From contig JAFXTO010000026.1 of NCBI GenBank assembly GCA_017535725.1, positions 1-56,241 of the forward strand: a DNA stretch of 56,241 nucleotides, read 5' to 3'. Position numbers and translations under genes: made by a program. Positions 1 to 56,241 of this stretch are shown in pieces. The first letter of the stretch is position 1. Each line of letters opens with the position of its first letter. The DNA comes from Bacteroidaceae bacterium. Its GTDB lineage: Bacteria; Bacteroidota; Bacteroidia; Bacteroidales; Bacteroidaceae. Below the pieces are notes generated by a model. It was given only the letters and a program-made list of their open reading frames with translations, ran no database searches and was not told the DNA's origin.

Positions 1-568
1 ACACTCTACACTAATAGAAGCGCCAGCCCTCTGCGGGCTCGGCAGCGCACGAACCTCGGCGCTCGCGCCGTTCGTGCACCTCCTGCGTACTCACCGAAGG
101 TCAGCTGCTATGCATTTCTGTGTTCTCAAAAAAAGTCCGAGTCTCTGCGCCTTTGCGCCTCCGCGTTTAAGAAAAGACACCAGCTTGCATAGATTTCTTT
201 TTGACTTTACACTCTAAACTATTGAACTACTCTACACTCTACACTAATATGGATTAATTTGTGATAAATTTGTGTAAAAGCCGAATCATACTCACCAGCA
301 TATCAGCATCAATTCTCTTTTCTCACATAAATTATCCATGAATTATCACTGCGCGATGTGGGTTGTTTTTTTCAACGCCGAGCCGCGGACGCGCGGATAT
401 CTTTGAGACACCTTTTTGCCCCTCAAAACTATAAAAGTCATCATTTATACTCAACAAAACCGAGATTTTACGTCATTTCTTCATGCAATTACTTCTGTCT
501 TTGTACATCATATCACTATTTGATGAGTTCTATTATTGTTTCTTCTTAAGGTTGGTTCTTTGAGGCTT
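1..568. other. Non-coding repeat-containing flank
   Basis: I see no convincing gene here. The stretch carries fragments of short intergenic repeats. The phrase ACTCTACACTAATA occurs at about 3-16 and again at 237-250. The block 101-195 (starting TCAGCTGCTATG and passing through CGCCTCCGCGTT) is a diverged direct repeat of 2555-2643. The block at about 310-345 is an inverted copy of 2430-2462. The possible 63-codon frame at 358-549 lacks any recognisable domain and has a composition like the surrounding repeat DNA, so I do not call it. Confidence 0.6.
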
Positions 569-2032
569 TCAGAATAAACGTAGGACATCTTCAGGTAGTA
601 GTGAGTTGCCTTGGTCTTCCTCTGGACGCACTTTGGTAAATAGTTTGATAATGACTTTCTTGCCATTCACAAAAGGTAGGAAAGGCACTATCATGTTGAT
701 GCCGTTTGTCAATAGCCGGCCATTTTCACCCGTCGTCCATTTGCACTCTCCTATCAGGATAGTTGTGTGGTCGAGCGATTCTGCCACTAAGTCCAATTCA
801 ATGTCCTTGACCTGCGGTCGAGCCAGCTCACGCTCGGCAGATTCGATGCAAGCATCGCTCTGCTCTCGCTTAATCGCAGCCTTACTATCAGGCTTGCCTT
901 CTTCGTTCATCACGGTAATCTTTCCCCACCAGCGACGGCACATTCCGTATGCGATTCCATCTACCACGTTTCCGCTCACGGCATCCCGACAGATGTGCTC
1001 CCACCAGTAGCCGACATGTCCTGGGAAATCCCTTTCGAAAGCTACTTTTACAGGCACATCGCGTCTCAGTTGGATAAACGACTTGTTTGGAACAACGAAC
1101 TTATTGTAAAAATGTAGAAAAGGATCCGCAATCCTATAAAGGCTTTTCTTTGACGATTTTGCAGATTCGCCAAAGGGGACTTCTTTCTCCAAATAACCTA
1201 AATCTGTCAATTTGGCCAAAGGCCTGGAAAGATTCGTCGCAGGTTCTCCAAGTCTGGAGGCAATCTCAGAGAGGCGATTGGTTCCGCTTCCGATGACGGA
1301 CATGATGGTCGAGGTCTTGACGATATCTTTCATGTCATCCCGGAAGAGGCGCAGGGGTTCCTCATACAAGGCACCCATATCCGACAGGACATGTTCCCAA
1401 ATGGCATCCCTCAGTGTGGGGGAAGACTCTGCCAATTTCCAGTAGCGTGGCACACCTCCCCATACGGCATAATGCTCGATGCAGGCCTGAGCATCCAGAT
1501 CCAGTGCCTCCTGTAGATAGTTGACGGCAATAGCCTTCATGCCGAAGTCGGCATCTATCCTTCCGTACAATGGCGAGCTTTCGTCGTGGGTAAGGTTATA
1601 CATCATTTGCTGGGACGAGCCACACAGAATCAAGTTGTACTTCAGTTTGTCTGTCTTTGAATCGAGCAAGCCCTGAATGATAGAAGGAAGTGATGGGCTA
1701 CCTTCCACGAGGTAAGGAAACTCATCAAGGCAGAGAGTAATCCTTTCTGTTACGCGATGATTAATGGCCACAAGGAGTGCACGCCAGTCCTTATACACGG
1801 CATCATTGAAGCCTGGGAAGACATGAGCCGCCATACTGGAGAGCCCAGCCATTTGGTTGGCTGGATCTGTCCGATCGGCTTCATAGTAGATGTCTTTTTC
1901 TCCGAGAACCTTTCCAATAAGGGTTGATTTACCAATCCTGCGCCGTCCACGAATGATGACGAATGACGGCGAATCTGCCTTCACCAGCTGTTGAAGACGC
2001 GCCATCTCTTTCTCTCTATCTACGAATTTCAT
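569..2032 (-). CDS. AAA-family ATPase with DUF234-type C-terminus
   Basis: Predicted 487-residue P-loop ATPase of the archaeal-ATPase/DUF234 family, common as single accessory genes in Bacteroidales. Walker A reads GRRRIGKST (residues 29-37), a Walker B-like strand ends in LCLDEFPYL (about 98-106), and a sensor-like LILCGSSQQ follows. A winged-helix-like segment lies around residues 240-290. The C-terminal part has ELDLVAES followed by ILIGECKW, the order of acidic and lysine residues seen in PD-(D/E)xK nuclease-like folds. The biological role of this family is unknown. The gene stands alone, bounded on both sides by repeat DNA, which suggests it is accessory. The start is the ATG at 2032, just downstream of an operator-like inverted repeat. 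Confidence 0.85.
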   Translation of the reverse strand: MKFVDREKEMARLQQLVKADSPSFVIIRGRRRIGKSTLIGKVLGEKDIYYEADRTDPANQMAGLSSMAAHVFPGFNDAVYKDWRALLVAINHRVTERITLCLDEFPYLVEGSPSLPSIIQGLLDSKTDKLKYNLILCGSSQQMMYNLTHDESSPLYGRIDADFGMKAIAVNYLQEALDLDAQACIEHYAVWGGVPRYWKLAESSPTLRDAIWEHVLSDMGALYEEPLRLFRDDMKDIVKTSTIMSVIGSGTNRLSEIASRLGEPATNLSRPLAKLTDLGYLEKEVPFGESAKSSKKSLYRIADPFLHFYNKFVVPNKSFIQLRRDVPVKVAFERDFPGHVGYWWEHICRDAVSGNVVDGIAYGMCRRWWGKITVMNEEGKPDSKAAIKREQSDACIESAERELARPQVKDIELDLVAESLDHTTILIGECKWTTGENGRLLTNGINMIVPFLPFVNGKKVIIKLFTKVRPEEDQGNSLLPEDVLRLF

Positions 2033-2043
2033 ATTTCAAATAA

Positions 2044-2078
2044 TTATGCTCGTTAAACATAATGTTCTATAAGCATAA
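2044..2078 (-). promoter_or_regulatory. Operator-like repeats upstream of ATPase gene
   Basis: Between 12 and 46 bases upstream of the ATPase start, arms TTATGCT (2044-2050) and AGCATAA (2072-2078) form an inverted repeat. On the minus strand, TTATGCTTA and TTATGTTTA also occur as direct repeats 16 bp apart (start to start). Symmetry this close to a start suggests a binding site or promoter region. The regulator is unknown. Confidence 0.4.
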
Positions 2079-2554
2079 CGTTAAAGCGCTCACTTTTATT
2101 GTGTCATATTCTGCAAATTTCTCAAATAAATCATTTCTTCCTGACGTTTCCGCTGTATTCCCGCATTCGATTCTTACTTGATTGGTCATCTGTTAGTACA
2201 AATTATTGGTGTTCCTTTTTCAAATTTTAACAGGAAAAGAGCGCACCCGTCACCAATCCCTCTCGCGTGCGCGCGGGCACGAGAGAACGGAAAATCTCGT
2301 CACTTCGTCACATTCTCATATAATTTATTGTATTCCAACGCGATAAAGTGTGACAAAGGGTGTGACGGAGCGTGACGAAGTGACGAAATCGTCACATCGT
2401 CACAATAATTCATGGATAATTCGTGGGATAATTTGTGGATAATTTATGTGAGAAAGAGAATTGCTGTTGGGTCGTGAGATGTGGGTCGTTTATCTCAACA
2501 TAGTTCTTATCTTTTTTATCTTCAACGCCGAGGCGCAGAGCCGCGGATGAAGTG

Positions 2555-2643
2555 TCAGCTGCTATGTCATTGTGACCTCAAAATCAGAACCTCTGCGATT
2601 CTGCGCCTCCGCGTTAGAGAAAAAAGGCCAGCTTACGTAGATT
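2555..2643 (+). repeat. Direct repeat copy bracketing the ATPase gene
   Basis: Diverged direct copy of 101-195. Shared landmarks in order are TCAGCTGCTATG, CTCAAAA, CTCTGCG, GCGCCTCCGCGTT and CCAGCTT. The two copies flank the ATPase gene. Versions of the GCGCCTCCGCGTT phrase are, as far as I recall, common between genes in Bacteroidales, so this may be a general intergenic repeat. Confidence 0.5.
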
Positions 2644-2831
2644 CATCTTTACATGAATTTATCATGAATTTAACCATGAATTTATCCATGAATTTATCCA
2701 TGAATTCAGCAAGAATTAGGGTCAAATTCGATACAATTTTCCATAAAATCACCATTTTCGTCACTTCGTCACACTCCGTCACACTTTTCGTCACAATTAT
2801 AAACATCTAATAGTCAATCAGTAGATTCATT

Positions 2832-2866
2832 AAAAATCCCGTCTGTGACGAAGTGACGGGATTTTT
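2832..2866. terminator. Terminator-like hairpin in left arm
   Basis: AAAAATCCCGTC (2832-2843) and GACGGGATTTTT (2855-2866) form a perfect 12-bp stem flanked by A and T runs, so it could terminate in either direction. The loop contains a GTGACGAAG motif. The inverted right arm has its counterpart at 52623-52657. Confidence 0.6.
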
Positions 2867-2922
2867 CTTTCTTTCGTGCCCGCGCGCGTACACGCGCGTA
2901 CGCGAAGGGAGCAAAGCATAAA

Positions 2923-3098
2923 CACATACGGACGTAAGTCCAATAAGATACGTATCTTAAGTCAAGAAGATACGGACGTGATGGCAATAAGATACGTATC
3001 TTAAATCAAGAAGATACTTATGTAAGTCCAATAAGATACGGACGTAATGCCAAACACATACGGACGAGTTGGCAAACACGTATGGACGAGTAGACCGA
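2923..3098 (+). repeat. Eight tandem 22-bp iteron-like units
   Basis: Exact 22-bp periodicity with units starting at 2923, 2945, 2967, 2989, 3011, 3033, 3055 and 3077. The approximate consensus is (c/a)A(g/c)ATACGGACGTnAnTnCAAn. Units 2 and 4 contain the perfect palindrome AAGATACGTATCTT. The array is followed directly by the palindrome TTGACAATTGTCAA. The unit length of about two helical turns, with conserved cores, resembles origin iterons or a multi-site protein-binding array. No replication gene is adjacent. Confidence 0.85.
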
Positions 3099-3213
3099 TT
3101 GACAATTGTCAAACGATCAACCCATCTATATGGATGCTCTACCTCAACATCAAGAATCAGGAGATAAGTATTGATTTCTTGGAAAAAAGGAGAGGGGTTC
3201 CAATTATTTTCAC

Positions 3214-3221
3214 TACCTTTG
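3214..3221 (+). promoter_or_regulatory. -7 box immediately upstream of vsr-like gene
   Basis: TACCTTTG fits the Bacteroidetes -7 form TAnnTTTG and ends only four bases before the ATG at 3226, so the transcript could be nearly leaderless. I see no clear TTTG at the -33 distance. Confidence 0.45.
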
Positions 3222-3225
3222 CCGC

Positions 3226-3768
3226 ATGGACGAAGCAAATAGGAGTCAACGCAGCAAGAATATGGCGGCTATTCGGTCGAAGGACACGAAGCCGGAGATG
3301 ATTGTGCGCCGTGGGCTGTGGAAACGAGGATTCAGATACAGGCTGAATCACAAGCGGTTGCCTGGGCATCCAGACTTGGTGCTGAGGAAATATCGCACGT
3401 GCATCTTCGTGAACGGATGCTTCTGGCACGGGCACCACATCAATTTACAATTTGACGATTTACGATTTACAATTTCTGACTCAGGGTGCTGTAAGATTCC
3501 AAAGACGAACAGGGAATTTTGGGTGACCAAGATTCGGAGGAACAAGGAACGGGACAAGGAGGAACTGCGCCGGTTGGCTGAGATGGGCTGGCACTGCATC
3601 ACGGTGTGGGAGTGCGAGCTGAAGCCGGCGGTAAGAGAACAGACGCTGGACTCCCTCGCCTTCACGTTGAACCACATCTTCCTGCAAGATCATTCGAAGA
3701 GGCAACTCTACGTGACCGCGGAGGAAGAAGACGAGGGTGTGATGATGGCAGCCGAGGAAGAGAGGTGA
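3226..3768 (+). CDS. vsr: Vsr-type DNA mismatch endonuclease
   Basis: Very-short-patch-repair endonuclease family. Vsr nicks next to T:G mismatches that arise by deamination of methylcytosine. Family landmarks are visible: SKDTKPEMIVRR near residue 20, LPGHPDLVL with the expected catalytic Asp at residue 50, GCFWHGHH at 64-71, IPKTNREFW at 91-99, and GWHCITVWECEL further on. An AT-rich segment encoding about 15 residues (72-86) interrupts the region between the GHH motif and CCKIPKTNREFW. Its DNA looks like a short intergenic repeat. The insert may be tolerated as a variable loop, but it lies close to the zinc-ligand region, so activity is uncertain. No cytosine methyltransferase gene is adjacent. 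The C-terminus extends past the usual family end with an acidic tail. Confidence 0.85.
   Translation: MDEANRSQRSKNMAAIRSKDTKPEMIVRRGLWKRGFRYRLNHKRLPGHPDLVLRKYRTCIFVNGCFWHGHHINLQFDDLRFTISDSGCCKIPKTNREFWVTKIRRNKERDKEELRRLAEMGWHCITVWECELKPAVREQTLDSLAFTLNHIFLQDHSKRQLYVTAEEEDEGVMMAAEEER
3440..3480 (+). repeat. AT-rich repeat inside vsr coding sequence
   Basis: The phrases ATTTACAATTTGACGATTTA and CGATTTACAATTT resemble the non-coding DNA at 10560-10580 (ACAATTTGACAATTTACGAT). They differ sharply in composition from the flanking vsr codons. The insertion keeps the reading frame. Confidence 0.55.
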
Positions 3769-3808
3769 AACAGGTATTGAAGATGAGGCTGACGCAGCAG
3801 CTATCCCC

Positions 3809-6004
3809 TCACTTCAGGTGGTCGTTAAACCACTGGATGATACTGCGGTAAAGGTGGAGACGGGTGTTGCCGCCGTAGATGCTGTGGTTGCGGTTGGTGT
3901 AAACGAGTTGCATGAAGGGTTGGTCGGCTTGCACCAACGCTTCGGTAAATTCAGAGGTATTACGCAGATGGACGTTGTCGTCTGCCGAGCCGTGGCAGAG
4001 GAGCAGGGCGCCATGTAGCTTGGAGGCACGGGTCATGGGATTCTCATCGTAGCCCGAGGGGTTCTCCTGCGGGGTGCGCATGAAGCGTTCGGTATATACA
4101 GAGTCGTAGAAACGGTAGTTCGTGACGGGAGCCACGGCGACGCCGGCAGCGAAGACACCACGACCCTCGGTCATAGACATCAGGGTGCAGAAGCCACCGT
4201 AGGACCATCCCCAGATGCCGATATGTTCCTTGTCAACGTAGGGAAGGGAGCCGAGATAGAGGGCGGTCTCCACCTGGTCTTTGGCCTCCAGAACGCCGAG
4301 GTGCTGGTAGGTCTGCTTCTCGAACTGTGCTCCACGTCCTCCTGTACCGCGACCATCGACACAGACGCAGAGGTAGCCCTGCTCCGCAAGGTAACGCTCC
4401 ATCATGGCGCCACCCATATTGCCGACGTTCCACTGGTCCAGCACTTGCTGCGAGCCGGGACCGCTGTACTGGTACATGATGACCGGGTAGCGACGCTGCG
4501 GATTGAAATCCACGGGTTTGACCATGTAGCCGTTCAGCTGCACGCCCTCGCTGGTCTGGAACGTGAAGAACTCTGGCTGAGGCAAGTTTGAACGCTCTAC
4601 CTTCGTCTTCAGTTCTGCATTATCCCTCAGGGTCTGAAGTACCTTGCCACGGGCATCGTTCAACGTGATGACCGGCGGGGTGCTGACGCTGCTGTAAGTG
4701 TTCATGTAGTACTTGAAGTTACGGGAGAAGACGGCGCTGTTGGTACCCTTCTGGGTGGACAGCGGAGTTATCTTGCCCTTGGAATCTGCCCGACAGATGG
4801 TACGATACTGAGGGCCTTCCTGATTGGCGGCAAAGAAACAGTCGCCGGTCTGAGGGTTGTAGCCATAGAAGTCCGTGACGACATACTGTCCGCTGGTCAT
4901 CGTGCGAACGAGCGTCCCGTTGAGGTCATAGAGGTAGAGGTGGTTGTAGCCCGAGCGCTCGCTCATGAGCACAAAGCCATCGTCGAAGAGCTGCAGTGCC
5001 TTGTAGGGCTCTTCCGTGATATAAGGTTCCACCTGGTCGCGCACGATCAGCTTGCACTCCGTGGAGCGCGGGTTGGCGGCATAAATGTCCAAGCGGTCCT
5101 GATGACGGTTCTGAGTCAGCACCAATAGTTTCTCCGGGTCGCTGGTGAAACGGATGCGGGGCACGTAGCCGTCCTTGTCCAAAGGAAGCTTCATCTGGCG
5201 AATGACGTGGCTCTTGATGTCATAGCTGTGAACGGTGACGGTAGAGTTGGTCTCTCCAGCCATCGGATATTTATAGGTATAGGCTCCCGGATAGGTGGCG
5301 AACTCCTGTCGCTGGGGTTCCAGACCTCGGTAGAGGGGGAAGGAGTACTGGGGCACAGCGCTCTCGTCGTAGCGAATCCAGGCAATCATAGTCCCATCGG
5401 CATTGAAGTCAAAGGCACGGTCGAAGCTGAACTCCTCCTCGTTGACCCAATCCGGCTTACCGTTGATGACCTTATTGAACTCGCCGTCCTTAGTGACCTG
5501 ACTTTCGGAATTGTTGTATAACAACTTGACGAGGAAGAGATTACCCTCACGGACGAAGGCTATCATCGTGCCGTCCTTAGAGAAGGCTGGGACCTCTTGC
5601 GGACCGCCGTCACTCAGGGGAACCAGGGTGTGGTTGCGTACATTATATATATAATACACCGCCGTAGCCGAATGGCGATAGATGGGCTTGCGGTCGGTCT
5701 GTATGAGGATGGTCTGCTCATCGGGACTGAGGATATAGCCCGAAACGTGTTCCACGCGGACGTCCCCTATGGTGTTGGTGGCATCGAAGAGCACACCCAC
5801 TTCCTCGCCCGTCCGGAACGAATGAGCCACAATACGATTACCCTCCAACTGGGCGTAGCGTTCGCCGTCGGCCAGGGGACGCACTCCATGGATACTGGAT
5901 GCGCCGTATTCACCACGCAGGATTTGCTCTAAAGTAAGGCTTCCAGCCTCCAAATGCATCGCAGCAAACAGCATTGTGAGCAGCGAGAGAAGAAAATGTT
6001 TCAT
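3809..6004 (-). CDS. Dipeptidyl peptidase IV (S9B family)
   Basis: Serine exopeptidase that removes Xaa-Pro or Xaa-Ala dipeptides in the periplasm. About 731 residues when started at the ATG at 6004, where MKHFLLSLLTMLFAAMHLEA makes a signal peptide. The longer frame back to 6157 would place 51 non-signal residues first and would run over the promoter, so I reject it. The N-terminal half is beta-propeller-like (repeated SPDEQT, SKDGTMIAFV, NADGTMIAWI blades). The C-terminal alpha/beta hydrolase has GWSYGG (Ser about 601), GSADDNVH (Asp about 676) and NRNHSIYGG (His about 707), the S9 catalytic triad. It is transcribed divergently from gdhA. Confidence 0.93.
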   Translation of the reverse strand: MKHFLLSLLTMLFAAMHLEAGSLTLEQILRGEYGASSIHGVRPLADGERYAQLEGNRIVAHSFRTGEEVGVLFDATNTIGDVRVEHVSGYILSPDEQTILIQTDRKPIYRHSATAVYYIYNVRNHTLVPLSDGGPQEVPAFSKDGTMIAFVREGNLFLVKLLYNNSESQVTKDGEFNKVINGKPDWVNEEEFSFDRAFDFNADGTMIAWIRYDESAVPQYSFPLYRGLEPQRQEFATYPGAYTYKYPMAGETNSTVTVHSYDIKSHVIRQMKLPLDKDGYVPRIRFTSDPEKLLVLTQNRHQDRLDIYAANPRSTECKLIVRDQVEPYITEEPYKALQLFDDGFVLMSERSGYNHLYLYDLNGTLVRTMTSGQYVVTDFYGYNPQTGDCFFAANQEGPQYRTICRADSKGKITPLSTQKGTNSAVFSRNFKYYMNTYSSVSTPPVITLNDARGKVLQTLRDNAELKTKVERSNLPQPEFFTFQTSEGVQLNGYMVKPVDFNPQRRYPVIMYQYSGPGSQQVLDQWNVGNMGGAMMERYLAEQGYLCVCVDGRGTGGRGAQFEKQTYQHLGVLEAKDQVETALYLGSLPYVDKEHIGIWGWSYGGFCTLMSMTEGRGVFAAGVAVAPVTNYRFYDSVYTERFMRTPQENPSGYDENPMTRASKLHGALLLCHGSADDNVHLRNTSEFTEALVQADQPFMQLVYTNRNHSIYGGNTRLHLYRSIIQWFNDHLK

Positions 6005-6039
6005 AGTCGAAATATAACGTTTATTCGTGATTTCTGCCA

Positions 6040-6071
6040 CAAAAGTAGCGTTTGTTTTCCAAATAACCAAA
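6040..6071 (-). promoter_or_regulatory. Promoter of dipeptidyl peptidase gene
   Basis: Read on the minus strand, TTTG (6071-6068), a 20-nt spacer and TACTTTTG (6047-6040) fit the Bacteroidetes -33/-7 consensus. The ATG lies 36 bases further on. Confidence 0.75.
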
Positions 6072-6162
6072 CTTTCGGCACTTTTGATGCATCTTTTGAC
6101 GAAAAAAGCATCATTCAGCAGGAAGGAACAGGTGGCATGGACTGAAAAAAAGTGCAAAAAGT

Positions 6163-6194
6163 TTTGGCTGATACAAAATTAAAGGCTACATTTG
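6163..6194 (+). promoter_or_regulatory. Promoter of gdhA
   Basis: TTTG (6163-6166), a 20-nt spacer and TACATTTG (6187-6194) match the consensus. Transcription starting just downstream would give a leader of about 280 nt that contains the whole 8-bp repeat tract. Confidence 0.75.
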
Positions 6195-6240
6195 CGGCGT
6201 AAAAGGAAGATATCGGAGAAAACGCATCCACAAACGAACT

Positions 6241-6472
6241 TATAAACTCAAAAACTCATAAACTTATAAACTCAAAAACTAATAAACTTGTAAACTTGTA
6301 AACTTGTAAACTTATAAACTTGTAAACTCATAAACTCAAAAACTCATAAACTCATAAACTTACAAACTTATAAACTTGTAAACTCATAAACTTATAAACT
6401 TGTAAACTCATAAACTTGTAAACTCAAAAACTCATAAACTCAAAAACTCATAAACTCATAAACTTATAAACT
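6241..6472 (+). repeat. 29 phased copies of an 8-bp repeat in gdhA leader
   Basis: Uninterrupted 8-bp units of the form NNNAAACT run from 6241 to 6472. The variable triplets are mainly TAT, CAA, CAT and TGT. Every unit keeps AAACT. The tract ends 7 bases before the gdhA ATG and lies downstream of the gdhA promoter, so it should be transcribed. Confidence 0.9.
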
Positions 6473-6479
6473 TACTCTC

Positions 6480-7817
6480 ATGAAAATTGAAACCATCATG
6501 GCCCATCTGGAGGCCAAACATCCAGGAGAGAAGGAGTACCTGCAAGCTGTGCGCGAGGTACTCATGAGTATCGAAGAGGTCTATAACCAGCATCCCGAGT
6601 TCGAGCGAGCCAAGCTCATCGAGCGTCTGGTGGAACCCGAACGTATCATCACCTTCCGCGTGCCCTGGGTGGACGACAAGGGTGAGGTGCAGGTGAACCT
6701 GGGTTACCGCGTACAGTTCAACAGTGCCATCGGCCCCTACAAAGGCGGCTTGCGGTTCCACGCCTCGGTGAACCTCTCGATTCTGAAGTTCCTGGGCTTC
6801 GAGCAGACCTTCAAGAACGCCCTGACGACCCTGCCTATGGGTGGCGGCAAGGGAGGTTCGGACTTCAGCCCCCGCGGCAAGAGCGATGCGGAAATCATGC
6901 GTTTCTGCCAGGCGTTCATGAGCGAACTCTATCGCTACATCGGCCCGGAGATTGACGTGCCTGCAGGCGACATCGGAGTAGGAGCCCGCGAAATTGGCTA
7001 TCTCTTCGGACAATACAAGAAGCTGACACGCGACTGGAGTGGTGTGCTCACGGGCAAGGGCCTGGAGTACGGCGGCTCGCTGGTGCGTCCAGAGGCCACA
7101 GGCTTCGGCGGCCTCTACTTCGTGAACGAAATGCTGAACACGCACGGTAAGGAAATCAAAGGCAAGACGGTAGCCATCAGCGGATTCGGCAATGTGGCAT
7201 GGGGCGCCGCAACCAAGGCCACTCAGCTGGGTGCCAAGGTGATGACTATCAGCGGCCCCGATGGATACATCTATGATCCCGAAGGCATCAGCGGCGAGAA
7301 GATTGACTACTTGTTGGAGCTCCGCAATTCAGGTAACGACATCTGTGAGCCCTACGCCGAGGAATTCCCCGAAGCTACCTTCTATCCTGGCCGCAAGCCC
7401 TGGGAGGTCAAATGCGACATCGCGCTGCCCTGCGCCACCCAGAATGAGCTGAACGGCGACGATGCACGCCAACTCATCCAGAACGGCGTGCAATGCGTAG
7501 GCGAGATTTCCAATATGGGTTGTACGCCAGAGGCCATCGATGCTTTTATCGAAGCCAAGATGATCTTTGCCCCGGGCAAGGCCGTCAACGCCGGAGGCGT
7601 AGCTACTTCCGGACTTGAGATGAGCCAGAACGCCATGCACATCAGTTGGAGCGCAGAGGAAGTGGACCAGCGCCTGCACCATATCATGCACGCCATCCAC
7701 GCCCAGTGCGTCAAGTACGGAACGGAGCCCGACGGATATGTCAACTACGTGAAGGGTGCAAACATCGCCGGATTCATGAAGGTCGCAAAAGCAATGATGG
7801 CACAAGGAATTGTCTGA
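6480..7817 (+). CDS. gdhA: Glutamate dehydrogenase (hexameric, probably NADP)
   Basis: Catalyses reversible reductive amination of 2-oxoglutarate to glutamate, a main ammonia-assimilation route in Bacteroidales. The 445-residue length is typical of the bacterial hexameric enzyme. Visible motifs: GPYKGGLRFH (about residues 83-92), LPMGGGKGGSDF (about 117-128), the DVPAGDIGVG active-site segment, and a Rossmann-type ISGFGNVAWG (about 235-244). The start is the ATG at 6480, directly after the repeat tract. It has its own promoter about 290 bp upstream and a strong palindrome downstream, so it is probably monocistronic. Confidence 0.96.
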   Translation: MKIETIMAHLEAKHPGEKEYLQAVREVLMSIEEVYNQHPEFERAKLIERLVEPERIITFRVPWVDDKGEVQVNLGYRVQFNSAIGPYKGGLRFHASVNLSILKFLGFEQTFKNALTTLPMGGGKGGSDFSPRGKSDAEIMRFCQAFMSELYRYIGPEIDVPAGDIGVGAREIGYLFGQYKKLTRDWSGVLTGKGLEYGGSLVRPEATGFGGLYFVNEMLNTHGKEIKGKTVAISGFGNVAWGAATKATQLGAKVMTISGPDGYIYDPEGISGEKIDYLLELRNSGNDICEPYAEEFPEATFYPGRKPWEVKCDIALPCATQNELNGDDARQLIQNGVQCVGEISNMGCTPEAIDAFIEAKMIFAPGKAVNAGGVATSGLEMSQNAMHISWSAEEVDQRLHHIMHAIHAQCVKYGTEPDGYVNYVKGANIAGFMKVAKAMMAQGIV

Positions 7818-7843
7818 TTCGACCTTTGCGGTTCTAACTATAA

Positions 7844-7878
7844 ATTACCGAGTCCACTTCGGAAGTGGACTCGGTAAT
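7844..7878. terminator. Perfect 35-bp palindrome after gdhA
   Basis: Arms of 17 bp (starting ATTACCGAGTCCACTTC) pair perfectly around a single central G at 7861. It lies 27 bases after the gdhA stop, so it is probably the transcript end, although no long T run follows. A protein-binding palindrome is an alternative. Confidence 0.55.
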
Positions 7879-7880
7879 TA

Positions 7881-8147
7881 TTAAGTAGGTATTCAAAATT
7901 AGTTTACATAATTATCCGTAGGTGCGTTTCACGTCTTTTAATTTCTCTTTGGCGCATATTTTCCTCTTATCCTCAGTCACATAGCTCGCTATTACCTCCG
8001 TCGCCATAGGAGTTATGGCTCCCCTCATCGGGTACGGATGGCCCAAGGGCAATCCTCTGAAAGCCCCTCTTCGCCTTCGGCTAAAAAAAAAATCTGCATC
8101 CAAATAGAAACTAAAATACATAAAACTAATTTTGAACACCTACTTTA
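7881..8147. mobile_element. MITE-like element with 25-bp terminal inverted repeats
   Basis: The termini 7881-7905 and 8123-8147 match in inverted orientation at 23 of 25 positions (core GTTCAAAATTAGTTT or GTATTCAAAATTAG on the two sides). They bound 267 bp with no transposase. A minus-strand frame across the interior includes ITPMATEVIASYVTEDKR but has no domain I recognise. Size, terminal symmetry and lack of coding capacity fit a non-autonomous mobile element between gdhA and tRNA-Val. I cannot see a clear target duplication. Confidence 0.6.
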
Positions 8148-8206
8148 TAGGACAATATACCACATAAAAAAAGCCTTGAGAAGAAAGAGCTGGGGAAGGG
8201 AGAACG

Positions 8207-8281
8207 TGGGCGCTGACGGATTCGAACCGCCGACCCTCTGCTTGTAAGGCAGATGCTCTGAACCAGCTGAGCTAAGCGCCC
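8207..8281 (-). tRNA. tRNA-Val (anticodon TAC)
   Basis: The minus strand folds as a cloverleaf. The acceptor 5' arm GGGCGCT pairs with the 3' AGCGCCC, the D-arm region contains AGCTCAGCTGGTTCAGAGC, the anticodon stem-loop is TCTGC-CTTACAA-GCAGA with anticodon TAC, and the T arm holds GGTTCGAATCC. CCA is not encoded. Confidence 0.95.
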
Positions 8282-8484
8282 TGGGCGCTCTTTCCTCTCA
8301 AAGGCGGTGCAAAAGTACTGCTTTTCGCTGATACCTCCAAATATTTCAACCCTTTTTTTCATTTTTCATGGCAGAAACGTGATTTTTTAAGGTCTTGAGG
8401 TGCTATTTGCCACATAAGATGGTACAAGAAAGCTAAGCCCAAGTCGGTCATAAGGATTAATTTGGGTTAAATGGCCGTACATAT

Positions 8485-8524
8485 AAAAAAGCGCCCATCC
8501 AATTCCCGAAGGAACGGATGGGCG
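8485..8524 (-). terminator. Rho-independent terminator of the rplM-tsf operon
   Basis: On the minus strand, CGCCCATCC and GGATGGGCGC pair with an inner TTCC-TTCG-GGAA hairpin and are followed by TTTTTT. It starts 20 bases after the tsf stop. Confidence 0.9.
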
Positions 8525-8543
8525 TAAATTCTGTCTTTATGGC

Positions 8544-9539
8544 TTATTCAGCGCGGAGAGTGAAGCGCTTGAAAGCAACAATAGTCAGTGCTGAGTCGAT
8601 GCTCTTCAGGTACTGAGCCACGGTCTGGTTCTTGTCCCAGATGTACTCCTGCTCCAGGAGGCAGCTCTCCTTGAAGAACTTCTTCAGACGACCCTGTGCG
8701 ATGTTCTGAATCATCTGCTCGGGCAGGTTGGCAGCCTTCTCAGCAGCCACCTTCTCCTTGATCTCGCGAACCATAGCGGCCTGCTCGGGAGTAATCCAAC
8801 CCTTAGCCATGTTGGACTCGATGTGGTCCTCGCTGTCCACGTGGGCGGGATTGACACCAGCCTTGCGGATGGCGGCCTCCACAGCCTTGGCAACCTGCTC
8901 TTCCTTTGTCTTCTCGATGGCAACGCGCAGTTCGCTGTCCTTCACTTCCTGAGGCACGCTGCTCTCGTCGATGGCAACGGGGCTTGCGCTGGCAATCTGC
9001 ATAGCGATGTTCTTACCGACGGTGGCGTCTTCAACAGCCTTGTTGAAAGCAACCATGGTGCAGAGGGTGTGCTTGCCCTGGTGGTCGTAGGTGGCAATGA
9101 ATTCGCCTTCGACAACATTGTAGCCGTCGAGTTCCATCTTCTCACCGGTGATACCGCTGCGTGCAACAACGGCATCCTGAACGGTAGCATCACCCATAGG
9201 CAGAGCCTTCACCTCCTCCAGTGTCTTGCAGCGTGCAGCCACAGCAGCATCGAGGATGTCCTGAGTCAGCTTGACAAAGTCAGCATTGTTGGCAACAAAG
9301 TCAGTTTCGCACTTCAGGGCGATGATGGCAGCAAAATTGCCATCCACCTTGACAACGACGCAACCTTCGGCTGCCTCGCGGTCGCTGCGCTTGGCAGCAA
9401 CAGCCTGACCCTTCTTGCGGATGATTTCGATGGCGGGTTCGAGTTCGCCATTGCTCTCTTCGAGAGCTTTCTTACAATCTGCCAGACCTGCACCAGTCAT
9501 TTCGCGCAGTTTCTGGATATCTTTGATTGATACAGCCAT
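8544..9539 (-). CDS. tsf: Elongation factor Ts
   Basis: Nucleotide-exchange factor for EF-Tu. The 331 residues begin with the UBA-like segment IKDIQKLREMTGAGLADCKK (residues 5-24), followed by the signature CETDFVANNADF near residue 77. The core is the two-subdomain dimerisation fold. It is last in rplM-rpsI-rpsB-tsf. A GC-rich hairpin sits only about 10 nt before the ATG and could influence its expression relative to rpsB. A strong terminator follows. Confidence 0.97.
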   Translation of the reverse strand: MAVSIKDIQKLREMTGAGLADCKKALEESNGELEPAIEIIRKKGQAVAAKRSDREAAEGCVVVKVDGNFAAIIALKCETDFVANNADFVKLTQDILDAAVAARCKTLEEVKALPMGDATVQDAVVARSGITGEKMELDGYNVVEGEFIATYDHQGKHTLCTMVAFNKAVEDATVGKNIAMQIASASPVAIDESSVPQEVKDSELRVAIEKTKEEQVAKAVEAAIRKAGVNPAHVDSEDHIESNMAKGWITPEQAAMVREIKEKVAAEKAANLPEQMIQNIAQGRLKKFFKESCLLEQEYIWDKNQTVAQYLKSIDSALTIVAFKRFTLRAE

Positions 9540-9549
9540 TTTCTTTTTC

Positions 9550-9564
9550 GCGGGCTTGGCCCGC
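9550..9564 (-). promoter_or_regulatory. Hairpin just upstream of tsf start
   Basis: GCGGGC-CAA-GCCCGC on the minus strand ends 10 bases before the tsf ATG and is followed by an A-rich GAAAAAGAAA. A 6-bp GC stem at this position could affect initiation or mark a processing site. Confidence 0.45.
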
Positions 9565-9574
9565 AGTTTTTATA

Positions 9575-9663
9575 GTTTAATGTTTAATGAAAATTGTTTA
9601 AAGTCTAAGGAATAAACTCAATGTGTAGTTACCACATTAAACTTTAAACCTTAAACTTTAAAC
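9575..9663. repeat. Heptamer repeats in rpsB-tsf gap
   Basis: GTTTAAT units at 9575 and 9582 and a GTTTAAA at 9596 face four NTTAAAC units (9636-9663) in opposite orientation, so the gap can fold on itself. The same family, in the same inverted arrangement, occurs at 47205-47312. Confidence 0.65.
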
Positions 9664-9669
9664 TAAGCT

Positions 9670-10482
9670 TTATGCCTCTTCGGGAGCTTCAGCCTCCTCA
9701 GCCTCTTCGGCTTCGGCCTCATCTTCTACACGTGCGCTCTTGCGTCCACCGCGCTCAGCCTTTTCCTCAGCAGCCTCGGTGTCCACGCGCTCAGCCTTAC
9801 GCTCCTCGATACCTTCGGCGATAGCCTCGCAGCATGCGTCGAGGATGACTTCGATGCTCTTGCTGGCGTCGTCGTTAGCGGGGATGACGAAGTCCACGTT
9901 GTCGGGGTTGGAGTTGGTGTCCACGATACCGAAGACGGGGATTCCCAGACGGTTGGCCTCGCGAACAGCAATCTGCTCCTTCAGGACGTCAACGACGAAG
10001 AGGGCAGCGGGCAGACGGGTGAGGTCAGCCACAGAACCGAGGTTCTTCTCCAGCTTGGCACGCTGGCGGCTGATCTGCAGAGCCTCGCGCTTGCTGAGGT
10101 TGGCGTAGGTGCCATCAGCGGTGAGCTTGTCGATGTTAGCCATCTTCTTCACAGCCTTGCGGATGGTGGCGAAGTTGGTGAGCATGCCACCGGGCCAGCG
10201 CTCGATGACGTAGGGCATGTTGATAGACGTAGCCTTCTCGGCGACGACGGTCTTGGCCTGTTTCTTAGTAGCAACAAAAAGGATTTTGCGGCCGCTCTTG
10301 GCGATGTTCTTCAGGGCCTCTGCAGCCTCGTCAATCTTCACAACGGTCTTGTGGAGGTCGATGATATGAATGCCATTCTTCTCCATGAAGATATAAGGAG
10401 CCATGGCGGGATTCCACTTACGCTTGAGGTGTCCGAAGTGACTACCAGCCTCAAGGAGTGTATCAAAGTTTGTTCTTGACAT
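9670..10482 (-). CDS. rpsB: 30S ribosomal protein S2
   Basis: Component of the small ribosomal subunit. It starts MSRTNFDTLLEAGSHFGHLK and carries the S2 signatures FGHLKRKWNPAMAPYIF and GIPVFGIVDTNSNPD. At 270 residues it is longer than typical S2 because of a charged C-terminal tail rich in Glu and Ala (from about residue 225). A 236-bp gap separates it from rpsI, and a repeat-containing gap separates it from tsf. Confidence 0.97.
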   Translation of the reverse strand: MSRTNFDTLLEAGSHFGHLKRKWNPAMAPYIFMEKNGIHIIDLHKTVVKIDEAAEALKNIAKSGRKILFVATKKQAKTVVAEKATSINMPYVIERWPGGMLTNFATIRKAVKKMANIDKLTADGTYANLSKREALQISRQRAKLEKNLGSVADLTRLPAALFVVDVLKEQIAVREANRLGIPVFGIVDTNSNPDNVDFVIPANDDASKSIEVILDACCEAIAEGIEERKAERVDTEAAEEKAERGGRKSARVEDEAEAEEAEEAEAPEEA

Positions 10483-10718
10483 AATAATGTTTTAATGAAT
10501 AATGGTTTACTTTCTTTTGGGTTAACTGTTAACCAATCCTGCGGTAACTATATTGGACAATTTGACAATTTACGATTGGACAATTGCCTTGAGGTCCGCA
10601 CGATTTAGATACTAAACGCTTGCCGATTTAAGGATTTAAGGATTTTATATTTAAAGATTTAAGCGGCATCCGCCAACTTGCAATCAATAAAATGTAAATC
10701 GATAAATCGTAAATAGAA
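10483..10718. other. AT-rich gap between rpsI and rpsB
   Basis: No gene seen. It holds short repeat phrases of the ACAATTTGACAATTTACGAT type, GGATTTAAGGATTTAAGG, and the palindrome GGTTAACTGTTAACC near 10520. An rpsB leader or extra promoter could lie here. I cannot define one. Confidence 0.5.
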
Positions 10719-11105
10719 TCAGCGTTTGCTGAACTGGAAGCGACGACGTGCCTTGGGCTGACCGGGCTTCTTGCGCTCCACAGCGCGTGGGTCGCGGGTC
10801 ATGAAACCTTCTGCACGGAGGGCCTTCTTGTCCTCGGCGTTGATCTTAACGAGGGCGCGGGCGATGGCGAGGCGCAGTGCCTGGCTCTGTCCGGTGAAGC
10901 CGCCACCGAAGAGGTTCACTTTGATATCATACTTCTCAGCCACGTCGAGCAGCGTCAGAGGCTGCTTCACCACATACTGAAGGATGGTGCTGGGGAAGTA
11001 CTCGGTCAGGTCTTTCTTGTTGATGGTAATCTTACCATTGCCCTCTGTTACATAAACACGGGCTACGGCGCACTTGCGGCGACCTAATGCATTAACTACT
11101 GCCAT
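10719..11105 (-). CDS. rpsI: 30S ribosomal protein S9
   Basis: Small-subunit protein whose C-terminal tail reaches the P-site tRNA. The 128 residues carry the family signature GGGFTGQSQALRLAIARAL (about 67-85) and the basic terminus KARRRFQFSKR. It follows rplM by 6 bases, the conserved L13-S9 pair. Confidence 0.97.
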   Translation of the reverse strand: MAVVNALGRRKCAVARVYVTEGNGKITINKKDLTEYFPSTILQYVVKQPLTLLDVAEKYDIKVNLFGGGFTGQSQALRLAIARALVKINAEDKKALRAEGFMTRDPRAVERKKPGQPKARRRFQFSKR

Positions 11106-11111
11106 TTCTGT

Positions 11112-11573
11112 TTACTTATAGAGGTTAATATCGATGGCCTTGGGCTGTTGTGCCTCGTGCTTGTGCTCCGGACCCTCGTAGATATAGAGGTTGGTGAGCA
11201 GGCGAGCGGCCAGTTTGTTCTTGGGGAGCATACCCTTGACAACGCGGCGGAGGAGTTTCTCGTAGCCGTTGGGCTTGGCGATGATTTCAGCAGGTGTGCT
11301 GGCCTTCTGACCGCCGGGGTACATGCTGTAGCGGAGATAAACGCGGTCGGTCATCTTCTTTCCTGTGAGCTGAATCTTTTCGGCGTTGATGATGATGACG
11401 TTGTCGCCGCAGTCCACGTGGGGAGTGAAGTTGGGCTTGTACTTACCACGCAGGAGCTTAGCCACTCTGGTGGCGAGACGACCGAGTACCTGATCGGTGG
11501 CGTCTACGACTACCCATTCCTTCTGGGCGGTCACCTTGTTGGCAGAAATGGTTTTGTAACTTAACGTGTCCAT
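11112..11573 (-). CDS. rplM: 50S ribosomal protein L13
   Basis: Early-assembly protein of the large subunit. I use the ATG at 11573 (MDTLSYKTISANK), giving 153 residues as expected. The frame stays open to 11666, but those 31 extra residues are unlike L13. Typical segments are WVVVDATDQVLGRLA, HVDCGDNVIIINAEKI and the C-terminal YEGPEHKHEAQQP. It is first of four genes; the promoter about 170 bp upstream leaves a long leader. Confidence 0.96.
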   Translation of the reverse strand: MDTLSYKTISANKVTAQKEWVVVDATDQVLGRLATRVAKLLRGKYKPNFTPHVDCGDNVIIINAEKIQLTGKKMTDRVYLRYSMYPGGQKASTPAEIIAKPNGYEKLLRRVVKGMLPKNKLAARLLTNLYIYEGPEHKHEAQQPKAIDINLYK

Positions 11574-11742
11574 TCTTGTTGTTAAACTTGTTTTTGTTGT
11601 ACTACTAATGTTTCTTGTCACCGGGCTTTCACCGGCACGCTTTTCATACTGCGATTCCCTAACCACTTTCCCAGGCCAATGAAAAAGCTATTAACACGCA
11701 GATAATGAGCCTCTTGATGGCTCTCTGATAATAATCGGCTTG

Positions 11743-11773
11743 CAAAGGTACTGCTTTTTTGTGAATTGACAAG
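11743..11773 (-). promoter_or_regulatory. Probable promoter of rplM operon
   Basis: On the minus strand CTTG (11773-11770), a 19-nt spacer and TACCTTTG (11750-11743) approximate the consensus; the -33 box differs at one base. Confidence 0.6.
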
Positions 11774-11999
11774 CATTTTTTGCTTTTTTTTTCGCTTTCA
11801 CGCTATTTTTCCGATTTAGGACAAGACAAGGACGCAACGTGCAAGAGGCCAGGAAGGAGGCAAATAATATAAGGTACGTGCACATGTAGCCACGGGTTCG
11901 TAATGTGACAAAACCGATGCAAAAGAAGAAGAAAAAGGGCTCTAAAAAGGTCGAAAAGCAAAAAAAAAGGATATATTATTCCATTTTCTTAAAGAAATA

Positions 12000-12031
12000 T
12001 TTGCTCATTCTATAAAATGTCCCTACCTTTG
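12000..12031 (+). promoter_or_regulatory. Promoter of capD-like gene
   Basis: TTTG (12000-12003), 20-nt spacer and TACCTTTG (12024-12031) match the -33/-7 form. The ATG is at 12085. Confidence 0.75.
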
Positions 12032-12084
12032 CAGTACAAATTACACTTATAGTACATTTCTGATAACGGAAGTCTGACCTTGAT

Positions 12085-14001
12085 ATGAGCGCTATCAATA
12101 CATTTTTTCGCTGGTATTTTTCCCGCAACGCCCTCCCTTACTGGGGAGTTTTAATCTTTGATTCTTTTGTCGTTCTTTTTTCTGGTTTGGTGTGCTATGG
12201 CCTTGACCATGGCCCAGTGAGCACCTATCATAACTTCTGGCCTCTGTTGGGCACGCTGTTCTTCTATCTCATCTTTTTTATCATAGGTTTCCGCGTCACT
12301 CGGATTTATTCCGGTGTGCTGCGCTATTCGTCGTTCGCCGACCTCTACCGAATAGGCTTAGCGAACCTGATTGGCCTATCCTGCGTGGTCATCCTCCGTT
12401 GGTTCTTCCACGCCGACGACTACCTCGTTCCCATCCGCACGAAGGAACTTATCTTCATGGGCATTCTGGCTACTGCCATCATGGCGGCAATTCGGGTCAT
12501 GGTGAAATTCATGTACGAGCGCGTGCTTGACAGCACCACCCACCGAGCAGCCTTCATCTATGGTGTCCGCACAGGCGGTATTGCCCTGGCGAAGGGTTTG
12601 CACGTGTCTGATCCTGTTCGCTTCACGCTGAAAGGCTTTGTCAGCGATGCCGATGACATGGTTGGCCACACGCTGCAAGGCGTTCGTGTCTACAAGAATG
12701 ACGGAGACCTGATAGCGACGATGAAGCAGATGAAGGTGACGGCACTGCTCGTGTCACCCCTGAAACGCGACCGTCTTCTTGAGAACCAAGACATGGTGAA
12801 CAATCTGCTGGATGCAGGCATCGGCATTTACATGAGCGACATCGCCCAGAAGTGGGACGGCAAGAGCGACCTCGGCGCAAACACCCTGCACGAAGTCCAG
12901 ATTGAGGACCTGCTTCCGCGTGAAGAGATCCAGGTCGACCTGCAAGCCGTGGAGGAACTGCTCCGGGGCCAGAGAATCCTTATCACAGGCTCCGCAGGCA
13001 GTATCGGTTCCGAGATGGTACGTCAGATAGCCAAGTTCCAGCCTTCGGAGATGATTCTGGTGGACGAAGCGGAGACTCCCCAGCACGACATCCGCCTGAT
13101 GATGGCAGGTCAACACCCCGACGTGCCGGCAGAGACCATCGTCACGAGCATCACCAACCAGTCGCGCATGGAACAGATTTTCCGCAGCCATCGTCCTGAC
13201 TTTGTCTTCCACGCCGCCGCCTACAAGCACGTCCCGATGATGGAGGACAACCCCAGTGAGGCCGTCTTTAATAATATATATGGTACGCGCGTGATAGCCG
13301 ACCTCTCGGTGAAGTATGGCGTGAAGAAATTCGTGATGATATCCACCGACAAGGCCGTGAACCCCACAAACGTCATGGGCTGTTCCAAGCGTATCTGCGA
13401 AATCTACTGCCAGTCGCTGAACCAAGCCATCTTGGACGGCGTCGTGAAAGGTCAGACACAGTTTGTGACCACCCGCTTCGGCAACGTTCTAGGCAGCAAC
13501 GGTTCCGTCATCCCCCTCTTCCGCGAACAAATCAAGAACGGAGGCCCCGTCACCGTCACCCACCCCAATATTATCCGCTACTTCATGCTCATTCCCGAAG
13601 CCTGCAAACTCGTCCTCGAGGCAGGCACGATGGGCAAGGGGGGCGAGATTTTTGTCTTCGACATGGGCAAGCCCGTGAAGATTGCAGAACTCGCACGTCG
13701 TATGATTCTGTTGTCCGGAGCCATTAACGTCGAGGTGAAGTTCACGGGCCTGCGCGACGGCGAGAAGCTCTACGAAGAGGTGCTCAACGACCAGGAAATC
13801 ACCAAGCCCACCTTCAACAAGAAAATCAAGATTGCCCAAGTGCGCGAGTACGACTACGCCGAAGCATGTCAGGCCATCGACCAACTCTTGGAACTCAGCC
13901 TCCAGTACGATGACATGGAGACGGTGCGCCAAATGAAGCAGATCGTGCCCGAATACAAGAGCCAACATTCCAAGTATGAAACCTTGGACAAGGCGCAGTA
14001 A
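12085..14001 (+). CDS. Membrane nucleotide-sugar dehydratase/epimerase (CapD/PglF type)
   Basis: Probable UDP-GlcNAc 4,6-dehydratase or related enzyme feeding surface polysaccharide or glycoprotein glycan synthesis. The 638 residues start with four membrane helices (about 15-125), followed by a Rossmann-like domain (HRAAFIYGVRTGGIALAKGL) and the catalytic short-chain-dehydrogenase domain. Nucleotide binding is shown by ITGSAGSIGSEMV (about 301-313), and the active-site region by STDKAVNPTNVMGCSKR, where Met replaces the usual catalytic Tyr as in FlaA1/PglF-type dehydratases. Neighbouring T9SS genes are suggestive, since T9SS cargo can be anchored to A-LPS, but a functional link is inference. 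Confidence 0.9.
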   Translation: MSAINTFFRWYFSRNALPYWGVLIFDSFVVLFSGLVCYGLDHGPVSTYHNFWPLLGTLFFYLIFFIIGFRVTRIYSGVLRYSSFADLYRIGLANLIGLSCVVILRWFFHADDYLVPIRTKELIFMGILATAIMAAIRVMVKFMYERVLDSTTHRAAFIYGVRTGGIALAKGLHVSDPVRFTLKGFVSDADDMVGHTLQGVRVYKNDGDLIATMKQMKVTALLVSPLKRDRLLENQDMVNNLLDAGIGIYMSDIAQKWDGKSDLGANTLHEVQIEDLLPREEIQVDLQAVEELLRGQRILITGSAGSIGSEMVRQIAKFQPSEMILVDEAETPQHDIRLMMAGQHPDVPAETIVTSITNQSRMEQIFRSHRPDFVFHAAAYKHVPMMEDNPSEAVFNNIYGTRVIADLSVKYGVKKFVMISTDKAVNPTNVMGCSKRICEIYCQSLNQAILDGVVKGQTQFVTTRFGNVLGSNGSVIPLFREQIKNGGPVTVTHPNIIRYFMLIPEACKLVLEAGTMGKGGEIFVFDMGKPVKIAELARRMILLSGAINVEVKFTGLRDGEKLYEEVLNDQEITKPTFNKKIKIAQVREYDYAEACQAIDQLLELSLQYDDMETVRQMKQIVPEYKSQHSKYETLDKAQ

Positions 14002-14020
14002 CATATTTTAAGGCAGATTT

Positions 14021-14052
14021 TTTGGCGCAATGGGCTGCAAGCAGTACCTTTG
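14021..14052 (+). promoter_or_regulatory. Promoter of DUF4827 gene
   Basis: TTTG (14021-14024), 20-nt spacer and TACCTTTG (14045-14052) make a full consensus promoter, separating this gene from the capD-like gene. Confidence 0.75.
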
Positions 14053-14064
14053 CGCCAAAATTGT

Positions 14065-14130
14065 AAAAAAGAGCCGTCCGCAAGGCGGTCAACCCCGAAA
14101 AAAGAGCCGTCCACAAGGCGGCTAACCCCA
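14065..14130 (+). repeat. Two tandem 33-bp hairpin units in leader
   Basis: Units 14065-14097 and 14098-14130 are near-identical, each AAAAAAGAGCCGTCC followed by an ACAA or GCAA loop, GGCGG and ACCCC. Each folds into a short GC-rich stem-loop. They lie between promoter and start codon, so both should be in the mRNA leader. Confidence 0.75.
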
Positions 14131-14139
14131 AAAGAAGAC

Positions 14140-14886
14140 ATGAACCTAAAATCCCACAAGTCCCTGGTCCTGCTCCTGCTTGCTGGAGCTGTGGCCGTGG
14201 TTGGAATCGTCGTCAGCGCCTGCAGCAAAGACGAGACCTACGCCGAGAAGAAAGAGAAGGAACGCGATGCCATTTCCAGCTTCATCCATCAAGACAAAGC
14301 CATCATGATTGATGGCGATACCGTTGTGTACATCGGCAACATCGATGTCATCACCGAGGAGGAGTTCGACGCTCAGGACAGCATCACCCAAATCAAGTAT
14401 CACTACGACGCGCGAGGCCGCATGGTTTACGACCGCAACGAGTACGTCCTCTTCGGCAACGGCGTGTACATGCAGATTGTCCGTCCTGGCGTGGGCGAGA
14501 AGCTGGAGCCAGGCAAGTCCAAGCGCGTCATCGCCCGCTATCTGGAATACAACATCATGGGCGACTCGATTCAGACGCGCAACGATGTGCTGTATTTCCT
14601 GACAACGCCGGACATCATTGACGTTTCCAACAACTACGGCACCTTCACCGCCTCGTTCAACACCTCTGACGGGGGCGGCGCCATGTATCGTTTCTACAAT
14701 GCCACCAGCGTGCCAGCCGGTTGGCTGATGCCCTTCAAATACATCCACCTGGGACGCCAGCTCAAGGCCGACGACGAGATTTCCAAGGTGCGCCTCATCG
14801 TGCCGCATTCCCAGGGTCACAGTCAGGCAAACCAGAACGTTCAACCCTTCTTCTACCAAATCACGTTCCAGCAGATGCGTGACTGA
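14140..14886 (+). CDS. DUF4827 family lipoprotein (FKBP-like)
   Basis: A Bacteroidales envelope lipoprotein of the DUF4827 family, thought to be related to FKBP-type folds. I do not know its substrate. Start is the ATG at 14140 (MNLKSHKSLVLLLL): the signal peptide ends with VSACSK, giving Cys about 25 as the lipidation site. Diagnostic stretches are EKKEKERDAISSFI, EYVLFGNGVYMQIVR and VRLIVPHSQGHSQANQNVQP near the end. The frame extends upstream to 14050 only through the two leader repeats. FAH and porU follow with small gaps, so it may head that operon. Confidence 0.85.
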   Translation: MNLKSHKSLVLLLLAGAVAVVGIVVSACSKDETYAEKKEKERDAISSFIHQDKAIMIDGDTVVYIGNIDVITEEEFDAQDSITQIKYHYDARGRMVYDRNEYVLFGNGVYMQIVRPGVGEKLEPGKSKRVIARYLEYNIMGDSIQTRNDVLYFLTTPDIIDVSNNYGTFTASFNTSDGGGAMYRFYNATSVPAGWLMPFKYIHLGRQLKADDEISKVRLIVPHSQGHSQANQNVQPFFYQITFQQMRD

Positions 14887-14897
14887 TCACCCGTGCA

Positions 14898-15518
14898 ATG
14901 AAGATCTTCGCCGTAGGAATGAACTACGCGGAGCACAATAAAGAGCTCCACGGTACGTTATATAATACAGAAGCCCCTGTCATCTTCACGAAGGCGGACT
15001 CCGCGCTGCTCACCAGCCCCCATCCGTTCTTCATCCCAGACTTCACCCAGCGATGTGACTACGAAGCCGAACTCGTCGTACGCATCTGCCGCTTGGGACG
15101 CAGCATCCCGCAGCGTTTCGCCCATCGGTACTACGATGCCGTGACCATAGGCATCGACTTTACTGCACGCGACCTGCAGCAGCAGCTGTCCGCCAAAGGG
15201 CATCCCTGGGAACTCTGCAAGGGATTCGACGGGAGTGCCGCCGTAGGACGTTTCGTGCCGAAGGAGAGTCTTGGGCGCGACATCCAGGACTTGCACTTCC
15301 ATCTGGACATCAATGGCCAGACGGTGCAGCAGGGGCATACCGCCGACATGCTCCGCCCGGTCGATGAGCTGGTGAGCTACATCAGTCAGTTCTTCACCCT
15401 GAAGACGGGCGACCTCCTCTACACGGGTACTCCGGCTGGTGTGGGCCCTGTCCACGAGAACGACCACCTCTGCGGCTGGCTCGAAGATCAAAAGCTATTG
15501 GAATTCAACGTAAAGTGA
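14898..15518 (+). CDS. Fumarylacetoacetate hydrolase family protein
   Basis: Member of the FAH superfamily, which cleaves or decarboxylates small dioxo acids with a divalent metal. The 206 residues begin MKIFAVGMNYAEHNKELHG. Family features are YEAELVVRI (metal-binding Glu), IGIDFTARDLQQ, the KGFDGSAAVG segment and a C-terminal YTGTPAGVGPV. Exact substrate unknown; oxaloacetate tautomerase or acylpyruvase activity is typical for short single-domain members. The stop overlaps the GTG start of porU, so the two are probably co-translated. Confidence 0.9.
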   Translation: MKIFAVGMNYAEHNKELHGTLYNTEAPVIFTKADSALLTSPHPFFIPDFTQRCDYEAELVVRICRLGRSIPQRFAHRYYDAVTIGIDFTARDLQQQLSAKGHPWELCKGFDGSAAVGRFVPKESLGRDIQDLHFHLDINGQTVQQGHTADMLRPVDELVSYISQFFTLKTGDLLYTGTPAGVGPVHENDHLCGWLEDQKLLEFNVK

Positions 15519-18500
15519 AGCGACCATCTGTCATATTCCTCCTGCTGGTGCTCTGTTCCCTGACGGGAAGGGCGCAACAGCCATTCACACAGCTCGACTG
15601 GAACGTGCTGCGCATCGATTCCGTACTGCCCCACTACACAGAAGTAGTCCCCTTAGAGACCGACCATAACCTTTTTAATTATTACGCCCGCGTGCGTTAT
15701 CCTGAATGGGCAGAGCTGACGGCCAAGGAGACGACGGTGGCCGAGGGACATGCCGATGAAGTCGCCGACACGCTGTGCATCCACACCTTCGTAGGTGTCA
15801 GCCGTGGTCAGGGGCTCATCGACCTGGACTTCATTCCCATCGTCCGTCGCGAGGGCAAGTACTGGAAGCTGCTCAGCGGCAAGGTCGAAATCGTGCCCAC
15901 ATGGAAGGGGGACGCAGGAATGAGAAGAGCGAACGTGCAGCATCTCCTGAGCCGCCAGGCGCAGGGAACAGCACAAGCGCGCAGCCCCCGCCACGCCTCC
16001 GCCGACAGCGTAGCCAGCTCCCGCTGGGCCTCGAACAGCGTGCTGGCCACGGGGCAGTGGGTGAAAATCCAATTAGAGGACGATGGCATCTACCACCTCA
16101 CCACCAGCCAACTCCGCTCCATGGGATTCTCCAATCCCCAGAACATCCGCATCTATGGCTACGGCGGCCACCAACAAGCCGAATATATGCATCCCACCAC
16201 AGACTGCGACGACCTGCAACCCGTGGCGTTGTTGCCTGTTGCCGACGGTTATCTCTTCCACGCCAACGGCCTCATCCACTGGACCAACGGTCACCATGTC
16301 CAGAACCACTACGCCCTCCACGCCTATTATTTCATCACAGAGGCGGACAGCACTGCCCCCACCATTACCACCCTGGCTGACAGCACCGCCACCACCACCG
16401 CGCCACTAGAGATTACCACTTGCCGAGCAGGTGTCGCCTTCGACCCGCAGGAGTTCGCCTGGTACCAAGGTGGTTGGCAGCTCTACGAGAACTACGACTA
16501 CGCCAGCGGCAATGCCCGTACCTACACGCTACAGTTCCCCTCCTACCCCACCGACGCACAGGCTCAGCTGAGCATCCGTTTCTCCGCCAGCAACTCCACT
16601 TCGACGGAGATACAACCCAGCTTCAACGGCACAGCCCTCGATGAGTTCACAATCACAGGGAACGACAACGAGTATTACTATGCCAAGGAAGCCACGAAGA
16701 CCTACACCGTCGATGCTCCACTGGCCTCCAACACCATCCGCATTGCCACCACCGCTGAGCAACATGCCCGCCTGAACTACCTCGAACTGACCTACACAAG
16801 CCAGCTCCGCATCGATGCAGGACAGCCTTACCTCCAATTTACCCACACGAACGGCGGCACGCCCGAAGTTCTCTGCATTGAGGTCGCCACGGGTCAGACG
16901 CCCGAGATCTGGCGCCTCGACGAAGACCGCCTGCCAGCCATGCGGCTGACCACTACCGAGGAGACCACCGACGGCAAACGCATCTTGCGCGCTGCGGTGG
17001 AAGCCGACGGCAGCAGCCATCGCTACGTCGTCTTCGACGCAGCCGACCCCAGCGTCTACGCATCCCCCACGTTCACAGGCTCCATTCCCAACCAGAACCT
17101 CCACGCCGCAGATTCCCTCGACTTGGTCATCATCACCCCCGCCAATGGTATCTTCGATACTCAAGCCCAACGGCTTGCGGATGCCCACTTGGAGCTGGAC
17201 AGCCTACGCTGCGGTGTCTTCCGTGCCGACCAGATTTACAATGAGTTCTCCAGCGGCACGCCCGACGCCACCGCCTACCGCCGCTTCCTGAAGATGCTCT
17301 ACGACCGCGGCCTGCCCAAGGACTGCGCGCCGCGCTACCTGCTTCTCTTCGGGGACTGTGCATGGGACAACCGAATGCTCACCACCACATGGCGAACCTT
17401 CGACCCCGACAACTTCCTGCTCTGCTACGAGAGCGAGAACTCCACCCACGACATCAGCTGCTACGTCATGGAAGACTACTTCGGTCTTCTGGACGACGGC
17501 GAAGGCATCAACCTCCAGCGCGAGAAGAGCGACCTCGGCATCGGGCGATTCCCCGTCCGCACCCTCAAGGAAGCTACTGCCTTGGTTGACAAGACCATCC
17601 GTTACATGCGCTCCGAGGAGGCTGGAGCGTGGAAGAACGTCGTCTGCTTCATGGGCGATGACGGCGATGCCAACCTCCACGAGGAGATGGCCGACCAGGT
17701 GGCCAACCAGGTAGCTGCCGCCCACCCAGAGATGGAGGTGCGCAAGATTATCTGGGATGCCTACAACCGCGAGAGCACCGCCTCCGGCTACCGCTATCCC
17801 GACGCCAAGCAAGCCATCAAGAAACAAATGGAAGAAGGCGCACTGATGATGAACTACACCGGCCACGCCTCCACCTACACGATGTCCCATGAGCAAGTGC
17901 TCCTCGTCGAGGAATTCCAGGAGTTCTCCACACCGCGTCCGCCTCTGTGGTTCACCGCCGCCTGTGATGTCATGCCCTTCGACACCCAGAAGGAGAACTT
18001 CGGCGAGACCGCTCTGCTCCATGAGACAGGCTCCGCCATTGCCTTCTTCGGCACCGCGCGAACCGTGTACGCCCCGCAGAACTCCGCGCTGAACAAAGCC
18101 TACTGCTCCGCCCTCTTCTCCACCGACGAGAAGGGGCGTCCCTGCCGCCTGGGCGATGCAGGCCGCCGCGCTAAAATCACCGTCATCAATGCAGGCCAGA
18201 ACGACGTCAACAAACTGCACTACGCACTCCTTGGCGACCCCGCCCTGCGTCTGGGCGGCATCCAGAACCACGTCGTCCTCGACAGCATCAACGGTACCTC
18301 GCTGGATCAACTGCCCGATGACTTCACCCTGCACGCCGGCAGTGTGGCGCGTATCGCAGGCCATGTGACCGATGCCGGCAACCATCCGCTCGACGACTTC
18401 TCAGGACTCCTCTCCGTGCGCCTCTACGACAGCCAGAGCACCGTCCAATGCAACAAGTACGACAGCCGCTCCGACGCCGCCTTCACGTTCAAGACCTACG

Positions 18501-19360
18501 ACAAGATTCTCTTCAATGGTCAGGACAGCATCCGCTCCGGCCACTTCTCGCTCTCCTGTCCCATCCCCTTGGATATCAAGTACAGCGACGCCTCCGGTCG
18601 CCTCCTCTTTTACGCCCTGTCCTCCGACCGCCGTACGGAAGCCAACGGCTACAGCCACGACTTCCTCCTTGGCGGCACCGCCCCCCACCTGACGGACACC
18701 ATCGGCCCCTCCGTGCTGGCCACGCTGGCCGGACAGGAGTTCTCGGACGGCATCACCGTTCCCGCCACGCCCTTCTTCGAGGCCACGCTGGAGGACGAGA
18801 GCGGCATCAATAATTCGGGCAACGGCGTGGGACACGACCTGGAACTCATCATCGATAACGACGCCAGCCGCACCTACAACCTCAACGACCACTTCGTCAC
18901 CGACATCGGCAGCTACCAGCGGGGCACCGTTGCCTACAGCCTCCCCTCGCTCACCGCAGGTGAACACCAGCTGACTTTCCGCGCCTGGGACATGCTTAAC
19001 AACGCGGGCACCACGCAACTCCGCTTCCGCGTCGACCCCAGCATGAGCATGAGCGTCACACAGCTGGTCGCCAGCAACAACCCCGCGCGCAGCAGCACGC
19101 AGTTCCTCATCACCTACGACCGCCCGGGCAGCACCTGCCAGTTCTCCCTCGACGTCTACGACTTCACGGGCCGCGTCGTCTGGAGCCACTCGTCCAGCGG
19201 CAGCAGCACCAGCGGCCTTGTCTCCATTCCCTGGAACCTGACCACCAACGCAGGCGCACCCGTCCACTCCGGCATCTATTTCTGCCGCGCGCGAGTGACC
19301 TGCGACGAGAGCGAGGAGGCCACACGAACCCTGAAACTCATCATCAATCGCACCTTTTAA
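15515..19360 (+). CDS. porU: Type IX secretion system sortase PorU
   Basis: Outer-membrane cysteine sortase that removes the C-terminal signal of T9SS cargo and attaches the cargo to lipid. Starts at GTG 15515, overlapping the FAH stop by 4 bases; signal peptide KRPSVIFLLLVLCSLTGRAQ. The N-terminal half is beta-rich (to about residue 560). A gingipain-like C25 peptidase domain follows, with His in NYTGHAS (about 785) and Cys in FTAACDVMPFD (about 818). The C-terminus keeps a T9SS-type domain (YDFTGRVVW, SGIYFCRA, TLKLIINRTF). 1281 residues, within the usual PorU size. porV lies 90 bp downstream, the expected partner. Confidence 0.95.
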   Translation: MKRPSVIFLLLVLCSLTGRAQQPFTQLDWNVLRIDSVLPHYTEVVPLETDHNLFNYYARVRYPEWAELTAKETTVAEGHADEVADTLCIHTFVGVSRGQGLIDLDFIPIVRREGKYWKLLSGKVEIVPTWKGDAGMRRANVQHLLSRQAQGTAQARSPRHASADSVASSRWASNSVLATGQWVKIQLEDDGIYHLTTSQLRSMGFSNPQNIRIYGYGGHQQAEYMHPTTDCDDLQPVALLPVADGYLFHANGLIHWTNGHHVQNHYALHAYYFITEADSTAPTITTLADSTATTTAPLEITTCRAGVAFDPQEFAWYQGGWQLYENYDYASGNARTYTLQFPSYPTDAQAQLSIRFSASNSTSTEIQPSFNGTALDEFTITGNDNEYYYAKEATKTYTVDAPLASNTIRIATTAEQHARLNYLELTYTSQLRIDAGQPYLQFTHTNGGTPEVLCIEVATGQTPEIWRLDEDRLPAMRLTTTEETTDGKRILRAAVEADGSSHRYVVFDAADPSVYASPTFTGSIPNQNLHAADSLDLVIITPANGIFDTQAQRLADAHLELDSLRCGVFRADQIYNEFSSGTPDATAYRRFLKMLYDRGLPKDCAPRYLLLFGDCAWDNRMLTTTWRTFDPDNFLLCYESENSTHDISCYVMEDYFGLLDDGEGINLQREKSDLGIGRFPVRTLKEATALVDKTIRYMRSEEAGAWKNVVCFMGDDGDANLHEEMADQVANQVAAAHPEMEVRKIIWDAYNRESTASGYRYPDAKQAIKKQMEEGALMMNYTGHASTYTMSHEQVLLVEEFQEFSTPRPPLWFTAACDVMPFDTQKENFGETALLHETGSAIAFFGTARTVYAPQNSALNKAYCSALFSTDEKGRPCRLGDAGRRAKITVINAGQNDVNKLHYALLGDPALRLGGIQNHVVLDSINGTSLDQLPDDFTLHAGSVARIAGHVTDAGNHPLDDFSGLLSVRLYDSQSTVQCNKYDSRSDAAFTFKTYDKILFNGQDSIRSGHFSLSCPIPLDIKYSDASGRLLFYALSSDRRTEANGYSHDFLLGGTAPHLTDTIGPSVLATLAGQEFSDGITVPATPFFEATLEDESGINNSGNGVGHDLELIIDNDASRTYNLNDHFVTDIGSYQRGTVAYSLPSLTAGEHQLTFRAWDMLNNAGTTQLRFRVDPSMSMSVTQLVASNNPARSSTQFLITYDRPGSTCQFSLDVYDFTGRVVWSHSSSGSSTSGLVSIPWNLTTNAGAPVHSGIYFCRARVTCDESEEATRTLKLIINRTF

Positions 19361-19450
19361 CATTCTGCGCAGCGCCGTCGGACAATAAAACAGCCCTGCT
19401 TAGCGTTATATGAAGGACGAAACAAGAAAATACAAGGTAAAGCAACCAAG

Positions 19451-20695
19451 ATGACAACGACACACAACCATACACATCTGCTGATTCCCCGCGCCCTGCG
19501 CACCAGCCGCAGGGGATGGTGCCTGCTGCTATTGCTGCTGGGCACCCTGTGCGCCTCTGCCCAAGACCAGCAGAACCTCTTCAACCCCGTGCAATACAGC
19601 GTGCCCATGCTTACCATCGCCCCTGATGCCCGTGGCGGCGGCATTGCCGACGTGGGTGCCGCCACCGAGGCCGACGTGAACTCACAGTACTGGAATCCCG
19701 CCAAGTACCCCCTCTGCGTCGCCCGTGCCGGATTGGGTCTGAGCTACACCCCTTGGCTGCGCAAGATTGTCAGCGACATCAACCTGGCCAACGTCTCCGG
19801 CTTCTACCGTATCGGCGACTATTCCGCCATCAGCGGCTCGCTGCGCTACTTCTCGCTCGGCGAGGTGGAGCTCTGGGACAACTTCTCCGAGAGCATGTCC
19901 TCCGGCGCTTCGTCCGGCATGACCGTGAAGCCATACGAGCTGGCCTTTGACGCCGCCTACTCCCGCCTCCTCTCCGACTACTTCTCTATGGCAGTGGGAC
20001 TGCGCTTCATCTTCTCCGACATCACCTTTGACTACACGGAGGAGTCCTCCCCCGGCAAGGCCTTCGCCGCTGACATTGCCATGTACTACAACAATTACGT
20101 GAATATCGGCAACAGGGAATGCGGTATCGGCGTCGGACTGAATATAAGTAATATAGGTTCCAAAATCAACTATGGTGGAACGGAGAATCCCGAATTCATC
20201 CCCACCAACCTGCGTCTGGGCCTTAACTTCACCATCCCCTTCGATGAATACAACCGTTTGAACATCGCAGCGGACGCCAACAAACTGCTGGTTCCGACCT
20301 ACCCGATGCAAGAATCCGACGAGTCGGGCGAAGACTTCCGTACGCGCGTTCAGAAAGAATACTACGACGTTTCGCCCATTGCCGGCATTTTCAAGAGCTT
20401 CCACGACGCGCCCAACGGTTTCAAGGAGGAGTTGCAGGAAATCCAATGGTCTGTGGGTGCCGAGTACTCGTACAACGACCGCTTCTTCGTCCGTGCGGGC
20501 TACCATCACGAACACGCCAACAAGGGCAACCGCAAGTATATCACCGCTGGCGCAGGCTTCAAGATGAGCATCTTCTCCATCGACGCCGCCTACGTCTTCT
20601 CCACCGCGCAGACGAATCCCCTCGACCAAACCATGCGTTTCTCCCTCGGCTTTGACCTCGATGGCATTCGCGACCTCTTTGGAAGGAAGCGTTAG
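19451..20695 (+). CDS. porV: Type IX secretion outer-membrane protein PorV
   Basis: Beta-barrel shuttle (also called LptO) that binds C-terminal signals of T9SS cargo and hands them to PorU. 414 residues with an N-terminal extension before the hydrophobic signal segment (GWCLLLLLLGTLCASA, about residues 24-39), then QNLFNPVQYSVPMLTIAPDA. Typical barrel features are DARGGGIADVGAATEADVNS, the SISGSLRY-like strands and terminal FSLGFDLDG. An earlier or later Met is possible because of the long leader, but no internal Met precedes the signal helix. The 90-bp gap from porU shows no terminator. Confidence 0.93.
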   Translation: MTTTHNHTHLLIPRALRTSRRGWCLLLLLLGTLCASAQDQQNLFNPVQYSVPMLTIAPDARGGGIADVGAATEADVNSQYWNPAKYPLCVARAGLGLSYTPWLRKIVSDINLANVSGFYRIGDYSAISGSLRYFSLGEVELWDNFSESMSSGASSGMTVKPYELAFDAAYSRLLSDYFSMAVGLRFIFSDITFDYTEESSPGKAFAADIAMYYNNYVNIGNRECGIGVGLNISNIGSKINYGGTENPEFIPTNLRLGLNFTIPFDEYNRLNIAADANKLLVPTYPMQESDESGEDFRTRVQKEYYDVSPIAGIFKSFHDAPNGFKEELQEIQWSVGAEYSYNDRFFVRAGYHHEHANKGNRKYITAGAGFKMSIFSIDAAYVFSTAQTNPLDQTMRFSLGFDLDGIRDLFGRKR

Positions 20696-20725
20696 ACCTA
20701 CCCCTCACCCTAACACACTTGTACT

Positions 20726-21286
20726 ATGGAAAATAAACAACCGTCACAACATACTACTCCCCTCACTCACAGGGAGGGGCAGGGGAGTGGGTCTGCCCGA
20801 GGTGGGTCTATCCGAGTCGGTTTCGGCTTCGACGTCCATCAATTAGTTCCTGATCGTGACTTGTGGTTGGGCGGCATTCGTATAGAACACTCCCTAGGTC
20901 TTCTCGGCCATTCGGACGCCGACGTACTCATCCACGCCATCTGCGATGCGCTGCTGGGTGCCGCTAACCTGCGCGACATCGGTTACCACTTCCCGGACAC
21001 ATCTGCAGAGACCGACGGCATCGACAGCAAGATACTCTTGCGCCGCACCATTGGCCTCATCGCCGAGAAGGGCTACTCGGTAGGAAATATCGATGCCACC
21101 GTCTGCGCCGAACGCCCCAAGCTCAACCCACATATCCCTGCCATGCAGCAATGTCTGGCTGAAGTCATCGGCTGTGACCTTGATGCCGTCAGCATCAAGG
21201 CTACCACCACTGAGCGTCTGGGCTTCACGGGTCGCGAAGAGGGCATATCCGCCTACGCCGTCTGTCTCATCCAGAAATGTCCTTGA
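20726..21286 (+). CDS. ispF: 2-C-methyl-D-erythritol 2,4-cyclodiphosphate synthase
   Basis: MEP-pathway enzyme forming the cyclic diphosphate on the way to IPP and DMAPP. The conserved enzyme begins at RVGFGFDVHQL (about residue 30) with metal ligands in FDVHQL and GLLGHSDADVLIHAICDALLG, and ends with KATTTERLGFTGREEGI. The 29 residues before it (MENKQPSQHTTPLTHREG...) are not found in the family core; their DNA contains a palindromic repeat also seen near and inside trpS. A terminator follows at 21341. Confidence 0.93.
   Translation: MENKQPSQHTTPLTHREGQGSGSARGGSIRVGFGFDVHQLVPDRDLWLGGIRIEHSLGLLGHSDADVLIHAICDALLGAANLRDIGYHFPDTSAETDGIDSKILLRRTIGLIAEKGYSVGNIDATVCAERPKLNPHIPAMQQCLAEVIGCDLDAVSIKATTTERLGFTGREEGISAYAVCLIQKCP
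20759..20779. repeat. REP-like palindrome in ispF 5' end
   Basis: CCCCTC, ACTCACA and GGGAGGGG form an imperfect palindrome within codons 12-18 of ispF. Related palindromes with CCCTCCCT and AGGGAGGG arms occur at 49124-49155 and 49236-49254. Confidence 0.65.
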
Positions 21287-21340
21287 CGATCCTCGCCGCC
21301 AGAATCGTGGCGCAAGACGACAAAGATACACACAACTTCT

Positions 21341-21377
21341 TCCACGTGGATGCACAGAACACCACGTGGATTTTTTT
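21341..21377 (+). terminator. Terminator after ispF
   Basis: TCCACGTGG (21341-21349) pairs with CCACGTGGA (21362-21370), followed by seven T. It separates ispF from the convergent SGNH gene. Confidence 0.85.
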
Positions 21378-21382
21378 GTACT

Positions 21383-22267
21383 TTATCGTGTTGTGGCCAG
21401 ACGGAGGGTGAGCTTGGAGGCTCCCTCGTGGGTGAGGTGGTCGGGGTCGAAGAAGTCGGAGCCGCAGAAGGTGGAGTCGCAGGAAAGGTCGAGGATTTGG
21501 GCTCCGTAGTTGTCGGAAGCTGCCTGTCGGGTGGCTTGCAAGAAGGCTTGTTGGTCGGCGGGGATACCTGAGGTGTAGGCGGCATAGACGGGTGTGCCCA
21601 CGAGAAGGAGGCGGAGGTGCCGGTCCTGACAGTAGCGGGCGATGGCAATGAGGGTGGAGCGATTCACAGCTGCCTGCTGCCAGTCGCGACAGGTATGGCG
21701 CTGGAGCACATGTTCCACCTGCGTCGTGTTCCAGTCGGGATGGCGCTGGTCGATGCTGTTGTCGGTATTCCAACCAAGGGGTGTGCAGTCGGGGCGATGC
21801 TGCCGATTCCATTTCTTGATTTTCTCGCGGGTACTCTCGAAGTGGAAGATTTCCAGCCAGTAACGGGGACGGTAGTAGGGTCCCAGATGCATGTAGCGAC
21901 GGTAGTAACCGCAACGGAACCATTCGTCGGTCAGTTGCATCGGAATGTCGAAGAGGTTGCTATTGTCGAGCGAGAGGATGATAGTATGTAGCCGGGGACA
22001 ACGCGGCGCGTAGTACTCCAGCAGCAGCAGGTCGATGTCCAGGGTCTGCGAGACATTGGCGAGGTTGACGGCAGCGTAGGGTAGCAGTTCTGGGCGGATG
22101 CCGTAGTAGGTGTGGCTATTGCCGAGCACGATGGTCTCCACCGAGTCCGCCATGCGTCCCATCATCTGCGCCTTCGTGCGGTAGCTGTTGGGCAGTTGGC
22201 GCACATAGAACTCGGTGGCTGCGGCAAGGAGGAACAGCGGGAGGAGAAAAAGGGCAAGACGGCGCAT
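21383..22267 (-). CDS. SGNH/GDSL-like membrane-anchored protein
   Basis: Probable partner of the MBOAT acyltransferase just upstream, in the manner of DltD- or AlgX-like proteins that handle acyl groups outside the cytoplasm. Started at the ATG at 22267 (MRRLALFLLPLFLLAAATEF), giving 294 residues with an N-terminal signal anchor; the 59 residues before it overlap the MBOAT gene. VLGNSHTYYG (about residues 50-59) supplies the GxSH-type nucleophile block, and DFFDPDHLTHEGA near the end supplies the Asp-His pair. The gap to the MBOAT stop is 4 bases. Which polymer is acylated cannot be read from sequence. Confidence 0.82.
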   Translation of the reverse strand: MRRLALFLLPLFLLAAATEFYVRQLPNSYRTKAQMMGRMADSVETIVLGNSHTYYGIRPELLPYAAVNLANVSQTLDIDLLLLEYYAPRCPRLHTIILSLDNSNLFDIPMQLTDEWFRCGYYRRYMHLGPYYRPRYWLEIFHFESTREKIKKWNRQHRPDCTPLGWNTDNSIDQRHPDWNTTQVEHVLQRHTCRDWQQAAVNRSTLIAIARYCQDRHLRLLLVGTPVYAAYTSGIPADQQAFLQATRQAASDNYGAQILDLSCDSTFCGSDFFDPDHLTHEGASKLTLRLATTR

Positions 22268-22271
22268 GGGC

Positions 22272-23687
22272 TTAGAACTGGAAATAAATGAAGGTGTGCT
22301 GGTCGGCGTGGCAGAAGAGGAGAAGGGCGAGGAGGCCGTAATAAATGAACCAGCGGACGGGGCGGAAGCGCAGAAGTCCGCAGGAGGGGAAATCGAGGGC
22401 ATGGGCACGATGGCGCTGCAGCCACTCGATGAACAACAGGGCAAAGCTCCACAGCAGCGCCTGCTTGCCCATCGTCAGGGAGGAGAAGGCGGTGAAGGTG
22501 GAGAGGTGGGTGAGGCCACCGACATAGTCTATGAAGGTCGCAAGGTCGGGGGCGCGGAAAAGCATCCAGCCGAAGGTGACACTTATAAAAGTGAAAAATG
22601 AAAAGTGAAAAATGAAAAATGAAAAATGTGGATAGCCCTTTACTGCTTTCTCTATACTCACCAACACCCCGTGGTACAATCCCCAGAGCACGTAGGTCCA
22701 AGCGGCACCGTGCCAGAGCCCGCTGAGAAGGAAGGTGACAAGGGTGTTCAGGATTTGGCGGGGACGGGAGCAGCGGTTGCCACCGAGAGGGATATAGACG
22801 TAGTCACGCAGCCAGGTCATCAACGAGATATGCCAGCGGCGCCAGAAATCACGGACGGAGGTGGCGAAATAGGGTGTGCGGAAGTTCTGCATCAGCTGGA
22901 TGCCGAAGAGACGGGCACAGCCGACAGCAATGTCGGAGTAGCCGGAGAAGTCGCCGTAGATCTGGATGCTGAAGAGCACGGCACCGACGGCGAGCGCGAG
23001 GGCACTCTGCTCCGTGGGCGAATGCCAGATGATGTCCACGGCTTGGGCACAAGTGTCGGCCACAAGCATTTTCTTGCAAAAGCCCCAGAGCATCTGGCGA
23101 AGGCCGTCGACGACCTCATTATATTTAAAGGAACGCGCGCGAAGCATCTGCGGCAGCAGGTGGGTGGCACGCTCGATGGGACCTGCCACGAGCTGAGGGA
23201 AGAAGGCGATGTAGGCGAAGAAGGCGAGGACATCGTGCGTGGCGGACAGCTGACGCCGATGAACGTCGATGGTGTAGCTGAGGGCCTGAAAGGTATAGAA
23301 CGAGATGCCGACGGGCAGGATGAGGCGCAGCGTGGGCAGGTCGGCATGAAGTCCAAATGCCTGTAGGAGTACAGTAAAGTTGTCGGCAAAGAAGTTGTAG
23401 TACTTGAAGAGAACGAGGATGCCGAGGTTGAAGAGGACGCTGGAAATGGTGACGAGGCGTCGCTGCCGTTCCCGTCCTTCGCAATGCTCCAAGAGGAGTC
23501 CGCTGACGAAGCTGACGGCCGTCGTCAACGCAATCAAACCCAGGAAACGCCAATTCCACCAGCCGTAGAAGACGTAGCTGGCCACGACCAGCAGCACGTT
23601 CTGCCAACGCAGACGATGCTGCATCACCCAGTAGAGGGCGAAGACCAGGGGGAGGAAGAGGAGGAACTGAAGGGAGGTGAAAGACAT
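22272..23687 (-). CDS. MBOAT-family O-acyltransferase (AlgI-like)
   Basis: Polytopic membrane acyltransferase that moves acyl groups across or onto extracellular polymers. 471 residues, many helices. Typical AlgI/DltB segments: YTIDVHRRQL, IAFFPQLVAGPIERA, QIYGDFSGYSDIAVGCARLFG, the RRWHISLMTWLRDYVYIPLGG block, and GLWHGAAWTYVLWGLYHG with the conserved His. The loop after SIEKAVKGYP is encoded by five 7-bp repeats giving FSFFIFHFSFFTF, probably an insertion. The SGNH-like gene follows by 4 bases and a zinc-ribbon membrane protein gene precedes it by 7. Confidence 0.9.
   Translation of the reverse strand: MSFTSLQFLLFLPLVFALYWVMQHRLRWQNVLLVVASYVFYGWWNWRFLGLIALTTAVSFVSGLLLEHCEGRERQRRLVTISSVLFNLGILVLFKYYNFFADNFTVLLQAFGLHADLPTLRLILPVGISFYTFQALSYTIDVHRRQLSATHDVLAFFAYIAFFPQLVAGPIERATHLLPQMLRARSFKYNEVVDGLRQMLWGFCKKMLVADTCAQAVDIIWHSPTEQSALALAVGAVLFSIQIYGDFSGYSDIAVGCARLFGIQLMQNFRTPYFATSVRDFWRRWHISLMTWLRDYVYIPLGGNRCSRPRQILNTLVTFLLSGLWHGAAWTYVLWGLYHGVLVSIEKAVKGYPHFSFFIFHFSFFTFISVTFGWMLFRAPDLATFIDYVGGLTHLSTFTAFSSLTMGKQALLWSFALLFIEWLQRHRAHALDFPSCGLLRFRPVRWFIYYGLLALLLFCHADQHTFIYFQF
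22591..22625. repeat. Heptamer repeats inside the MBOAT gene
   Basis: Five consecutive 7-bp units, GTGAAAA or ATGAAAA, read on the plus strand. Translated on the minus strand they give a Phe-rich run. The same kind of A-rich tandem unit is otherwise found between genes. Confidence 0.75.
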
Positions 23688-23694
23688 CTATTTT

Positions 23695-24657
23695 TCAATC
23701 GTTAACAGCTCCGCAGCGGGGACAGACGCCCTTGTCGCGAAGCTTGGCTCCGCAGCGACCGCAGAGGTAGTGGGCACGAACGTGACGGATATAATGGTAG
23801 ATGGCGACGAGTATGTAGAGGAGGCAGAGTGCATAGGCAAGACAGATACTGAAGTAGGCAGCGAGGCTGATGGTGAGATAGATGAGGGCACAGATGGCAA
23901 GCAGTGTCAACAGGTAAACCATAGCTCCTGTAGCACGCAGGAGGCCGAATGCAGAGTCGACAACGGCAATGGTGAGGAGCAGGAACAACCACACACAGAA
24001 CAGGAACAGACAGAGCTCGGCGGGCTGTGCCAGAGGGTTCAACGTCGGATAATAGTAAAAGTGTACCCACTGCCCGGGGAGGGAGTGCTGGATGTGGGCG
24101 TAGGTGGTGGCAGCGACCGCCAGTGTGGAGGTGAGCAACGTGGGATAGGCGCTGGGGATGTCGTGGACATGAAGCAGGGGGATGTTGCGTCGGCGGAGGT
24201 AGCGCATGGTGACGGCGAGGCACGCCAGCGCGATGAGTGCCAAAAACCAGAGCAGGTGACGGGCGGAGAAGATGCGGATGAACTGGCTGATGGGGTCATC
24301 GGGGGAGGCGGCATCAAGCAGGTTGCTCTCGTGGGTCCATCCCATGGTGCCCTGGTCGCGAGCCACCTTCACCCATACGCTATCCACACAGTCCTCTGGA
24401 ATGACGATGATGGCAGCCACGACGAGGTGGTCATCGTGGAAGACCCAGAGGCTGTCGCTGGTTTGGGCTACGCCCTGACACCAGCGCATGGGGCGGTCTT
24501 CCTGCAGGAGGAGGCTGTCCGCGTGAACCAAGAAATTGTATCCGACGCTGTAGGGACGGCTGTCGGCTGGGCGTGGCGGATGGCAGGAAGTGAGCAGCAG
24601 GAATAGTCCTGCAAGGACAGACAACAAGTGGATGGTATGCTGGCGTTTCATTGTCAT
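23695..24657 (-). CDS. Zinc-ribbon membrane protein with lipoprotein-like N-terminus
   Basis: I do not recognise a named family. The 320 residues begin with a signal sequence ending LLLTSCHPP (Cys about 25). About 100 residues resembling an SH3-like extracytoplasmic domain follow (WVKVARDQGTMGWTHESNLL). Then come roughly five hydrophobic helices between about 135 and 290, and finally a four-cysteine zinc ribbon CGRCGAKLRDKGVCPRCGA. It is contiguous with the U32 gene upstream (stop and start codons abut) and 7 bp from the MBOAT gene. Function unknown; possibly an envelope sensor or assembly factor, which is inference. Confidence 0.75.
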   Translation of the reverse strand: MTMKRQHTIHLLSVLAGLFLLLTSCHPPRPADSRPYSVGYNFLVHADSLLLQEDRPMRWCQGVAQTSDSLWVFHDDHLVVAAIIVIPEDCVDSVWVKVARDQGTMGWTHESNLLDAASPDDPISQFIRIFSARHLLWFLALIALACLAVTMRYLRRRNIPLLHVHDIPSAYPTLLTSTLAVAATTYAHIQHSLPGQWVHFYYYPTLNPLAQPAELCLFLFCVWLFLLLTIAVVDSAFGLLRATGAMVYLLTLLAICALIYLTISLAAYFSICLAYALCLLYILVAIYHYIRHVRAHYLCGRCGAKLRDKGVCPRCGAVND

Positions 24658-26718
24658 TCAGAATTCAGGGACGAAAGAGGTGCCGGCAGGAGGCATGACG
24701 TACATCTCGCAGCGGCGGCAGTCGAAGTGCAAAGGAAAACGGCGACCATCGGCGAGCTGGAGGGAAAGGGAACCGCGCAGGGTTGGCTGCTGCCGAAGAC
24801 ATTGGCCGAGGGCGTGGCGCAGGCAGTAGCGGCAAGTCATGAGGGGAACCGATAGCACGTGGTTCCACGTCGGCGAGCTGGAGGACACTTCGCCCTTGTG
24901 AGAGGGCGCTGGAGGGGAACTGCTGGGGGTGGTGCTGGTAGGGGTGGTATGAGTAGTGGTGCTGGCGGATAGCTTGATGCAGAGTTCCTCTGTGAGTTGG
25001 CGGCGCCAGTTGGCCAGGACGGAGGCAGGGATGAAAAAGTTGTCAGAGAGGCGTAGCTCGATATCCTCTTCCGAGCAGGCAAAGGGAGTTTCTCCCAGAC
25101 GGAGGAGCTGACGGCGGATAGCTGCTTCCTGCGGGGTATAAGCGGTTTCAAGCGATTGCTCAAAGGTGTAGGATGACACGGAGATTCCTGTCTCCTTGGC
25201 GGTGAGTGTGAGACGGAACCCCGTTTCGTGGTCTTCCAGAAGCCAGCGGACAGGGAGACGGCGAACAGCGGTGGGACGGGAGAGGAGTCGTTCGAAGGCG
25301 GCATCGTAGTTGCGATAGAGCCGGGTACCTTTTTGGAAACCTTCGGGAATGGAGGCTGGGTAGAGGCGACCTTGTTGATCCACGCGGTTCACCCGGAAAC
25401 CGACGAGGCGGTCATCAGGAGTGAAGAAGCAGAGGCCGTCGCCGTTGGTGAAGGGGGAGGTGCCTGCCACGGAGAAAGAGATGACGGCGGACGAACCGCC
25501 GCCCACAGGGCCTGCTGAAGCCTGCTTCGTGGTGGGAGTGGAATGGGAGGAGGAGGCAGAAGTGGTGGGGGGAGAGATGGTTATCTCCTTGACGGTTCCC
25601 ACGAATTCGCCGATGGATTTTGGGGTGGCATGGCAGGCGAGGCCAGTAGTGCGCCCGTGGAGAAAATAGGTGGTGAATCCGCGGTTGAAGGATTTGGCAG
25701 GGTCGGGTGTGAAGGTGATTTCGCTGTGTCCGAAGCTGGAACGGCGATATTCGGTGGAACGACGCTGGAGGATGGCATCGATTTGCTGGCGGTGGTAGGC
25801 GGTGGTGTTCTTGACGTAGGCCACATCCTTCAGGCGTCCTTCAATCTTGAAGCTAGTGACGCCTGCATCCATGAGTGCTTCGAGGTCGGCAGCGCGGTTC
25901 ATGTCGCGCAGGGAGAGGAGGTGGCGTTGTTTTTGGACAACGTGACCCGCGTCGTCCACGAGGTCGAAGGGCAGACGGCAGAACTGGGCACACTCACCTC
26001 GGTTGGCGCTGCGCCCGAAGCAGTACTCCGAGGCATAGCAACGACCGCTGTAGCTGACACAGAGAGCACCATGCACGAAGACTTCCAGGGGCATTTGAGG
26101 GACGGCGGCATGAATGGCACGGATTTCATCGAGAGAGAGTTCACGGGCGAGAACGACCTGCTGGTAGCCGGCAACGAGACGGGCAAGGACGTCGGCAGGG
26201 GTGCGGTTGTCTTGCTGGGTGGAGGAGTGCAGGGGAAGGGAAGAGAGGAGGGTACCTGCCTGGGAGGTGGGGGCGGAAGAAGAAGCGATGGCGGGGGGAG
26301 CGGAAGAGGTGATAGTGGGGGGAGCGGAAGAGGGGGCGAAAGAAGGAATGGTGGGAGTGGCGAGGTTGGCGGGAGAGGTAACGTCGGGACAACCGACGTT
26401 CACCAACCCTGGGGAGGGGATGATGCGGGGGTCTTGCGTGATAAGGGCGTCTACGTGGATGGCGGTGAGGTCGTTGATGAGGGATTGGGCGGCGGGGAGC
26501 TCATCGGCGCGGAGGAGGGTATTGAGGGTGACGTAGATGCGAACTCCAAAAAGGTGGGCATAGTCAACAAGGCGAGCGATATCTTCAAGGCTATTGCCAG
26601 CCGCAGCACGGGCGCCAAATCGCGGTGCGCCAATGTATACGGCATCGGCACCGTGGCGGATGGCCTCGATGCCGCATTCAAGGTCTCGAGCGGGGGCAAG
26701 TAATTCTATTGCTCTCAT
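24658..26718 (-). CDS. U32 family peptidase with low-complexity inserts
   Basis: Collagenase-like U32 family; characterised relatives act in RNA modification (RlhA, TrhP) rather than simple proteolysis. 686 residues starting MRAIELLAPARDLECGIEAIRHGADAVYIG. The family signature EVFVHGALCVSYSGRCY with the cysteine block YCFGRSANRGECAQFCRLPF is intact, and the C-terminus adds CRYCLRHALGQC and DCRRCEMY. Three Ser/Thr/Pro/Ala-rich stretches interrupt it (about residues 90-150, 380-405 and 590-620), where related proteins as I remember them have short connections. Two of them contain palindromic repeat DNA. Confidence 0.88.
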   Translation of the reverse strand: MRAIELLAPARDLECGIEAIRHGADAVYIGAPRFGARAAAGNSLEDIARLVDYAHLFGVRIYVTLNTLLRADELPAAQSLINDLTAIHVDALITQDPRIIPSPGLVNVGCPDVTSPANLATPTIPSFAPSSAPPTITSSAPPAIASSSAPTSQAGTLLSSLPLHSSTQQDNRTPADVLARLVAGYQQVVLARELSLDEIRAIHAAVPQMPLEVFVHGALCVSYSGRCYASEYCFGRSANRGECAQFCRLPFDLVDDAGHVVQKQRHLLSLRDMNRAADLEALMDAGVTSFKIEGRLKDVAYVKNTTAYHRQQIDAILQRRSTEYRRSSFGHSEITFTPDPAKSFNRGFTTYFLHGRTTGLACHATPKSIGEFVGTVKEITISPPTTSASSSHSTPTTKQASAGPVGGGSSAVISFSVAGTSPFTNGDGLCFFTPDDRLVGFRVNRVDQQGRLYPASIPEGFQKGTRLYRNYDAAFERLLSRPTAVRRLPVRWLLEDHETGFRLTLTAKETGISVSSYTFEQSLETAYTPQEAAIRRQLLRLGETPFACSEEDIELRLSDNFFIPASVLANWRRQLTEELCIKLSASTTTHTTPTSTTPSSSPPAPSHKGEVSSSSPTWNHVLSVPLMTCRYCLRHALGQCLRQQPTLRGSLSLQLADGRRFPLHFDCRRCEMYVMPPAGTSFVPEF
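24880..24915. repeat. Palindromic repeat within U32 gene, 3' part
   Basis: On the minus strand GCCCT-CTCACA-AGGGC is flanked by Pro-Ser-rich codons and is read as SPPAPSHKGEV. It resembles the palindromic intergenic elements elsewhere in the window. Confidence 0.5.
26380..26418. repeat. Hairpin plus CACCAACCCTGG element in U32 gene
   Basis: AACGTCGG (26380-26387) and CCGACGTT (26393-26400) form a perfect 8-bp stem, followed by CACCAACCCTGG (26401-26412). The same layout occurs at 45911-45942 in the OstA-like gene. Confidence 0.7.
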
Positions 26719-26882
26719 CTGTTGGCAATGGAAAAACTGTTGGCAATGAACAATGAAAAATACATTTTACTAGGGCTGAGTGGCAGGATTGCAGTTGGCT
26801 ACAGGTAATCTTCACGCCTCATTACTATCAGACTATCTTTAGCCTTGCATTTTCATTATTATCAGATAATCTTCGTTCTCCA

Positions 26883-27800
26883 TTAGTGGATTGCTTCGAT
26901 GTCGTAGGGTGTTTCCTGATAGACGTAGTAGTTGAGCCAATTGGTGAAGAGCAGGGTTGCGTGAGCACGCCAGTTGACGTGAGGACCCAGTGCGGGGTCA
27001 TCATCGCGGTAGTAGTGCTTGGGAGGTTGGATGGGCAGCCCCTTGGCGAGGTCGCGGCGGTATTCGGTATCGAGGGTGAGTGGCGAGTATTCAAGGTGTC
27101 CTGTGATGAAGAACTCGCGGCCGCCGCGTGCCATGACGATACTGACACCCGACTCCTCGGAATCGGCGATGATACGCAATTCCCTGTTATTCTCGATATC
27201 GGTGCGGCGTATTTCGGTATGACGGCTGTGGGGCATCTGGAAGACATCGTCGAAGCCTCGGAAGATAGGAAGGAGTGGGTCGGCAATGCGCTGCTCGAAG
27301 ATACCGAACTTCTTCTCAGGGAGCGGATACTTGGGGATGCCGTAGTGGTAGTAGAGCCCTGCCTGTGCTGCCCAACATATATATAAGGTAGAGGTGACGT
27401 GGGTACGTGCCCAAGAAAAGATGTCCTGCATCTCGTCCCAGTAGTTGACGTCCTCGAACTCGAGGTGTTCGACAGGAGCTCCCGTGATAATCATGCCGTC
27501 GAACTTCTGTCCGCGCAACAACTCGAAGTCGTGGTAAAATGCACGCATGTGTTCCACGGGGGTGTTCTTGGAGGTGTGGCTCTTGATTTTCATGAACGAG
27601 AGTTCAAGCTGCAGGGGCGTATTGGAGAGCACGCGGACGAGGTCTGTCTCGGTAGTAATCTTGATGGGCATGAGGTTCAGCACCACGATACGCAGGGGTC
27701 GGATGTCCTGCGCCGTGGCGCGTGAGGTTCCCATCACGAAGATGTTCTCCTTCTTCAGGAGATCGATGGCGGGTAGCCGGTCGGGTAGCGTGAGAGGCAT
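26883..27800 (-). CDS. metA: Homoserine O-acyltransferase (MetA), probably acetyl-CoA type
   Basis: First committed step of methionine synthesis from homoserine. 305 residues with the catalytic Cys142 (LYICWAAQAG), His235 and Glu237 (TGHLEYSP). Position 111 is Glu (GAPVEHLEFEDV); in the MetA family Glu at 111 has been linked to acetyl-CoA use and Gly to succinyl-CoA, so O-acetylhomoserine is the likely product. The start ATG is at 27800, immediately after the M13 peptidase stop, suggesting co-transcription. No SAM riboswitch-like sequence is visible upstream. Confidence 0.93.
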   Translation of the reverse strand: MPLTLPDRLPAIDLLKKENIFVMGTSRATAQDIRPLRIVVLNLMPIKITTETDLVRVLSNTPLQLELSFMKIKSHTSKNTPVEHMRAFYHDFELLRGQKFDGMIITGAPVEHLEFEDVNYWDEMQDIFSWARTHVTSTLYICWAAQAGLYYHYGIPKYPLPEKKFGIFEQRIADPLLPIFRGFDDVFQMPHSRHTEIRRTDIENNRELRIIADSEESGVSIVMARGGREFFITGHLEYSPLTLDTEYRRDLAKGLPIQPPKHYYRDDDPALGPHVNWRAHATLLFTNWLNYYVYQETPYDIEAIH

Positions 27801-27801
27801 A

Positions 27802-29835
27802 TTACCAGATTGTTACGCGTTCTGCTTTGGGAACAAACATCGGGTCGGCTTCGGTGATGCCAAAGGCATCGTACCAGGCGTCGATATGCGGCAGGGCACC
27901 ATTGACGCGCCAGCGTCCGAGGGCATGTGGGTCGGACTTGGTTCGGTTGCGAATTTCCTCATCGCGGATATTTGCAGCCCAGACGCCGGCGTAGGCAAGG
28001 AAGAAACGCTGTTCGGGAGTGAAACCGTCGTGGTCTGCCAGCGGAGCGTCCTTGGTGGCATTCTTGAAAGCCTGGAAGGCGACCTGAAGACCACCGTGGT
28101 CTGCCATGTTTTCGCCGAGGGTCAGTTGGCCATTGGCTTTGAGCCCCGGCAGTACTTCGATATTATTGAAGAAGTCGCGCATGACATGGGTGCGTTCCTC
28201 GAAGTTCTTGGTGTCCTCTGTCGTCCACCACTGACGCAAGTTGCCGTCCTTGTCGAATTTGGCACCCTGATCATCGAAGCCGTGGGTCATCTCATGACCG
28301 ATGACGACACCGATGGCACCATAGTTAAAGGCGTCGTCTGCCTGCATGTCGAAGAAGGGTGGCTGCAGAATACCAGCAGGGAAGCAGATTTCGTTGGTGG
28401 TCGGGTTGTAATAGGCGTTGACGGTTTGCGGTGTCATGTACCAGATGGTGTTGTCCACGGGTTTGTTGAGTTTCTTCTCAATCATATCGTGCATGGACCA
28501 TATAGCTGTCGCCTTGATGTTCTCCCAGTAGTTCTTGCCAATCTCGAGGGTGCTGTAATCGCGCCACTTGTCGGGGTAGCCAACCTTGACTATGAAAGCA
28601 TCCAGTTTCTCGTGGGCCACAGCCTTGGTGGAGTCGGACATCCATTCCTGTGCATCGATGCGCTGCCCCAGCGCCACCTGCAGGTTACGCACGAGCTGGG
28701 TCATGCGTTCCTTGGAAGCTGCGGGGAAGTATTTCTCGACATAGAGCTGTCCCACGGCTTCGCCGAGGGCACCTTCTGTGGAAGTGACAGCGCGCTTCCA
28801 GCGGGGACGGTCTTCCTGTTTGCCAGACATTACGGTGCCGAAGAAAGCGAAGCACTCGGCACGCATCTGATCGTCGAGGTAGCTGGCGGCGCCGTTGATG
28901 AGCTGCCAACGGACGTAATCCTTCAGTACAGCCAGCTCTGTTTCCTCCCAGAGTTTCTCGGCTGCCTGGATGAATTCGGGCTGTCCTACGCTGACTTCCT
29001 TGATGCCTTTGGCGCCGTGGACGTTGAAGTAAAAGCCCCAGTCGATAGCTGGAAAGGCTGCACGCAGCGAATCGTAGGACATCTTATTGTAGTTGCGCTC
29101 ATCGTCGCGGAGTTCTGTGCGGGTACGGGATGCCTTTGCCAGTTCAGTCTCGAAGGCGAGAACGTCGGCCACGCGGGCGGCGGCAGCCTCTTCGCTATCA
29201 GCCAACTTGCAATAGAGGAAGAGATTCTTCATATACTGCTTGTAGGCCTCACGGATGGCAGTCGTAGCAGAATCCGTGTCGAGGTAGTATTCCTTCTGCC
29301 TCATGACGAGGCCACCCTGCCAGATTTGCAGGAGGTTCATAACGCTGTTCTTGATATCAGCGTCAATGTAGAACCCGAAGATTCCATCGACACCTTCGGC
29401 TTGCAACCCGGCGTAGAGGCGGTAGAGTTCTTTCTTGTCGTAACATTGGCCGATGCGCTGGAGGTCTTCGCGGATGGGTTCAATACCCTGGGCGTTGAGG
29501 CTCACGGAATCCATAGCGCTGTTGTACATCTGTGCAATCTTGTCGGCGATGCTGCCCGGCTCGTTCTCCTGAGCAGCCACGCCCTCAATGAGTTCACGCA
29601 GTTGTACGTTGTTGTTCTCTGCCAAGAGGTCAAAGCTGCCAAAGCGGGCATATTCGGCAGTGAGGGGATGACTGTCTGCCCAGCCGCCAGTGGCGTAGCG
29701 GTAGAAGTCTGTGCCAGGGGCGGCGGTGGTGTCAAGGTTGTCGAGGTTAATACCTGTGGTTAGGGGGGCGGTAGAGCCGCCGCAGGCCGTGAGGAGGGTG
29801 AGGGCCATGAGGGGAAGTGTGTTTTTGAGTTTCAT
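27802..29835 (-). CDS. M13 family zinc metallopeptidase (PepO-like)
   Basis: Neprilysin-type oligopeptidase, here a probable periplasmic lipoprotein. I use the ATG at 29835 (MKLKNTLPLMALTLLTACGG): lipobox LTAC with Cys 18. 677 residues, typical length. The zinc site is VIGHEMTHGFDDQGAKFD (HExxH near residues 514-518), with the third ligand in TLGENMADHGG. NAYYNPTTNEICFPAGILQ is also diagnostic. The frame stays open upstream to 30213 but would overlap the ABC-F gene with low-complexity sequence. metA follows with no gap. Confidence 0.93.
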   Translation of the reverse strand: MKLKNTLPLMALTLLTACGGSTAPLTTGINLDNLDTTAAPGTDFYRYATGGWADSHPLTAEYARFGSFDLLAENNNVQLRELIEGVAAQENEPGSIADKIAQMYNSAMDSVSLNAQGIEPIREDLQRIGQCYDKKELYRLYAGLQAEGVDGIFGFYIDADIKNSVMNLLQIWQGGLVMRQKEYYLDTDSATTAIREAYKQYMKNLFLYCKLADSEEAAAARVADVLAFETELAKASRTRTELRDDERNYNKMSYDSLRAAFPAIDWGFYFNVHGAKGIKEVSVGQPEFIQAAEKLWEETELAVLKDYVRWQLINGAASYLDDQMRAECFAFFGTVMSGKQEDRPRWKRAVTSTEGALGEAVGQLYVEKYFPAASKERMTQLVRNLQVALGQRIDAQEWMSDSTKAVAHEKLDAFIVKVGYPDKWRDYSTLEIGKNYWENIKATAIWSMHDMIEKKLNKPVDNTIWYMTPQTVNAYYNPTTNEICFPAGILQPPFFDMQADDAFNYGAIGVVIGHEMTHGFDDQGAKFDKDGNLRQWWTTEDTKNFEERTHVMRDFFNNIEVLPGLKANGQLTLGENMADHGGLQVAFQAFKNATKDAPLADHDGFTPEQRFFLAYAGVWAANIRDEEIRNRTKSDPHALGRWRVNGALPHIDAWYDAFGITEADPMFVPKAERVTIW

Positions 29836-29902
29836 TATGTTATTTGTTTTTTGGTTTGAGGGGGGGATAGTCGCTGTAACACAGCGACATACACGACGGG
29901 AG

Positions 29903-31897
29903 CTATAGGCCGGCGAGGGCTTCGGAGGCTTCGAGCCAGCGGTTTTCGGCTTCGTCGAGCTGGGCACGGAGGCGGGAATGTCGCTCATAGAGGGAACTAT
30001 CTGCGACGCCTTCCGGGGTGGACATGCGTTCTTCGAGGAGGTGGATGGCTGCGTTGAGTTCTGCGGTCTCTGACTCCAAGTCTGCAATGGTGCGCTCCAG
30101 CTTCTTGCGTTGGCGGGCAAGAGCCTTGCGTTCCTCATAAGAAAGCTCTCTTCCCGCCTTCTCCACAAGGGAGGGAGCAGTATGTTCTGAGCGGGCATCC
30201 GCTTTGTTTTCACCTACGTTCTGTTCCGGGTTATCACTCCTTTCCTTATTAAAGAAAGGTTGGGGAGTGGTTCTGTTGGGCTTGCTGGGGGACGTCTCTT
30301 GCTGGCTCCTAATCCAATCATAGATACCTCCCAGATGTTCGCGGACACGACCACCGGCGAAGGAATAGACCTTCTGTACTAAACCATCGAGGAACTCGCG
30401 GTCATGGCTGACGACGATGACTGTGCCATCGAAGGCGGCGATTGCCTCTTTCAGCACATCCTTGGAACGGAGGTCGAGGTGGTTGGTGGGTTCATCGAGG
30501 ATGAGGAAGTTAACGGGTTCCAACAGCAACTTAATCATCGCCAGACGGCTGCGTTCACCACCTGATAACACCTTCACTTTCTTGTCCGAAGCTTCACCGC
30601 CAAACATGAAGGCTCCGAGGATGTCGCGGATGCGAGTGCGGATGTCGCCTCGAGCCACACGATCTATGGTGTCGAAGACGGTGAGTTCAGGATCAAGTAG
30701 CTGTGCCTGGTTTTGGGCAAAGTAGCCAATTTGCGCGTTGTGGCCGACCTTCAGGGTTCCTTCAAAGGGAATCTCGCCCAGGATGCACTTGACGAGGGTG
30801 GACTTACCTTCGCCGTTGCGTCCTACGAAGGCCACCTTCTCGCCTCGACGGATGGTGAGGTTGACGTGTGATATGACAGGGTGGTCGTAGCTTTTACTGA
30901 GTTCCTCCACGATGAGGGGGTAGTCGCCGCTGCGCTCGCAGGGCGGAAACTTCAGGTGGATGGCGCTGTTATCGACTTCATCCACCTCGATGGGGACGAT
31001 ACGCTGGAGCTGCTTGATGCGCTCTTGCACTTGTACCGCTTTGGTCGGTTTGTAGCGGAATCGCTCGATGAAGTCTTTGAGGTCTGCGATTTCCTTTTGC
31101 TGGTTTTCGTAGGCACGCAACTGTTGTTCGCGTCGTTCGGCTCGCAATCGGACGTACTCATCGTATTTCACCTTGTAGTCCCAGATGCGTCCGCAGGTAA
31201 TCTCGATGGTACGGGTGGTGACATTGTTCATGAAGGCGCGGTCGTGGCTGACCAGTACAAGTGCTCCCGCCCGCTGCTGAAGGTATTGTTCCAGCCACTG
31301 GATGCTCTGGATGTCCAGGTGGTTCGTGGGCTCATCGAGGAGGAGAACGTCGGGTTGGCGCAACAACAACTTGGCCAACTCGATACGCATCCGCCAGCCT
31401 CCGCTAAGCTCTCTCGTCGGACGCTGGAATTCTGAACGTTCGAAGCCCAGCCCCAGCAGGGTACGTTCTATTTCGGCGTGGAAGTTCAGTCCACCCATCA
31501 GCTGGAAATGTTCCTCGGCGCGGGTGTATCGTTCGCAGAGCTGCATATAGTCCTCCGTCTCGTAATCCGTACGTTCCGCCATCTCCTGCTGCATGCGTTC
31601 GATGTCCGCTTGCAGGTCGCGGATATGGTCAAAGGCCAGCAGTGCCTCGTCCATCACCGTGCGGTCACCCGCCAGTTCCATGACCTGTGGAAGATAGCCA
31701 ACAGTGGTTCCGCGGGGAGAACTGACAGTCCCTGCTGTAGGCATCTGTTGTCCGGCGATAATCTTCATCAACGTGGACTTGCCAGCGCCGTTCTTTCCGG
31801 TTAGGGCTATACGGTCGCGGTCATTGATGACAAAACTGACATCGGAGAACAGAGGGCGGGCACTGAATTCTATGGTGAGATGTTCGATGGAAACCAT
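29903..31897 (-). CDS. ABC-F family ATPase (ribosome-associated type)
   Basis: Soluble twin-cassette ATPase without membrane domains; the family acts on ribosomes in translation quality control or antibiotic protection. First cassette: GKNGAGKST (about 36-44), LSGGWRMR, LLLDEPTNHLD. Second: GRNGEGKST (about 357-365), LSGGERSR, LILDEPTNHLD. The linker contains RYKPTKAVQVQERIKQL. The C-terminal part ends in a coiled coil (ALARQRKKLERTIADLESE). Between cassette 2 and the coiled coil, residues about 535-590 are encoded by two palindromic repeats. 664 residues, Uup-like length. No resistance assignment is justified. Confidence 0.92.
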   Translation of the reverse strand: MVSIEHLTIEFSARPLFSDVSFVINDRDRIALTGKNGAGKSTLMKIIAGQQMPTAGTVSSPRGTTVGYLPQVMELAGDRTVMDEALLAFDHIRDLQADIERMQQEMAERTDYETEDYMQLCERYTRAEEHFQLMGGLNFHAEIERTLLGLGFERSEFQRPTRELSGGWRMRIELAKLLLRQPDVLLLDEPTNHLDIQSIQWLEQYLQQRAGALVLVSHDRAFMNNVTTRTIEITCGRIWDYKVKYDEYVRLRAERREQQLRAYENQQKEIADLKDFIERFRYKPTKAVQVQERIKQLQRIVPIEVDEVDNSAIHLKFPPCERSGDYPLIVEELSKSYDHPVISHVNLTIRRGEKVAFVGRNGEGKSTLVKCILGEIPFEGTLKVGHNAQIGYFAQNQAQLLDPELTVFDTIDRVARGDIRTRIRDILGAFMFGGEASDKKVKVLSGGERSRLAMIKLLLEPVNFLILDEPTNHLDLRSKDVLKEAIAAFDGTVIVVSHDREFLDGLVQKVYSFAGGRVREHLGGIYDWIRSQQETSPSKPNRTTPQPFFNKERSDNPEQNVGENKADARSEHTAPSLVEKAGRELSYEERKALARQRKKLERTIADLESETAELNAAIHLLEERMSTPEGVADSSLYERHSRLRAQLDEAENRWLEASEALAGL
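30145..30178. repeat. Palindromic repeat A in ABC-F linker
   Basis: An imperfect palindrome with GCTCTCTTCCCGCC opposed to AAGGGAGGGAGC; read on the minus strand as TAPSLVEKAGREL. It resembles intergenic CCCTCCCT palindromes near trpS. Confidence 0.5.
30235..30269. repeat. Palindromic repeat B in ABC-F linker
   Basis: CACTCC (30235-30240) faces GGAGTG (30264-30269), with inner CTTTCCTT and AAAGAAAGG arms. On the minus strand it encodes TTPQPFFNKERSDNP, which looks unlike conserved ABC-F sequence. Confidence 0.55.
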
Positions 31898-31918
31898 GAG
31901 GTCAGAGTGCTTTTGCTG

Positions 31919-32674
31919 TTAGATGAATGCCTGACGGGCTTTCTTCAGGAGGTCCGACGCGAAGATAAAGTCCGTCAGTGCTTGGTTGTCGGATGTTGCC
32001 ACCTGTGTCTTGTCGCCTTTCCATTCTTGTCGCCCCTCTTTGATAAAGATAATGCTATCGCCGATTCCCATCACGGAGTTCATGTCGTGGGTGTTGATGA
32101 TGGTTGTCATCTGGTATTCCTCCGTTATGTCGTGGATGAGTGCGTCGATGACCAAGCTGGTCTTGGGATCCAGACCGCTGTTGGGCTCGTCGCAAAACAG
32201 GTACTTGGGATTCAAGGCGATAGCTCGTGCGATGGCAACGCGCTTCTGCATACCTCCTGATATCTCGCCAGGATATTTCTTTTGTGCTTCGCTGAGGTTT
32301 ACGCGATCCAGACATTGTTGCGCCCGCTTCGTGCGTTCCTTTAATGTCATACTGGAGAACATATCGAGTGGAAACATGACGTTTTCGAGCACACTCATGG
32401 AGTCGAACAACGCAGCAGATTGGAAAATCATACCCATCTCGCGGCGCAGGAGTGCTTTCTCTTTCTTGCTCATGGCCACGAAGTCGCGGCCATCGTAGAG
32501 AATCTTTCCGCTGGTGGGTGCCAGCAGTCCTACGATGCATTTCATCAGCACCGTTTTTCCAGAACCAGACTGACCGATGATGAGGTTTGTCTTGCCATTA
32601 TCAAATCGGGCACTTATATTTTTCAGGACTTCCCTGTCCTCGAATGATTTCTTGATGGATTGTATTTCTATCAT
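31919..32674 (-). CDS. mlaF: ABC transporter ATPase, MlaF-like
   Basis: ATPase subunit of a phospholipid/MCE-type ABC system that helps keep outer-membrane lipid asymmetry. 251 residues: Walker A GQSGSGKT (about 36-43), signature ISGGMQKRVAIARA, Walker B LFCDEPNSGLDP. It follows the MlaE-like permease gene by 29 bases. The MCE substrate-binding protein expected in such systems is not among the adjacent genes seen here. Confidence 0.85.
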   Translation of the reverse strand: MIEIQSIKKSFEDREVLKNISARFDNGKTNLIIGQSGSGKTVLMKCIVGLLAPTSGKILYDGRDFVAMSKKEKALLRREMGMIFQSAALFDSMSVLENVMFPLDMFSSMTLKERTKRAQQCLDRVNLSEAQKKYPGEISGGMQKRVAIARAIALNPKYLFCDEPNSGLDPKTSLVIDALIHDITEEYQMTTIINTHDMNSVMGIGDSIIFIKEGRQEWKGDKTQVATSDNQALTDFIFASDLLKKARQAFI

Positions 32675-32703
32675 GCGGTAGAGTTGGAAATGAGGCTGGA
32701 TAC

Positions 32704-33450
32704 TCAGGATAGAATCTTGGTGAGAAAGATGTCAGCAAAGAGGATGAGCATGGAGCAATGAACCACGCTGTCCGTGCTGGCCTTGCCGACTTCCACGGAA
32801 CCTCCCTCAACGGTATAGCCGTAGAAAGCCGAGACGGAGGAAATGATGTACGCGAAGAAAAACGACTTGATGATGGACATCCATACGAACCACTGCTTGA
32901 AAGAGTGCTGCAAACCATAGGTTAAGTCCTCTGGTGTCAGGATTCCTGCAAAGCTGATGGCATAGGCGCCTCCGAAGCCTGCCGCCATAGAGAAGGTGAC
33001 GAGTACGGGAATCATGGTCAGCAAGCCCATGATCTTCGGTAGGATGAGGAACGAGGCGGAGTTCACTCCCATGATTTCAAGGGCATCGATTTGTTGAGTA
33101 ACACGCATCGTACCCAGCTCGGAGGCGATGTTCGATCCCACCTTACCAGCAAGGATGAGACACATGATGGAGCTGGAGAACTCCAGAAGCAAAATCTCAC
33201 GTGTGGTGTAACCTGTGGTGAAACGCGGCATCCAAGGACTCTGGATGTTCATTTTCATCTGGATGCAAATCACGGCACCGATAAAGAACGAAATCATCAG
33301 CACGATGCCGATGCTGTCGACGCCCAATTGCTGCATTTCCTTCACATATTGTTTAAGGTACATGCGCAGGCATTCAGGGCGACTAAAAACTTTGGCCATG
33401 AGTTGGAGATAACGGCCAAAAGTGGCGAGTGGTTTTAGTATAATATTCAT
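32704..33450 (-). CDS. mlaE: ABC transporter permease, MlaE-like
   Basis: Integral membrane permease of MCE-type lipid transporters. 248 residues with about five hydrophobic helices. Typical MlaE segments include the early amphipathic QLGVDSIGIVLMISFFIGAV, SELGTMRVTQQIDALEIMGV and FFFAYIISSVSAFYGY. First gene of the minus-strand series that ends at the SGNH-like gene; a -7 box lies about 45 bases upstream. Confidence 0.87.
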   Translation of the reverse strand: MNIILKPLATFGRYLQLMAKVFSRPECLRMYLKQYVKEMQQLGVDSIGIVLMISFFIGAVICIQMKMNIQSPWMPRFTTGYTTREILLLEFSSSIMCLILAGKVGSNIASELGTMRVTQQIDALEIMGVNSASFLILPKIMGLLTMIPVLVTFSMAAGFGGAYAISFAGILTPEDLTYGLQHSFKQWFVWMSIIKSFFFAYIISSVSAFYGYTVEGGSVEVGKASTDSVVHCSMLILFADIFLTKILS

Positions 33451-33494
33451 GATTTGTGAGGGTCCTCAGGGGGCTTAACTCTTCTTTTTCGGTG

Positions 33495-33502
33495 CAAAAG
33501 TA
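33495..33502 (-). promoter_or_regulatory. -7 box upstream of mlaE-like gene
   Basis: TACTTTTG read on the minus strand. No good TTTG is seen at the -33 distance. Confidence 0.45.
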
Positions 33503-33577
33503 CTGAAAAAAGCCTAAAAGATTGGTCGCAGGCAGTAGTTTTTTTGTGGAAAGTGGCTTAAAGTAACAAGTTTTATG

Positions 33578-33585
33578 TAATTTTG
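33578..33585 (+). promoter_or_regulatory. -7 box upstream of lptB
   Basis: TAATTTTG, 17 bases before the ATG. The -33 region is not canonical. Confidence 0.5.
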
Positions 33586-33602
33586 CGCACTCAAATCGCA
33601 AC

Positions 33603-34472
33603 ATGGCAGAAAAGAACGAACAATTAGTCCCCTGGAAACTCCCTCCTGACGACCCTCAAAGTACCCGTTGGAAGGCTCCTCACCAACCCGACCGCCTCTG
33701 TGCAGAGAACCTAAAGAAGATTTATGGAAAACGCACGGTGGCCGACGATGTGAACTTCCACGTTGACAGGGGAGAAATTGTGGGACTACTGGGTCCAAAT
33801 GGAGCAGGTAAGACGACCTCGTTCTATATGACCACGGGATTGGTTATCCCCAATGAGGGACGAGTGTTCATCGGCGAGGAGGAAGTGACAGACCTTCCTG
33901 TGTACAAACGTGCAGAGAAAGGTATTGGCTACTTGGCTCAGGAGGCCAGCGTCTTCCGCAAGATGACCGTGGAGGACAATATCGCGAGTGTACTGGAATT
34001 GCAGAAGCGATTCAGTGAGCAGTATCGGCGTGATAGGCTGGAGCAGCTCATCTCGGAGTTCCGTCTTAACAAGGTTCGCCACAATCTGGGTGATCGTCTC
34101 TCGGGTGGTGAGCGCCGCCGTACGGAGATAGCCCGCTGTCTGGCTATCGACCCGAAGTTCGTGATGCTCGACGAACCTTTTGCAGGTGTTGATCCCATCG
34201 CTGTCGAGGACATTCAGCTCATCGTGTGGAAGCTGAAACAGATGAACATCGGAGTACTCATTACCGACCACAATGTCGAAGAGACACTCTGCATCACGGA
34301 CAGGGCATACATGTTGTTCGAGGGACGCATCCTTTTCAAAGGTAGTCCTCAGGAGCTGGCTGCCAATCCTACAGTTCGCAGCAAGTACCTCACCAACAGC
34401 TTTGAACTTCGCATGAAGGACTTCGAGGCCATCAATCGCGAGCGGGAAGAAGAGAAAGCTCAAGCTGGATGA
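33603..34472 (+). CDS. lptB: LPS export ABC transporter ATP-binding protein
   Basis: Drives extraction of lipopolysaccharide from the inner membrane with LptFG. Cassette motifs are [16 protein letters not shown] (about 61-76), [32 protein letters not shown] and the His switch [11 protein letters not shown]. At 289 residues it is about 45 longer than usual because of an N-terminal extension ([16 protein letters not shown]...) before [14 protein letters not shown] and a charged C-terminal tail. tig follows by 82 bp, in the same direction. Confidence 0.93.
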
Positions 34473-34554
34473 GGAATAAGAAGCGGGTGGGAATAAGCAG
34501 AATAAATAGGAAACATAGAAAAATAACATCTTAAAAAATCTACAATAGAACATA

Positions 34555-35910
34555 ATGGAAATCAAATTTGAAAAAACAAGTACGGTGGCAGCCGAGCTGA
34601 CCATCGAAATGGAACAGGCAGATTATCAGGAGCGCGTGGACAAGGCGCTGAAGAATACTCGCAAGAAGGCAAATCTTCCCGGTTTCCGTCCGGGTCAGGT
34701 GCCCATGAGTTTGTTGAAAAAACGCTTTGGTCGTGAGATTACAGCCGAAGAAGTCCAGAAATTGCTCTCTGAAAAACTCTATGGTTACCTCCGTGAGGAG
34801 AAAATCGATATGCTGGGTGATCCCCTTGCCAGCGAGAAGCAGACTGCCATTGATTTTGATGCAGAGAAACTGGTGTTCATCTTCGATATAGCACTCTCTC
34901 CCCAGTTTGATGCTAAGCTGAGCGAGCAGGACAAGGTGCCCTACTACACCATCGAGGTCACTGATGAGATGGTGGACGGTCAGGTGAAAGCCTACACTCA
35001 GCGAGGCGGTCACTACGACAAGGTAGAGAGTTTCCAGGAAGGTGATATGACTAAGGGCCACATTGCCGAACTCGACGAACAGGGCAATATCAAGGAAGGC
35101 GGCATCCAGAAGGAAGATGCTGTCATCCTCCCCGGCTACTTCAAGAACGAAGACCAGAAGAAGAAGTTCGAAGGAGTTCAGACCAACACCGTCATCACCT
35201 TCAATCCTGCCGAGGCCTACGAGAACAGCGCCATCGAGCTCTCCACACTCTTGGGTATCACCAAGGAAGAGGCTGAGAATGTTCGTGGTGACTTCAGCTA
35301 TCAGATTACCGAGATTACCCGCTATATGCCAGCCGAGCTCAATCAGGAATTCTTTGACCAGGTCTTTGGTGAAGGTCAGGTGGCAAGTGAGGAGGAGTTC
35401 CGTGCCCGTGTAAAGGCACAGCTCGAAGCCCAGTTCGCTGAAGACTCGGCATACCGTTTCCTCATCGATGTCCGCGAATACCTCGAGAAGCGTATCGGCG
35501 ACCTCGAGTGGCCCGATGCACTGCTCAAGCGCATCATGCGTGCCAACAACCCCGACAAGCCCGAGAGCTATGTGGAGGATAACTACGCTGGCAGCATCAA
35601 GGAGCTGGAATGGCATCTCATCAAGGAGCAACTGGCAGACCAGACAGGCATCAAGGTGGAACAGGAAGACGTCCTCGAGACCGCCAAGGCTCAGACACGT
35701 GCCCAGTTCGCCCAGTACGGAATGGCAAATATTCCCGATGAAATCATCACCAATTACGCCAACGAGCAGATGAAGAAGCAGGAACAGGCAGAAGCTCTTG
35801 TCTCACGTACCGTAGAGCGCAAACTCCGTGTAGCCCTGATGGATGTAGTCACACTCCAGAAGCAGACCATCTCGCTCGAAGATTTCAACAAACTTTTTGA
35901 ACAGAAGTAA
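34555..35910 (+). CDS. tig: Trigger factor
   Basis: Ribosome-bound chaperone and prolyl isomerase. 451 residues. The N-terminal ribosome-binding domain carries the signature region [17 protein letters not shown] (about 43-59). The middle FKBP-like domain is degenerate ([19 protein letters not shown]), and the C-terminal helical arms follow ([20 protein letters not shown]). clpP starts 2 bases after the stop, giving the tig-clpP-clpX order. Confidence 0.95.
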
Positions 35911-35912
35911 TC

Positions 35913-36581
35913 ATGCATAAGGATTTTTATAAATACGCCACTGGACACCTGGGCCTCAACGGCCAGGTGCTCGATGACGTCATTCGAACTCAGGCCAACT
36001 ACTTGAATCCCTATATCCTGGAAGAACGCCAGCTGAACGTAACCCAGATGGATGTCTTCTCCCGCCTGATGATGGATCGCATCATCTTCCTTGGCACGGA
36101 GGTCAACGACTACACCGCTAATACGTTGCAGGCTCAGCTGCTCTACCTCGACAGTGCCGACCCAGGCAAGGATATCAGCATCTACATCAACTCCCCTGGT
36201 GGCAGCGTCTATGCAGGCCTGGGAATCTACGATACAATGCAGTTCGTCAACAGCGACGTTCAGACCATCTGCACTGGTATGGCTGCCTCGATGGCTGCCG
36301 TGCTTCTGGTGGCAGGCAAGGAAGGTAAGCGCAGCGCACTGCCCCATAGCCGTGTGATGATTCACCAGCCTCTGGGCGGCGTGTCCGGACAAGCCAGCGA
36401 TATTGAGATTGAAGCCCGCGAGATTCAGAAACTGAAAAAGGAACTCTATCAAATCATTGCCGAACACAGTCACACCAACTTCGACAAGGTGTGGGCAGAC
36501 AGCGACCGCAACTACTGGATGACAGCAGAGGAGGCTAAAGCCTACGGCATGATTGACAACGTGCTCCAGCGCAAAGCCTAA
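35913..36581 (+). CDS. clpP: ATP-dependent Clp protease proteolytic subunit
   Basis: Barrel serine protease that degrades unfolded substrates from ClpX. 222 residues. Ser126 lies in GMAASMAAV, His151 in VMIHQPLGG, and Asp in the following helix region. [19 protein letters not shown] is well conserved. The N-terminal extension of about 25 residues before the body is probably a propeptide. clpX follows by 36 bp. Confidence 0.97.
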
Positions 36582-36617
36582 TCGCGCGTGTACCTTATTA
36601 ATAAAGAAATAAGTTAA

Positions 36618-37859
36618 ATGGCCAGAAATAATAATCGCTGTTCCTTTTGTGGTCGGACGGATACCCAAGTTCGCTTGCTGGTAACAGGCGAGACGGGTGC
36701 TATTTGCGATGAGTGCATACAGCAGGCTTATGAAGTCATGCAGCAGCATCTCAATCAAGATACCATCCGTAACTCTTCGAAAGCGATGGGACTGAAGTTG
36801 AGCGATCTGCCTCGTCCTTCTGATATCAAGGCTTACCTCGATCAGTATGTTATCGGACAAGATGAGGCCAAGAGATATCTCAGCGTGGCTGTGTATAACC
36901 ACTATAAGCGTTTGCTCCAGCCTGTCACCAAAGATGAAGTGGAGATAGAGAAGAGCAACGTCGTCATGGTAGGCCCCACGGGTACGGGCAAGACCCTGAT
37001 GGCACGTACCATCGCCAACCTGCTGAAGGTGCCTTTCACGATTGTGGACGCCACGGTATTCACGGAGGCAGGCTACGTCGGTGAAGACGTGGAAAGTATC
37101 TTGTCGCGCTTGCTGCAAGTGGCTGACTACAATCTGGAACAGGCGCAGCGCGGTATCGTCTTCATTGATGAAATCGACAAGATAGCCCGCAAGAGCGATA
37201 ATCCCAGCATCACTCGCGACGTCTCTGGCGAAGGTGTTCAACAGGGACTCCTAAAGTTGCTCGAAGGTACCGTTGTCAACGTTCCTCCCAAGGGCGGCCG
37301 CAAGCATCCTGAACAAGAGTACGTACAAGTAGATACGCGTAACATCCTCTTTATCTGTGGTGGTGCCTTCGATGGCATCGAACGTAAAATAGCCCAACGT
37401 CTGAACACCCATGTCGTCGGCTATGCTTCCGTCGAGAATGTAGCCCGCATTGACCGCAACGACCTGATGCGCTACATCCAGCCTCAGGACCTGAAGTCGT
37501 TCGGCCTGATTCCGGAAATCATCGGACGTCTGCCCGTGCTGACGCATCTCGACCAGCTCGATCGACAGACCCTGCGCAACATACTGACCGAGCCCAAGAA
37601 CTCCATTATCCGTCAGCAGCAGAAGCTCTTCCAGATGGATGGTATCAAACTTATTTTTGATGACGACGCCCTGGAGTATATGGTTGACAAGGCTATCGAG
37701 TTCAAACTTGGAGCCCGAGGTCTGCGAAGCATCGTCGAAGCCATCATGATTTCACCTCAGTACGAGCTGCCCTCGACCGGTCAGAAGGAGTTCCGTGTGA
37801 CCCGTAAATTTGCTCGCGAGCAGTTGGAGAAATCTGCTGTGTCACGTTTTGCTTCATAA
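36618..37859 (+). CDS. clpX: Clp protease ATPase subunit ClpX
   Basis: Hexameric unfoldase for ClpP. 413 residues. N-terminal C4 zinc-binding domain ([10 protein letters not shown] ... CDECIQQA, residues 8-39), Walker A GPTGTGKT (about 117-124), Walker [13 protein letters not shown], the arginine-finger region and the C-terminal D2 small domain ([13 protein letters not shown]). A terminator follows at 37903. Confidence 0.97.
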
Positions 37860-37902
37860 GTGCAAAAAGTAGCCCTAAAAACAGGTGCAAACCTTCCTTT
37901 TT

Positions 37903-37944
37903 ACGCTTTCAATCTCAATAAATGAGGTTCGAAAGCGTTTTTTT
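37903..37944 (+). terminator. Terminator after clpX
   Basis: ACGCTTTC (37903-37910) pairs with GAAAGCGT (37931-37938), with a nested CTCA-ATAAA-TGAG, then a run of T to 37944. Confidence 0.9.
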
Positions 37945-37990
37945 GTTGAAAAAAGCCCCCAAATACTTGCAACATTGGTGGTTTTTTGTA

Positions 37991-37998
37991 TAACTTTG
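37991..37998 (+). promoter_or_regulatory. -7 box upstream of recQ
   Basis: TAACTTTG, 22 bases before the ATG at 38021. The -33 element is only partial (CTTG). Confidence 0.5.
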
Positions 37999-38020
37999 TA
38001 ACGCACTTTTAATTGAACGC

Positions 38021-40192
38021 ATGAATAAAGTAGACCTCAGTTCTCAACTGAAGCATTATTTTGGCTTCGACACTTTCAAAGGCGACCAGGAAGCTATTAT
38101 CCGTAACTTGCTTAAGGGACGCGATACATTCGTCCTCATGCCCACGGGTGGAGGCAAGTCATTGTGCTATCAGTTGCCAGCGCTGTTGATGGAAGGAACG
38201 GCTATCGTCATATCCCCCCTTATTGCCTTGATGAAGAATCAGGTGGATGCCATCCGTCAGGTGAGTGCTGACGATGGCATTGCCCATTTCATGAACTCAT
38301 CGCTGAACCGTGCCGCCCTGGATCAGGTGAAGACGGATGTCCTCTCAGGACGTACCAAACTCCTGTACGTTGCACCAGAGTCACTGACGAAGGACGAAAA
38401 CATCGATTTCCTCAAACAGGTACATATTTCATTCTATGCCGTGGACGAAGCCCATTGTATCTCCGAATGGGGTCACGACTTTCGCCCTGAGTATCGTCGC
38501 ATCCGTCCTATCGTGAACGAAATCGGCAAGTCGCCAGTCATTGCACTCACGGCTACAGCTACAGATAAGGTACGCGACGATATCAAGAAGAACCTGGGGA
38601 TGCCCGACGCCGACGAGTTCTGCAGCTCTTTCAATCGTCCAAATCTCTACTATGAAGTCCGTCCGAAGACGAAGGAGATTGATAAGGAGATTGTGAAGTT
38701 CATCAAGCAGAATCCCGGCAAAAGCGGCATCATCTACTGCCTGTCGCGCCGCAAGGTCGAGGAACTGGCCGAGGTGCTGCGCGCCAACGATATCAACGCC
38801 CGTGCCTATCACGCTGGCATGGATACTCCAACGCGTACCCAGACGCAGGACGATTTCGTCATGGACCGCATCGACGTCATCGTGGCGACCATCGCCTTTG
38901 GCATGGGTATCGACAAACCAGATGTCCGTTTCGTCATCCACTATGACATCCCCAAGAGTCTGGAAGGATACTACCAGGAGACCGGACGTGCCGGACGCGA
39001 TGGCGGCGAGGGCAAGTGCATCACCTTCTACACCTACCGCGACCTCCAGAAGCTCGAAAAGTTCATGGAGGGCAAGCCTGTCGCTGAGCAGGACATCGGG
39101 CGTCAGCTCTTGCAGGAGACTGCATCATACGCTGAGACATCTGTCTGCCGCCGGCGAGTACTGCTCCATTATTTTGGAGAGGAGTACACGAAAGAAAATT
39201 GTCAAAACTGCGACAACTGTCTGCATCCCAAGGCTTTGACTGAGGCCAAGGACGACCTGAAAATGGCACTCGAAGTCATCCGCGACATCAAGGAGAACTT
39301 CAAGGTGCCGCACGTGCTGGACGTACTCATCGGCAACCCCACCGAAGAGGTCATCGCCCACAAGCACGACGACCTCGAATGCTTCGGCTGCGGCGACCAG
39401 AAGGATTCGCGCTACTGGAACACTGTCCTGCGGCAGGCACTCCTGGGAGGCTATATTTATAAAGAGGTGGAGAACTACGGTCTGCTGAAACTGACCGACG
39501 AAGGACGTGCATTTATCCGCAAGCCTCATTCCTTCATGATTTCGCTCGACAACGATTTCAACAGTGACTATGTGGATACCGACGCAGGTGGAACAGGAGC
39601 TCTGGATGAAGAGCTGCTGGCCATGTTAAAGAGCTTGCGCAAGCGGGTATCCGAAGCTAAGAACATTCCGCCCTACGTCATCTTCCAAGACCAGAGTCTG
39701 GAGGCTATGGCCACCGTTTATCCGCTTACCATTGAGGAGCTTAAGACGATACCTGGAGTAGGAGAAGGCAAGGCCAAACGCTACGGACGTGAGTTCTGTG
39801 AGCTCATCTGCCGACATTGCGAGGAGAACGAGATAGACCGCCCCGTGGATATTCGTGTGCGCACCGTTGCGAACAAGAGCAAGAACAAGGTGAGCATCAT
39901 CCAAAGCATCGACCGCAAAGTAGACCTGGAAATGCTGGCCAAGGGCAAGGGCATGGATTTCGAGGAGCTGCTGGATGAACTGGATGCTATCGTGGACAGC
40001 GGCACGAAGCTCGACATCAACTACTACATCAACAGCATCATGGATGCCGACCAGATAGAAGACATCTTCGAGTACTTCCGCGAGAGCGAGACAGATGATA
40101 TTGACGACGCCCTCGATGAGCTGGAAGACGAATACACGGAAGAGCAGATCCGCCTCGTTCGCATCAAGTTCATCAGCGAACTGGGCAACTGA
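38021..40192 (+). CDS. recQ: ATP-dependent DNA helicase RecQ
   Basis: 3'-to-5' helicase in recombination and fork repair. 723 residues: Walker A MPTGGGKSLCYQLP (about 41-54), DEAH box AVDEAHCISEWGHDFRPEY, helicase motif VI in QETGRAGRDG, the RecQ zinc-binding cysteines (NCQNCDNCLHP), a winged-helix RQC region, and an HRDC domain (LKSLRKRVSEAKNIPPYVIF, about 532-551). About 100 residues with many acidic positions follow HRDC, as in other Bacteroidales RecQ. It has its own -7 box. Confidence 0.96.
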   Translation: MNKVDLSSQLKHYFGFDTFKGDQEAIIRNLLKGRDTFVLMPTGGGKSLCYQLPALLMEGTAIVISPLIALMKNQVDAIRQVSADDGIAHFMNSSLNRAALDQVKTDVLSGRTKLLYVAPESLTKDENIDFLKQVHISFYAVDEAHCISEWGHDFRPEYRRIRPIVNEIGKSPVIALTATATDKVRDDIKKNLGMPDADEFCSSFNRPNLYYEVRPKTKEIDKEIVKFIKQNPGKSGIIYCLSRRKVEELAEVLRANDINARAYHAGMDTPTRTQTQDDFVMDRIDVIVATIAFGMGIDKPDVRFVIHYDIPKSLEGYYQETGRAGRDGGEGKCITFYTYRDLQKLEKFMEGKPVAEQDIGRQLLQETASYAETSVCRRRVLLHYFGEEYTKENCQNCDNCLHPKALTEAKDDLKMALEVIRDIKENFKVPHVLDVLIGNPTEEVIAHKHDDLECFGCGDQKDSRYWNTVLRQALLGGYIYKEVENYGLLKLTDEGRAFIRKPHSFMISLDNDFNSDYVDTDAGGTGALDEELLAMLKSLRKRVSEAKNIPPYVIFQDQSLEAMATVYPLTIEELKTIPGVGEGKAKRYGREFCELICRHCEENEIDRPVDIRVRTVANKSKNKVSIIQSIDRKVDLEMLAKGKGMDFEELLDELDAIVDSGTKLDINYYINSIMDADQIEDIFEYFRESETDDIDDALDELEDEYTEEQIRLVRIKFISELGN

Positions 40193-40222
40193 TTGGGTGC
40201 TGTTTTGGTACCAAAAACGGGT

Positions 40223-40259
40223 GATTTCCTCTCGCCGCATTGTGCGGAGAGAGGAAATC
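40223..40259. terminator. Strong hairpin between recQ and guaB
   Basis: GATTTCCTCTC and GAGAGGAAATC enclose CCGCA-TTG-TGCGG. There is no T run, so it may end recQ transcription by another route or be an intergenic repeat. It is followed by the tandem phrase CGCGTTAATC. Confidence 0.55.
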
Positions 40260-40288
40260 CGCGTTAATCCGCGTTAATCTGGGGTTAA

Positions 40289-41842
<1,554 letters not shown>

Positions 41843-41846
41843 GGAT

Positions 41847-42014
41847 GTTGAAACGTTGAAACGTTGAAACATTGAAAAGTTGAAAGGTTGAAACGTTGAA
41901 ACGTTGAAAAGTTGAAAAGTTGAAACATTGAAAAGTTGAAATGTTGAAATGTTGAAATGTTGAAATGTTGAAAAGTTGAGTAATTGAATAAGTGAAAGAT
42001 TGAAATATTGAGAA
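41847..42014 (+). repeat. 21 phased copies of an 8-bp repeat before the parvulin gene
   Basis: 8-bp units of the form (g/a)TTGAAAN run from 41847; the first 16 are strong (to 41974) and the later ones degenerate while keeping phase. The tract begins 4 bases after the guaB stop and ends 8 bases before the next ATG, so it fills the gap. Confidence 0.85.
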
Positions 42015-42022
42015 TTGAAAAA

Positions 42023-43462
42023 ATGAAACATCACCTTTTTTATCTCTTATCGCTCGTTGCCTGTCTTTTTTCTCCGACGGTAAACGCCCAGCAGGACGAC
42101 CCCATCGTGATGCGCGTCAACGGCAAGGACATCACACGTAGCGAGTTCGAGTATAATTACAACAAGAACAACACCGACGGCGTCATTGACAAGAAGTCTG
42201 TGGAGGAATATGCCGAGCTGTTTGTCAACTATAAGCTGAAAGTAGAGGCTGCCCTGGATGCCCAATTGGACACCATGACCAGCTACCAGCAGGAGTTCCG
42301 CACCTATCGCGACCAGCAGATTCGTCCGCTACTCGTTAGTCCCGAAGCCGAGGAAGCCGAGGTGCGCGCTTACTACGACAATATGCTGGCTCAGCTCGAA
42401 GGCAAGCAACTCATCCAGCCCGCACATATCTTCGTGCGCTTGCAGCAGCAGTCCGATGCTGACCAGCAGACAGCTGCCAAGAACCGCATTGACAGCATCT
42501 ACTCCGTCCTTCAGGGCGGTCAGGATTTTGCGGAGGTGGCTGCCCAGTGCTCGGAAGATCCCAGCACCGCCCGTCGGGGTGGCGTTATCGGATGGATTGG
42601 TCCCCACCAGCTGTTGAAAGAACTGGAGGATGCTGCCTACGCTCTTCAGGTGGGTGAGATGGGAACTCCCATGCAGTCCACCGTTGGATGGCATATCCTT
42701 AAGCTTATGGATACCAAGCCCTTGGAACCTTACGATACGCTGGCTCCTCGCATCCGCACGTTCCTTGAGGCTCGCGGTATGAAGGATAAGGTGGCCGAGG
42801 CTGTCATTGACAGTTTGACCAAAGTGGATGGAGCCCAGAAAACCGTGGAACAGGTGCTGGACGAAGAAGCCGCACGCCTGGCAGCACAGGACGACGAACT
42901 GAAATACCTCATCCAGGAATATCACGACGGACTTTTGCTCTATGAAATTTGCCAACGACAGGTCTGGGAACCGGCAGCCAAGGATACCGTCGCCCTCGAA
43001 CGCTATTTCAAGGAGAACAAGAAAGTCTACACCTTCGAACAACCACACTACACCGGTGCCCTCCTTCAGGCGCAGTCTCCCGAGTTGCTCAAGCAGGTGC
43101 AGAAAGCGCTGAAGAAGCAAAAAGACGAGAACCGATGGGCAGACATCGTGAAGACACAGTTCAACAAAGATTCTGTGCAGGTGCGCTTCGAACGCCGCAT
43201 GTTCACCCAGGGCGACAATGCCCTTGTGGACTCCTTGATTTTCAAGGTGCGCGAGGGCAAGAGCCGCCTGAATCCCCGCTATCCCGCCGTGGGAGTCGTA
43301 GGACGTATGCTTAAGAAGGGGCCCCAGTTCTGGTACGACGTGAATACCCAGGTGATAGCTGACTATCAGGCAACCAAGGAACAGGAGTTCGTCGACGAAC
43401 TACGCCGCCGCTATCCCGTAGAGATTTATAAGGAGGTCTTGGAAACTGTAAATAACCATTGA
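42023..43462 (+). CDS. Periplasmic peptidylprolyl isomerase (parvulin/SurA-like)
   Basis: Probable outer-membrane protein chaperone. Started at the ATG at 42023 (MKHHLFYLLSLVACLFSPTVNA, a signal peptide), not the TTG at 42008 that lies within the repeat tract. 479 residues with an N-terminal SurA-like segment (VNGKDITRSEFEYNYNKNN). One clear parvulin domain follows: AHIFVRL, FAEVAAQCSEDPSTARRGGVIGWI, TVGWHILKL (about 137-235). The C-terminal half is divergent, possibly a second domain. The next gene overlaps its stop by one base. Confidence 0.88.
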   Translation: MKHHLFYLLSLVACLFSPTVNAQQDDPIVMRVNGKDITRSEFEYNYNKNNTDGVIDKKSVEEYAELFVNYKLKVEAALDAQLDTMTSYQQEFRTYRDQQIRPLLVSPEAEEAEVRAYYDNMLAQLEGKQLIQPAHIFVRLQQQSDADQQTAAKNRIDSIYSVLQGGQDFAEVAAQCSEDPSTARRGGVIGWIGPHQLLKELEDAAYALQVGEMGTPMQSTVGWHILKLMDTKPLEPYDTLAPRIRTFLEARGMKDKVAEAVIDSLTKVDGAQKTVEQVLDEEAARLAAQDDELKYLIQEYHDGLLLYEICQRQVWEPAAKDTVALERYFKENKKVYTFEQPHYTGALLQAQSPELLKQVQKALKKQKDENRWADIVKTQFNKDSVQVRFERRMFTQGDNALVDSLIFKVREGKSRLNPRYPAVGVVGRMLKKGPQFWYDVNTQVIADYQATKEQEFVDELRRRYPVEIYKEVLETVNNH

Positions 43463-44829
43463 TGATGAAACTCAGATATGCATGGGCTGTGGCCTTGTCG
43501 GCGTTGCAGCTGACAGCGGCTGCACAGCTGAACAATGTCATCGATGAGGTGGTCTGGATAGTGGGCGATGCAGCCATCTTCCGTAGCGACGTGGAGAAAG
43601 TGCGTCAGCAGATGCCGCGCGTCACCGGCAATCCCTACTGTACGATACCGGAGAACCTCGCCCTGCAGAAACTCTTCCTCCATCAGGCAAAGATTGACTC
43701 CATCGACGTGCCAGCAGAGACTGTCAACCGCTATGTGGAGATGTACATTAATGAGTGGGTGCAGACGGCTGGCTCCAAGGAGAAACTGGAGGAGTACCGT
43801 GGAATGACACTCTCGCAGATTCGCGAGGAGACCTTTGATATGGTTCATGACAACCAGGTGATGAGTGAAGTGCGCAAGTCGCTGACCAAGGACATCAAGG
43901 TGACGCCCGCCGAGGTACGCCATTTCTTCAAGGACATCCCCGAGGACTCCCTGCCCCTGATTCCCACACAGGTGGAAGTGGAACTGCTGGCCGAACATCC
44001 CAAGGTCAGACAGGAGGAAGTGGACCGTGTGAAGGGGCTGCTGCGCGACTACACGGAGCAGATCAACAGCGGAACCCAGTCCTTCTCCGTCCTCGCTCGT
44101 ATGTACAGCGACGACACCGAGTCTGCCCGTCAGGGAGGCGAGATGGACTACATGAGCAAGATGGAGCTCGACCCCGCCTTTGCCAATGTGGCCTGGAGCC
44201 TGACCGACCCGAAGAAGGTGTCCAAGATTGTAGAATCGCAGTTCGGCTACCACATCATCCAGCTTGTGGACAAGCGCGGCGACAAACTGAAGCTGCGCCA
44301 TATCCTCAAGCGTGTACACGTCGATGACCAGGACGTGGAGGCAGGCTTGCAGCGTCTGGATTCCATCGCTATGGATATCCAGGAAGGCAAGTTCACCTTC
44401 GAGGACGCCGCCAGCATCCTCTCCGACGACAAGGATTCGCGCAACAACCGCGGTCTGATGTTCAATGTCACCCAGGACCCAGCCACGGGAGAGCGCATCC
44501 GTACCTCTCGTTTCCGCATGGCTGACCTCCCCACGGAAATCGCCCGTGTGGTGGAGGGAATGGAGGTCGGCGAGATATCCAAGCCCTTTCAGATGCTGGA
44601 CAAGACAGGCAAGACACAATGTACCGTGGTCAAGCTCAAGAGCCGCATTCCGGCCCATTCAGCCTCCATCGCCGAGGACTTCCAGATACTCAGACAGATT
44701 GTTCACGACCGCCGTGCAGAGGAATTCATCCAGAAGTGGATTCGCGAGAAACAGCGTTCCACCTACGTACGCATCAACCCCGACTGGCAGAACTGTGAGT
44801 TCCAGTATCCAGGGTGGGTGAAGGAGTAG
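43462..44829 (+). CDS. SurA-like periplasmic chaperone/PPIase
   Basis: Second parvulin protein of the same operon. The ATG shares its A with the upstream TGA (TGATG), implying coupled translation. 455 residues with signal peptide MMKLRYAWAVALSALQLTAAAQ, an N-terminal SurA core (LNNVIDEVVWIVGDAAIFRSD), and parvulin domains marked by FSVLARMYSDDTESARQGGEMDY with FGYHIIQLVDKRGDKLKLRHIL and by a second, weaker copy (FTFEDAASILSDDKDSRNNRG). Together with the preceding gene and the OstA-like gene it suggests an outer-membrane assembly cluster. Confidence 0.9.
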   Translation: MMKLRYAWAVALSALQLTAAAQLNNVIDEVVWIVGDAAIFRSDVEKVRQQMPRVTGNPYCTIPENLALQKLFLHQAKIDSIDVPAETVNRYVEMYINEWVQTAGSKEKLEEYRGMTLSQIREETFDMVHDNQVMSEVRKSLTKDIKVTPAEVRHFFKDIPEDSLPLIPTQVEVELLAEHPKVRQEEVDRVKGLLRDYTEQINSGTQSFSVLARMYSDDTESARQGGEMDYMSKMELDPAFANVAWSLTDPKKVSKIVESQFGYHIIQLVDKRGDKLKLRHILKRVHVDDQDVEAGLQRLDSIAMDIQEGKFTFEDAASILSDDKDSRNNRGLMFNVTQDPATGERIRTSRFRMADLPTEIARVVEGMEVGEISKPFQMLDKTGKTQCTVVKLKSRIPAHSASIAEDFQILRQIVHDRRAEEFIQKWIREKQRSTYVRINPDWQNCEFQYPGWVKE

Positions 44830-44869
44830 TCGTTTAGTATTTAGAATTTAGGTTTAGTGTTCAGGTTTA

Positions 44870-46849
44870 GTGTTTGGAGCATTGAAGTCGCGTGTATCCC
44901 TTTTTCTCCTTGTGGCGCTTCTGGCAATCCTTCTTGTGGCTGCTCCGCCCGCTGGTCGGCGTTCCACCGTCCGCCAGAAGGGTTCGCTCATCCATCTGCT
45001 TCACTCGGATGAGCTCTACTTCAACCAGCGCATCAACCGCGACGCACAGATTCTGGTCGGCAACGTACGCTTCCGCCACGATGAAGTCATCCTCACATGC
45101 GACAGCGCCCTGTACTACCAGCAGTCCAATTCCTTCGATGCCTTCGGCAATGTACACATGAATCAGGGCGATACGTTGACCCTGGTTTCCGATGTCCTCT
45201 TCTACGACGGCACCAACCAGTTGGCACGCGCTCGTTATAATGTAGTGCTGACACACAACCAGACCCTGCTCTATTGCGATTCGCTGGACTACGACCGGCT
45301 CTACGAGCTGGGCTACTTCTTCAACGGCGGACGGCTGGTGGACGGAGACAACACCCTCGTGAGCGAATGGGGGCAGTACAGTCCACCCACCCACGAGGCT
45401 GTGTTCAACTACAATGTGGATTTGAAGACGCCCAAGAGCACCCTCATTTCAGACACCTTGCACTACAACACCCAATCGGGATTGGCACGCATCGTGGGTC
45501 CCTCGAACATCGACAACGGCGACAACCACATCTACAGCGAGAACGGCAGCTACGACACCCGTGGCGAGCGCGTGTACCTGCTGGACCGCTCCATCGTCAG
45601 CAACAAGGGCGTCAGCATCGAAGGCGACTCCCTTTACTATCAGTCGGATAGCACGCTCTCCAAAGCCTATGGGAATGTGGTGTATATCGACCGCGACAAC
45701 AGCAACGAGCTGCGTGGCAACTACGTCCTCTACAGCGACTCCCTCGGCTATGCAGAGGCTGCCGACAGCGCCATCTGCATCGATTACTCCCAGCGCGACA
45801 CGTTCTACATCCACGCCGACACGTTCAAGCTCTTCACTTATTACTTCGAGCCAGACACGGTGGTTGCGGACTCCATTGCAAGGGGAGGGGCGGTAGCGAG
45901 GAAGGAGACATCGGCCGGAAAACGACCGACCACCAACCCTGGATTGCTGCCTGCGGATTCGATATCCAAGCCTGCGAACTTGATCACCACGCCTGCGGAC
46001 TCGGTTCCTTTGCCTGCTACTCCGCTTATGGCAGCTACGCCTGCGGACTCAGTTCCTTTGCCTGCTGCGCCGCTTCTGACAACTGCCCCTGCGGACTCTG
46101 TATCCACGCCTTCGGACTCCATTCCTGCAGCCCGCGTCGATTCCGTTTGGCGTGAGATTCGGGCGTATAACCATGTGCGGGCTTTCCGCCGTGATATTCA
46201 AGCCGTTTGTGATTCGATGGTCTACATCTCCAAGGATTCGTGTATGACCATGTACCGCGACCCTATCCTTTGGCAGGAAGGGCAGCAGTTGTTGGGTGAG
46301 GAAATCAAGGCGTGGATGAACGACAGCACCATCGACAGTACCCACGTCGTACGGCAGGCATTGTCCGTGGAGCGCATAGACTCGATGTCCTACAACCAAG
46401 TCACCGGTCAGCTCATGCGCAGTTTCTTCGTGAAGGGACAGATGGACCACACCATCGTCGAGGGCAACGTCCTCGTCAACTACTTCCCTTTCGATTCCGA
46501 TAGCCTCATGATTGGCATGATTCACGCCGAAGGATCTCTCCTCCAGCTGTTTATGTCCAAGAACCAGGTCGACCAAATCAAATTCATCGGACAGGTGGAC
46601 GGCTGCCTGCATCCACTCGCACTCATCCCACCCAATGTACGTTATCTTGAAAATTTCCAATGGTTTGACTACGTCCGTCCACTCAACAAGGACGACATCT
46701 TCAACTGGCGACCAAAGAAAGCCGGTACGGAACTCAAGGCTTCTGTCCACCACGAGAAACCACGTTCCGCCAAGCCGCCCAAAGGAGGCAAGTCCGATGG
46801 GGCAGCGGAGGGAAAGAAACTGCAAAACAAGAAAAGCATCCAACAGTGA
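44870..46849 (+). CDS. OstA/LptA-like periplasmic protein
   Basis: OstA-like organic-solvent-tolerance family protein, proposed to take part in LPS transport across the periplasm. There is no ATG; the candidates are GTG at 44870 and TTG at 44882, both giving a signal segment (RVSLFLLVALLAILLVAAPP). OstA-like beta strands repeat as DALYYQQSNSFDAFGNVHMN-type units (about residues 70-320, e.g. GDTLTLVSDVLFYDG, SIEGDSLYYQSDSTL). A Pro/Ala/Asp-Ser-rich linker (about 335-425) with near-tandem PADSVPLPA units follows, then a second OstA-like part (RVDSVWREIRAYNHVRAFR). The linker begins with a palindromic repeat. Confidence 0.85.
   Translation: MFGALKSRVSLFLLVALLAILLVAAPPAGRRSTVRQKGSLIHLLHSDELYFNQRINRDAQILVGNVRFRHDEVILTCDSALYYQQSNSFDAFGNVHMNQGDTLTLVSDVLFYDGTNQLARARYNVVLTHNQTLLYCDSLDYDRLYELGYFFNGGRLVDGDNTLVSEWGQYSPPTHEAVFNYNVDLKTPKSTLISDTLHYNTQSGLARIVGPSNIDNGDNHIYSENGSYDTRGERVYLLDRSIVSNKGVSIEGDSLYYQSDSTLSKAYGNVVYIDRDNSNELRGNYVLYSDSLGYAEAADSAICIDYSQRDTFYIHADTFKLFTYYFEPDTVVADSIARGGAVARKETSAGKRPTTNPGLLPADSISKPANLITTPADSVPLPATPLMAATPADSVPLPAAPLLTTAPADSVSTPSDSIPAARVDSVWREIRAYNHVRAFRRDIQAVCDSMVYISKDSCMTMYRDPILWQEGQQLLGEEIKAWMNDSTIDSTHVVRQALSVERIDSMSYNQVTGQLMRSFFVKGQMDHTIVEGNVLVNYFPFDSDSLMIGMIHAEGSLLQLFMSKNQVDQIKFIGQVDGCLHPLALIPPNVRYLENFQWFDYVRPLNKDDIFNWRPKKAGTELKASVHHEKPRSAKPPKGGKSDGAAEGKKLQNKKSIQQ
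45911..45942. repeat. Hairpin plus CACCAACCCTGG element in OstA-like gene
   Basis: TCGGCCG (45911-45917) faces CGACCGA (45923-45929), then CACCAACCCTGG (45931-45942). Same architecture as 26380-26412 in the U32 gene, in which the element lies on the opposite coding strand. Confidence 0.7.
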
Positions 46850-46893
46850 GAAATAATCCGTTATTCCGTTAATCGCTAAACCGTTAATCGTAT

Positions 46894-47190
46894 ATGGCTC
46901 TCTTCTCAACTCGCAAACCGCGTCGCTTCCGTGGCGTCCATATCTATACCTCCGAGCGTCAGGACAAGCTCGATCGCCTCGTTGCAGAGGCCAAGCGTGA
47001 AGAACTCATTGCTCAGGGTAAGACTCCTGAATACCGCCCGGATATCGAGTCCTATCGTGGTAAGTTCGCCCAGAACCTGCGTAAGGCAGACCCCGACCGC
47101 AAGCGCCTTCATCCCGGTGTCGCCATCGCGCTCATCGTCGTGCTGCTCATCATCTGGCACTACCTCCTGACCGGTTCTTTCCGGTTCTAA
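46894..47190 (+). CDS. Small conserved-looking membrane protein
   Basis: No named family recognised. 98 residues: a basic N-terminus (MALFSTRKPRRFRGVHIYTS), a charged helix, and a single C-terminal transmembrane segment (GVAIALIVVLLIIWHYLLTG, about 75-94). It looks tail-anchored with the basic body in the cytoplasm. It sits between the OstA-like gene and mutL in the same direction. Codon use is like its neighbours, so I consider it real. Confidence 0.7.
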   Translation: MALFSTRKPRRFRGVHIYTSERQDKLDRLVAEAKREELIAQGKTPEYRPDIESYRGKFAQNLRKADPDRKRLHPGVAIALIVVLLIIWHYLLTGSFRF

Positions 47191-47204
47191 CTTGCTTACG
47201 CAAC

Positions 47205-47312
47205 GTTTAAAGTTTAAGGTTTAAAGTTTAATGTAAACACCTTCTACTTTAGACTCAGCAACAGCAAAACTCAAAAGTATCCACATTAAACATTAAACTT
47301 TAAACATTAAAC
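47205..47312. repeat. Opposed heptamer arrays before mutL
   Basis: Four GTTTAAN units (47205-47232) and, after 52 bp, four NTTAAAC units (47285-47312) in inverted orientation. About 25 of 29 positions can pair, giving a large AT-rich stem upstream of mutL. Confidence 0.75.
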
Positions 47313-47331
47313 TGCAGCTTCGCCGCCCTCC

Positions 47332-49116
47332 ATGGATATCATTCAACTCCTCCCCGATAGCGTCGCCAATCAGATAGCCGCAGGCGAAGTCATCCAGCGA
47401 CCAGCCTCCTTGGTCAAGGAACTGGTGGAGAATGCTGTGGATGCCGGTGCCCATCGCATCGATGTCATCGCCATCGACGCGGGTCGCACCAGCCTGCAGG
47501 TCATCGACGATGGATGCGGCATGAACGAGACAGATGCCCGTCTGGCCTTCGAGCGCCACGCTACCAGCAAGATACGTCAGGCAGCGGACCTCTTCACCCT
47601 CACCACGATGGGTTTTCGCGGCGAGGCGTTGCCATCTATCGCTGCTGTCGCCCAGGTGGAGTTGCAGACACGCATGGCCGACCAGGAGCTGGGCACCCGC
47701 CTGATTGTAGAAGCCTCCAAGGTGCTCGCTCAGGAACCCGTGGCCTGTCCCGTGGGCGCCAACTTCCTCGTCAAGAACCTCTTCTACAACGTTCCTGCCC
47801 GTCGCAAGTTCTTGAAATCCAACGCTACGGAGCTCTCGAATATCACCTCAGAGTTGGAGCGCATCGTCCTCGTACATCCCGATATTGCCTTCACGCTGAC
47901 CTCCAATGGTGCCACGCTGATGAGCCTGACACCCTCCAGCCTGAAAGGTCGCATCTCCGCCGTATTCAGCCAGCGCTTGTCGGACAAACTGCTGCCTGTT
48001 GACGTCCAGACGCCGATGGTGAACATCCACGGCTTCGTGGGCATCCCAGAGTCTTCCCGCAAACGAGGGGCACAGCAGTTCTTCTTCGTCAACCATCGCT
48101 ACATGCGGCATCCTTATTTCCACCGTGCCGTGCAGGAGGCTTTCGCCCAGCTCATACCCTCCGACGAACAGGTGCCTTACTTCCTCTATCTCGAAGTGGC
48201 ACCCGCTGAGATTGACGTCAATATCCACCCGACGAAGACGGAAATCAAGTTCGAGAACGAGCAGGCCATCTGGCAGATTCTGCTGGCCGCCGTGCGCGAG
48301 TCGCTGGGTCGCTTTGCTGCCGTGCCCTCCATCGACTTCGACACCGAAGGGCGTCCGGCCGACATGCCCGTCTACAACCCCCTCGACACTTCTTCCGCTC
48401 CTCCTCGCCAGCCGCAAGTCCACGTAGACCCCACCTACAACCCCTTCCACACCCCTCGCACTTCGGCGCCTTCAGGATGGGAACAACTCTACCGCGACCT
48501 CCAGAAGCCTGCCGCGGACGTGCCTCCCTTGGAGGTCGAAACACCTCCGGCCGCCTCTGCCTCGCTGACGCAGTACCGCGGTCAGTACCTTCTCTCTACA
48601 GCTGAGGAAGGACTGCTCTTCGTTGACCAGCACCGTGCCCACCTGCGTATCCTCTACGACCGTTACCTTGCCCAGTCAACCTCTTCGGCGCTACCTTCCC
48701 AGCGGTTGCTCTTCCCCGAGGTCATCCAGCTCTCTGCCACCGATGCTGCCACGCTCACTGTCGTACAGTCTGATCTCCAGAGCCTTGGCTTCGACCTCAG
48801 CGACCTCGGCGGTGGCACCGTCAGCATCCTCGGCATGCCCTCTGGACTCGAAGGCCTCGACCCGCAGACCCTGCTCCTCGACCTGCTTGCCGCCGCTGCT
48901 GACCGTGGCACCCTGCCCTCTGAAGCCATTCACGGACGGTTGGCACTCGTGTTGGCTCGTGCTGCTGCCATCCCCGTGGGGCAGGTGCTTAGCCCCGTGG
49001 AGCAGGACGATCTCCTGCGCCAGCTCGCAACCACCTCAGACCCCGTACATACGCCCGACGGTCACCTCATACAGGCCGTGCTCTCACAAGACACCATAGA
49101 TAAGCTATTCAAATAA
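47332..49116 (+). CDS. mutL: DNA mismatch repair protein MutL
   Basis: Coordinates mismatch repair after MutS binding. 594 residues. GHKL ATPase motifs: ELVENAVDAGAHRID (about 30-44), VIDDGCGMNETD, and TTMGFRGEALPSIAAV. The C-terminal dimerisation domain reads DQHRAHLRILYD where the MutL endonuclease motif would be DQHA-x2-E-x4-E. The acidic residues and later Cys/His motifs are absent as far as I can see, so this MutL probably does not nick DNA itself. The linker (about 345-400) is Pro-rich. Confidence 0.95.
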   Translation: MDIIQLLPDSVANQIAAGEVIQRPASLVKELVENAVDAGAHRIDVIAIDAGRTSLQVIDDGCGMNETDARLAFERHATSKIRQAADLFTLTTMGFRGEALPSIAAVAQVELQTRMADQELGTRLIVEASKVLAQEPVACPVGANFLVKNLFYNVPARRKFLKSNATELSNITSELERIVLVHPDIAFTLTSNGATLMSLTPSSLKGRISAVFSQRLSDKLLPVDVQTPMVNIHGFVGIPESSRKRGAQQFFFVNHRYMRHPYFHRAVQEAFAQLIPSDEQVPYFLYLEVAPAEIDVNIHPTKTEIKFENEQAIWQILLAAVRESLGRFAAVPSIDFDTEGRPADMPVYNPLDTSSAPPRQPQVHVDPTYNPFHTPRTSAPSGWEQLYRDLQKPAADVPPLEVETPPAASASLTQYRGQYLLSTAEEGLLFVDQHRAHLRILYDRYLAQSTSSALPSQRLLFPEVIQLSATDAATLTVVQSDLQSLGFDLSDLGGGTVSILGMPSGLEGLDPQTLLLDLLAAAADRGTLPSEAIHGRLALVLARAAAIPVGQVLSPVEQDDLLRQLATTSDPVHTPDGHLIQAVLSQDTIDKLFK

Positions 49117-49123
49117 AAAGACC

Positions 49124-49155
49124 CACCCCTCACCCTCCCTGTGAGGGAGGGGGTG
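49124..49155. terminator. REP-like hairpin after mutL
   Basis: CCCTCCCT (49133-49140) and AGGGAGGG (49144-49151) form a perfect stem with loop GTG, within a longer CACCCCT / GGGGGTG symmetry. It lies 8 bases after the mutL stop, so it may end that transcript. The same arms recur at 49236-49254 inside trpS and, more loosely, in ispF. Confidence 0.6.
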
Positions 49156-49196
49156 ATTACACCTGCAAATAAGAATATAATACAAATAATAAATAA

Positions 49197-50345
<1,149 letters not shown>

Positions 50346-50371
50346 GAAACACCTATTCACCATTTCTCCCG

Positions 50372-50445
50372 TCATCTGCCTAAACAACAGCTACGGATTC
50401 CACGGGGCCGTACAAGTTGTGTTTAGGCAGATGATTCGTTTTTTT
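50372..50445 (+). terminator. Long terminator hairpin after trpS
   Basis: TCATCTGCCTAAACA pairs with TGTTTAGGCAGATGA (ending 50434), extended inward by ACGG/CCGT pairing, and followed by a seven-T run. It isolates ftsZ from trpS. Confidence 0.92.
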
Positions 50446-50519
50446 GTAAAACGAACCCTTGCAAGGCTTGCAGAGCGATTTTTAACACTTTTTTCGTGCT
50501 CCATTTCAAGAGAAATATG

Positions 50520-50527
50520 TACTTTTG
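50520..50527 (+). promoter_or_regulatory. -7 box upstream of ftsZ
   Basis: TACTTTTG, 51 bases before the ATG. The -33 region is weak. Confidence 0.55.
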
Positions 50528-50578
50528 CACGCGAATTTGCCTAAAGAACTATCAATCATTTTTAAGGAGTAGATAACT

Positions 50579-52093
50579 ATGGAAAAGATCTATGGAACAG
50601 CTGGGAACGCTAATTCCCAGCAGATGAGGGATTCACGTCACGAGAGTGACGCTGGAATCAGTTTCAACCTGCCGACTGACAAGTCCGTAGGAATTATCAA
50701 GGTAGTGGGTGTTGGAGGTGGTGGCTGCAATGCTGTCAGAAACATGTTCGTGGAGGGAATCACGAACGTAACCTACGCAGCCTGCAATACCGATAGCCAA
50801 CAGCTGGTGCGTTGTCCGGTTCCCGTAAAGCTGCAACTGGGAAGCGACGGACTGGGAGCTGGCGGTAATCCCGACAAAGGGCGTGAAGAAGCAGAACTGA
50901 CTCGCGACCGCATCCGCGAAATGCTGAGCGACGGCACCAAAATGGTGTTCGTCACCGCTTCGATGGGCGGTGGCACAGGAACCGGGGCGGCTCCCATCGT
51001 GGCACAAGTAGCAAAGGAAATGGGCATCCTGACAATAGGCATCGTCACCATCCCCTTCTCTTTCGAAGGCAAACAGAAAATCCTGAAGGCCCTGAGAGGC
51101 ATGGAAGAGATGCGCAAGAACGTGGATGCGCTGCTGGTCGTGCAGAACGACAAGCTGACGGGCGGCAACTTCAAGGAACTACCCGACGGAGTACGGCAAC
51201 GCATTCCCATGAAGGACAAATTCAAGGAAGCGGACAACATCCTGAAGGATGCCGCCAAGAGCATATCCGAGCTCATCACACTACACACGGACGGCGACAT
51301 CAACCTGGACTTCCGCGATGTGGAGACGACGATGAAAAACGGCGGCGACGCCATCATGGCGGCAGGACGTGCCAACGGCGAGCATCGTGTGGAACAAGCC
51401 ATCATCCAGGCCCTGGACTCTCCCCTACTCTACGGCAACGACATCGGCCGCGCCCGCCGCATCCTCTTCGACATCTACACCAGCGAGGAGGAACCGCTGT
51501 ATATGGATGAAATGCAGGAGATTGACGACTTCATGAAGCAACTCGACCCAGAGATCGAAGTCATCTGGGGCACCTCCACCGACAACCAGCTGGGCAAGGA
51601 CGTCAAGGTAATCATCTTAGCAGCAGGCATGGCGCATGGTATGCAGGCACCCAGCCAAGAGAAGAGTCCACAGTCCCCTCTGGACGACGAATACTTCCAA
51701 ACCCTCATGCAGCAACTCTATATGAGTCCGAAAGCTCGCATGCGAACACTTGTAGAGAAGCATCTCGAATTCAAGGACGAAGAGCCGCAGGGGGTATCCG
51801 CAAATGCGACTGATGCTGCAGAAGAAACAGATGCAGACGGCACCAAGGAAGGAGCGGAAGGGACAAACACCACAGAAGGGACAGAAGGGACGGACACCAA
51901 GGTAGGAACGGGCATCACGGATGACCCAGAAAGTCATGCAAACACGCCGAACTCAGAAGGCCCTAATCATCCCACCAATCCAAACGGTTCCACAATACCA
52001 TCCAATCCAGATACCGACCCCAGTCCCAAGAAATCCTTCCTCGAAAAAGCAATGGACTGGCTCTACGAACTCACCAATGTAGACCACCAATAA
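50579..52093 (+). CDS. ftsZ: Cell division protein FtsZ
   Basis: Tubulin-like GTPase that forms the division ring. 504 residues with GVGGGGCNAV (about 44-53), the tubulin signature GGGTGTG (130-136), and the T7-loop region INLDFRDVET. The globular part ends near residue 360. The C-terminal linker is unusually long (about 130 residues) and has Thr/Glu/Gly-rich runs (GTNTTEGTEGTDTKVG). A basic-hydrophobic tail SFLEKAMDWLYEL may be the membrane-partner peptide. The gene stands alone between trpS and repeat DNA rather than after ftsQ and ftsA. Confidence 0.93.
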   Translation: MEKIYGTAGNANSQQMRDSRHESDAGISFNLPTDKSVGIIKVVGVGGGGCNAVRNMFVEGITNVTYAACNTDSQQLVRCPVPVKLQLGSDGLGAGGNPDKGREEAELTRDRIREMLSDGTKMVFVTASMGGGTGTGAAPIVAQVAKEMGILTIGIVTIPFSFEGKQKILKALRGMEEMRKNVDALLVVQNDKLTGGNFKELPDGVRQRIPMKDKFKEADNILKDAAKSISELITLHTDGDINLDFRDVETTMKNGGDAIMAAGRANGEHRVEQAIIQALDSPLLYGNDIGRARRILFDIYTSEEEPLYMDEMQEIDDFMKQLDPEIEVIWGTSTDNQLGKDVKVIILAAGMAHGMQAPSQEKSPQSPLDDEYFQTLMQQLYMSPKARMRTLVEKHLEFKDEEPQGVSANATDAAEETDADGTKEGAEGTNTTEGTEGTDTKVGTGITDDPESHANTPNSEGPNHPTNPNGSTIPSNPDTDPSPKKSFLEKAMDWLYELTNVDHQ

Positions 52094-52353
52094 CCCCCAC
52101 CTCTCAGCACCATTCTCGTTGTCAGGAATCTGCATGGCCTCCATCTTGTTCTCAAAAACGATATAATGGTCGTTTTCGTTCATATTCAAAGCGGATAGCC
52201 CACCTGTGTGTCGGGTTATCCGCTCATGTCGTTAATCATCGAGGTTGGTCATTATACGATCTTGCCCAACTCATAAAGTCACAACGGTACGACTGAGGTT
52301 GTGTGTAACGAAACAAGTAGATCCTTTGAATAATAGATATAGGCGCTTAAACC
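52094..52353. other. Non-coding DNA after ftsZ
   Basis: No supported gene. It holds a hairpin-like AGCGGATA ... TATCCGCT (about 52191-52225) that may end ftsZ transcription. A minus-strand frame from 52189 runs into ftsZ and has no recognisable domain. Confidence 0.5.
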
Positions 52354-52369
52354 GTTTGACAACTGTCAA

Positions 52370-52567
52370 ACAATTTACTCGTCCGTCCGTGTTTGCCTAC
52401 TCGTCCGTACGAATTTGCCTTTTCGTCCGTATGTGTTTGGCATTACGTCCGTATCTTATTGGACTTACATACGTATCTTATTGATTTAAGATACGTATCT
52501 TATTGCCATCACGTCCGTATCTTATTGACTTAAGATACGTATCTTATTGGACTTACGTCCGTATGTG
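52370..52567 (-). repeat. Nine tandem 22-bp iteron-like units (inverted)
   Basis: Nine 22-bp units with boundaries at 52370, 52392, 52414, 52436, 52458, 52480, 52502, 52524 and 52546. Read on the minus strand they correspond one by one to the left array, plus one extra unit at the palindrome side. The palindrome AAGATACGTATCTT is preserved in two units. Confidence 0.85.
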
Positions 52568-52622
52568 TTTATGCTTTGGTCTTACGCGTACGCGCGTATA
52601 CGCGCGCGGGCACGAAAGAAAG

Positions 52623-52657
52623 AAAAATCCCGTCACTTCGTCACAAACGGGATTTTT
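52623..52657. terminator. Terminator-like hairpin in right arm
   Basis: AAAAATCCCGT (52623-52633) and ACGGGATTTTT (52647-52657) form an 11-bp stem. Counterpart of 2832-2866. Confidence 0.6.
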
Positions 52658-52804
52658 AATAAATCTACTGATTGACTATTAGATGTTTATAAGTGTGACG
52701 AAAAGTGTGACGAAGGTGATAAAATGGTGACGAAGTGACGAAAACGTCCAAATTATGATAAATTCATGGTTAATTTTTGATTAATTTATGGTTGAATTCA
52801 TGAT

Positions 52805-53320
52805 TTAAGTTTCGGTTGTTTACAAAAACCTTAACGAACTTCCGCTGAATTATAAACAATGTGCTTGATCTTTCAAGAACCCCTCTTTCGATATTTAGCT
52901 CTCCGAGCCTTTGTGCCGATCTCATGGCTTTGTGCCTGTGAGCAAGCTCCCGCACCAGCCACGACATCATCACACATTGCTACGCAACGTTAAACATCTT
53001 CAGAGGCAAAGAACTTCCGCTGAAAAAATGACTCCGTGCTCCATACTTGGAGAACACCGCTTCGCTAAAAAAGCTGCGCATTGCTAAATACGGTTTTTCA
53101 GCCCGAAGGGCGGTGTTTTTTCCACCATGATGGCTGAGTTCTTGAAGGGTCAAGCGTCGCAGAGCGCCGAGCGTCGGAACGAAACCATACTGAGCTTCTG
53201 AATTGTGCAAGAGCTTGCTCTTAGGCACAAGGCCGGAAGAACAGGATGTTAGGCCGAAGGCCACAGCCGTCATGAGTGGTGTTTTTATTGTTTTTGTCTT
53301 CATTATATCAACTTCCGAAA
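52805..53320. mobile_element. 516-bp insertion in right repeat arm
   Basis: The 14-bp sequence GTTGAATTCATGAT occurs at 52791-52804 and again at 53321-53334, bracketing 516 bp absent from the left arm, which reads through the equivalent point without interruption. The ends show weak inverted similarity (TTTCGG near 52810, CCGAAA near 53315). The interior has no transposase and contains the phrase ACTTCCGCTGAA twice (about 52837 and 53008). The duplication fits an insertion event or a deletion-prone repeat. Confidence 0.6.
52980..53303 (-). pseudogene. Possible lipoprotein gene fragment
   Basis: The frame begins MKTKTIKTPLMTAVAFGLTS followed by Cys, a plausible lipoprotein signal, but the rest has no recognisable domain and runs over repeat-like DNA. 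It lies entirely inside the 516-bp insertion. It may be a remnant or a chance frame. Confidence 0.25.
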
Positions 53321-53411
53321 GTTGAATTCATGATAAATTCATGTAAAGATGAATCCTTCTCACCTACAACTCAGCAGCAGCAATTCTTCTCTTCTTACAT
53401 AAATTATCCAT

Positions 53412-53445
53412 ACGCTCGGCTCGAAGAGACGCTTGACACTTCAAG
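53412..53445. repeat. 34-bp CTTGA-stem element, copy 1
   Basis: Starts CGCTCGG and ends in the stem-loop CTTGA-CACT-TCAAG. It interrupts the right arm relative to the left. Other copies are at 53766 and 55385. Confidence 0.6.
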
Positions 53446-53765
53446 AATGAATTCCCGAATTTTCCATGAATTATTGTGACAATGTGACGATTTCGTCACT
53501 TCGTCACTCTCCGTCACACCCTTCGTCACAGTTTATTTTATTGGAACACAACAAATTATATTAGAATGTGACGAAGTGACGAGATTTTCAGCACTCTCGT
53601 GCCCGCGCGCTCGCGCGAGAACACATTCGTTTTTGTCGTTTTGCAGAAGCAAATATACGAAGTGTCTTTGGAATCACGCCGATTCGGGTGTGAAAAGTGC
53701 GAGACAGCCCCCTTGATGGGTGATTTTGATGCTTTTTCTCCCCTACATTATCAATTATACATTAT

Positions 53766-53799
53766 CCGCTCGGCGCTTTGCGACGCTTGACACATCAAG
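53766..53799. repeat. 34-bp CTTGA-stem element, copy 2
   Basis: CCGCTCGG start and CTTGA-CACA-TCAAG end, flanked on both sides by ATTATACATTA. Confidence 0.65.
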
Positions 53800-53835
53800 A
53801 ATTATACATTAAATATAACTTTTCTGCTGTTTTTC

Positions 53836-53866
53836 TTTGTCGATTCCCGACTTATTCCTAATTTTG
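53836..53866 (+). promoter_or_regulatory. Promoter of first MNT gene (cassette R1)
   Basis: TTTG (53836-53839), 19-nt spacer, TAATTTTG (53859-53866). The block from 53822 (TTTCTGCTGTTTTTCTTTG) to the ATG is repeated almost exactly upstream of the second MNT gene. Confidence 0.8.
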
Positions 53867-53914
53867 CGGCGTAATAACCGCTTAAAAGAGTGTTTCCTAT
53901 ATTGATTTTCGCCC

Positions 53915-54211
53915 ATGAGTACCGAAACGATGATAAAGTTAATCGCTGATTATTTCAAGACGCAACCCGTCCTGAAGGCATGGCTCTTCGGCTCCTACTC
54001 ACGTGGTGAACAACGCCCAGACAGCGATGTGGACATCCTCGTTTCCTTGGATTACTCTCAACCCATTGGTCTACAGTTTTTCGGAATGTTTGAAGACCTG
54101 AAGGACTTATTGGGCCGCAATGTAGATTTGGTTACCGACCGTTCACTTGCTCCTTTTGCCAAAGAAACAGTCAACAGAGACAAAATACTAGTATATGAGA
54201 GAACCGCTTAG
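53915..54211 (+). CDS. MNT-type nucleotidyltransferase, copy 1
   Basis: Minimal nucleotidyltransferase of the MntA type, usually the antitoxin that adenylylates a HEPN RNase toxin. 98 residues with the catalytic FGSYSRGEQRPDSDVDILV (about 26-44; GS and DxD motifs) and a C-terminal DLVTDRSLAPFAKE. The first 46 codons and the upstream promoter are near-identical to copy 2 at 55689, while the following part diverges. The HEPN partner overlapping its 3' end is broken. Confidence 0.88.
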   Translation: MSTETMIKLIADYFKTQPVLKAWLFGSYSRGEQRPDSDVDILVSLDYSQPIGLQFFGMFEDLKDLLGRNVDLVTDRSLAPFAKETVNRDKILVYERTA

Positions 54212-54438
54212 AGACAAAGAACGCTTAGAGCATATTTATAGGAGAGACACATCCCGAAACACCTTGGAAGTTGGTCAAAGGAATGAGGAATTACATCGTT
54301 CATGAATACTTTCAGATTGACGACATTGTCGTTTGGGATGTAGTTAGGAATAACATTCCAGTACTTCACGAACAAGTCATCCGCTATCTTAATGAAACCA
54401 ATTGGGACGAGTGGGAGAAAACAGATATAGACTTGTAA
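54195..54438 (+). pseudogene. HEPN (HepT/DUF86-like) toxin gene, internally deleted
   Basis: The start MREPLRDKERLEHIY overlaps the MNT gene by 17 bases, as in intact MNT-HEPN pairs. After about 54238 the same frame leaves the family and stops. In another frame from 54241, GETHPETPWKLVKGMRNYIV and the RNase motif Arg-x4-His (RNYIVH) continue through EYFQIDDIVVWDVVRNNIPV to a stop at 54438. The middle of the domain, roughly 50-60 codons, is missing, so the toxin should be inactive. Confidence 0.8.
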
Positions 54439-54444
54439 TAACTG

Positions 54445-54558
54445 GGCTTTCTTTTGTCTTTTTCTTTGCCTTGATGGTTGGTTTTGATGCTTTTTGGGCA
54501 TCGGAAGGCACTTTTCTGCTGTTTTTCTTTGTCGATTCCCGACTTATTCCTACTTTTG
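54445..54558 (+). promoter_or_regulatory. Repeated promoter cassette R2
   Basis: Starts with a CTTTCTTTTG tail as in R3 and R4, then CCTTGATGGTTGGTTTTGAT, a GATGC-type hairpin, and the promoter TTTG (54528-54531), 19 nt, TACTTTTG (54551-54558). It drives the HEPN/NTase pair at 54656. Confidence 0.75.
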
Positions 54559-54655
54559 CGGCGACTCCGATAGCCCATAAGGGCTAAGTGGGTCATATCT
54601 TATCGGTAAAAGGACGTTTACGAACGTTATCTTCAATTAAATAGGGATCCTCATT

Positions 54656-55045
54656 ATGGCTACAGACAAAGTTAAATATTGGTTGGACATCGTGACAGAC
54701 GACCTTGATACAGCAGAATACCTATTCAAAGGAGGTCGATGGCTGTATGTAGCTTTCATGTGTCATCAAGTCATTGAGAAAACACTGAAAGCCTATTGGA
54801 CAGCAATCCGTGAAGACGACCCTCCATACACACATAGTCATGCAAAATTACTCGAGGGTTGTGGCCTCATGGGAGAATTGACAGAAGAACAACTGCAATT
54901 CATTGCAATGATGGTTCCAATGAATATTGAGGCACGCTACCCGCAATACAAGCAGCAAGTAGGCGCCGCATTAAATGAAGAAGCGTGCAAATACATCCTT
55001 GAACAGACAAAACAGATTCACCAATGGATACTCCAAAAACTCTAA
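54656..55045 (+). CDS. HEPN domain protein
   Basis: Helical HEPN-fold protein, 129 residues, of the type paired with nucleotidyltransferases in toxin-antitoxin-like modules. It starts MATDKVKYWLDIVTDDLDTA and includes FMCHQVIEKTLKAYWTA, a hallmark of the HEPN/DUF4145-like group. The canonical Rx4-6H pair is not obvious; EARYPQYKQQVGAAL is the equivalent late helix. It overlaps the NTase gene by 22 bases, indicating coupled expression. Confidence 0.85.
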   Translation: MATDKVKYWLDIVTDDLDTAEYLFKGGRWLYVAFMCHQVIEKTLKAYWTAIREDDPPYTHSHAKLLEGCGLMGELTEEQLQFIAMMVPMNIEARYPQYKQQVGAALNEEACKYILEQTKQIHQWILQKL

Positions 55046-55341
55046 CTCAGGAAGAAGCGCTTGACCTCGTTCGTGCTTACAAGCGACTGATTGCACCTCG
55101 CTTCAACAATCGGGCCAAGGTTTATATGTATGGCTCTTATAGTAAAGGCTATGCTAATCCTTGGAGTGATATTGATGTGGCTGTTATTGTCCCCTCGTTA
55201 GAGGGTGGTTGGCTGCAGGTCTCCACAGATATCACTATGGATGCCTTTCGGTTAAGCACTCTCATAGAGCCTGTGTTAATGACTGAAGATGAACCATCCC
55301 CCCTCTATCGTGATGTAATGCGAACCGGTATTGCCGTTTAA
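55024..55341 (+). CDS. Nucleotidyltransferase domain protein
   Basis: 105 residues with VYMYGSYSKGYANPWSDIDVAV (GS-x10-DxD, about 33-54), the minimal nucleotidyltransferase core. Partner of the HEPN gene it overlaps. The order is HEPN first then NTase, opposite to the MNT-HEPN order of the neighbouring modules, so it comes from a different lineage sharing the same promoter cassette. Confidence 0.87.
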   Translation: MDTPKTLTQEEALDLVRAYKRLIAPRFNNRAKVYMYGSYSKGYANPWSDIDVAVIVPSLEGGWLQVSTDITMDAFRLSTLIEPVLMTEDEPSPLYRDVMRTGIAV

Positions 55342-55384
55342 TTAAGCGGCACACCAATTTTTTCAATTATACATTATCCATTAT

Positions 55385-55416
55385 CCGCTCGATCTCTGGT
55401 CGCTTGATACTTCAAG
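55385..55416. repeat. CTTGA-stem element, copy 3
   Basis: CCGCTCG start and CTTGA-TACT-TCAAG end, again embedded between ATTATACATTA sequences. Confidence 0.6.
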
Positions 55417-55495
55417 AATTATACATTAAATATAAATGCCTATGATTAAGATAACAAATAAAGACATAGACTGAAGTGTCCGCTTAGATTCCTGC

Positions 55496-55641
55496 CTCTC
55501 CACCACCCTCGGAGAGGCTTTCTTTTGTCCATTTCTTTGCCCATTTCTTCACCTTGATGGTTGATTTTGATGCTTTTTGAGCATCGGATGGCAATTTTCT
55601 GCTGTTTTTCTTTGTCGATTCCCGACTTATTCCTAATTTTG
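55496..55641 (+). promoter_or_regulatory. Repeated promoter cassette R3
   Basis: Hairpin GCCTCTCC/GGAGAGGC, the segment CCTTGATGGTTGATTTTGAT, hairpin GATGCT/AGCATC, and promoter TTTG (55611-55614), 19 nt, TAATTTTG (55634-55641). Confidence 0.8.
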
Positions 55642-55688
55642 CGGCGTAATAACCGCTTAAAAGAGTGTTTCCTATATTGATTTCTCCC

Positions 55689-55988
55689 ATGAGTACCGAA
55701 ACGATGATAAAGCTAATCGCTGATTACTTCAAGACGCAACCCGTCCTGAAGGCATGGCTCTTCGGCTCCTACTCACGTGGTGAGCAGCGGCCAGACAGCG
55801 ATGTGGACATCCTCGTCTCCTTGGACTCAGAAGCACATGTGGGGCTTTTCAAGCTTAGTGGTATGCACCTTGACTTACAGGATCTTCTAAAGATGCGTGT
55901 TGATTTGGTAACAGACAAAGGATTGATGCCATTTGCCCGTGAAAGTGCAGAACATGATAAAAAGTTAATCTATGAGAGAACCGCTTAG
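55689..55988 (+). CDS. MNT-type nucleotidyltransferase, copy 2
   Basis: 99 residues. The N-terminal half is identical in protein to copy 1 through VDILVSLD, including FGSYSRGEQRPDSDVDILV. After that it becomes SEAHVGLFKLSGMHLDLQDL, and both copies end YERTA. ATG at 55689; the upstream frame to 55665 is ignored. Only the first codons of a HEPN partner follow, so the gene appears to have lost its toxin. Confidence 0.87.
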   Translation: MSTETMIKLIADYFKTQPVLKAWLFGSYSRGEQRPDSDVDILVSLDSEAHVGLFKLSGMHLDLQDLLKMRVDLVTDKGLMPFARESAEHDKKLIYERTA

Positions 55989-55995
55989 AGACAAA
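55972..55995 (+). pseudogene. HEPN gene remnant (start only)
   Basis: ATG at 55972 begins MREPLRDK exactly as at 54195, then runs directly into cassette R4. The phrase CCGCTTAGA occurs on both sides of the junction, suggesting loss by short-homology recombination. Confidence 0.65.
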
Positions 55996-56007
55996 GCTCC
56001 GCTTAGA

Positions 56008-56147
56008 TTCCGCCTCTCCGCCACTCTCGGAGGGGCTTTCTTTTGTCTTTTTCTTTGCCTTGATGGCTGATTTTGATGCTTTTTGAGCATCAGACGACAC
56101 TTTTCTGCTGTTTTTCTTTGTCGATTCCCGTCTTATTCCTACTTTTG
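56008..56147 (+). promoter_or_regulatory. Repeated promoter cassette R4
   Basis: Hairpin GCCTCTCCG/CGGAGGGGC with T-rich tail, CCTTGATGGCTGATTTTGAT, GATGCT/AGCATC hairpin, and promoter TTTG (56117-56120), 19 nt, TACTTTTG (56140-56147). Confidence 0.8.
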
Positions 56148-56178
56148 CGGCAAAATACAATAAAATTGTTACTCAAAT

Positions 56179-56241
56179 ATGCCGCAAATAAGTTTCTTCT
56201 ATGGTATTTACATCTGGATGAACTTCTCTGACCACCAACCT
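56179..56241 (+). CDS. DUF4160 domain protein, 5' part only
   Basis: Starts MPQISFFYGIYIWMNFSDHQ, which matches the start of DUF4160 proteins, small proteins often found next to DUF2442 genes in toxin-antitoxin-like pairs. The gene continues past the window edge. It sits 31 bases after the -7 box of cassette R4. Confidence 0.75.
   Translation, partial: MPQISFFYGIYIWMNFSDHQP

Follow-up and report, generated by a model that had tools for sequence, protein, structure and literature searches.

Inverted arms around a 49-kb housekeeping segment as probable gene-less copies of a primase-helicase element

What do two long inverted repeats do on either side of a run of housekeeping genes? The window, a stretch of 56,241 bp from a Bacteroidaceae draft genome, carries such a pair, and the original prediction offered two readings: arms that bracket a 49-kb core and permit its inversion, or two copies of one unknown element in opposite orientation. 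The evidence supports the second. The arms probably belong to a set of at least 22 copies of a primase-helicase element that are gene-less (non-autonomous) and origin-like.

Anatomy of the two arms

Arm A (2260-3114) and arm B (52354-53619) are homologous in reverse complement by BLASTN. A two-sequence comparison aligns 2687-3093 with 52802-52397 (417 bp, 87% identity, E 4e-145) and 2260-2423 with 53619-53456 (164 bp, 90%, E 2e-60). The longest exact run common to the arms is 54 bp, which together with these blocks bears out the near-identity over tens of bases that had been predicted; the divergence between the arms is 13%. Their middles are unlike, at about 330 bp in arm A and about 710 bp in arm B. 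All motifs named in the original prediction were located in both arms, in the same order and in opposite orientation. The element comprises a pair of stem-loop modules with inverted GTGACGAAGTGACG words (the inverted modules are about 72% alike), together with a GC-alternating tract, a 22-bp repeat array and a palindrome.

The modules, middle and array of arm A read on the forward strand. The left module (2260-2425) contains a GC-alternating tract (2264-2275) and inverted TGACG words, one on the minus strand (2298-2311) and one on the plus strand (2372-2385), and folds as DNA at z -3.6. The variable middle (2426-2755) takes the place that, by comparison with contig C38 of the sister genome G019, holds a primase-helicase gene in gene-bearing relatives; in arm A it contains a repeat (2549-2650) also present at 96-200 of the window, and CATGAATTTATC repeats (2652-2717). 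The right module (2756-2862; DNA fold z -3.2) has one word on the minus strand (2759-2772) and one on the plus strand (2845-2858) and contains the terminator-like hairpin of the arms, AAAATCCCGTC/GACGGGATTTTT. Beyond it lie a GC-alternating purine-pyrimidine tract (2881-2904), the 22-bp array of ATACGGACGTAAGTCCAATAAG and variants delimited by TRF (2926-3091), and the terminal palindrome GATTGACAATTGTCAAAC (3097-3114; family consensus GTTTGACNNNNGTCAAAC). On the minus strand, arm B has its left module at 53456-53619 (BLASTN; z -4.2), a variable middle with other nested repeats at 52745-53455, its right module at 52626-52744 (z -3.0) and its TRF-delimited array at 52376-52570. The GC-alternating tract of arm B is at 52583-52608, and its terminal palindrome GTTTGACAACTGTCAAAC (52354-52371) lies 261 bp past the end of the ftsZ reading frame. 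A protein-coding 22-bp array was set aside on a reading of the sequence only, and Rfam at the gathering score found no described RNA family in the arms, the only matches in the window being one tRNA and one L13 leader.

Copies across the genome and the inversion question

The element occupies at least 22 sites in the 2.9-Mb draft genome of the window (G000). All 64 exact copies of GTGACGAARTGACG in this genome lie inside the 22 sites, and a control with the reversed pattern, allowing up to one mismatch, gave one match; BLAST recovers 129 pieces of the arm. The palindrome, with at most two mismatches, is present at 21 of the 22 sites. Each site spans about 0.6-1.6 kb and is intergenic by reading of open reading frames, with small ORFs in the middle of the copies on contigs C10 and C16. 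The stem-loop words number 67 in G000, 23 in G019 and at most eight in each of the 137 other genomes of the genus searched. The arm had no match at distant sensitivity among 50,697 phage and 72,556 plasmid records, a collection from which records of its own genome are possibly excluded.

The intervening core (3115-52353) lies outside the element and, by Pfam matches of ten sampled window proteins, includes genes for Vsr, DPP IV, glutamate dehydrogenase, a C25 peptidase, RecQ, MutL, a class I tRNA synthetase and FtsZ; a PF05168 match confirms that the HEPN gene lies outside it, as predicted. That the two arms form a dedicated inversion system for this core would agree with their opposite orientation and with their 87% identity over 417 bp. 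Such a system is nevertheless extremely improbable, given the 22 genome-wide sites, the 13% divergence between the arms, the lack of a recombinase among the ten scanned proteins (neighbours of both arms included) and the fact that relatives do not preserve the core as a unit. In G019 a single contig has orthologues of the window segments at about 49.3-50.3 kb and 6.5-7.8 kb with 3.3 kb between them; in G016 they are separated by about 22.5 kb, and in G127 pieces of the core are spread over three contigs. Four contigs of G000, that of the window among them, hold two copies 20-50 kb apart; on the other three (C33, C37, C67) the copies point in the same direction, so that the opposed pair in the window seems to be just one of several chance arrangements. 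Of the predicted bracket, then, the homology and opposite orientation of the arms stand, and the special relation to the core falls: the repeats are not specific to the 49-kb segment, and the arm is too abundant for this pairing to matter. Inversion by homologous recombination between the arms is possible in principle, by analogy with the PINSR repeats of Prevotella intermedia, between which the available part of one report describes inversion, naming PINSR also at some inversion or translocation sites (PMC4755523).

Gene-bearing relatives and their arrays

In the assembled part of G000 (76% complete) no gene-bearing copy with GTGACGAAGTGACG words was found. Its two BT4734-like genes (C16, C61) are not near such words, and its HU-HIG genes (eight matches, seven of them above the cut-off) gave no lead to one. 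The sister genomes G003 and G019 contain the same kind of element in different letters, both as gene-less copies and as copies with a gene between two stem-loops. This gene encodes a fusion of a BT4734-like primase and a VapE-like helicase, and an HU-like gene follows it. The fullest form, on contig C30 of G003, runs from the palindrome through the 22-bp array, GC-alternating tract, module, primase-helicase gene and second module to the HU-like gene. Contig C38 of G019 has modules, gene and palindrome without the array: modules at 2184-2271 and 4659-4748 flank the gene (2302-4572; 756 aa, PF08800 and PF05272), and the palindrome comes after them at 4874-4891.

Gene-less sites of G019 on C1, C40 and C132 keep the same four words around a middle of 121 bp, against 2,387 bp in C38, and the G019 palindrome GTTTGACCCGGGTCAAAC (at most two mismatches) is found at all eight G019 sites. 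For the G003 word AACTACACTTTWNCACC (at most one mismatch) there are 26 occurrences in G003, against none or one in each of eight other genomes. The G003 palindrome TTATTCGGTCGCGACCGAATAA (at most two mismatches) is present at 14 of 18 examined word-bearing loci, the gene-bearing C30 among them, two more word sites lying outside these 18. Gene-less copies in G003 mostly have one module rather than two; contig C31 (L294) has a 414-aa ORF flanked by two. Gene-bearing and gene-less copies within one genome thus have words and palindrome in common.

All four scanned genes between or beside such sites (in G019, G003, G123 and G150) carry both PF08800 and PF05272. An HU-HIG gene follows the second module in six of six scanned cases, which are six of the seven loci with two-sided words; at L243 (G150) the next gene is a different one, and L226 and L245 are weak members of the seven. 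Between the modules of the gene-bearing C30 and C38 there is no integrase or transposase, only the primase-helicase gene. A search of viral contigs with the G003 primase gave two pattern matches, neither confirmed.

Modules of 90-125 bp stand beside the primase genes of G019, G003, G150, G123 and G111, each with different words. Fifteen of 18 modules fold as DNA at z <= -3.0, the weak ones being both of G092 and one of G003; these scores are partly circular, since the 18 were chosen for holding inverted words. GTG, the priming triplet of the plasmid pRN1, or CAC occurs in 17 of the 18, a tally made without a chance control and not counted as support, since most DNA of module length would contain one.

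BT4734-like primase genes are present in 76 of 101 genomes of the genus. Of 39 BT4734-like genes examined, 18 have a period-22 array upstream (17 without L210, whose repeat belongs to its stem-loop words) and three have one downstream, nearly all the upstream arrays differing in their units. There were none in 42 gene bodies and none upstream of 30 integrase-family control genes, these being the best-scoring tyrosine recombinases, with flanking non-coding length unmatched to the BT4734-like loci. Outside the genus an array stood upstream at four of seven examined loci under a looser cut-off. At least four 11-mers are common to both flanks at 5 of 37 BT4734-like loci, compared with 13 of 1332 mismatched pairs, and at least two at 12 of 37, compared with 66 of 1332. 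A gene sandwiched by matching flanks is thus a minority form, 32 of the 37 loci falling below four shared 11-mers, G019 C38 (three shared) included. Of the 11 loci that adjoin lpxD, eight have arrays and none attains the two-sided cut-off.

Layouts in different letters recur at the same chromosomal sites: 3' of DPP IV in G000, G003, G019 and G127, and 3' of ftsZ in G000 and G127. G016 has no period-22 array 3' of either gene; among the copies compared, no element end, target-site duplication or empty site at sequence level could be delimited. A host intergenic repeat serving transcription ends or chromosome structure, in the manner of REP/BIME or PINSR, and spread by host recombination, would owe its link with primase genes to a common site preference. 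The occurrence of G127 layouts 3' of both genes is in keeping with this, as are the terminator-like hairpin inside the right module and the direction of the copies, the palindrome side being turned, by ORF reading, towards the 3' end of the adjacent gene at 12 of 16 resolvable G000 sites (four sites were ambiguous and two were left out of the count). We nonetheless regard a host repeat as rather unlikely, since within a genome the gene-bearing copies have the same words and palindrome as the gene-less ones, and the array enrichment upstream of primase genes is absent at control genes.

Known systems and a proposed mode of action

The copies could also be MITEs of the usual kind, non-autonomous offshoots of a transposon with an undetected transposase; the inverted modules would then be terminal repeats and the minisatellite would have been captured, on the pattern of BrickBuilt in Porphyromonas gingivalis. 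The 22 G000 sites are indeed short, multi-copy, non-coding and intergenic, with inverted modules and a lineage-specific expansion. A MITE is still quite unlikely, however: array and palindrome are located beyond the modules, which are therefore internal rather than terminal; relatives have a primase-helicase gene between their modules in place of a transposase gene with matching ends; and in other genera, too, primase genes are preceded by arrays, in different letters. The available text on BrickBuilt describes 19 intergenic copies with a tandem minisatellite, as here, of one 23-nt repeat sequence between leader and tail, with IS5-like terminal repeats and no reported primase partner (PMC4596501). 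It is not a full match, the period here being 22, and its terminal repeat GAGACCTTTGCA (at most two mismatches) is missing from the arms, with three occurrences in the window against 5.6 expected by chance. PINSR, a 188-bp repeat of P. intermedia, likewise has many intergenic, lineage-specific copies in Bacteroidales; it differs in lacking terminal inverted repeats, and the available portion of its description reports no array or gene-bearing relative (PMC4755523).

The reading of the arms as copies of a primase-helicase element finds counterparts among plasmid origins. In the pRN1 family (ORF904), as far as the available text goes, one protein likewise combines an archaeo-eukaryotic-type primase with a helicase. 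Its gene has an adjacent stem-loop of about 100 bp, which keeps its structure while its sequence changes between relatives and which is needed for replication by the plasmid's primase-helicase (PMC4234260). Stem-loops of that length and changed sequence also stand beside the genes here, in modules picked for inverted words. The archaeal plasmid pRN1 has a single stem-loop, placed after the gene, and that text mentions no 22-bp array, whereas the present element is chromosomal, may have stem-loops on both sides and has many gene-less copies. RSF1010 oriV, likened here by description, also combines iterons with stem-loops (ssiA, ssiB) used by primase and helicase, which in that plasmid are among three separate proteins rather than one fused gene (PMC4234260). 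The gene-bearing forms encode members of the BT4734-like primase family PF08800 together with the VapE-like domain PF05272, a predicted helicase; the available part of the family's description has no cis sites or gene-less copies (PMC5862659), and among open-licence PMC papers none was found tying 22-bp arrays or stem-loops to these primases.

By analogy with pRN1, the stem-loops would be start points of DNA synthesis by the primase-helicase, and the 22-bp repeats, two helical turns apart, may be binding sites like plasmid iterons. Gene-less copies would be recognised in trans, now or formerly, by a gene-bearing relative, and the primase-helicase element may have dispersed them to new sites. 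Together the copies suggest a family of stray replication-origin-like sites. More tentatively, they may represent a class of Bacteroidales elements spread by a primase-helicase with no transposase, each family having a private address of stem-loop words, palindrome and 22-bp array; gene-less copies would be the address alone, acting as trans-driven stray replication starts in the chromosome, and the 22-bp spacing would be a fixed physical ruler, unchanged as the sequence at a given chromosomal site is replaced.

Part of the BT4734-like primases is now tied to a recognisable cis anatomy of a kind not described in the available portions of the literature consulted, and the element is a candidate source for a class of unexplained intergenic repeats. 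It raises the question of why the 22-bp repeat length persists while the sequence does not, and the testable one of whether a primase-helicase acts on, and multiplies, gene-less sites across a chromosome. If these sites fire, they would be additional origin-like points in the chromosome.

Arms and copies of the element in one genome

The original prediction, that the two arms of the window carry the same ordered parts in reverse complement, is borne out by alignment: arm A (2260-3114) matches the reverse complement of arm B (52354-53619) over 417 bp at 87% and over 164 bp at 90%, the longest common exact run is 54 bp, and all named parts are present in the same order. Read along arm A, the order is GC-alternating tract, left stem-loop module, variable middle, right stem-loop module, second GC-alternating tract, 22-bp repeat array and palindrome. 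The inverted words that form the left module start 74 bp apart; those of the right module, which encloses a terminator-like hairpin, start 86 bp apart in arm A and 96 bp apart in arm B.

The claim of a special pairing of the arms around the core (3115-52353) does not survive, because the element occurs at 22 sites in its own genome, G000, a 2.9-Mb draft of 72 contigs with an estimated completeness of 76%, in which the window is contig C34. At E 0.001 or better, 129 stretches of this genome match arm A. The word GTGACGAARTGACG has 64 exact copies, all within the 22 sites, and 75 copies with at most one mismatch, against a single copy of the reversed-pattern control. Allowing two mismatches, both modules (four words whose strands alternate, minus first) are found at 14 of the 22 sites and the palindrome GTTTGACNNNNGTCAAAC at 21; a period-22 array is present at 20 under a loose unit filter. 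Two further sites, C51 and C48:15858, bear the array and palindrome only. Four contigs carry two copies each, in opposite directions in C34 only, and several copies are found at the ends of contigs, which is expected since repeats break assemblies. Other repeats are inserted into the middle of several copies, and the middle of the C16 copy holds a short ORF. A PD-(D/E)XK gene lies inside the middle of one copy on contig C10 (L046:5587-6174). By ORF reading, the palindrome side is directed toward the 3' end of the neighbour gene at 12 of 16 resolvable sites, with four sites ambiguous and two left uncounted.

To judge by gene spacing in relatives, the core is not a unit either. The orthologue of glutamate dehydrogenase (window 6.5-7.8 kb) and those of window 49.3-50.3 kb are separated by ~3.3 kb in G019 (contig C99) and by ~22.5 kb in G016, and the DPP IV/dehydrogenase, MutL/synthetase and FtsZ genes occupy three separate contigs in G127.

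The window contains several other repeats. A 232-bp direct repeat (53820-54051 and 55595-55825, 97%) lies near the HEPN gene, with shorter repeats continuing to 56157; arrays of 8-bp units are found at 6237-6474 (AACTTATA, ~30 copies) and 41847-42021 (GTTGAAAC, ~16 copies); and a ~150-bp repeat upstream of a tRNA synthetase gene (49110-49270) has many partial matches in five relatives among the matches listed. The minus strand carries a tRNA (8207-8281) and an L13-Bacteroidia ribosomal leader (11653-11723).

Gene-bearing and gene-less copies

Gene-bearing and gene-less copies share their cis anatomy within single genomes, those of G003 and G019. On contig C38 of G019, a 756-aa gene lies between two modules, one 30 bp past the stop codon and the other 86 bp ahead of the start, followed by the palindrome; no period-22 array was found in this copy. 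The middle measures 121 bp in three gene-less G019 copies, against 2,387 bp in the gene-bearing one. Contig C30 of G003 displays the order palindrome, 22-bp array, GC tract, module, gene, module, HU-like gene, and most gene-less G003 copies have one module. PF08800 (the BT4734-like primase domain) and PF05272 (the VapE-like domain) were found in 4/4 gene-bearing-form genes scanned. The gene past the second module is HU-HIG in 6/6 scanned loci; L243 (genome G150), the only other of the seven loci that have words on each side, has a different neighbour. No gene-bearing copy with the arm words was found in the assembled part of G000 (76% complete). One of its two PF08800 genes lies on C16 between a gene reading like pyrF and lpxD, and has a 22-bp array that differs in its letters; the other is on C61, a contig that is phage-like by reading.

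Across relatives, sequence comparison indicates that the architecture is retained while the letters are altered. Sequence-similar matches to the right half were found in only 4 of 61 genomes, one of which is the window's own. The word GTGACRARRTGACG has 67 copies in G000, 23 in G019, 8 in G162, 6 in G120 and at most 3 in each of the others among the 139 genomes searched; AACTACACTTTWNCACC has 26 copies in G003 (at most one mismatch) against 0-1 in eight other genomes. Each of the three species G000, G019 and G003 has a separate palindrome, found at 8/8 G019 sites and at 14 of the 18 word-bearing G003 loci examined (20 examined, two without the word; word sites C2:36528 and C5:69172 left out). 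The flavobacterium Kaistella pullorum has a 22-bp array (L085:7577-7671) that shares the ACATACGGACG core of the window's array and lies upstream of a gene that is HU-like by reading.

Arrays at BT4734-like genes

PF08800 is present in 76 of 101 genomes of the genus. Our set of 42 BT4734-like genes comprises 40 fetched loci (full-length matches, roughly best first, part of those listed) and the genes of G019 C38 and G000 C16. The double module is absent from most of them. Among the 37 loci with usable flanks, upstream and downstream flanks have at least four 11-mers in common at 5 loci, against 13 of 1332 mismatched pairs, and at least two at 12 loci, against 66 of 1332; the double-module form is thus above chance yet a minority.

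The 22-bp arrays are associated with BT4734-like genes. At a cut-off of TRF score at least 60 and at least 2.5 copies, period-22 arrays were found upstream of 18/39 genes, downstream of 3/39, in 0/42 gene bodies and in 1/55 window-core tiles; integrase-family control genes had them at 0/30 upstream and 1/30 downstream (upstream comparison, Fisher p 4e-6). One of the 18 is L210, where the repeat belongs to the stem-loop words. The unit sequence differs in nearly every array, those of L228 (G141) and L229 (G003) being alike. Dyad symmetry exceeded shuffles at p<0.05 in 8 of 21 units (Fisher combined p 5e-7), hand-chosen one per locus from arrays within and outside the genus, L210 excluded, which suggests that part of the 22-bp units are putative dimer binding sites. 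Among 123 plasmid- and phage-collection records matching the G003 primase, seven from outside the genus were examined; four had a period-22 array upstream of the gene when the score threshold was lowered to 50, one of them with 2.4 copies. The sources are Bacteroides, Parabacteroides and a phage-labelled contig from the human gut, and the plasmid records may be circularised pieces of chromosome.

At 11 of the 42 loci the BT4734-like gene lies directly ahead of an lpxD-like gene (L123:1994-6478 on G000 C16, L216, L220, L222, L224, L225, L227, L229, L233, L235 and L241), and 8 of the 11 have an upstream 22-bp array. The identity of lpxD comes from Pfam for G000 only, and that of pyrF, on the opposite side, from reading; from this gene order, the position appears to be a fixed site for the gene across species.

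Possible mechanism and reuse of sites

Folded as single DNA strands, 15 of 18 modules reach z-scores of -3.0 or below against dinucleotide shuffles, the weaker folds being the upstream module of G003 C30 (-2.3) and both G092 modules (-1.5 and -1.6); the modules were picked for their inverted words, and the z-scores describe them rather than provide an independent test. Module size resembles that of the pRN1 stem-loop as given in the excerpted text of PMC4234260: ~100 bp with a 21-nt stem and a 58-nt loop, beginning 54 bp past the primase-helicase gene, required for replication, and kept in pRN1 relatives in structure but not in sequence. In the open-licence literature, we found no paper that connects BT4734-like genes with stem-loops or 22-bp arrays, and no description of gene-less copies; the nearest relatives there are BrickBuilt, PINSR, pRN1 and the AEP survey. 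In the mechanism we propose, the stem-loops would serve as priming sites and the 22-bp array as iteron-like binding sites, and gene-less copies would be acted on in trans. Two findings speak against it: no gene-bearing copy with the arm words turned up in the assembled part of G000, and the double module is missing at most BT4734-like genes.

In G127, an array and a stem-loop with different letters lie 3' of DPP IV and of ftsZ (L159:7094-9000 and L355:2300-3000). These are the same two places as the window's arms; at the ftsZ site a GC tract stands out clearly. No period-22 array was found 3' of DPP IV or ftsZ in G016. Element versions that differ in their letters occupy the 3' side of DPP IV in four genomes: G000, where vsr intervenes; G003, with just the array; G019, in reversed orientation; and G127. 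On the 3' side of ftsZ, a version is present in G000 and G127. Sites of the element may be reused across species, the different letters at the same sites reflecting either repeated targeting or the turnover of letters at old sites.
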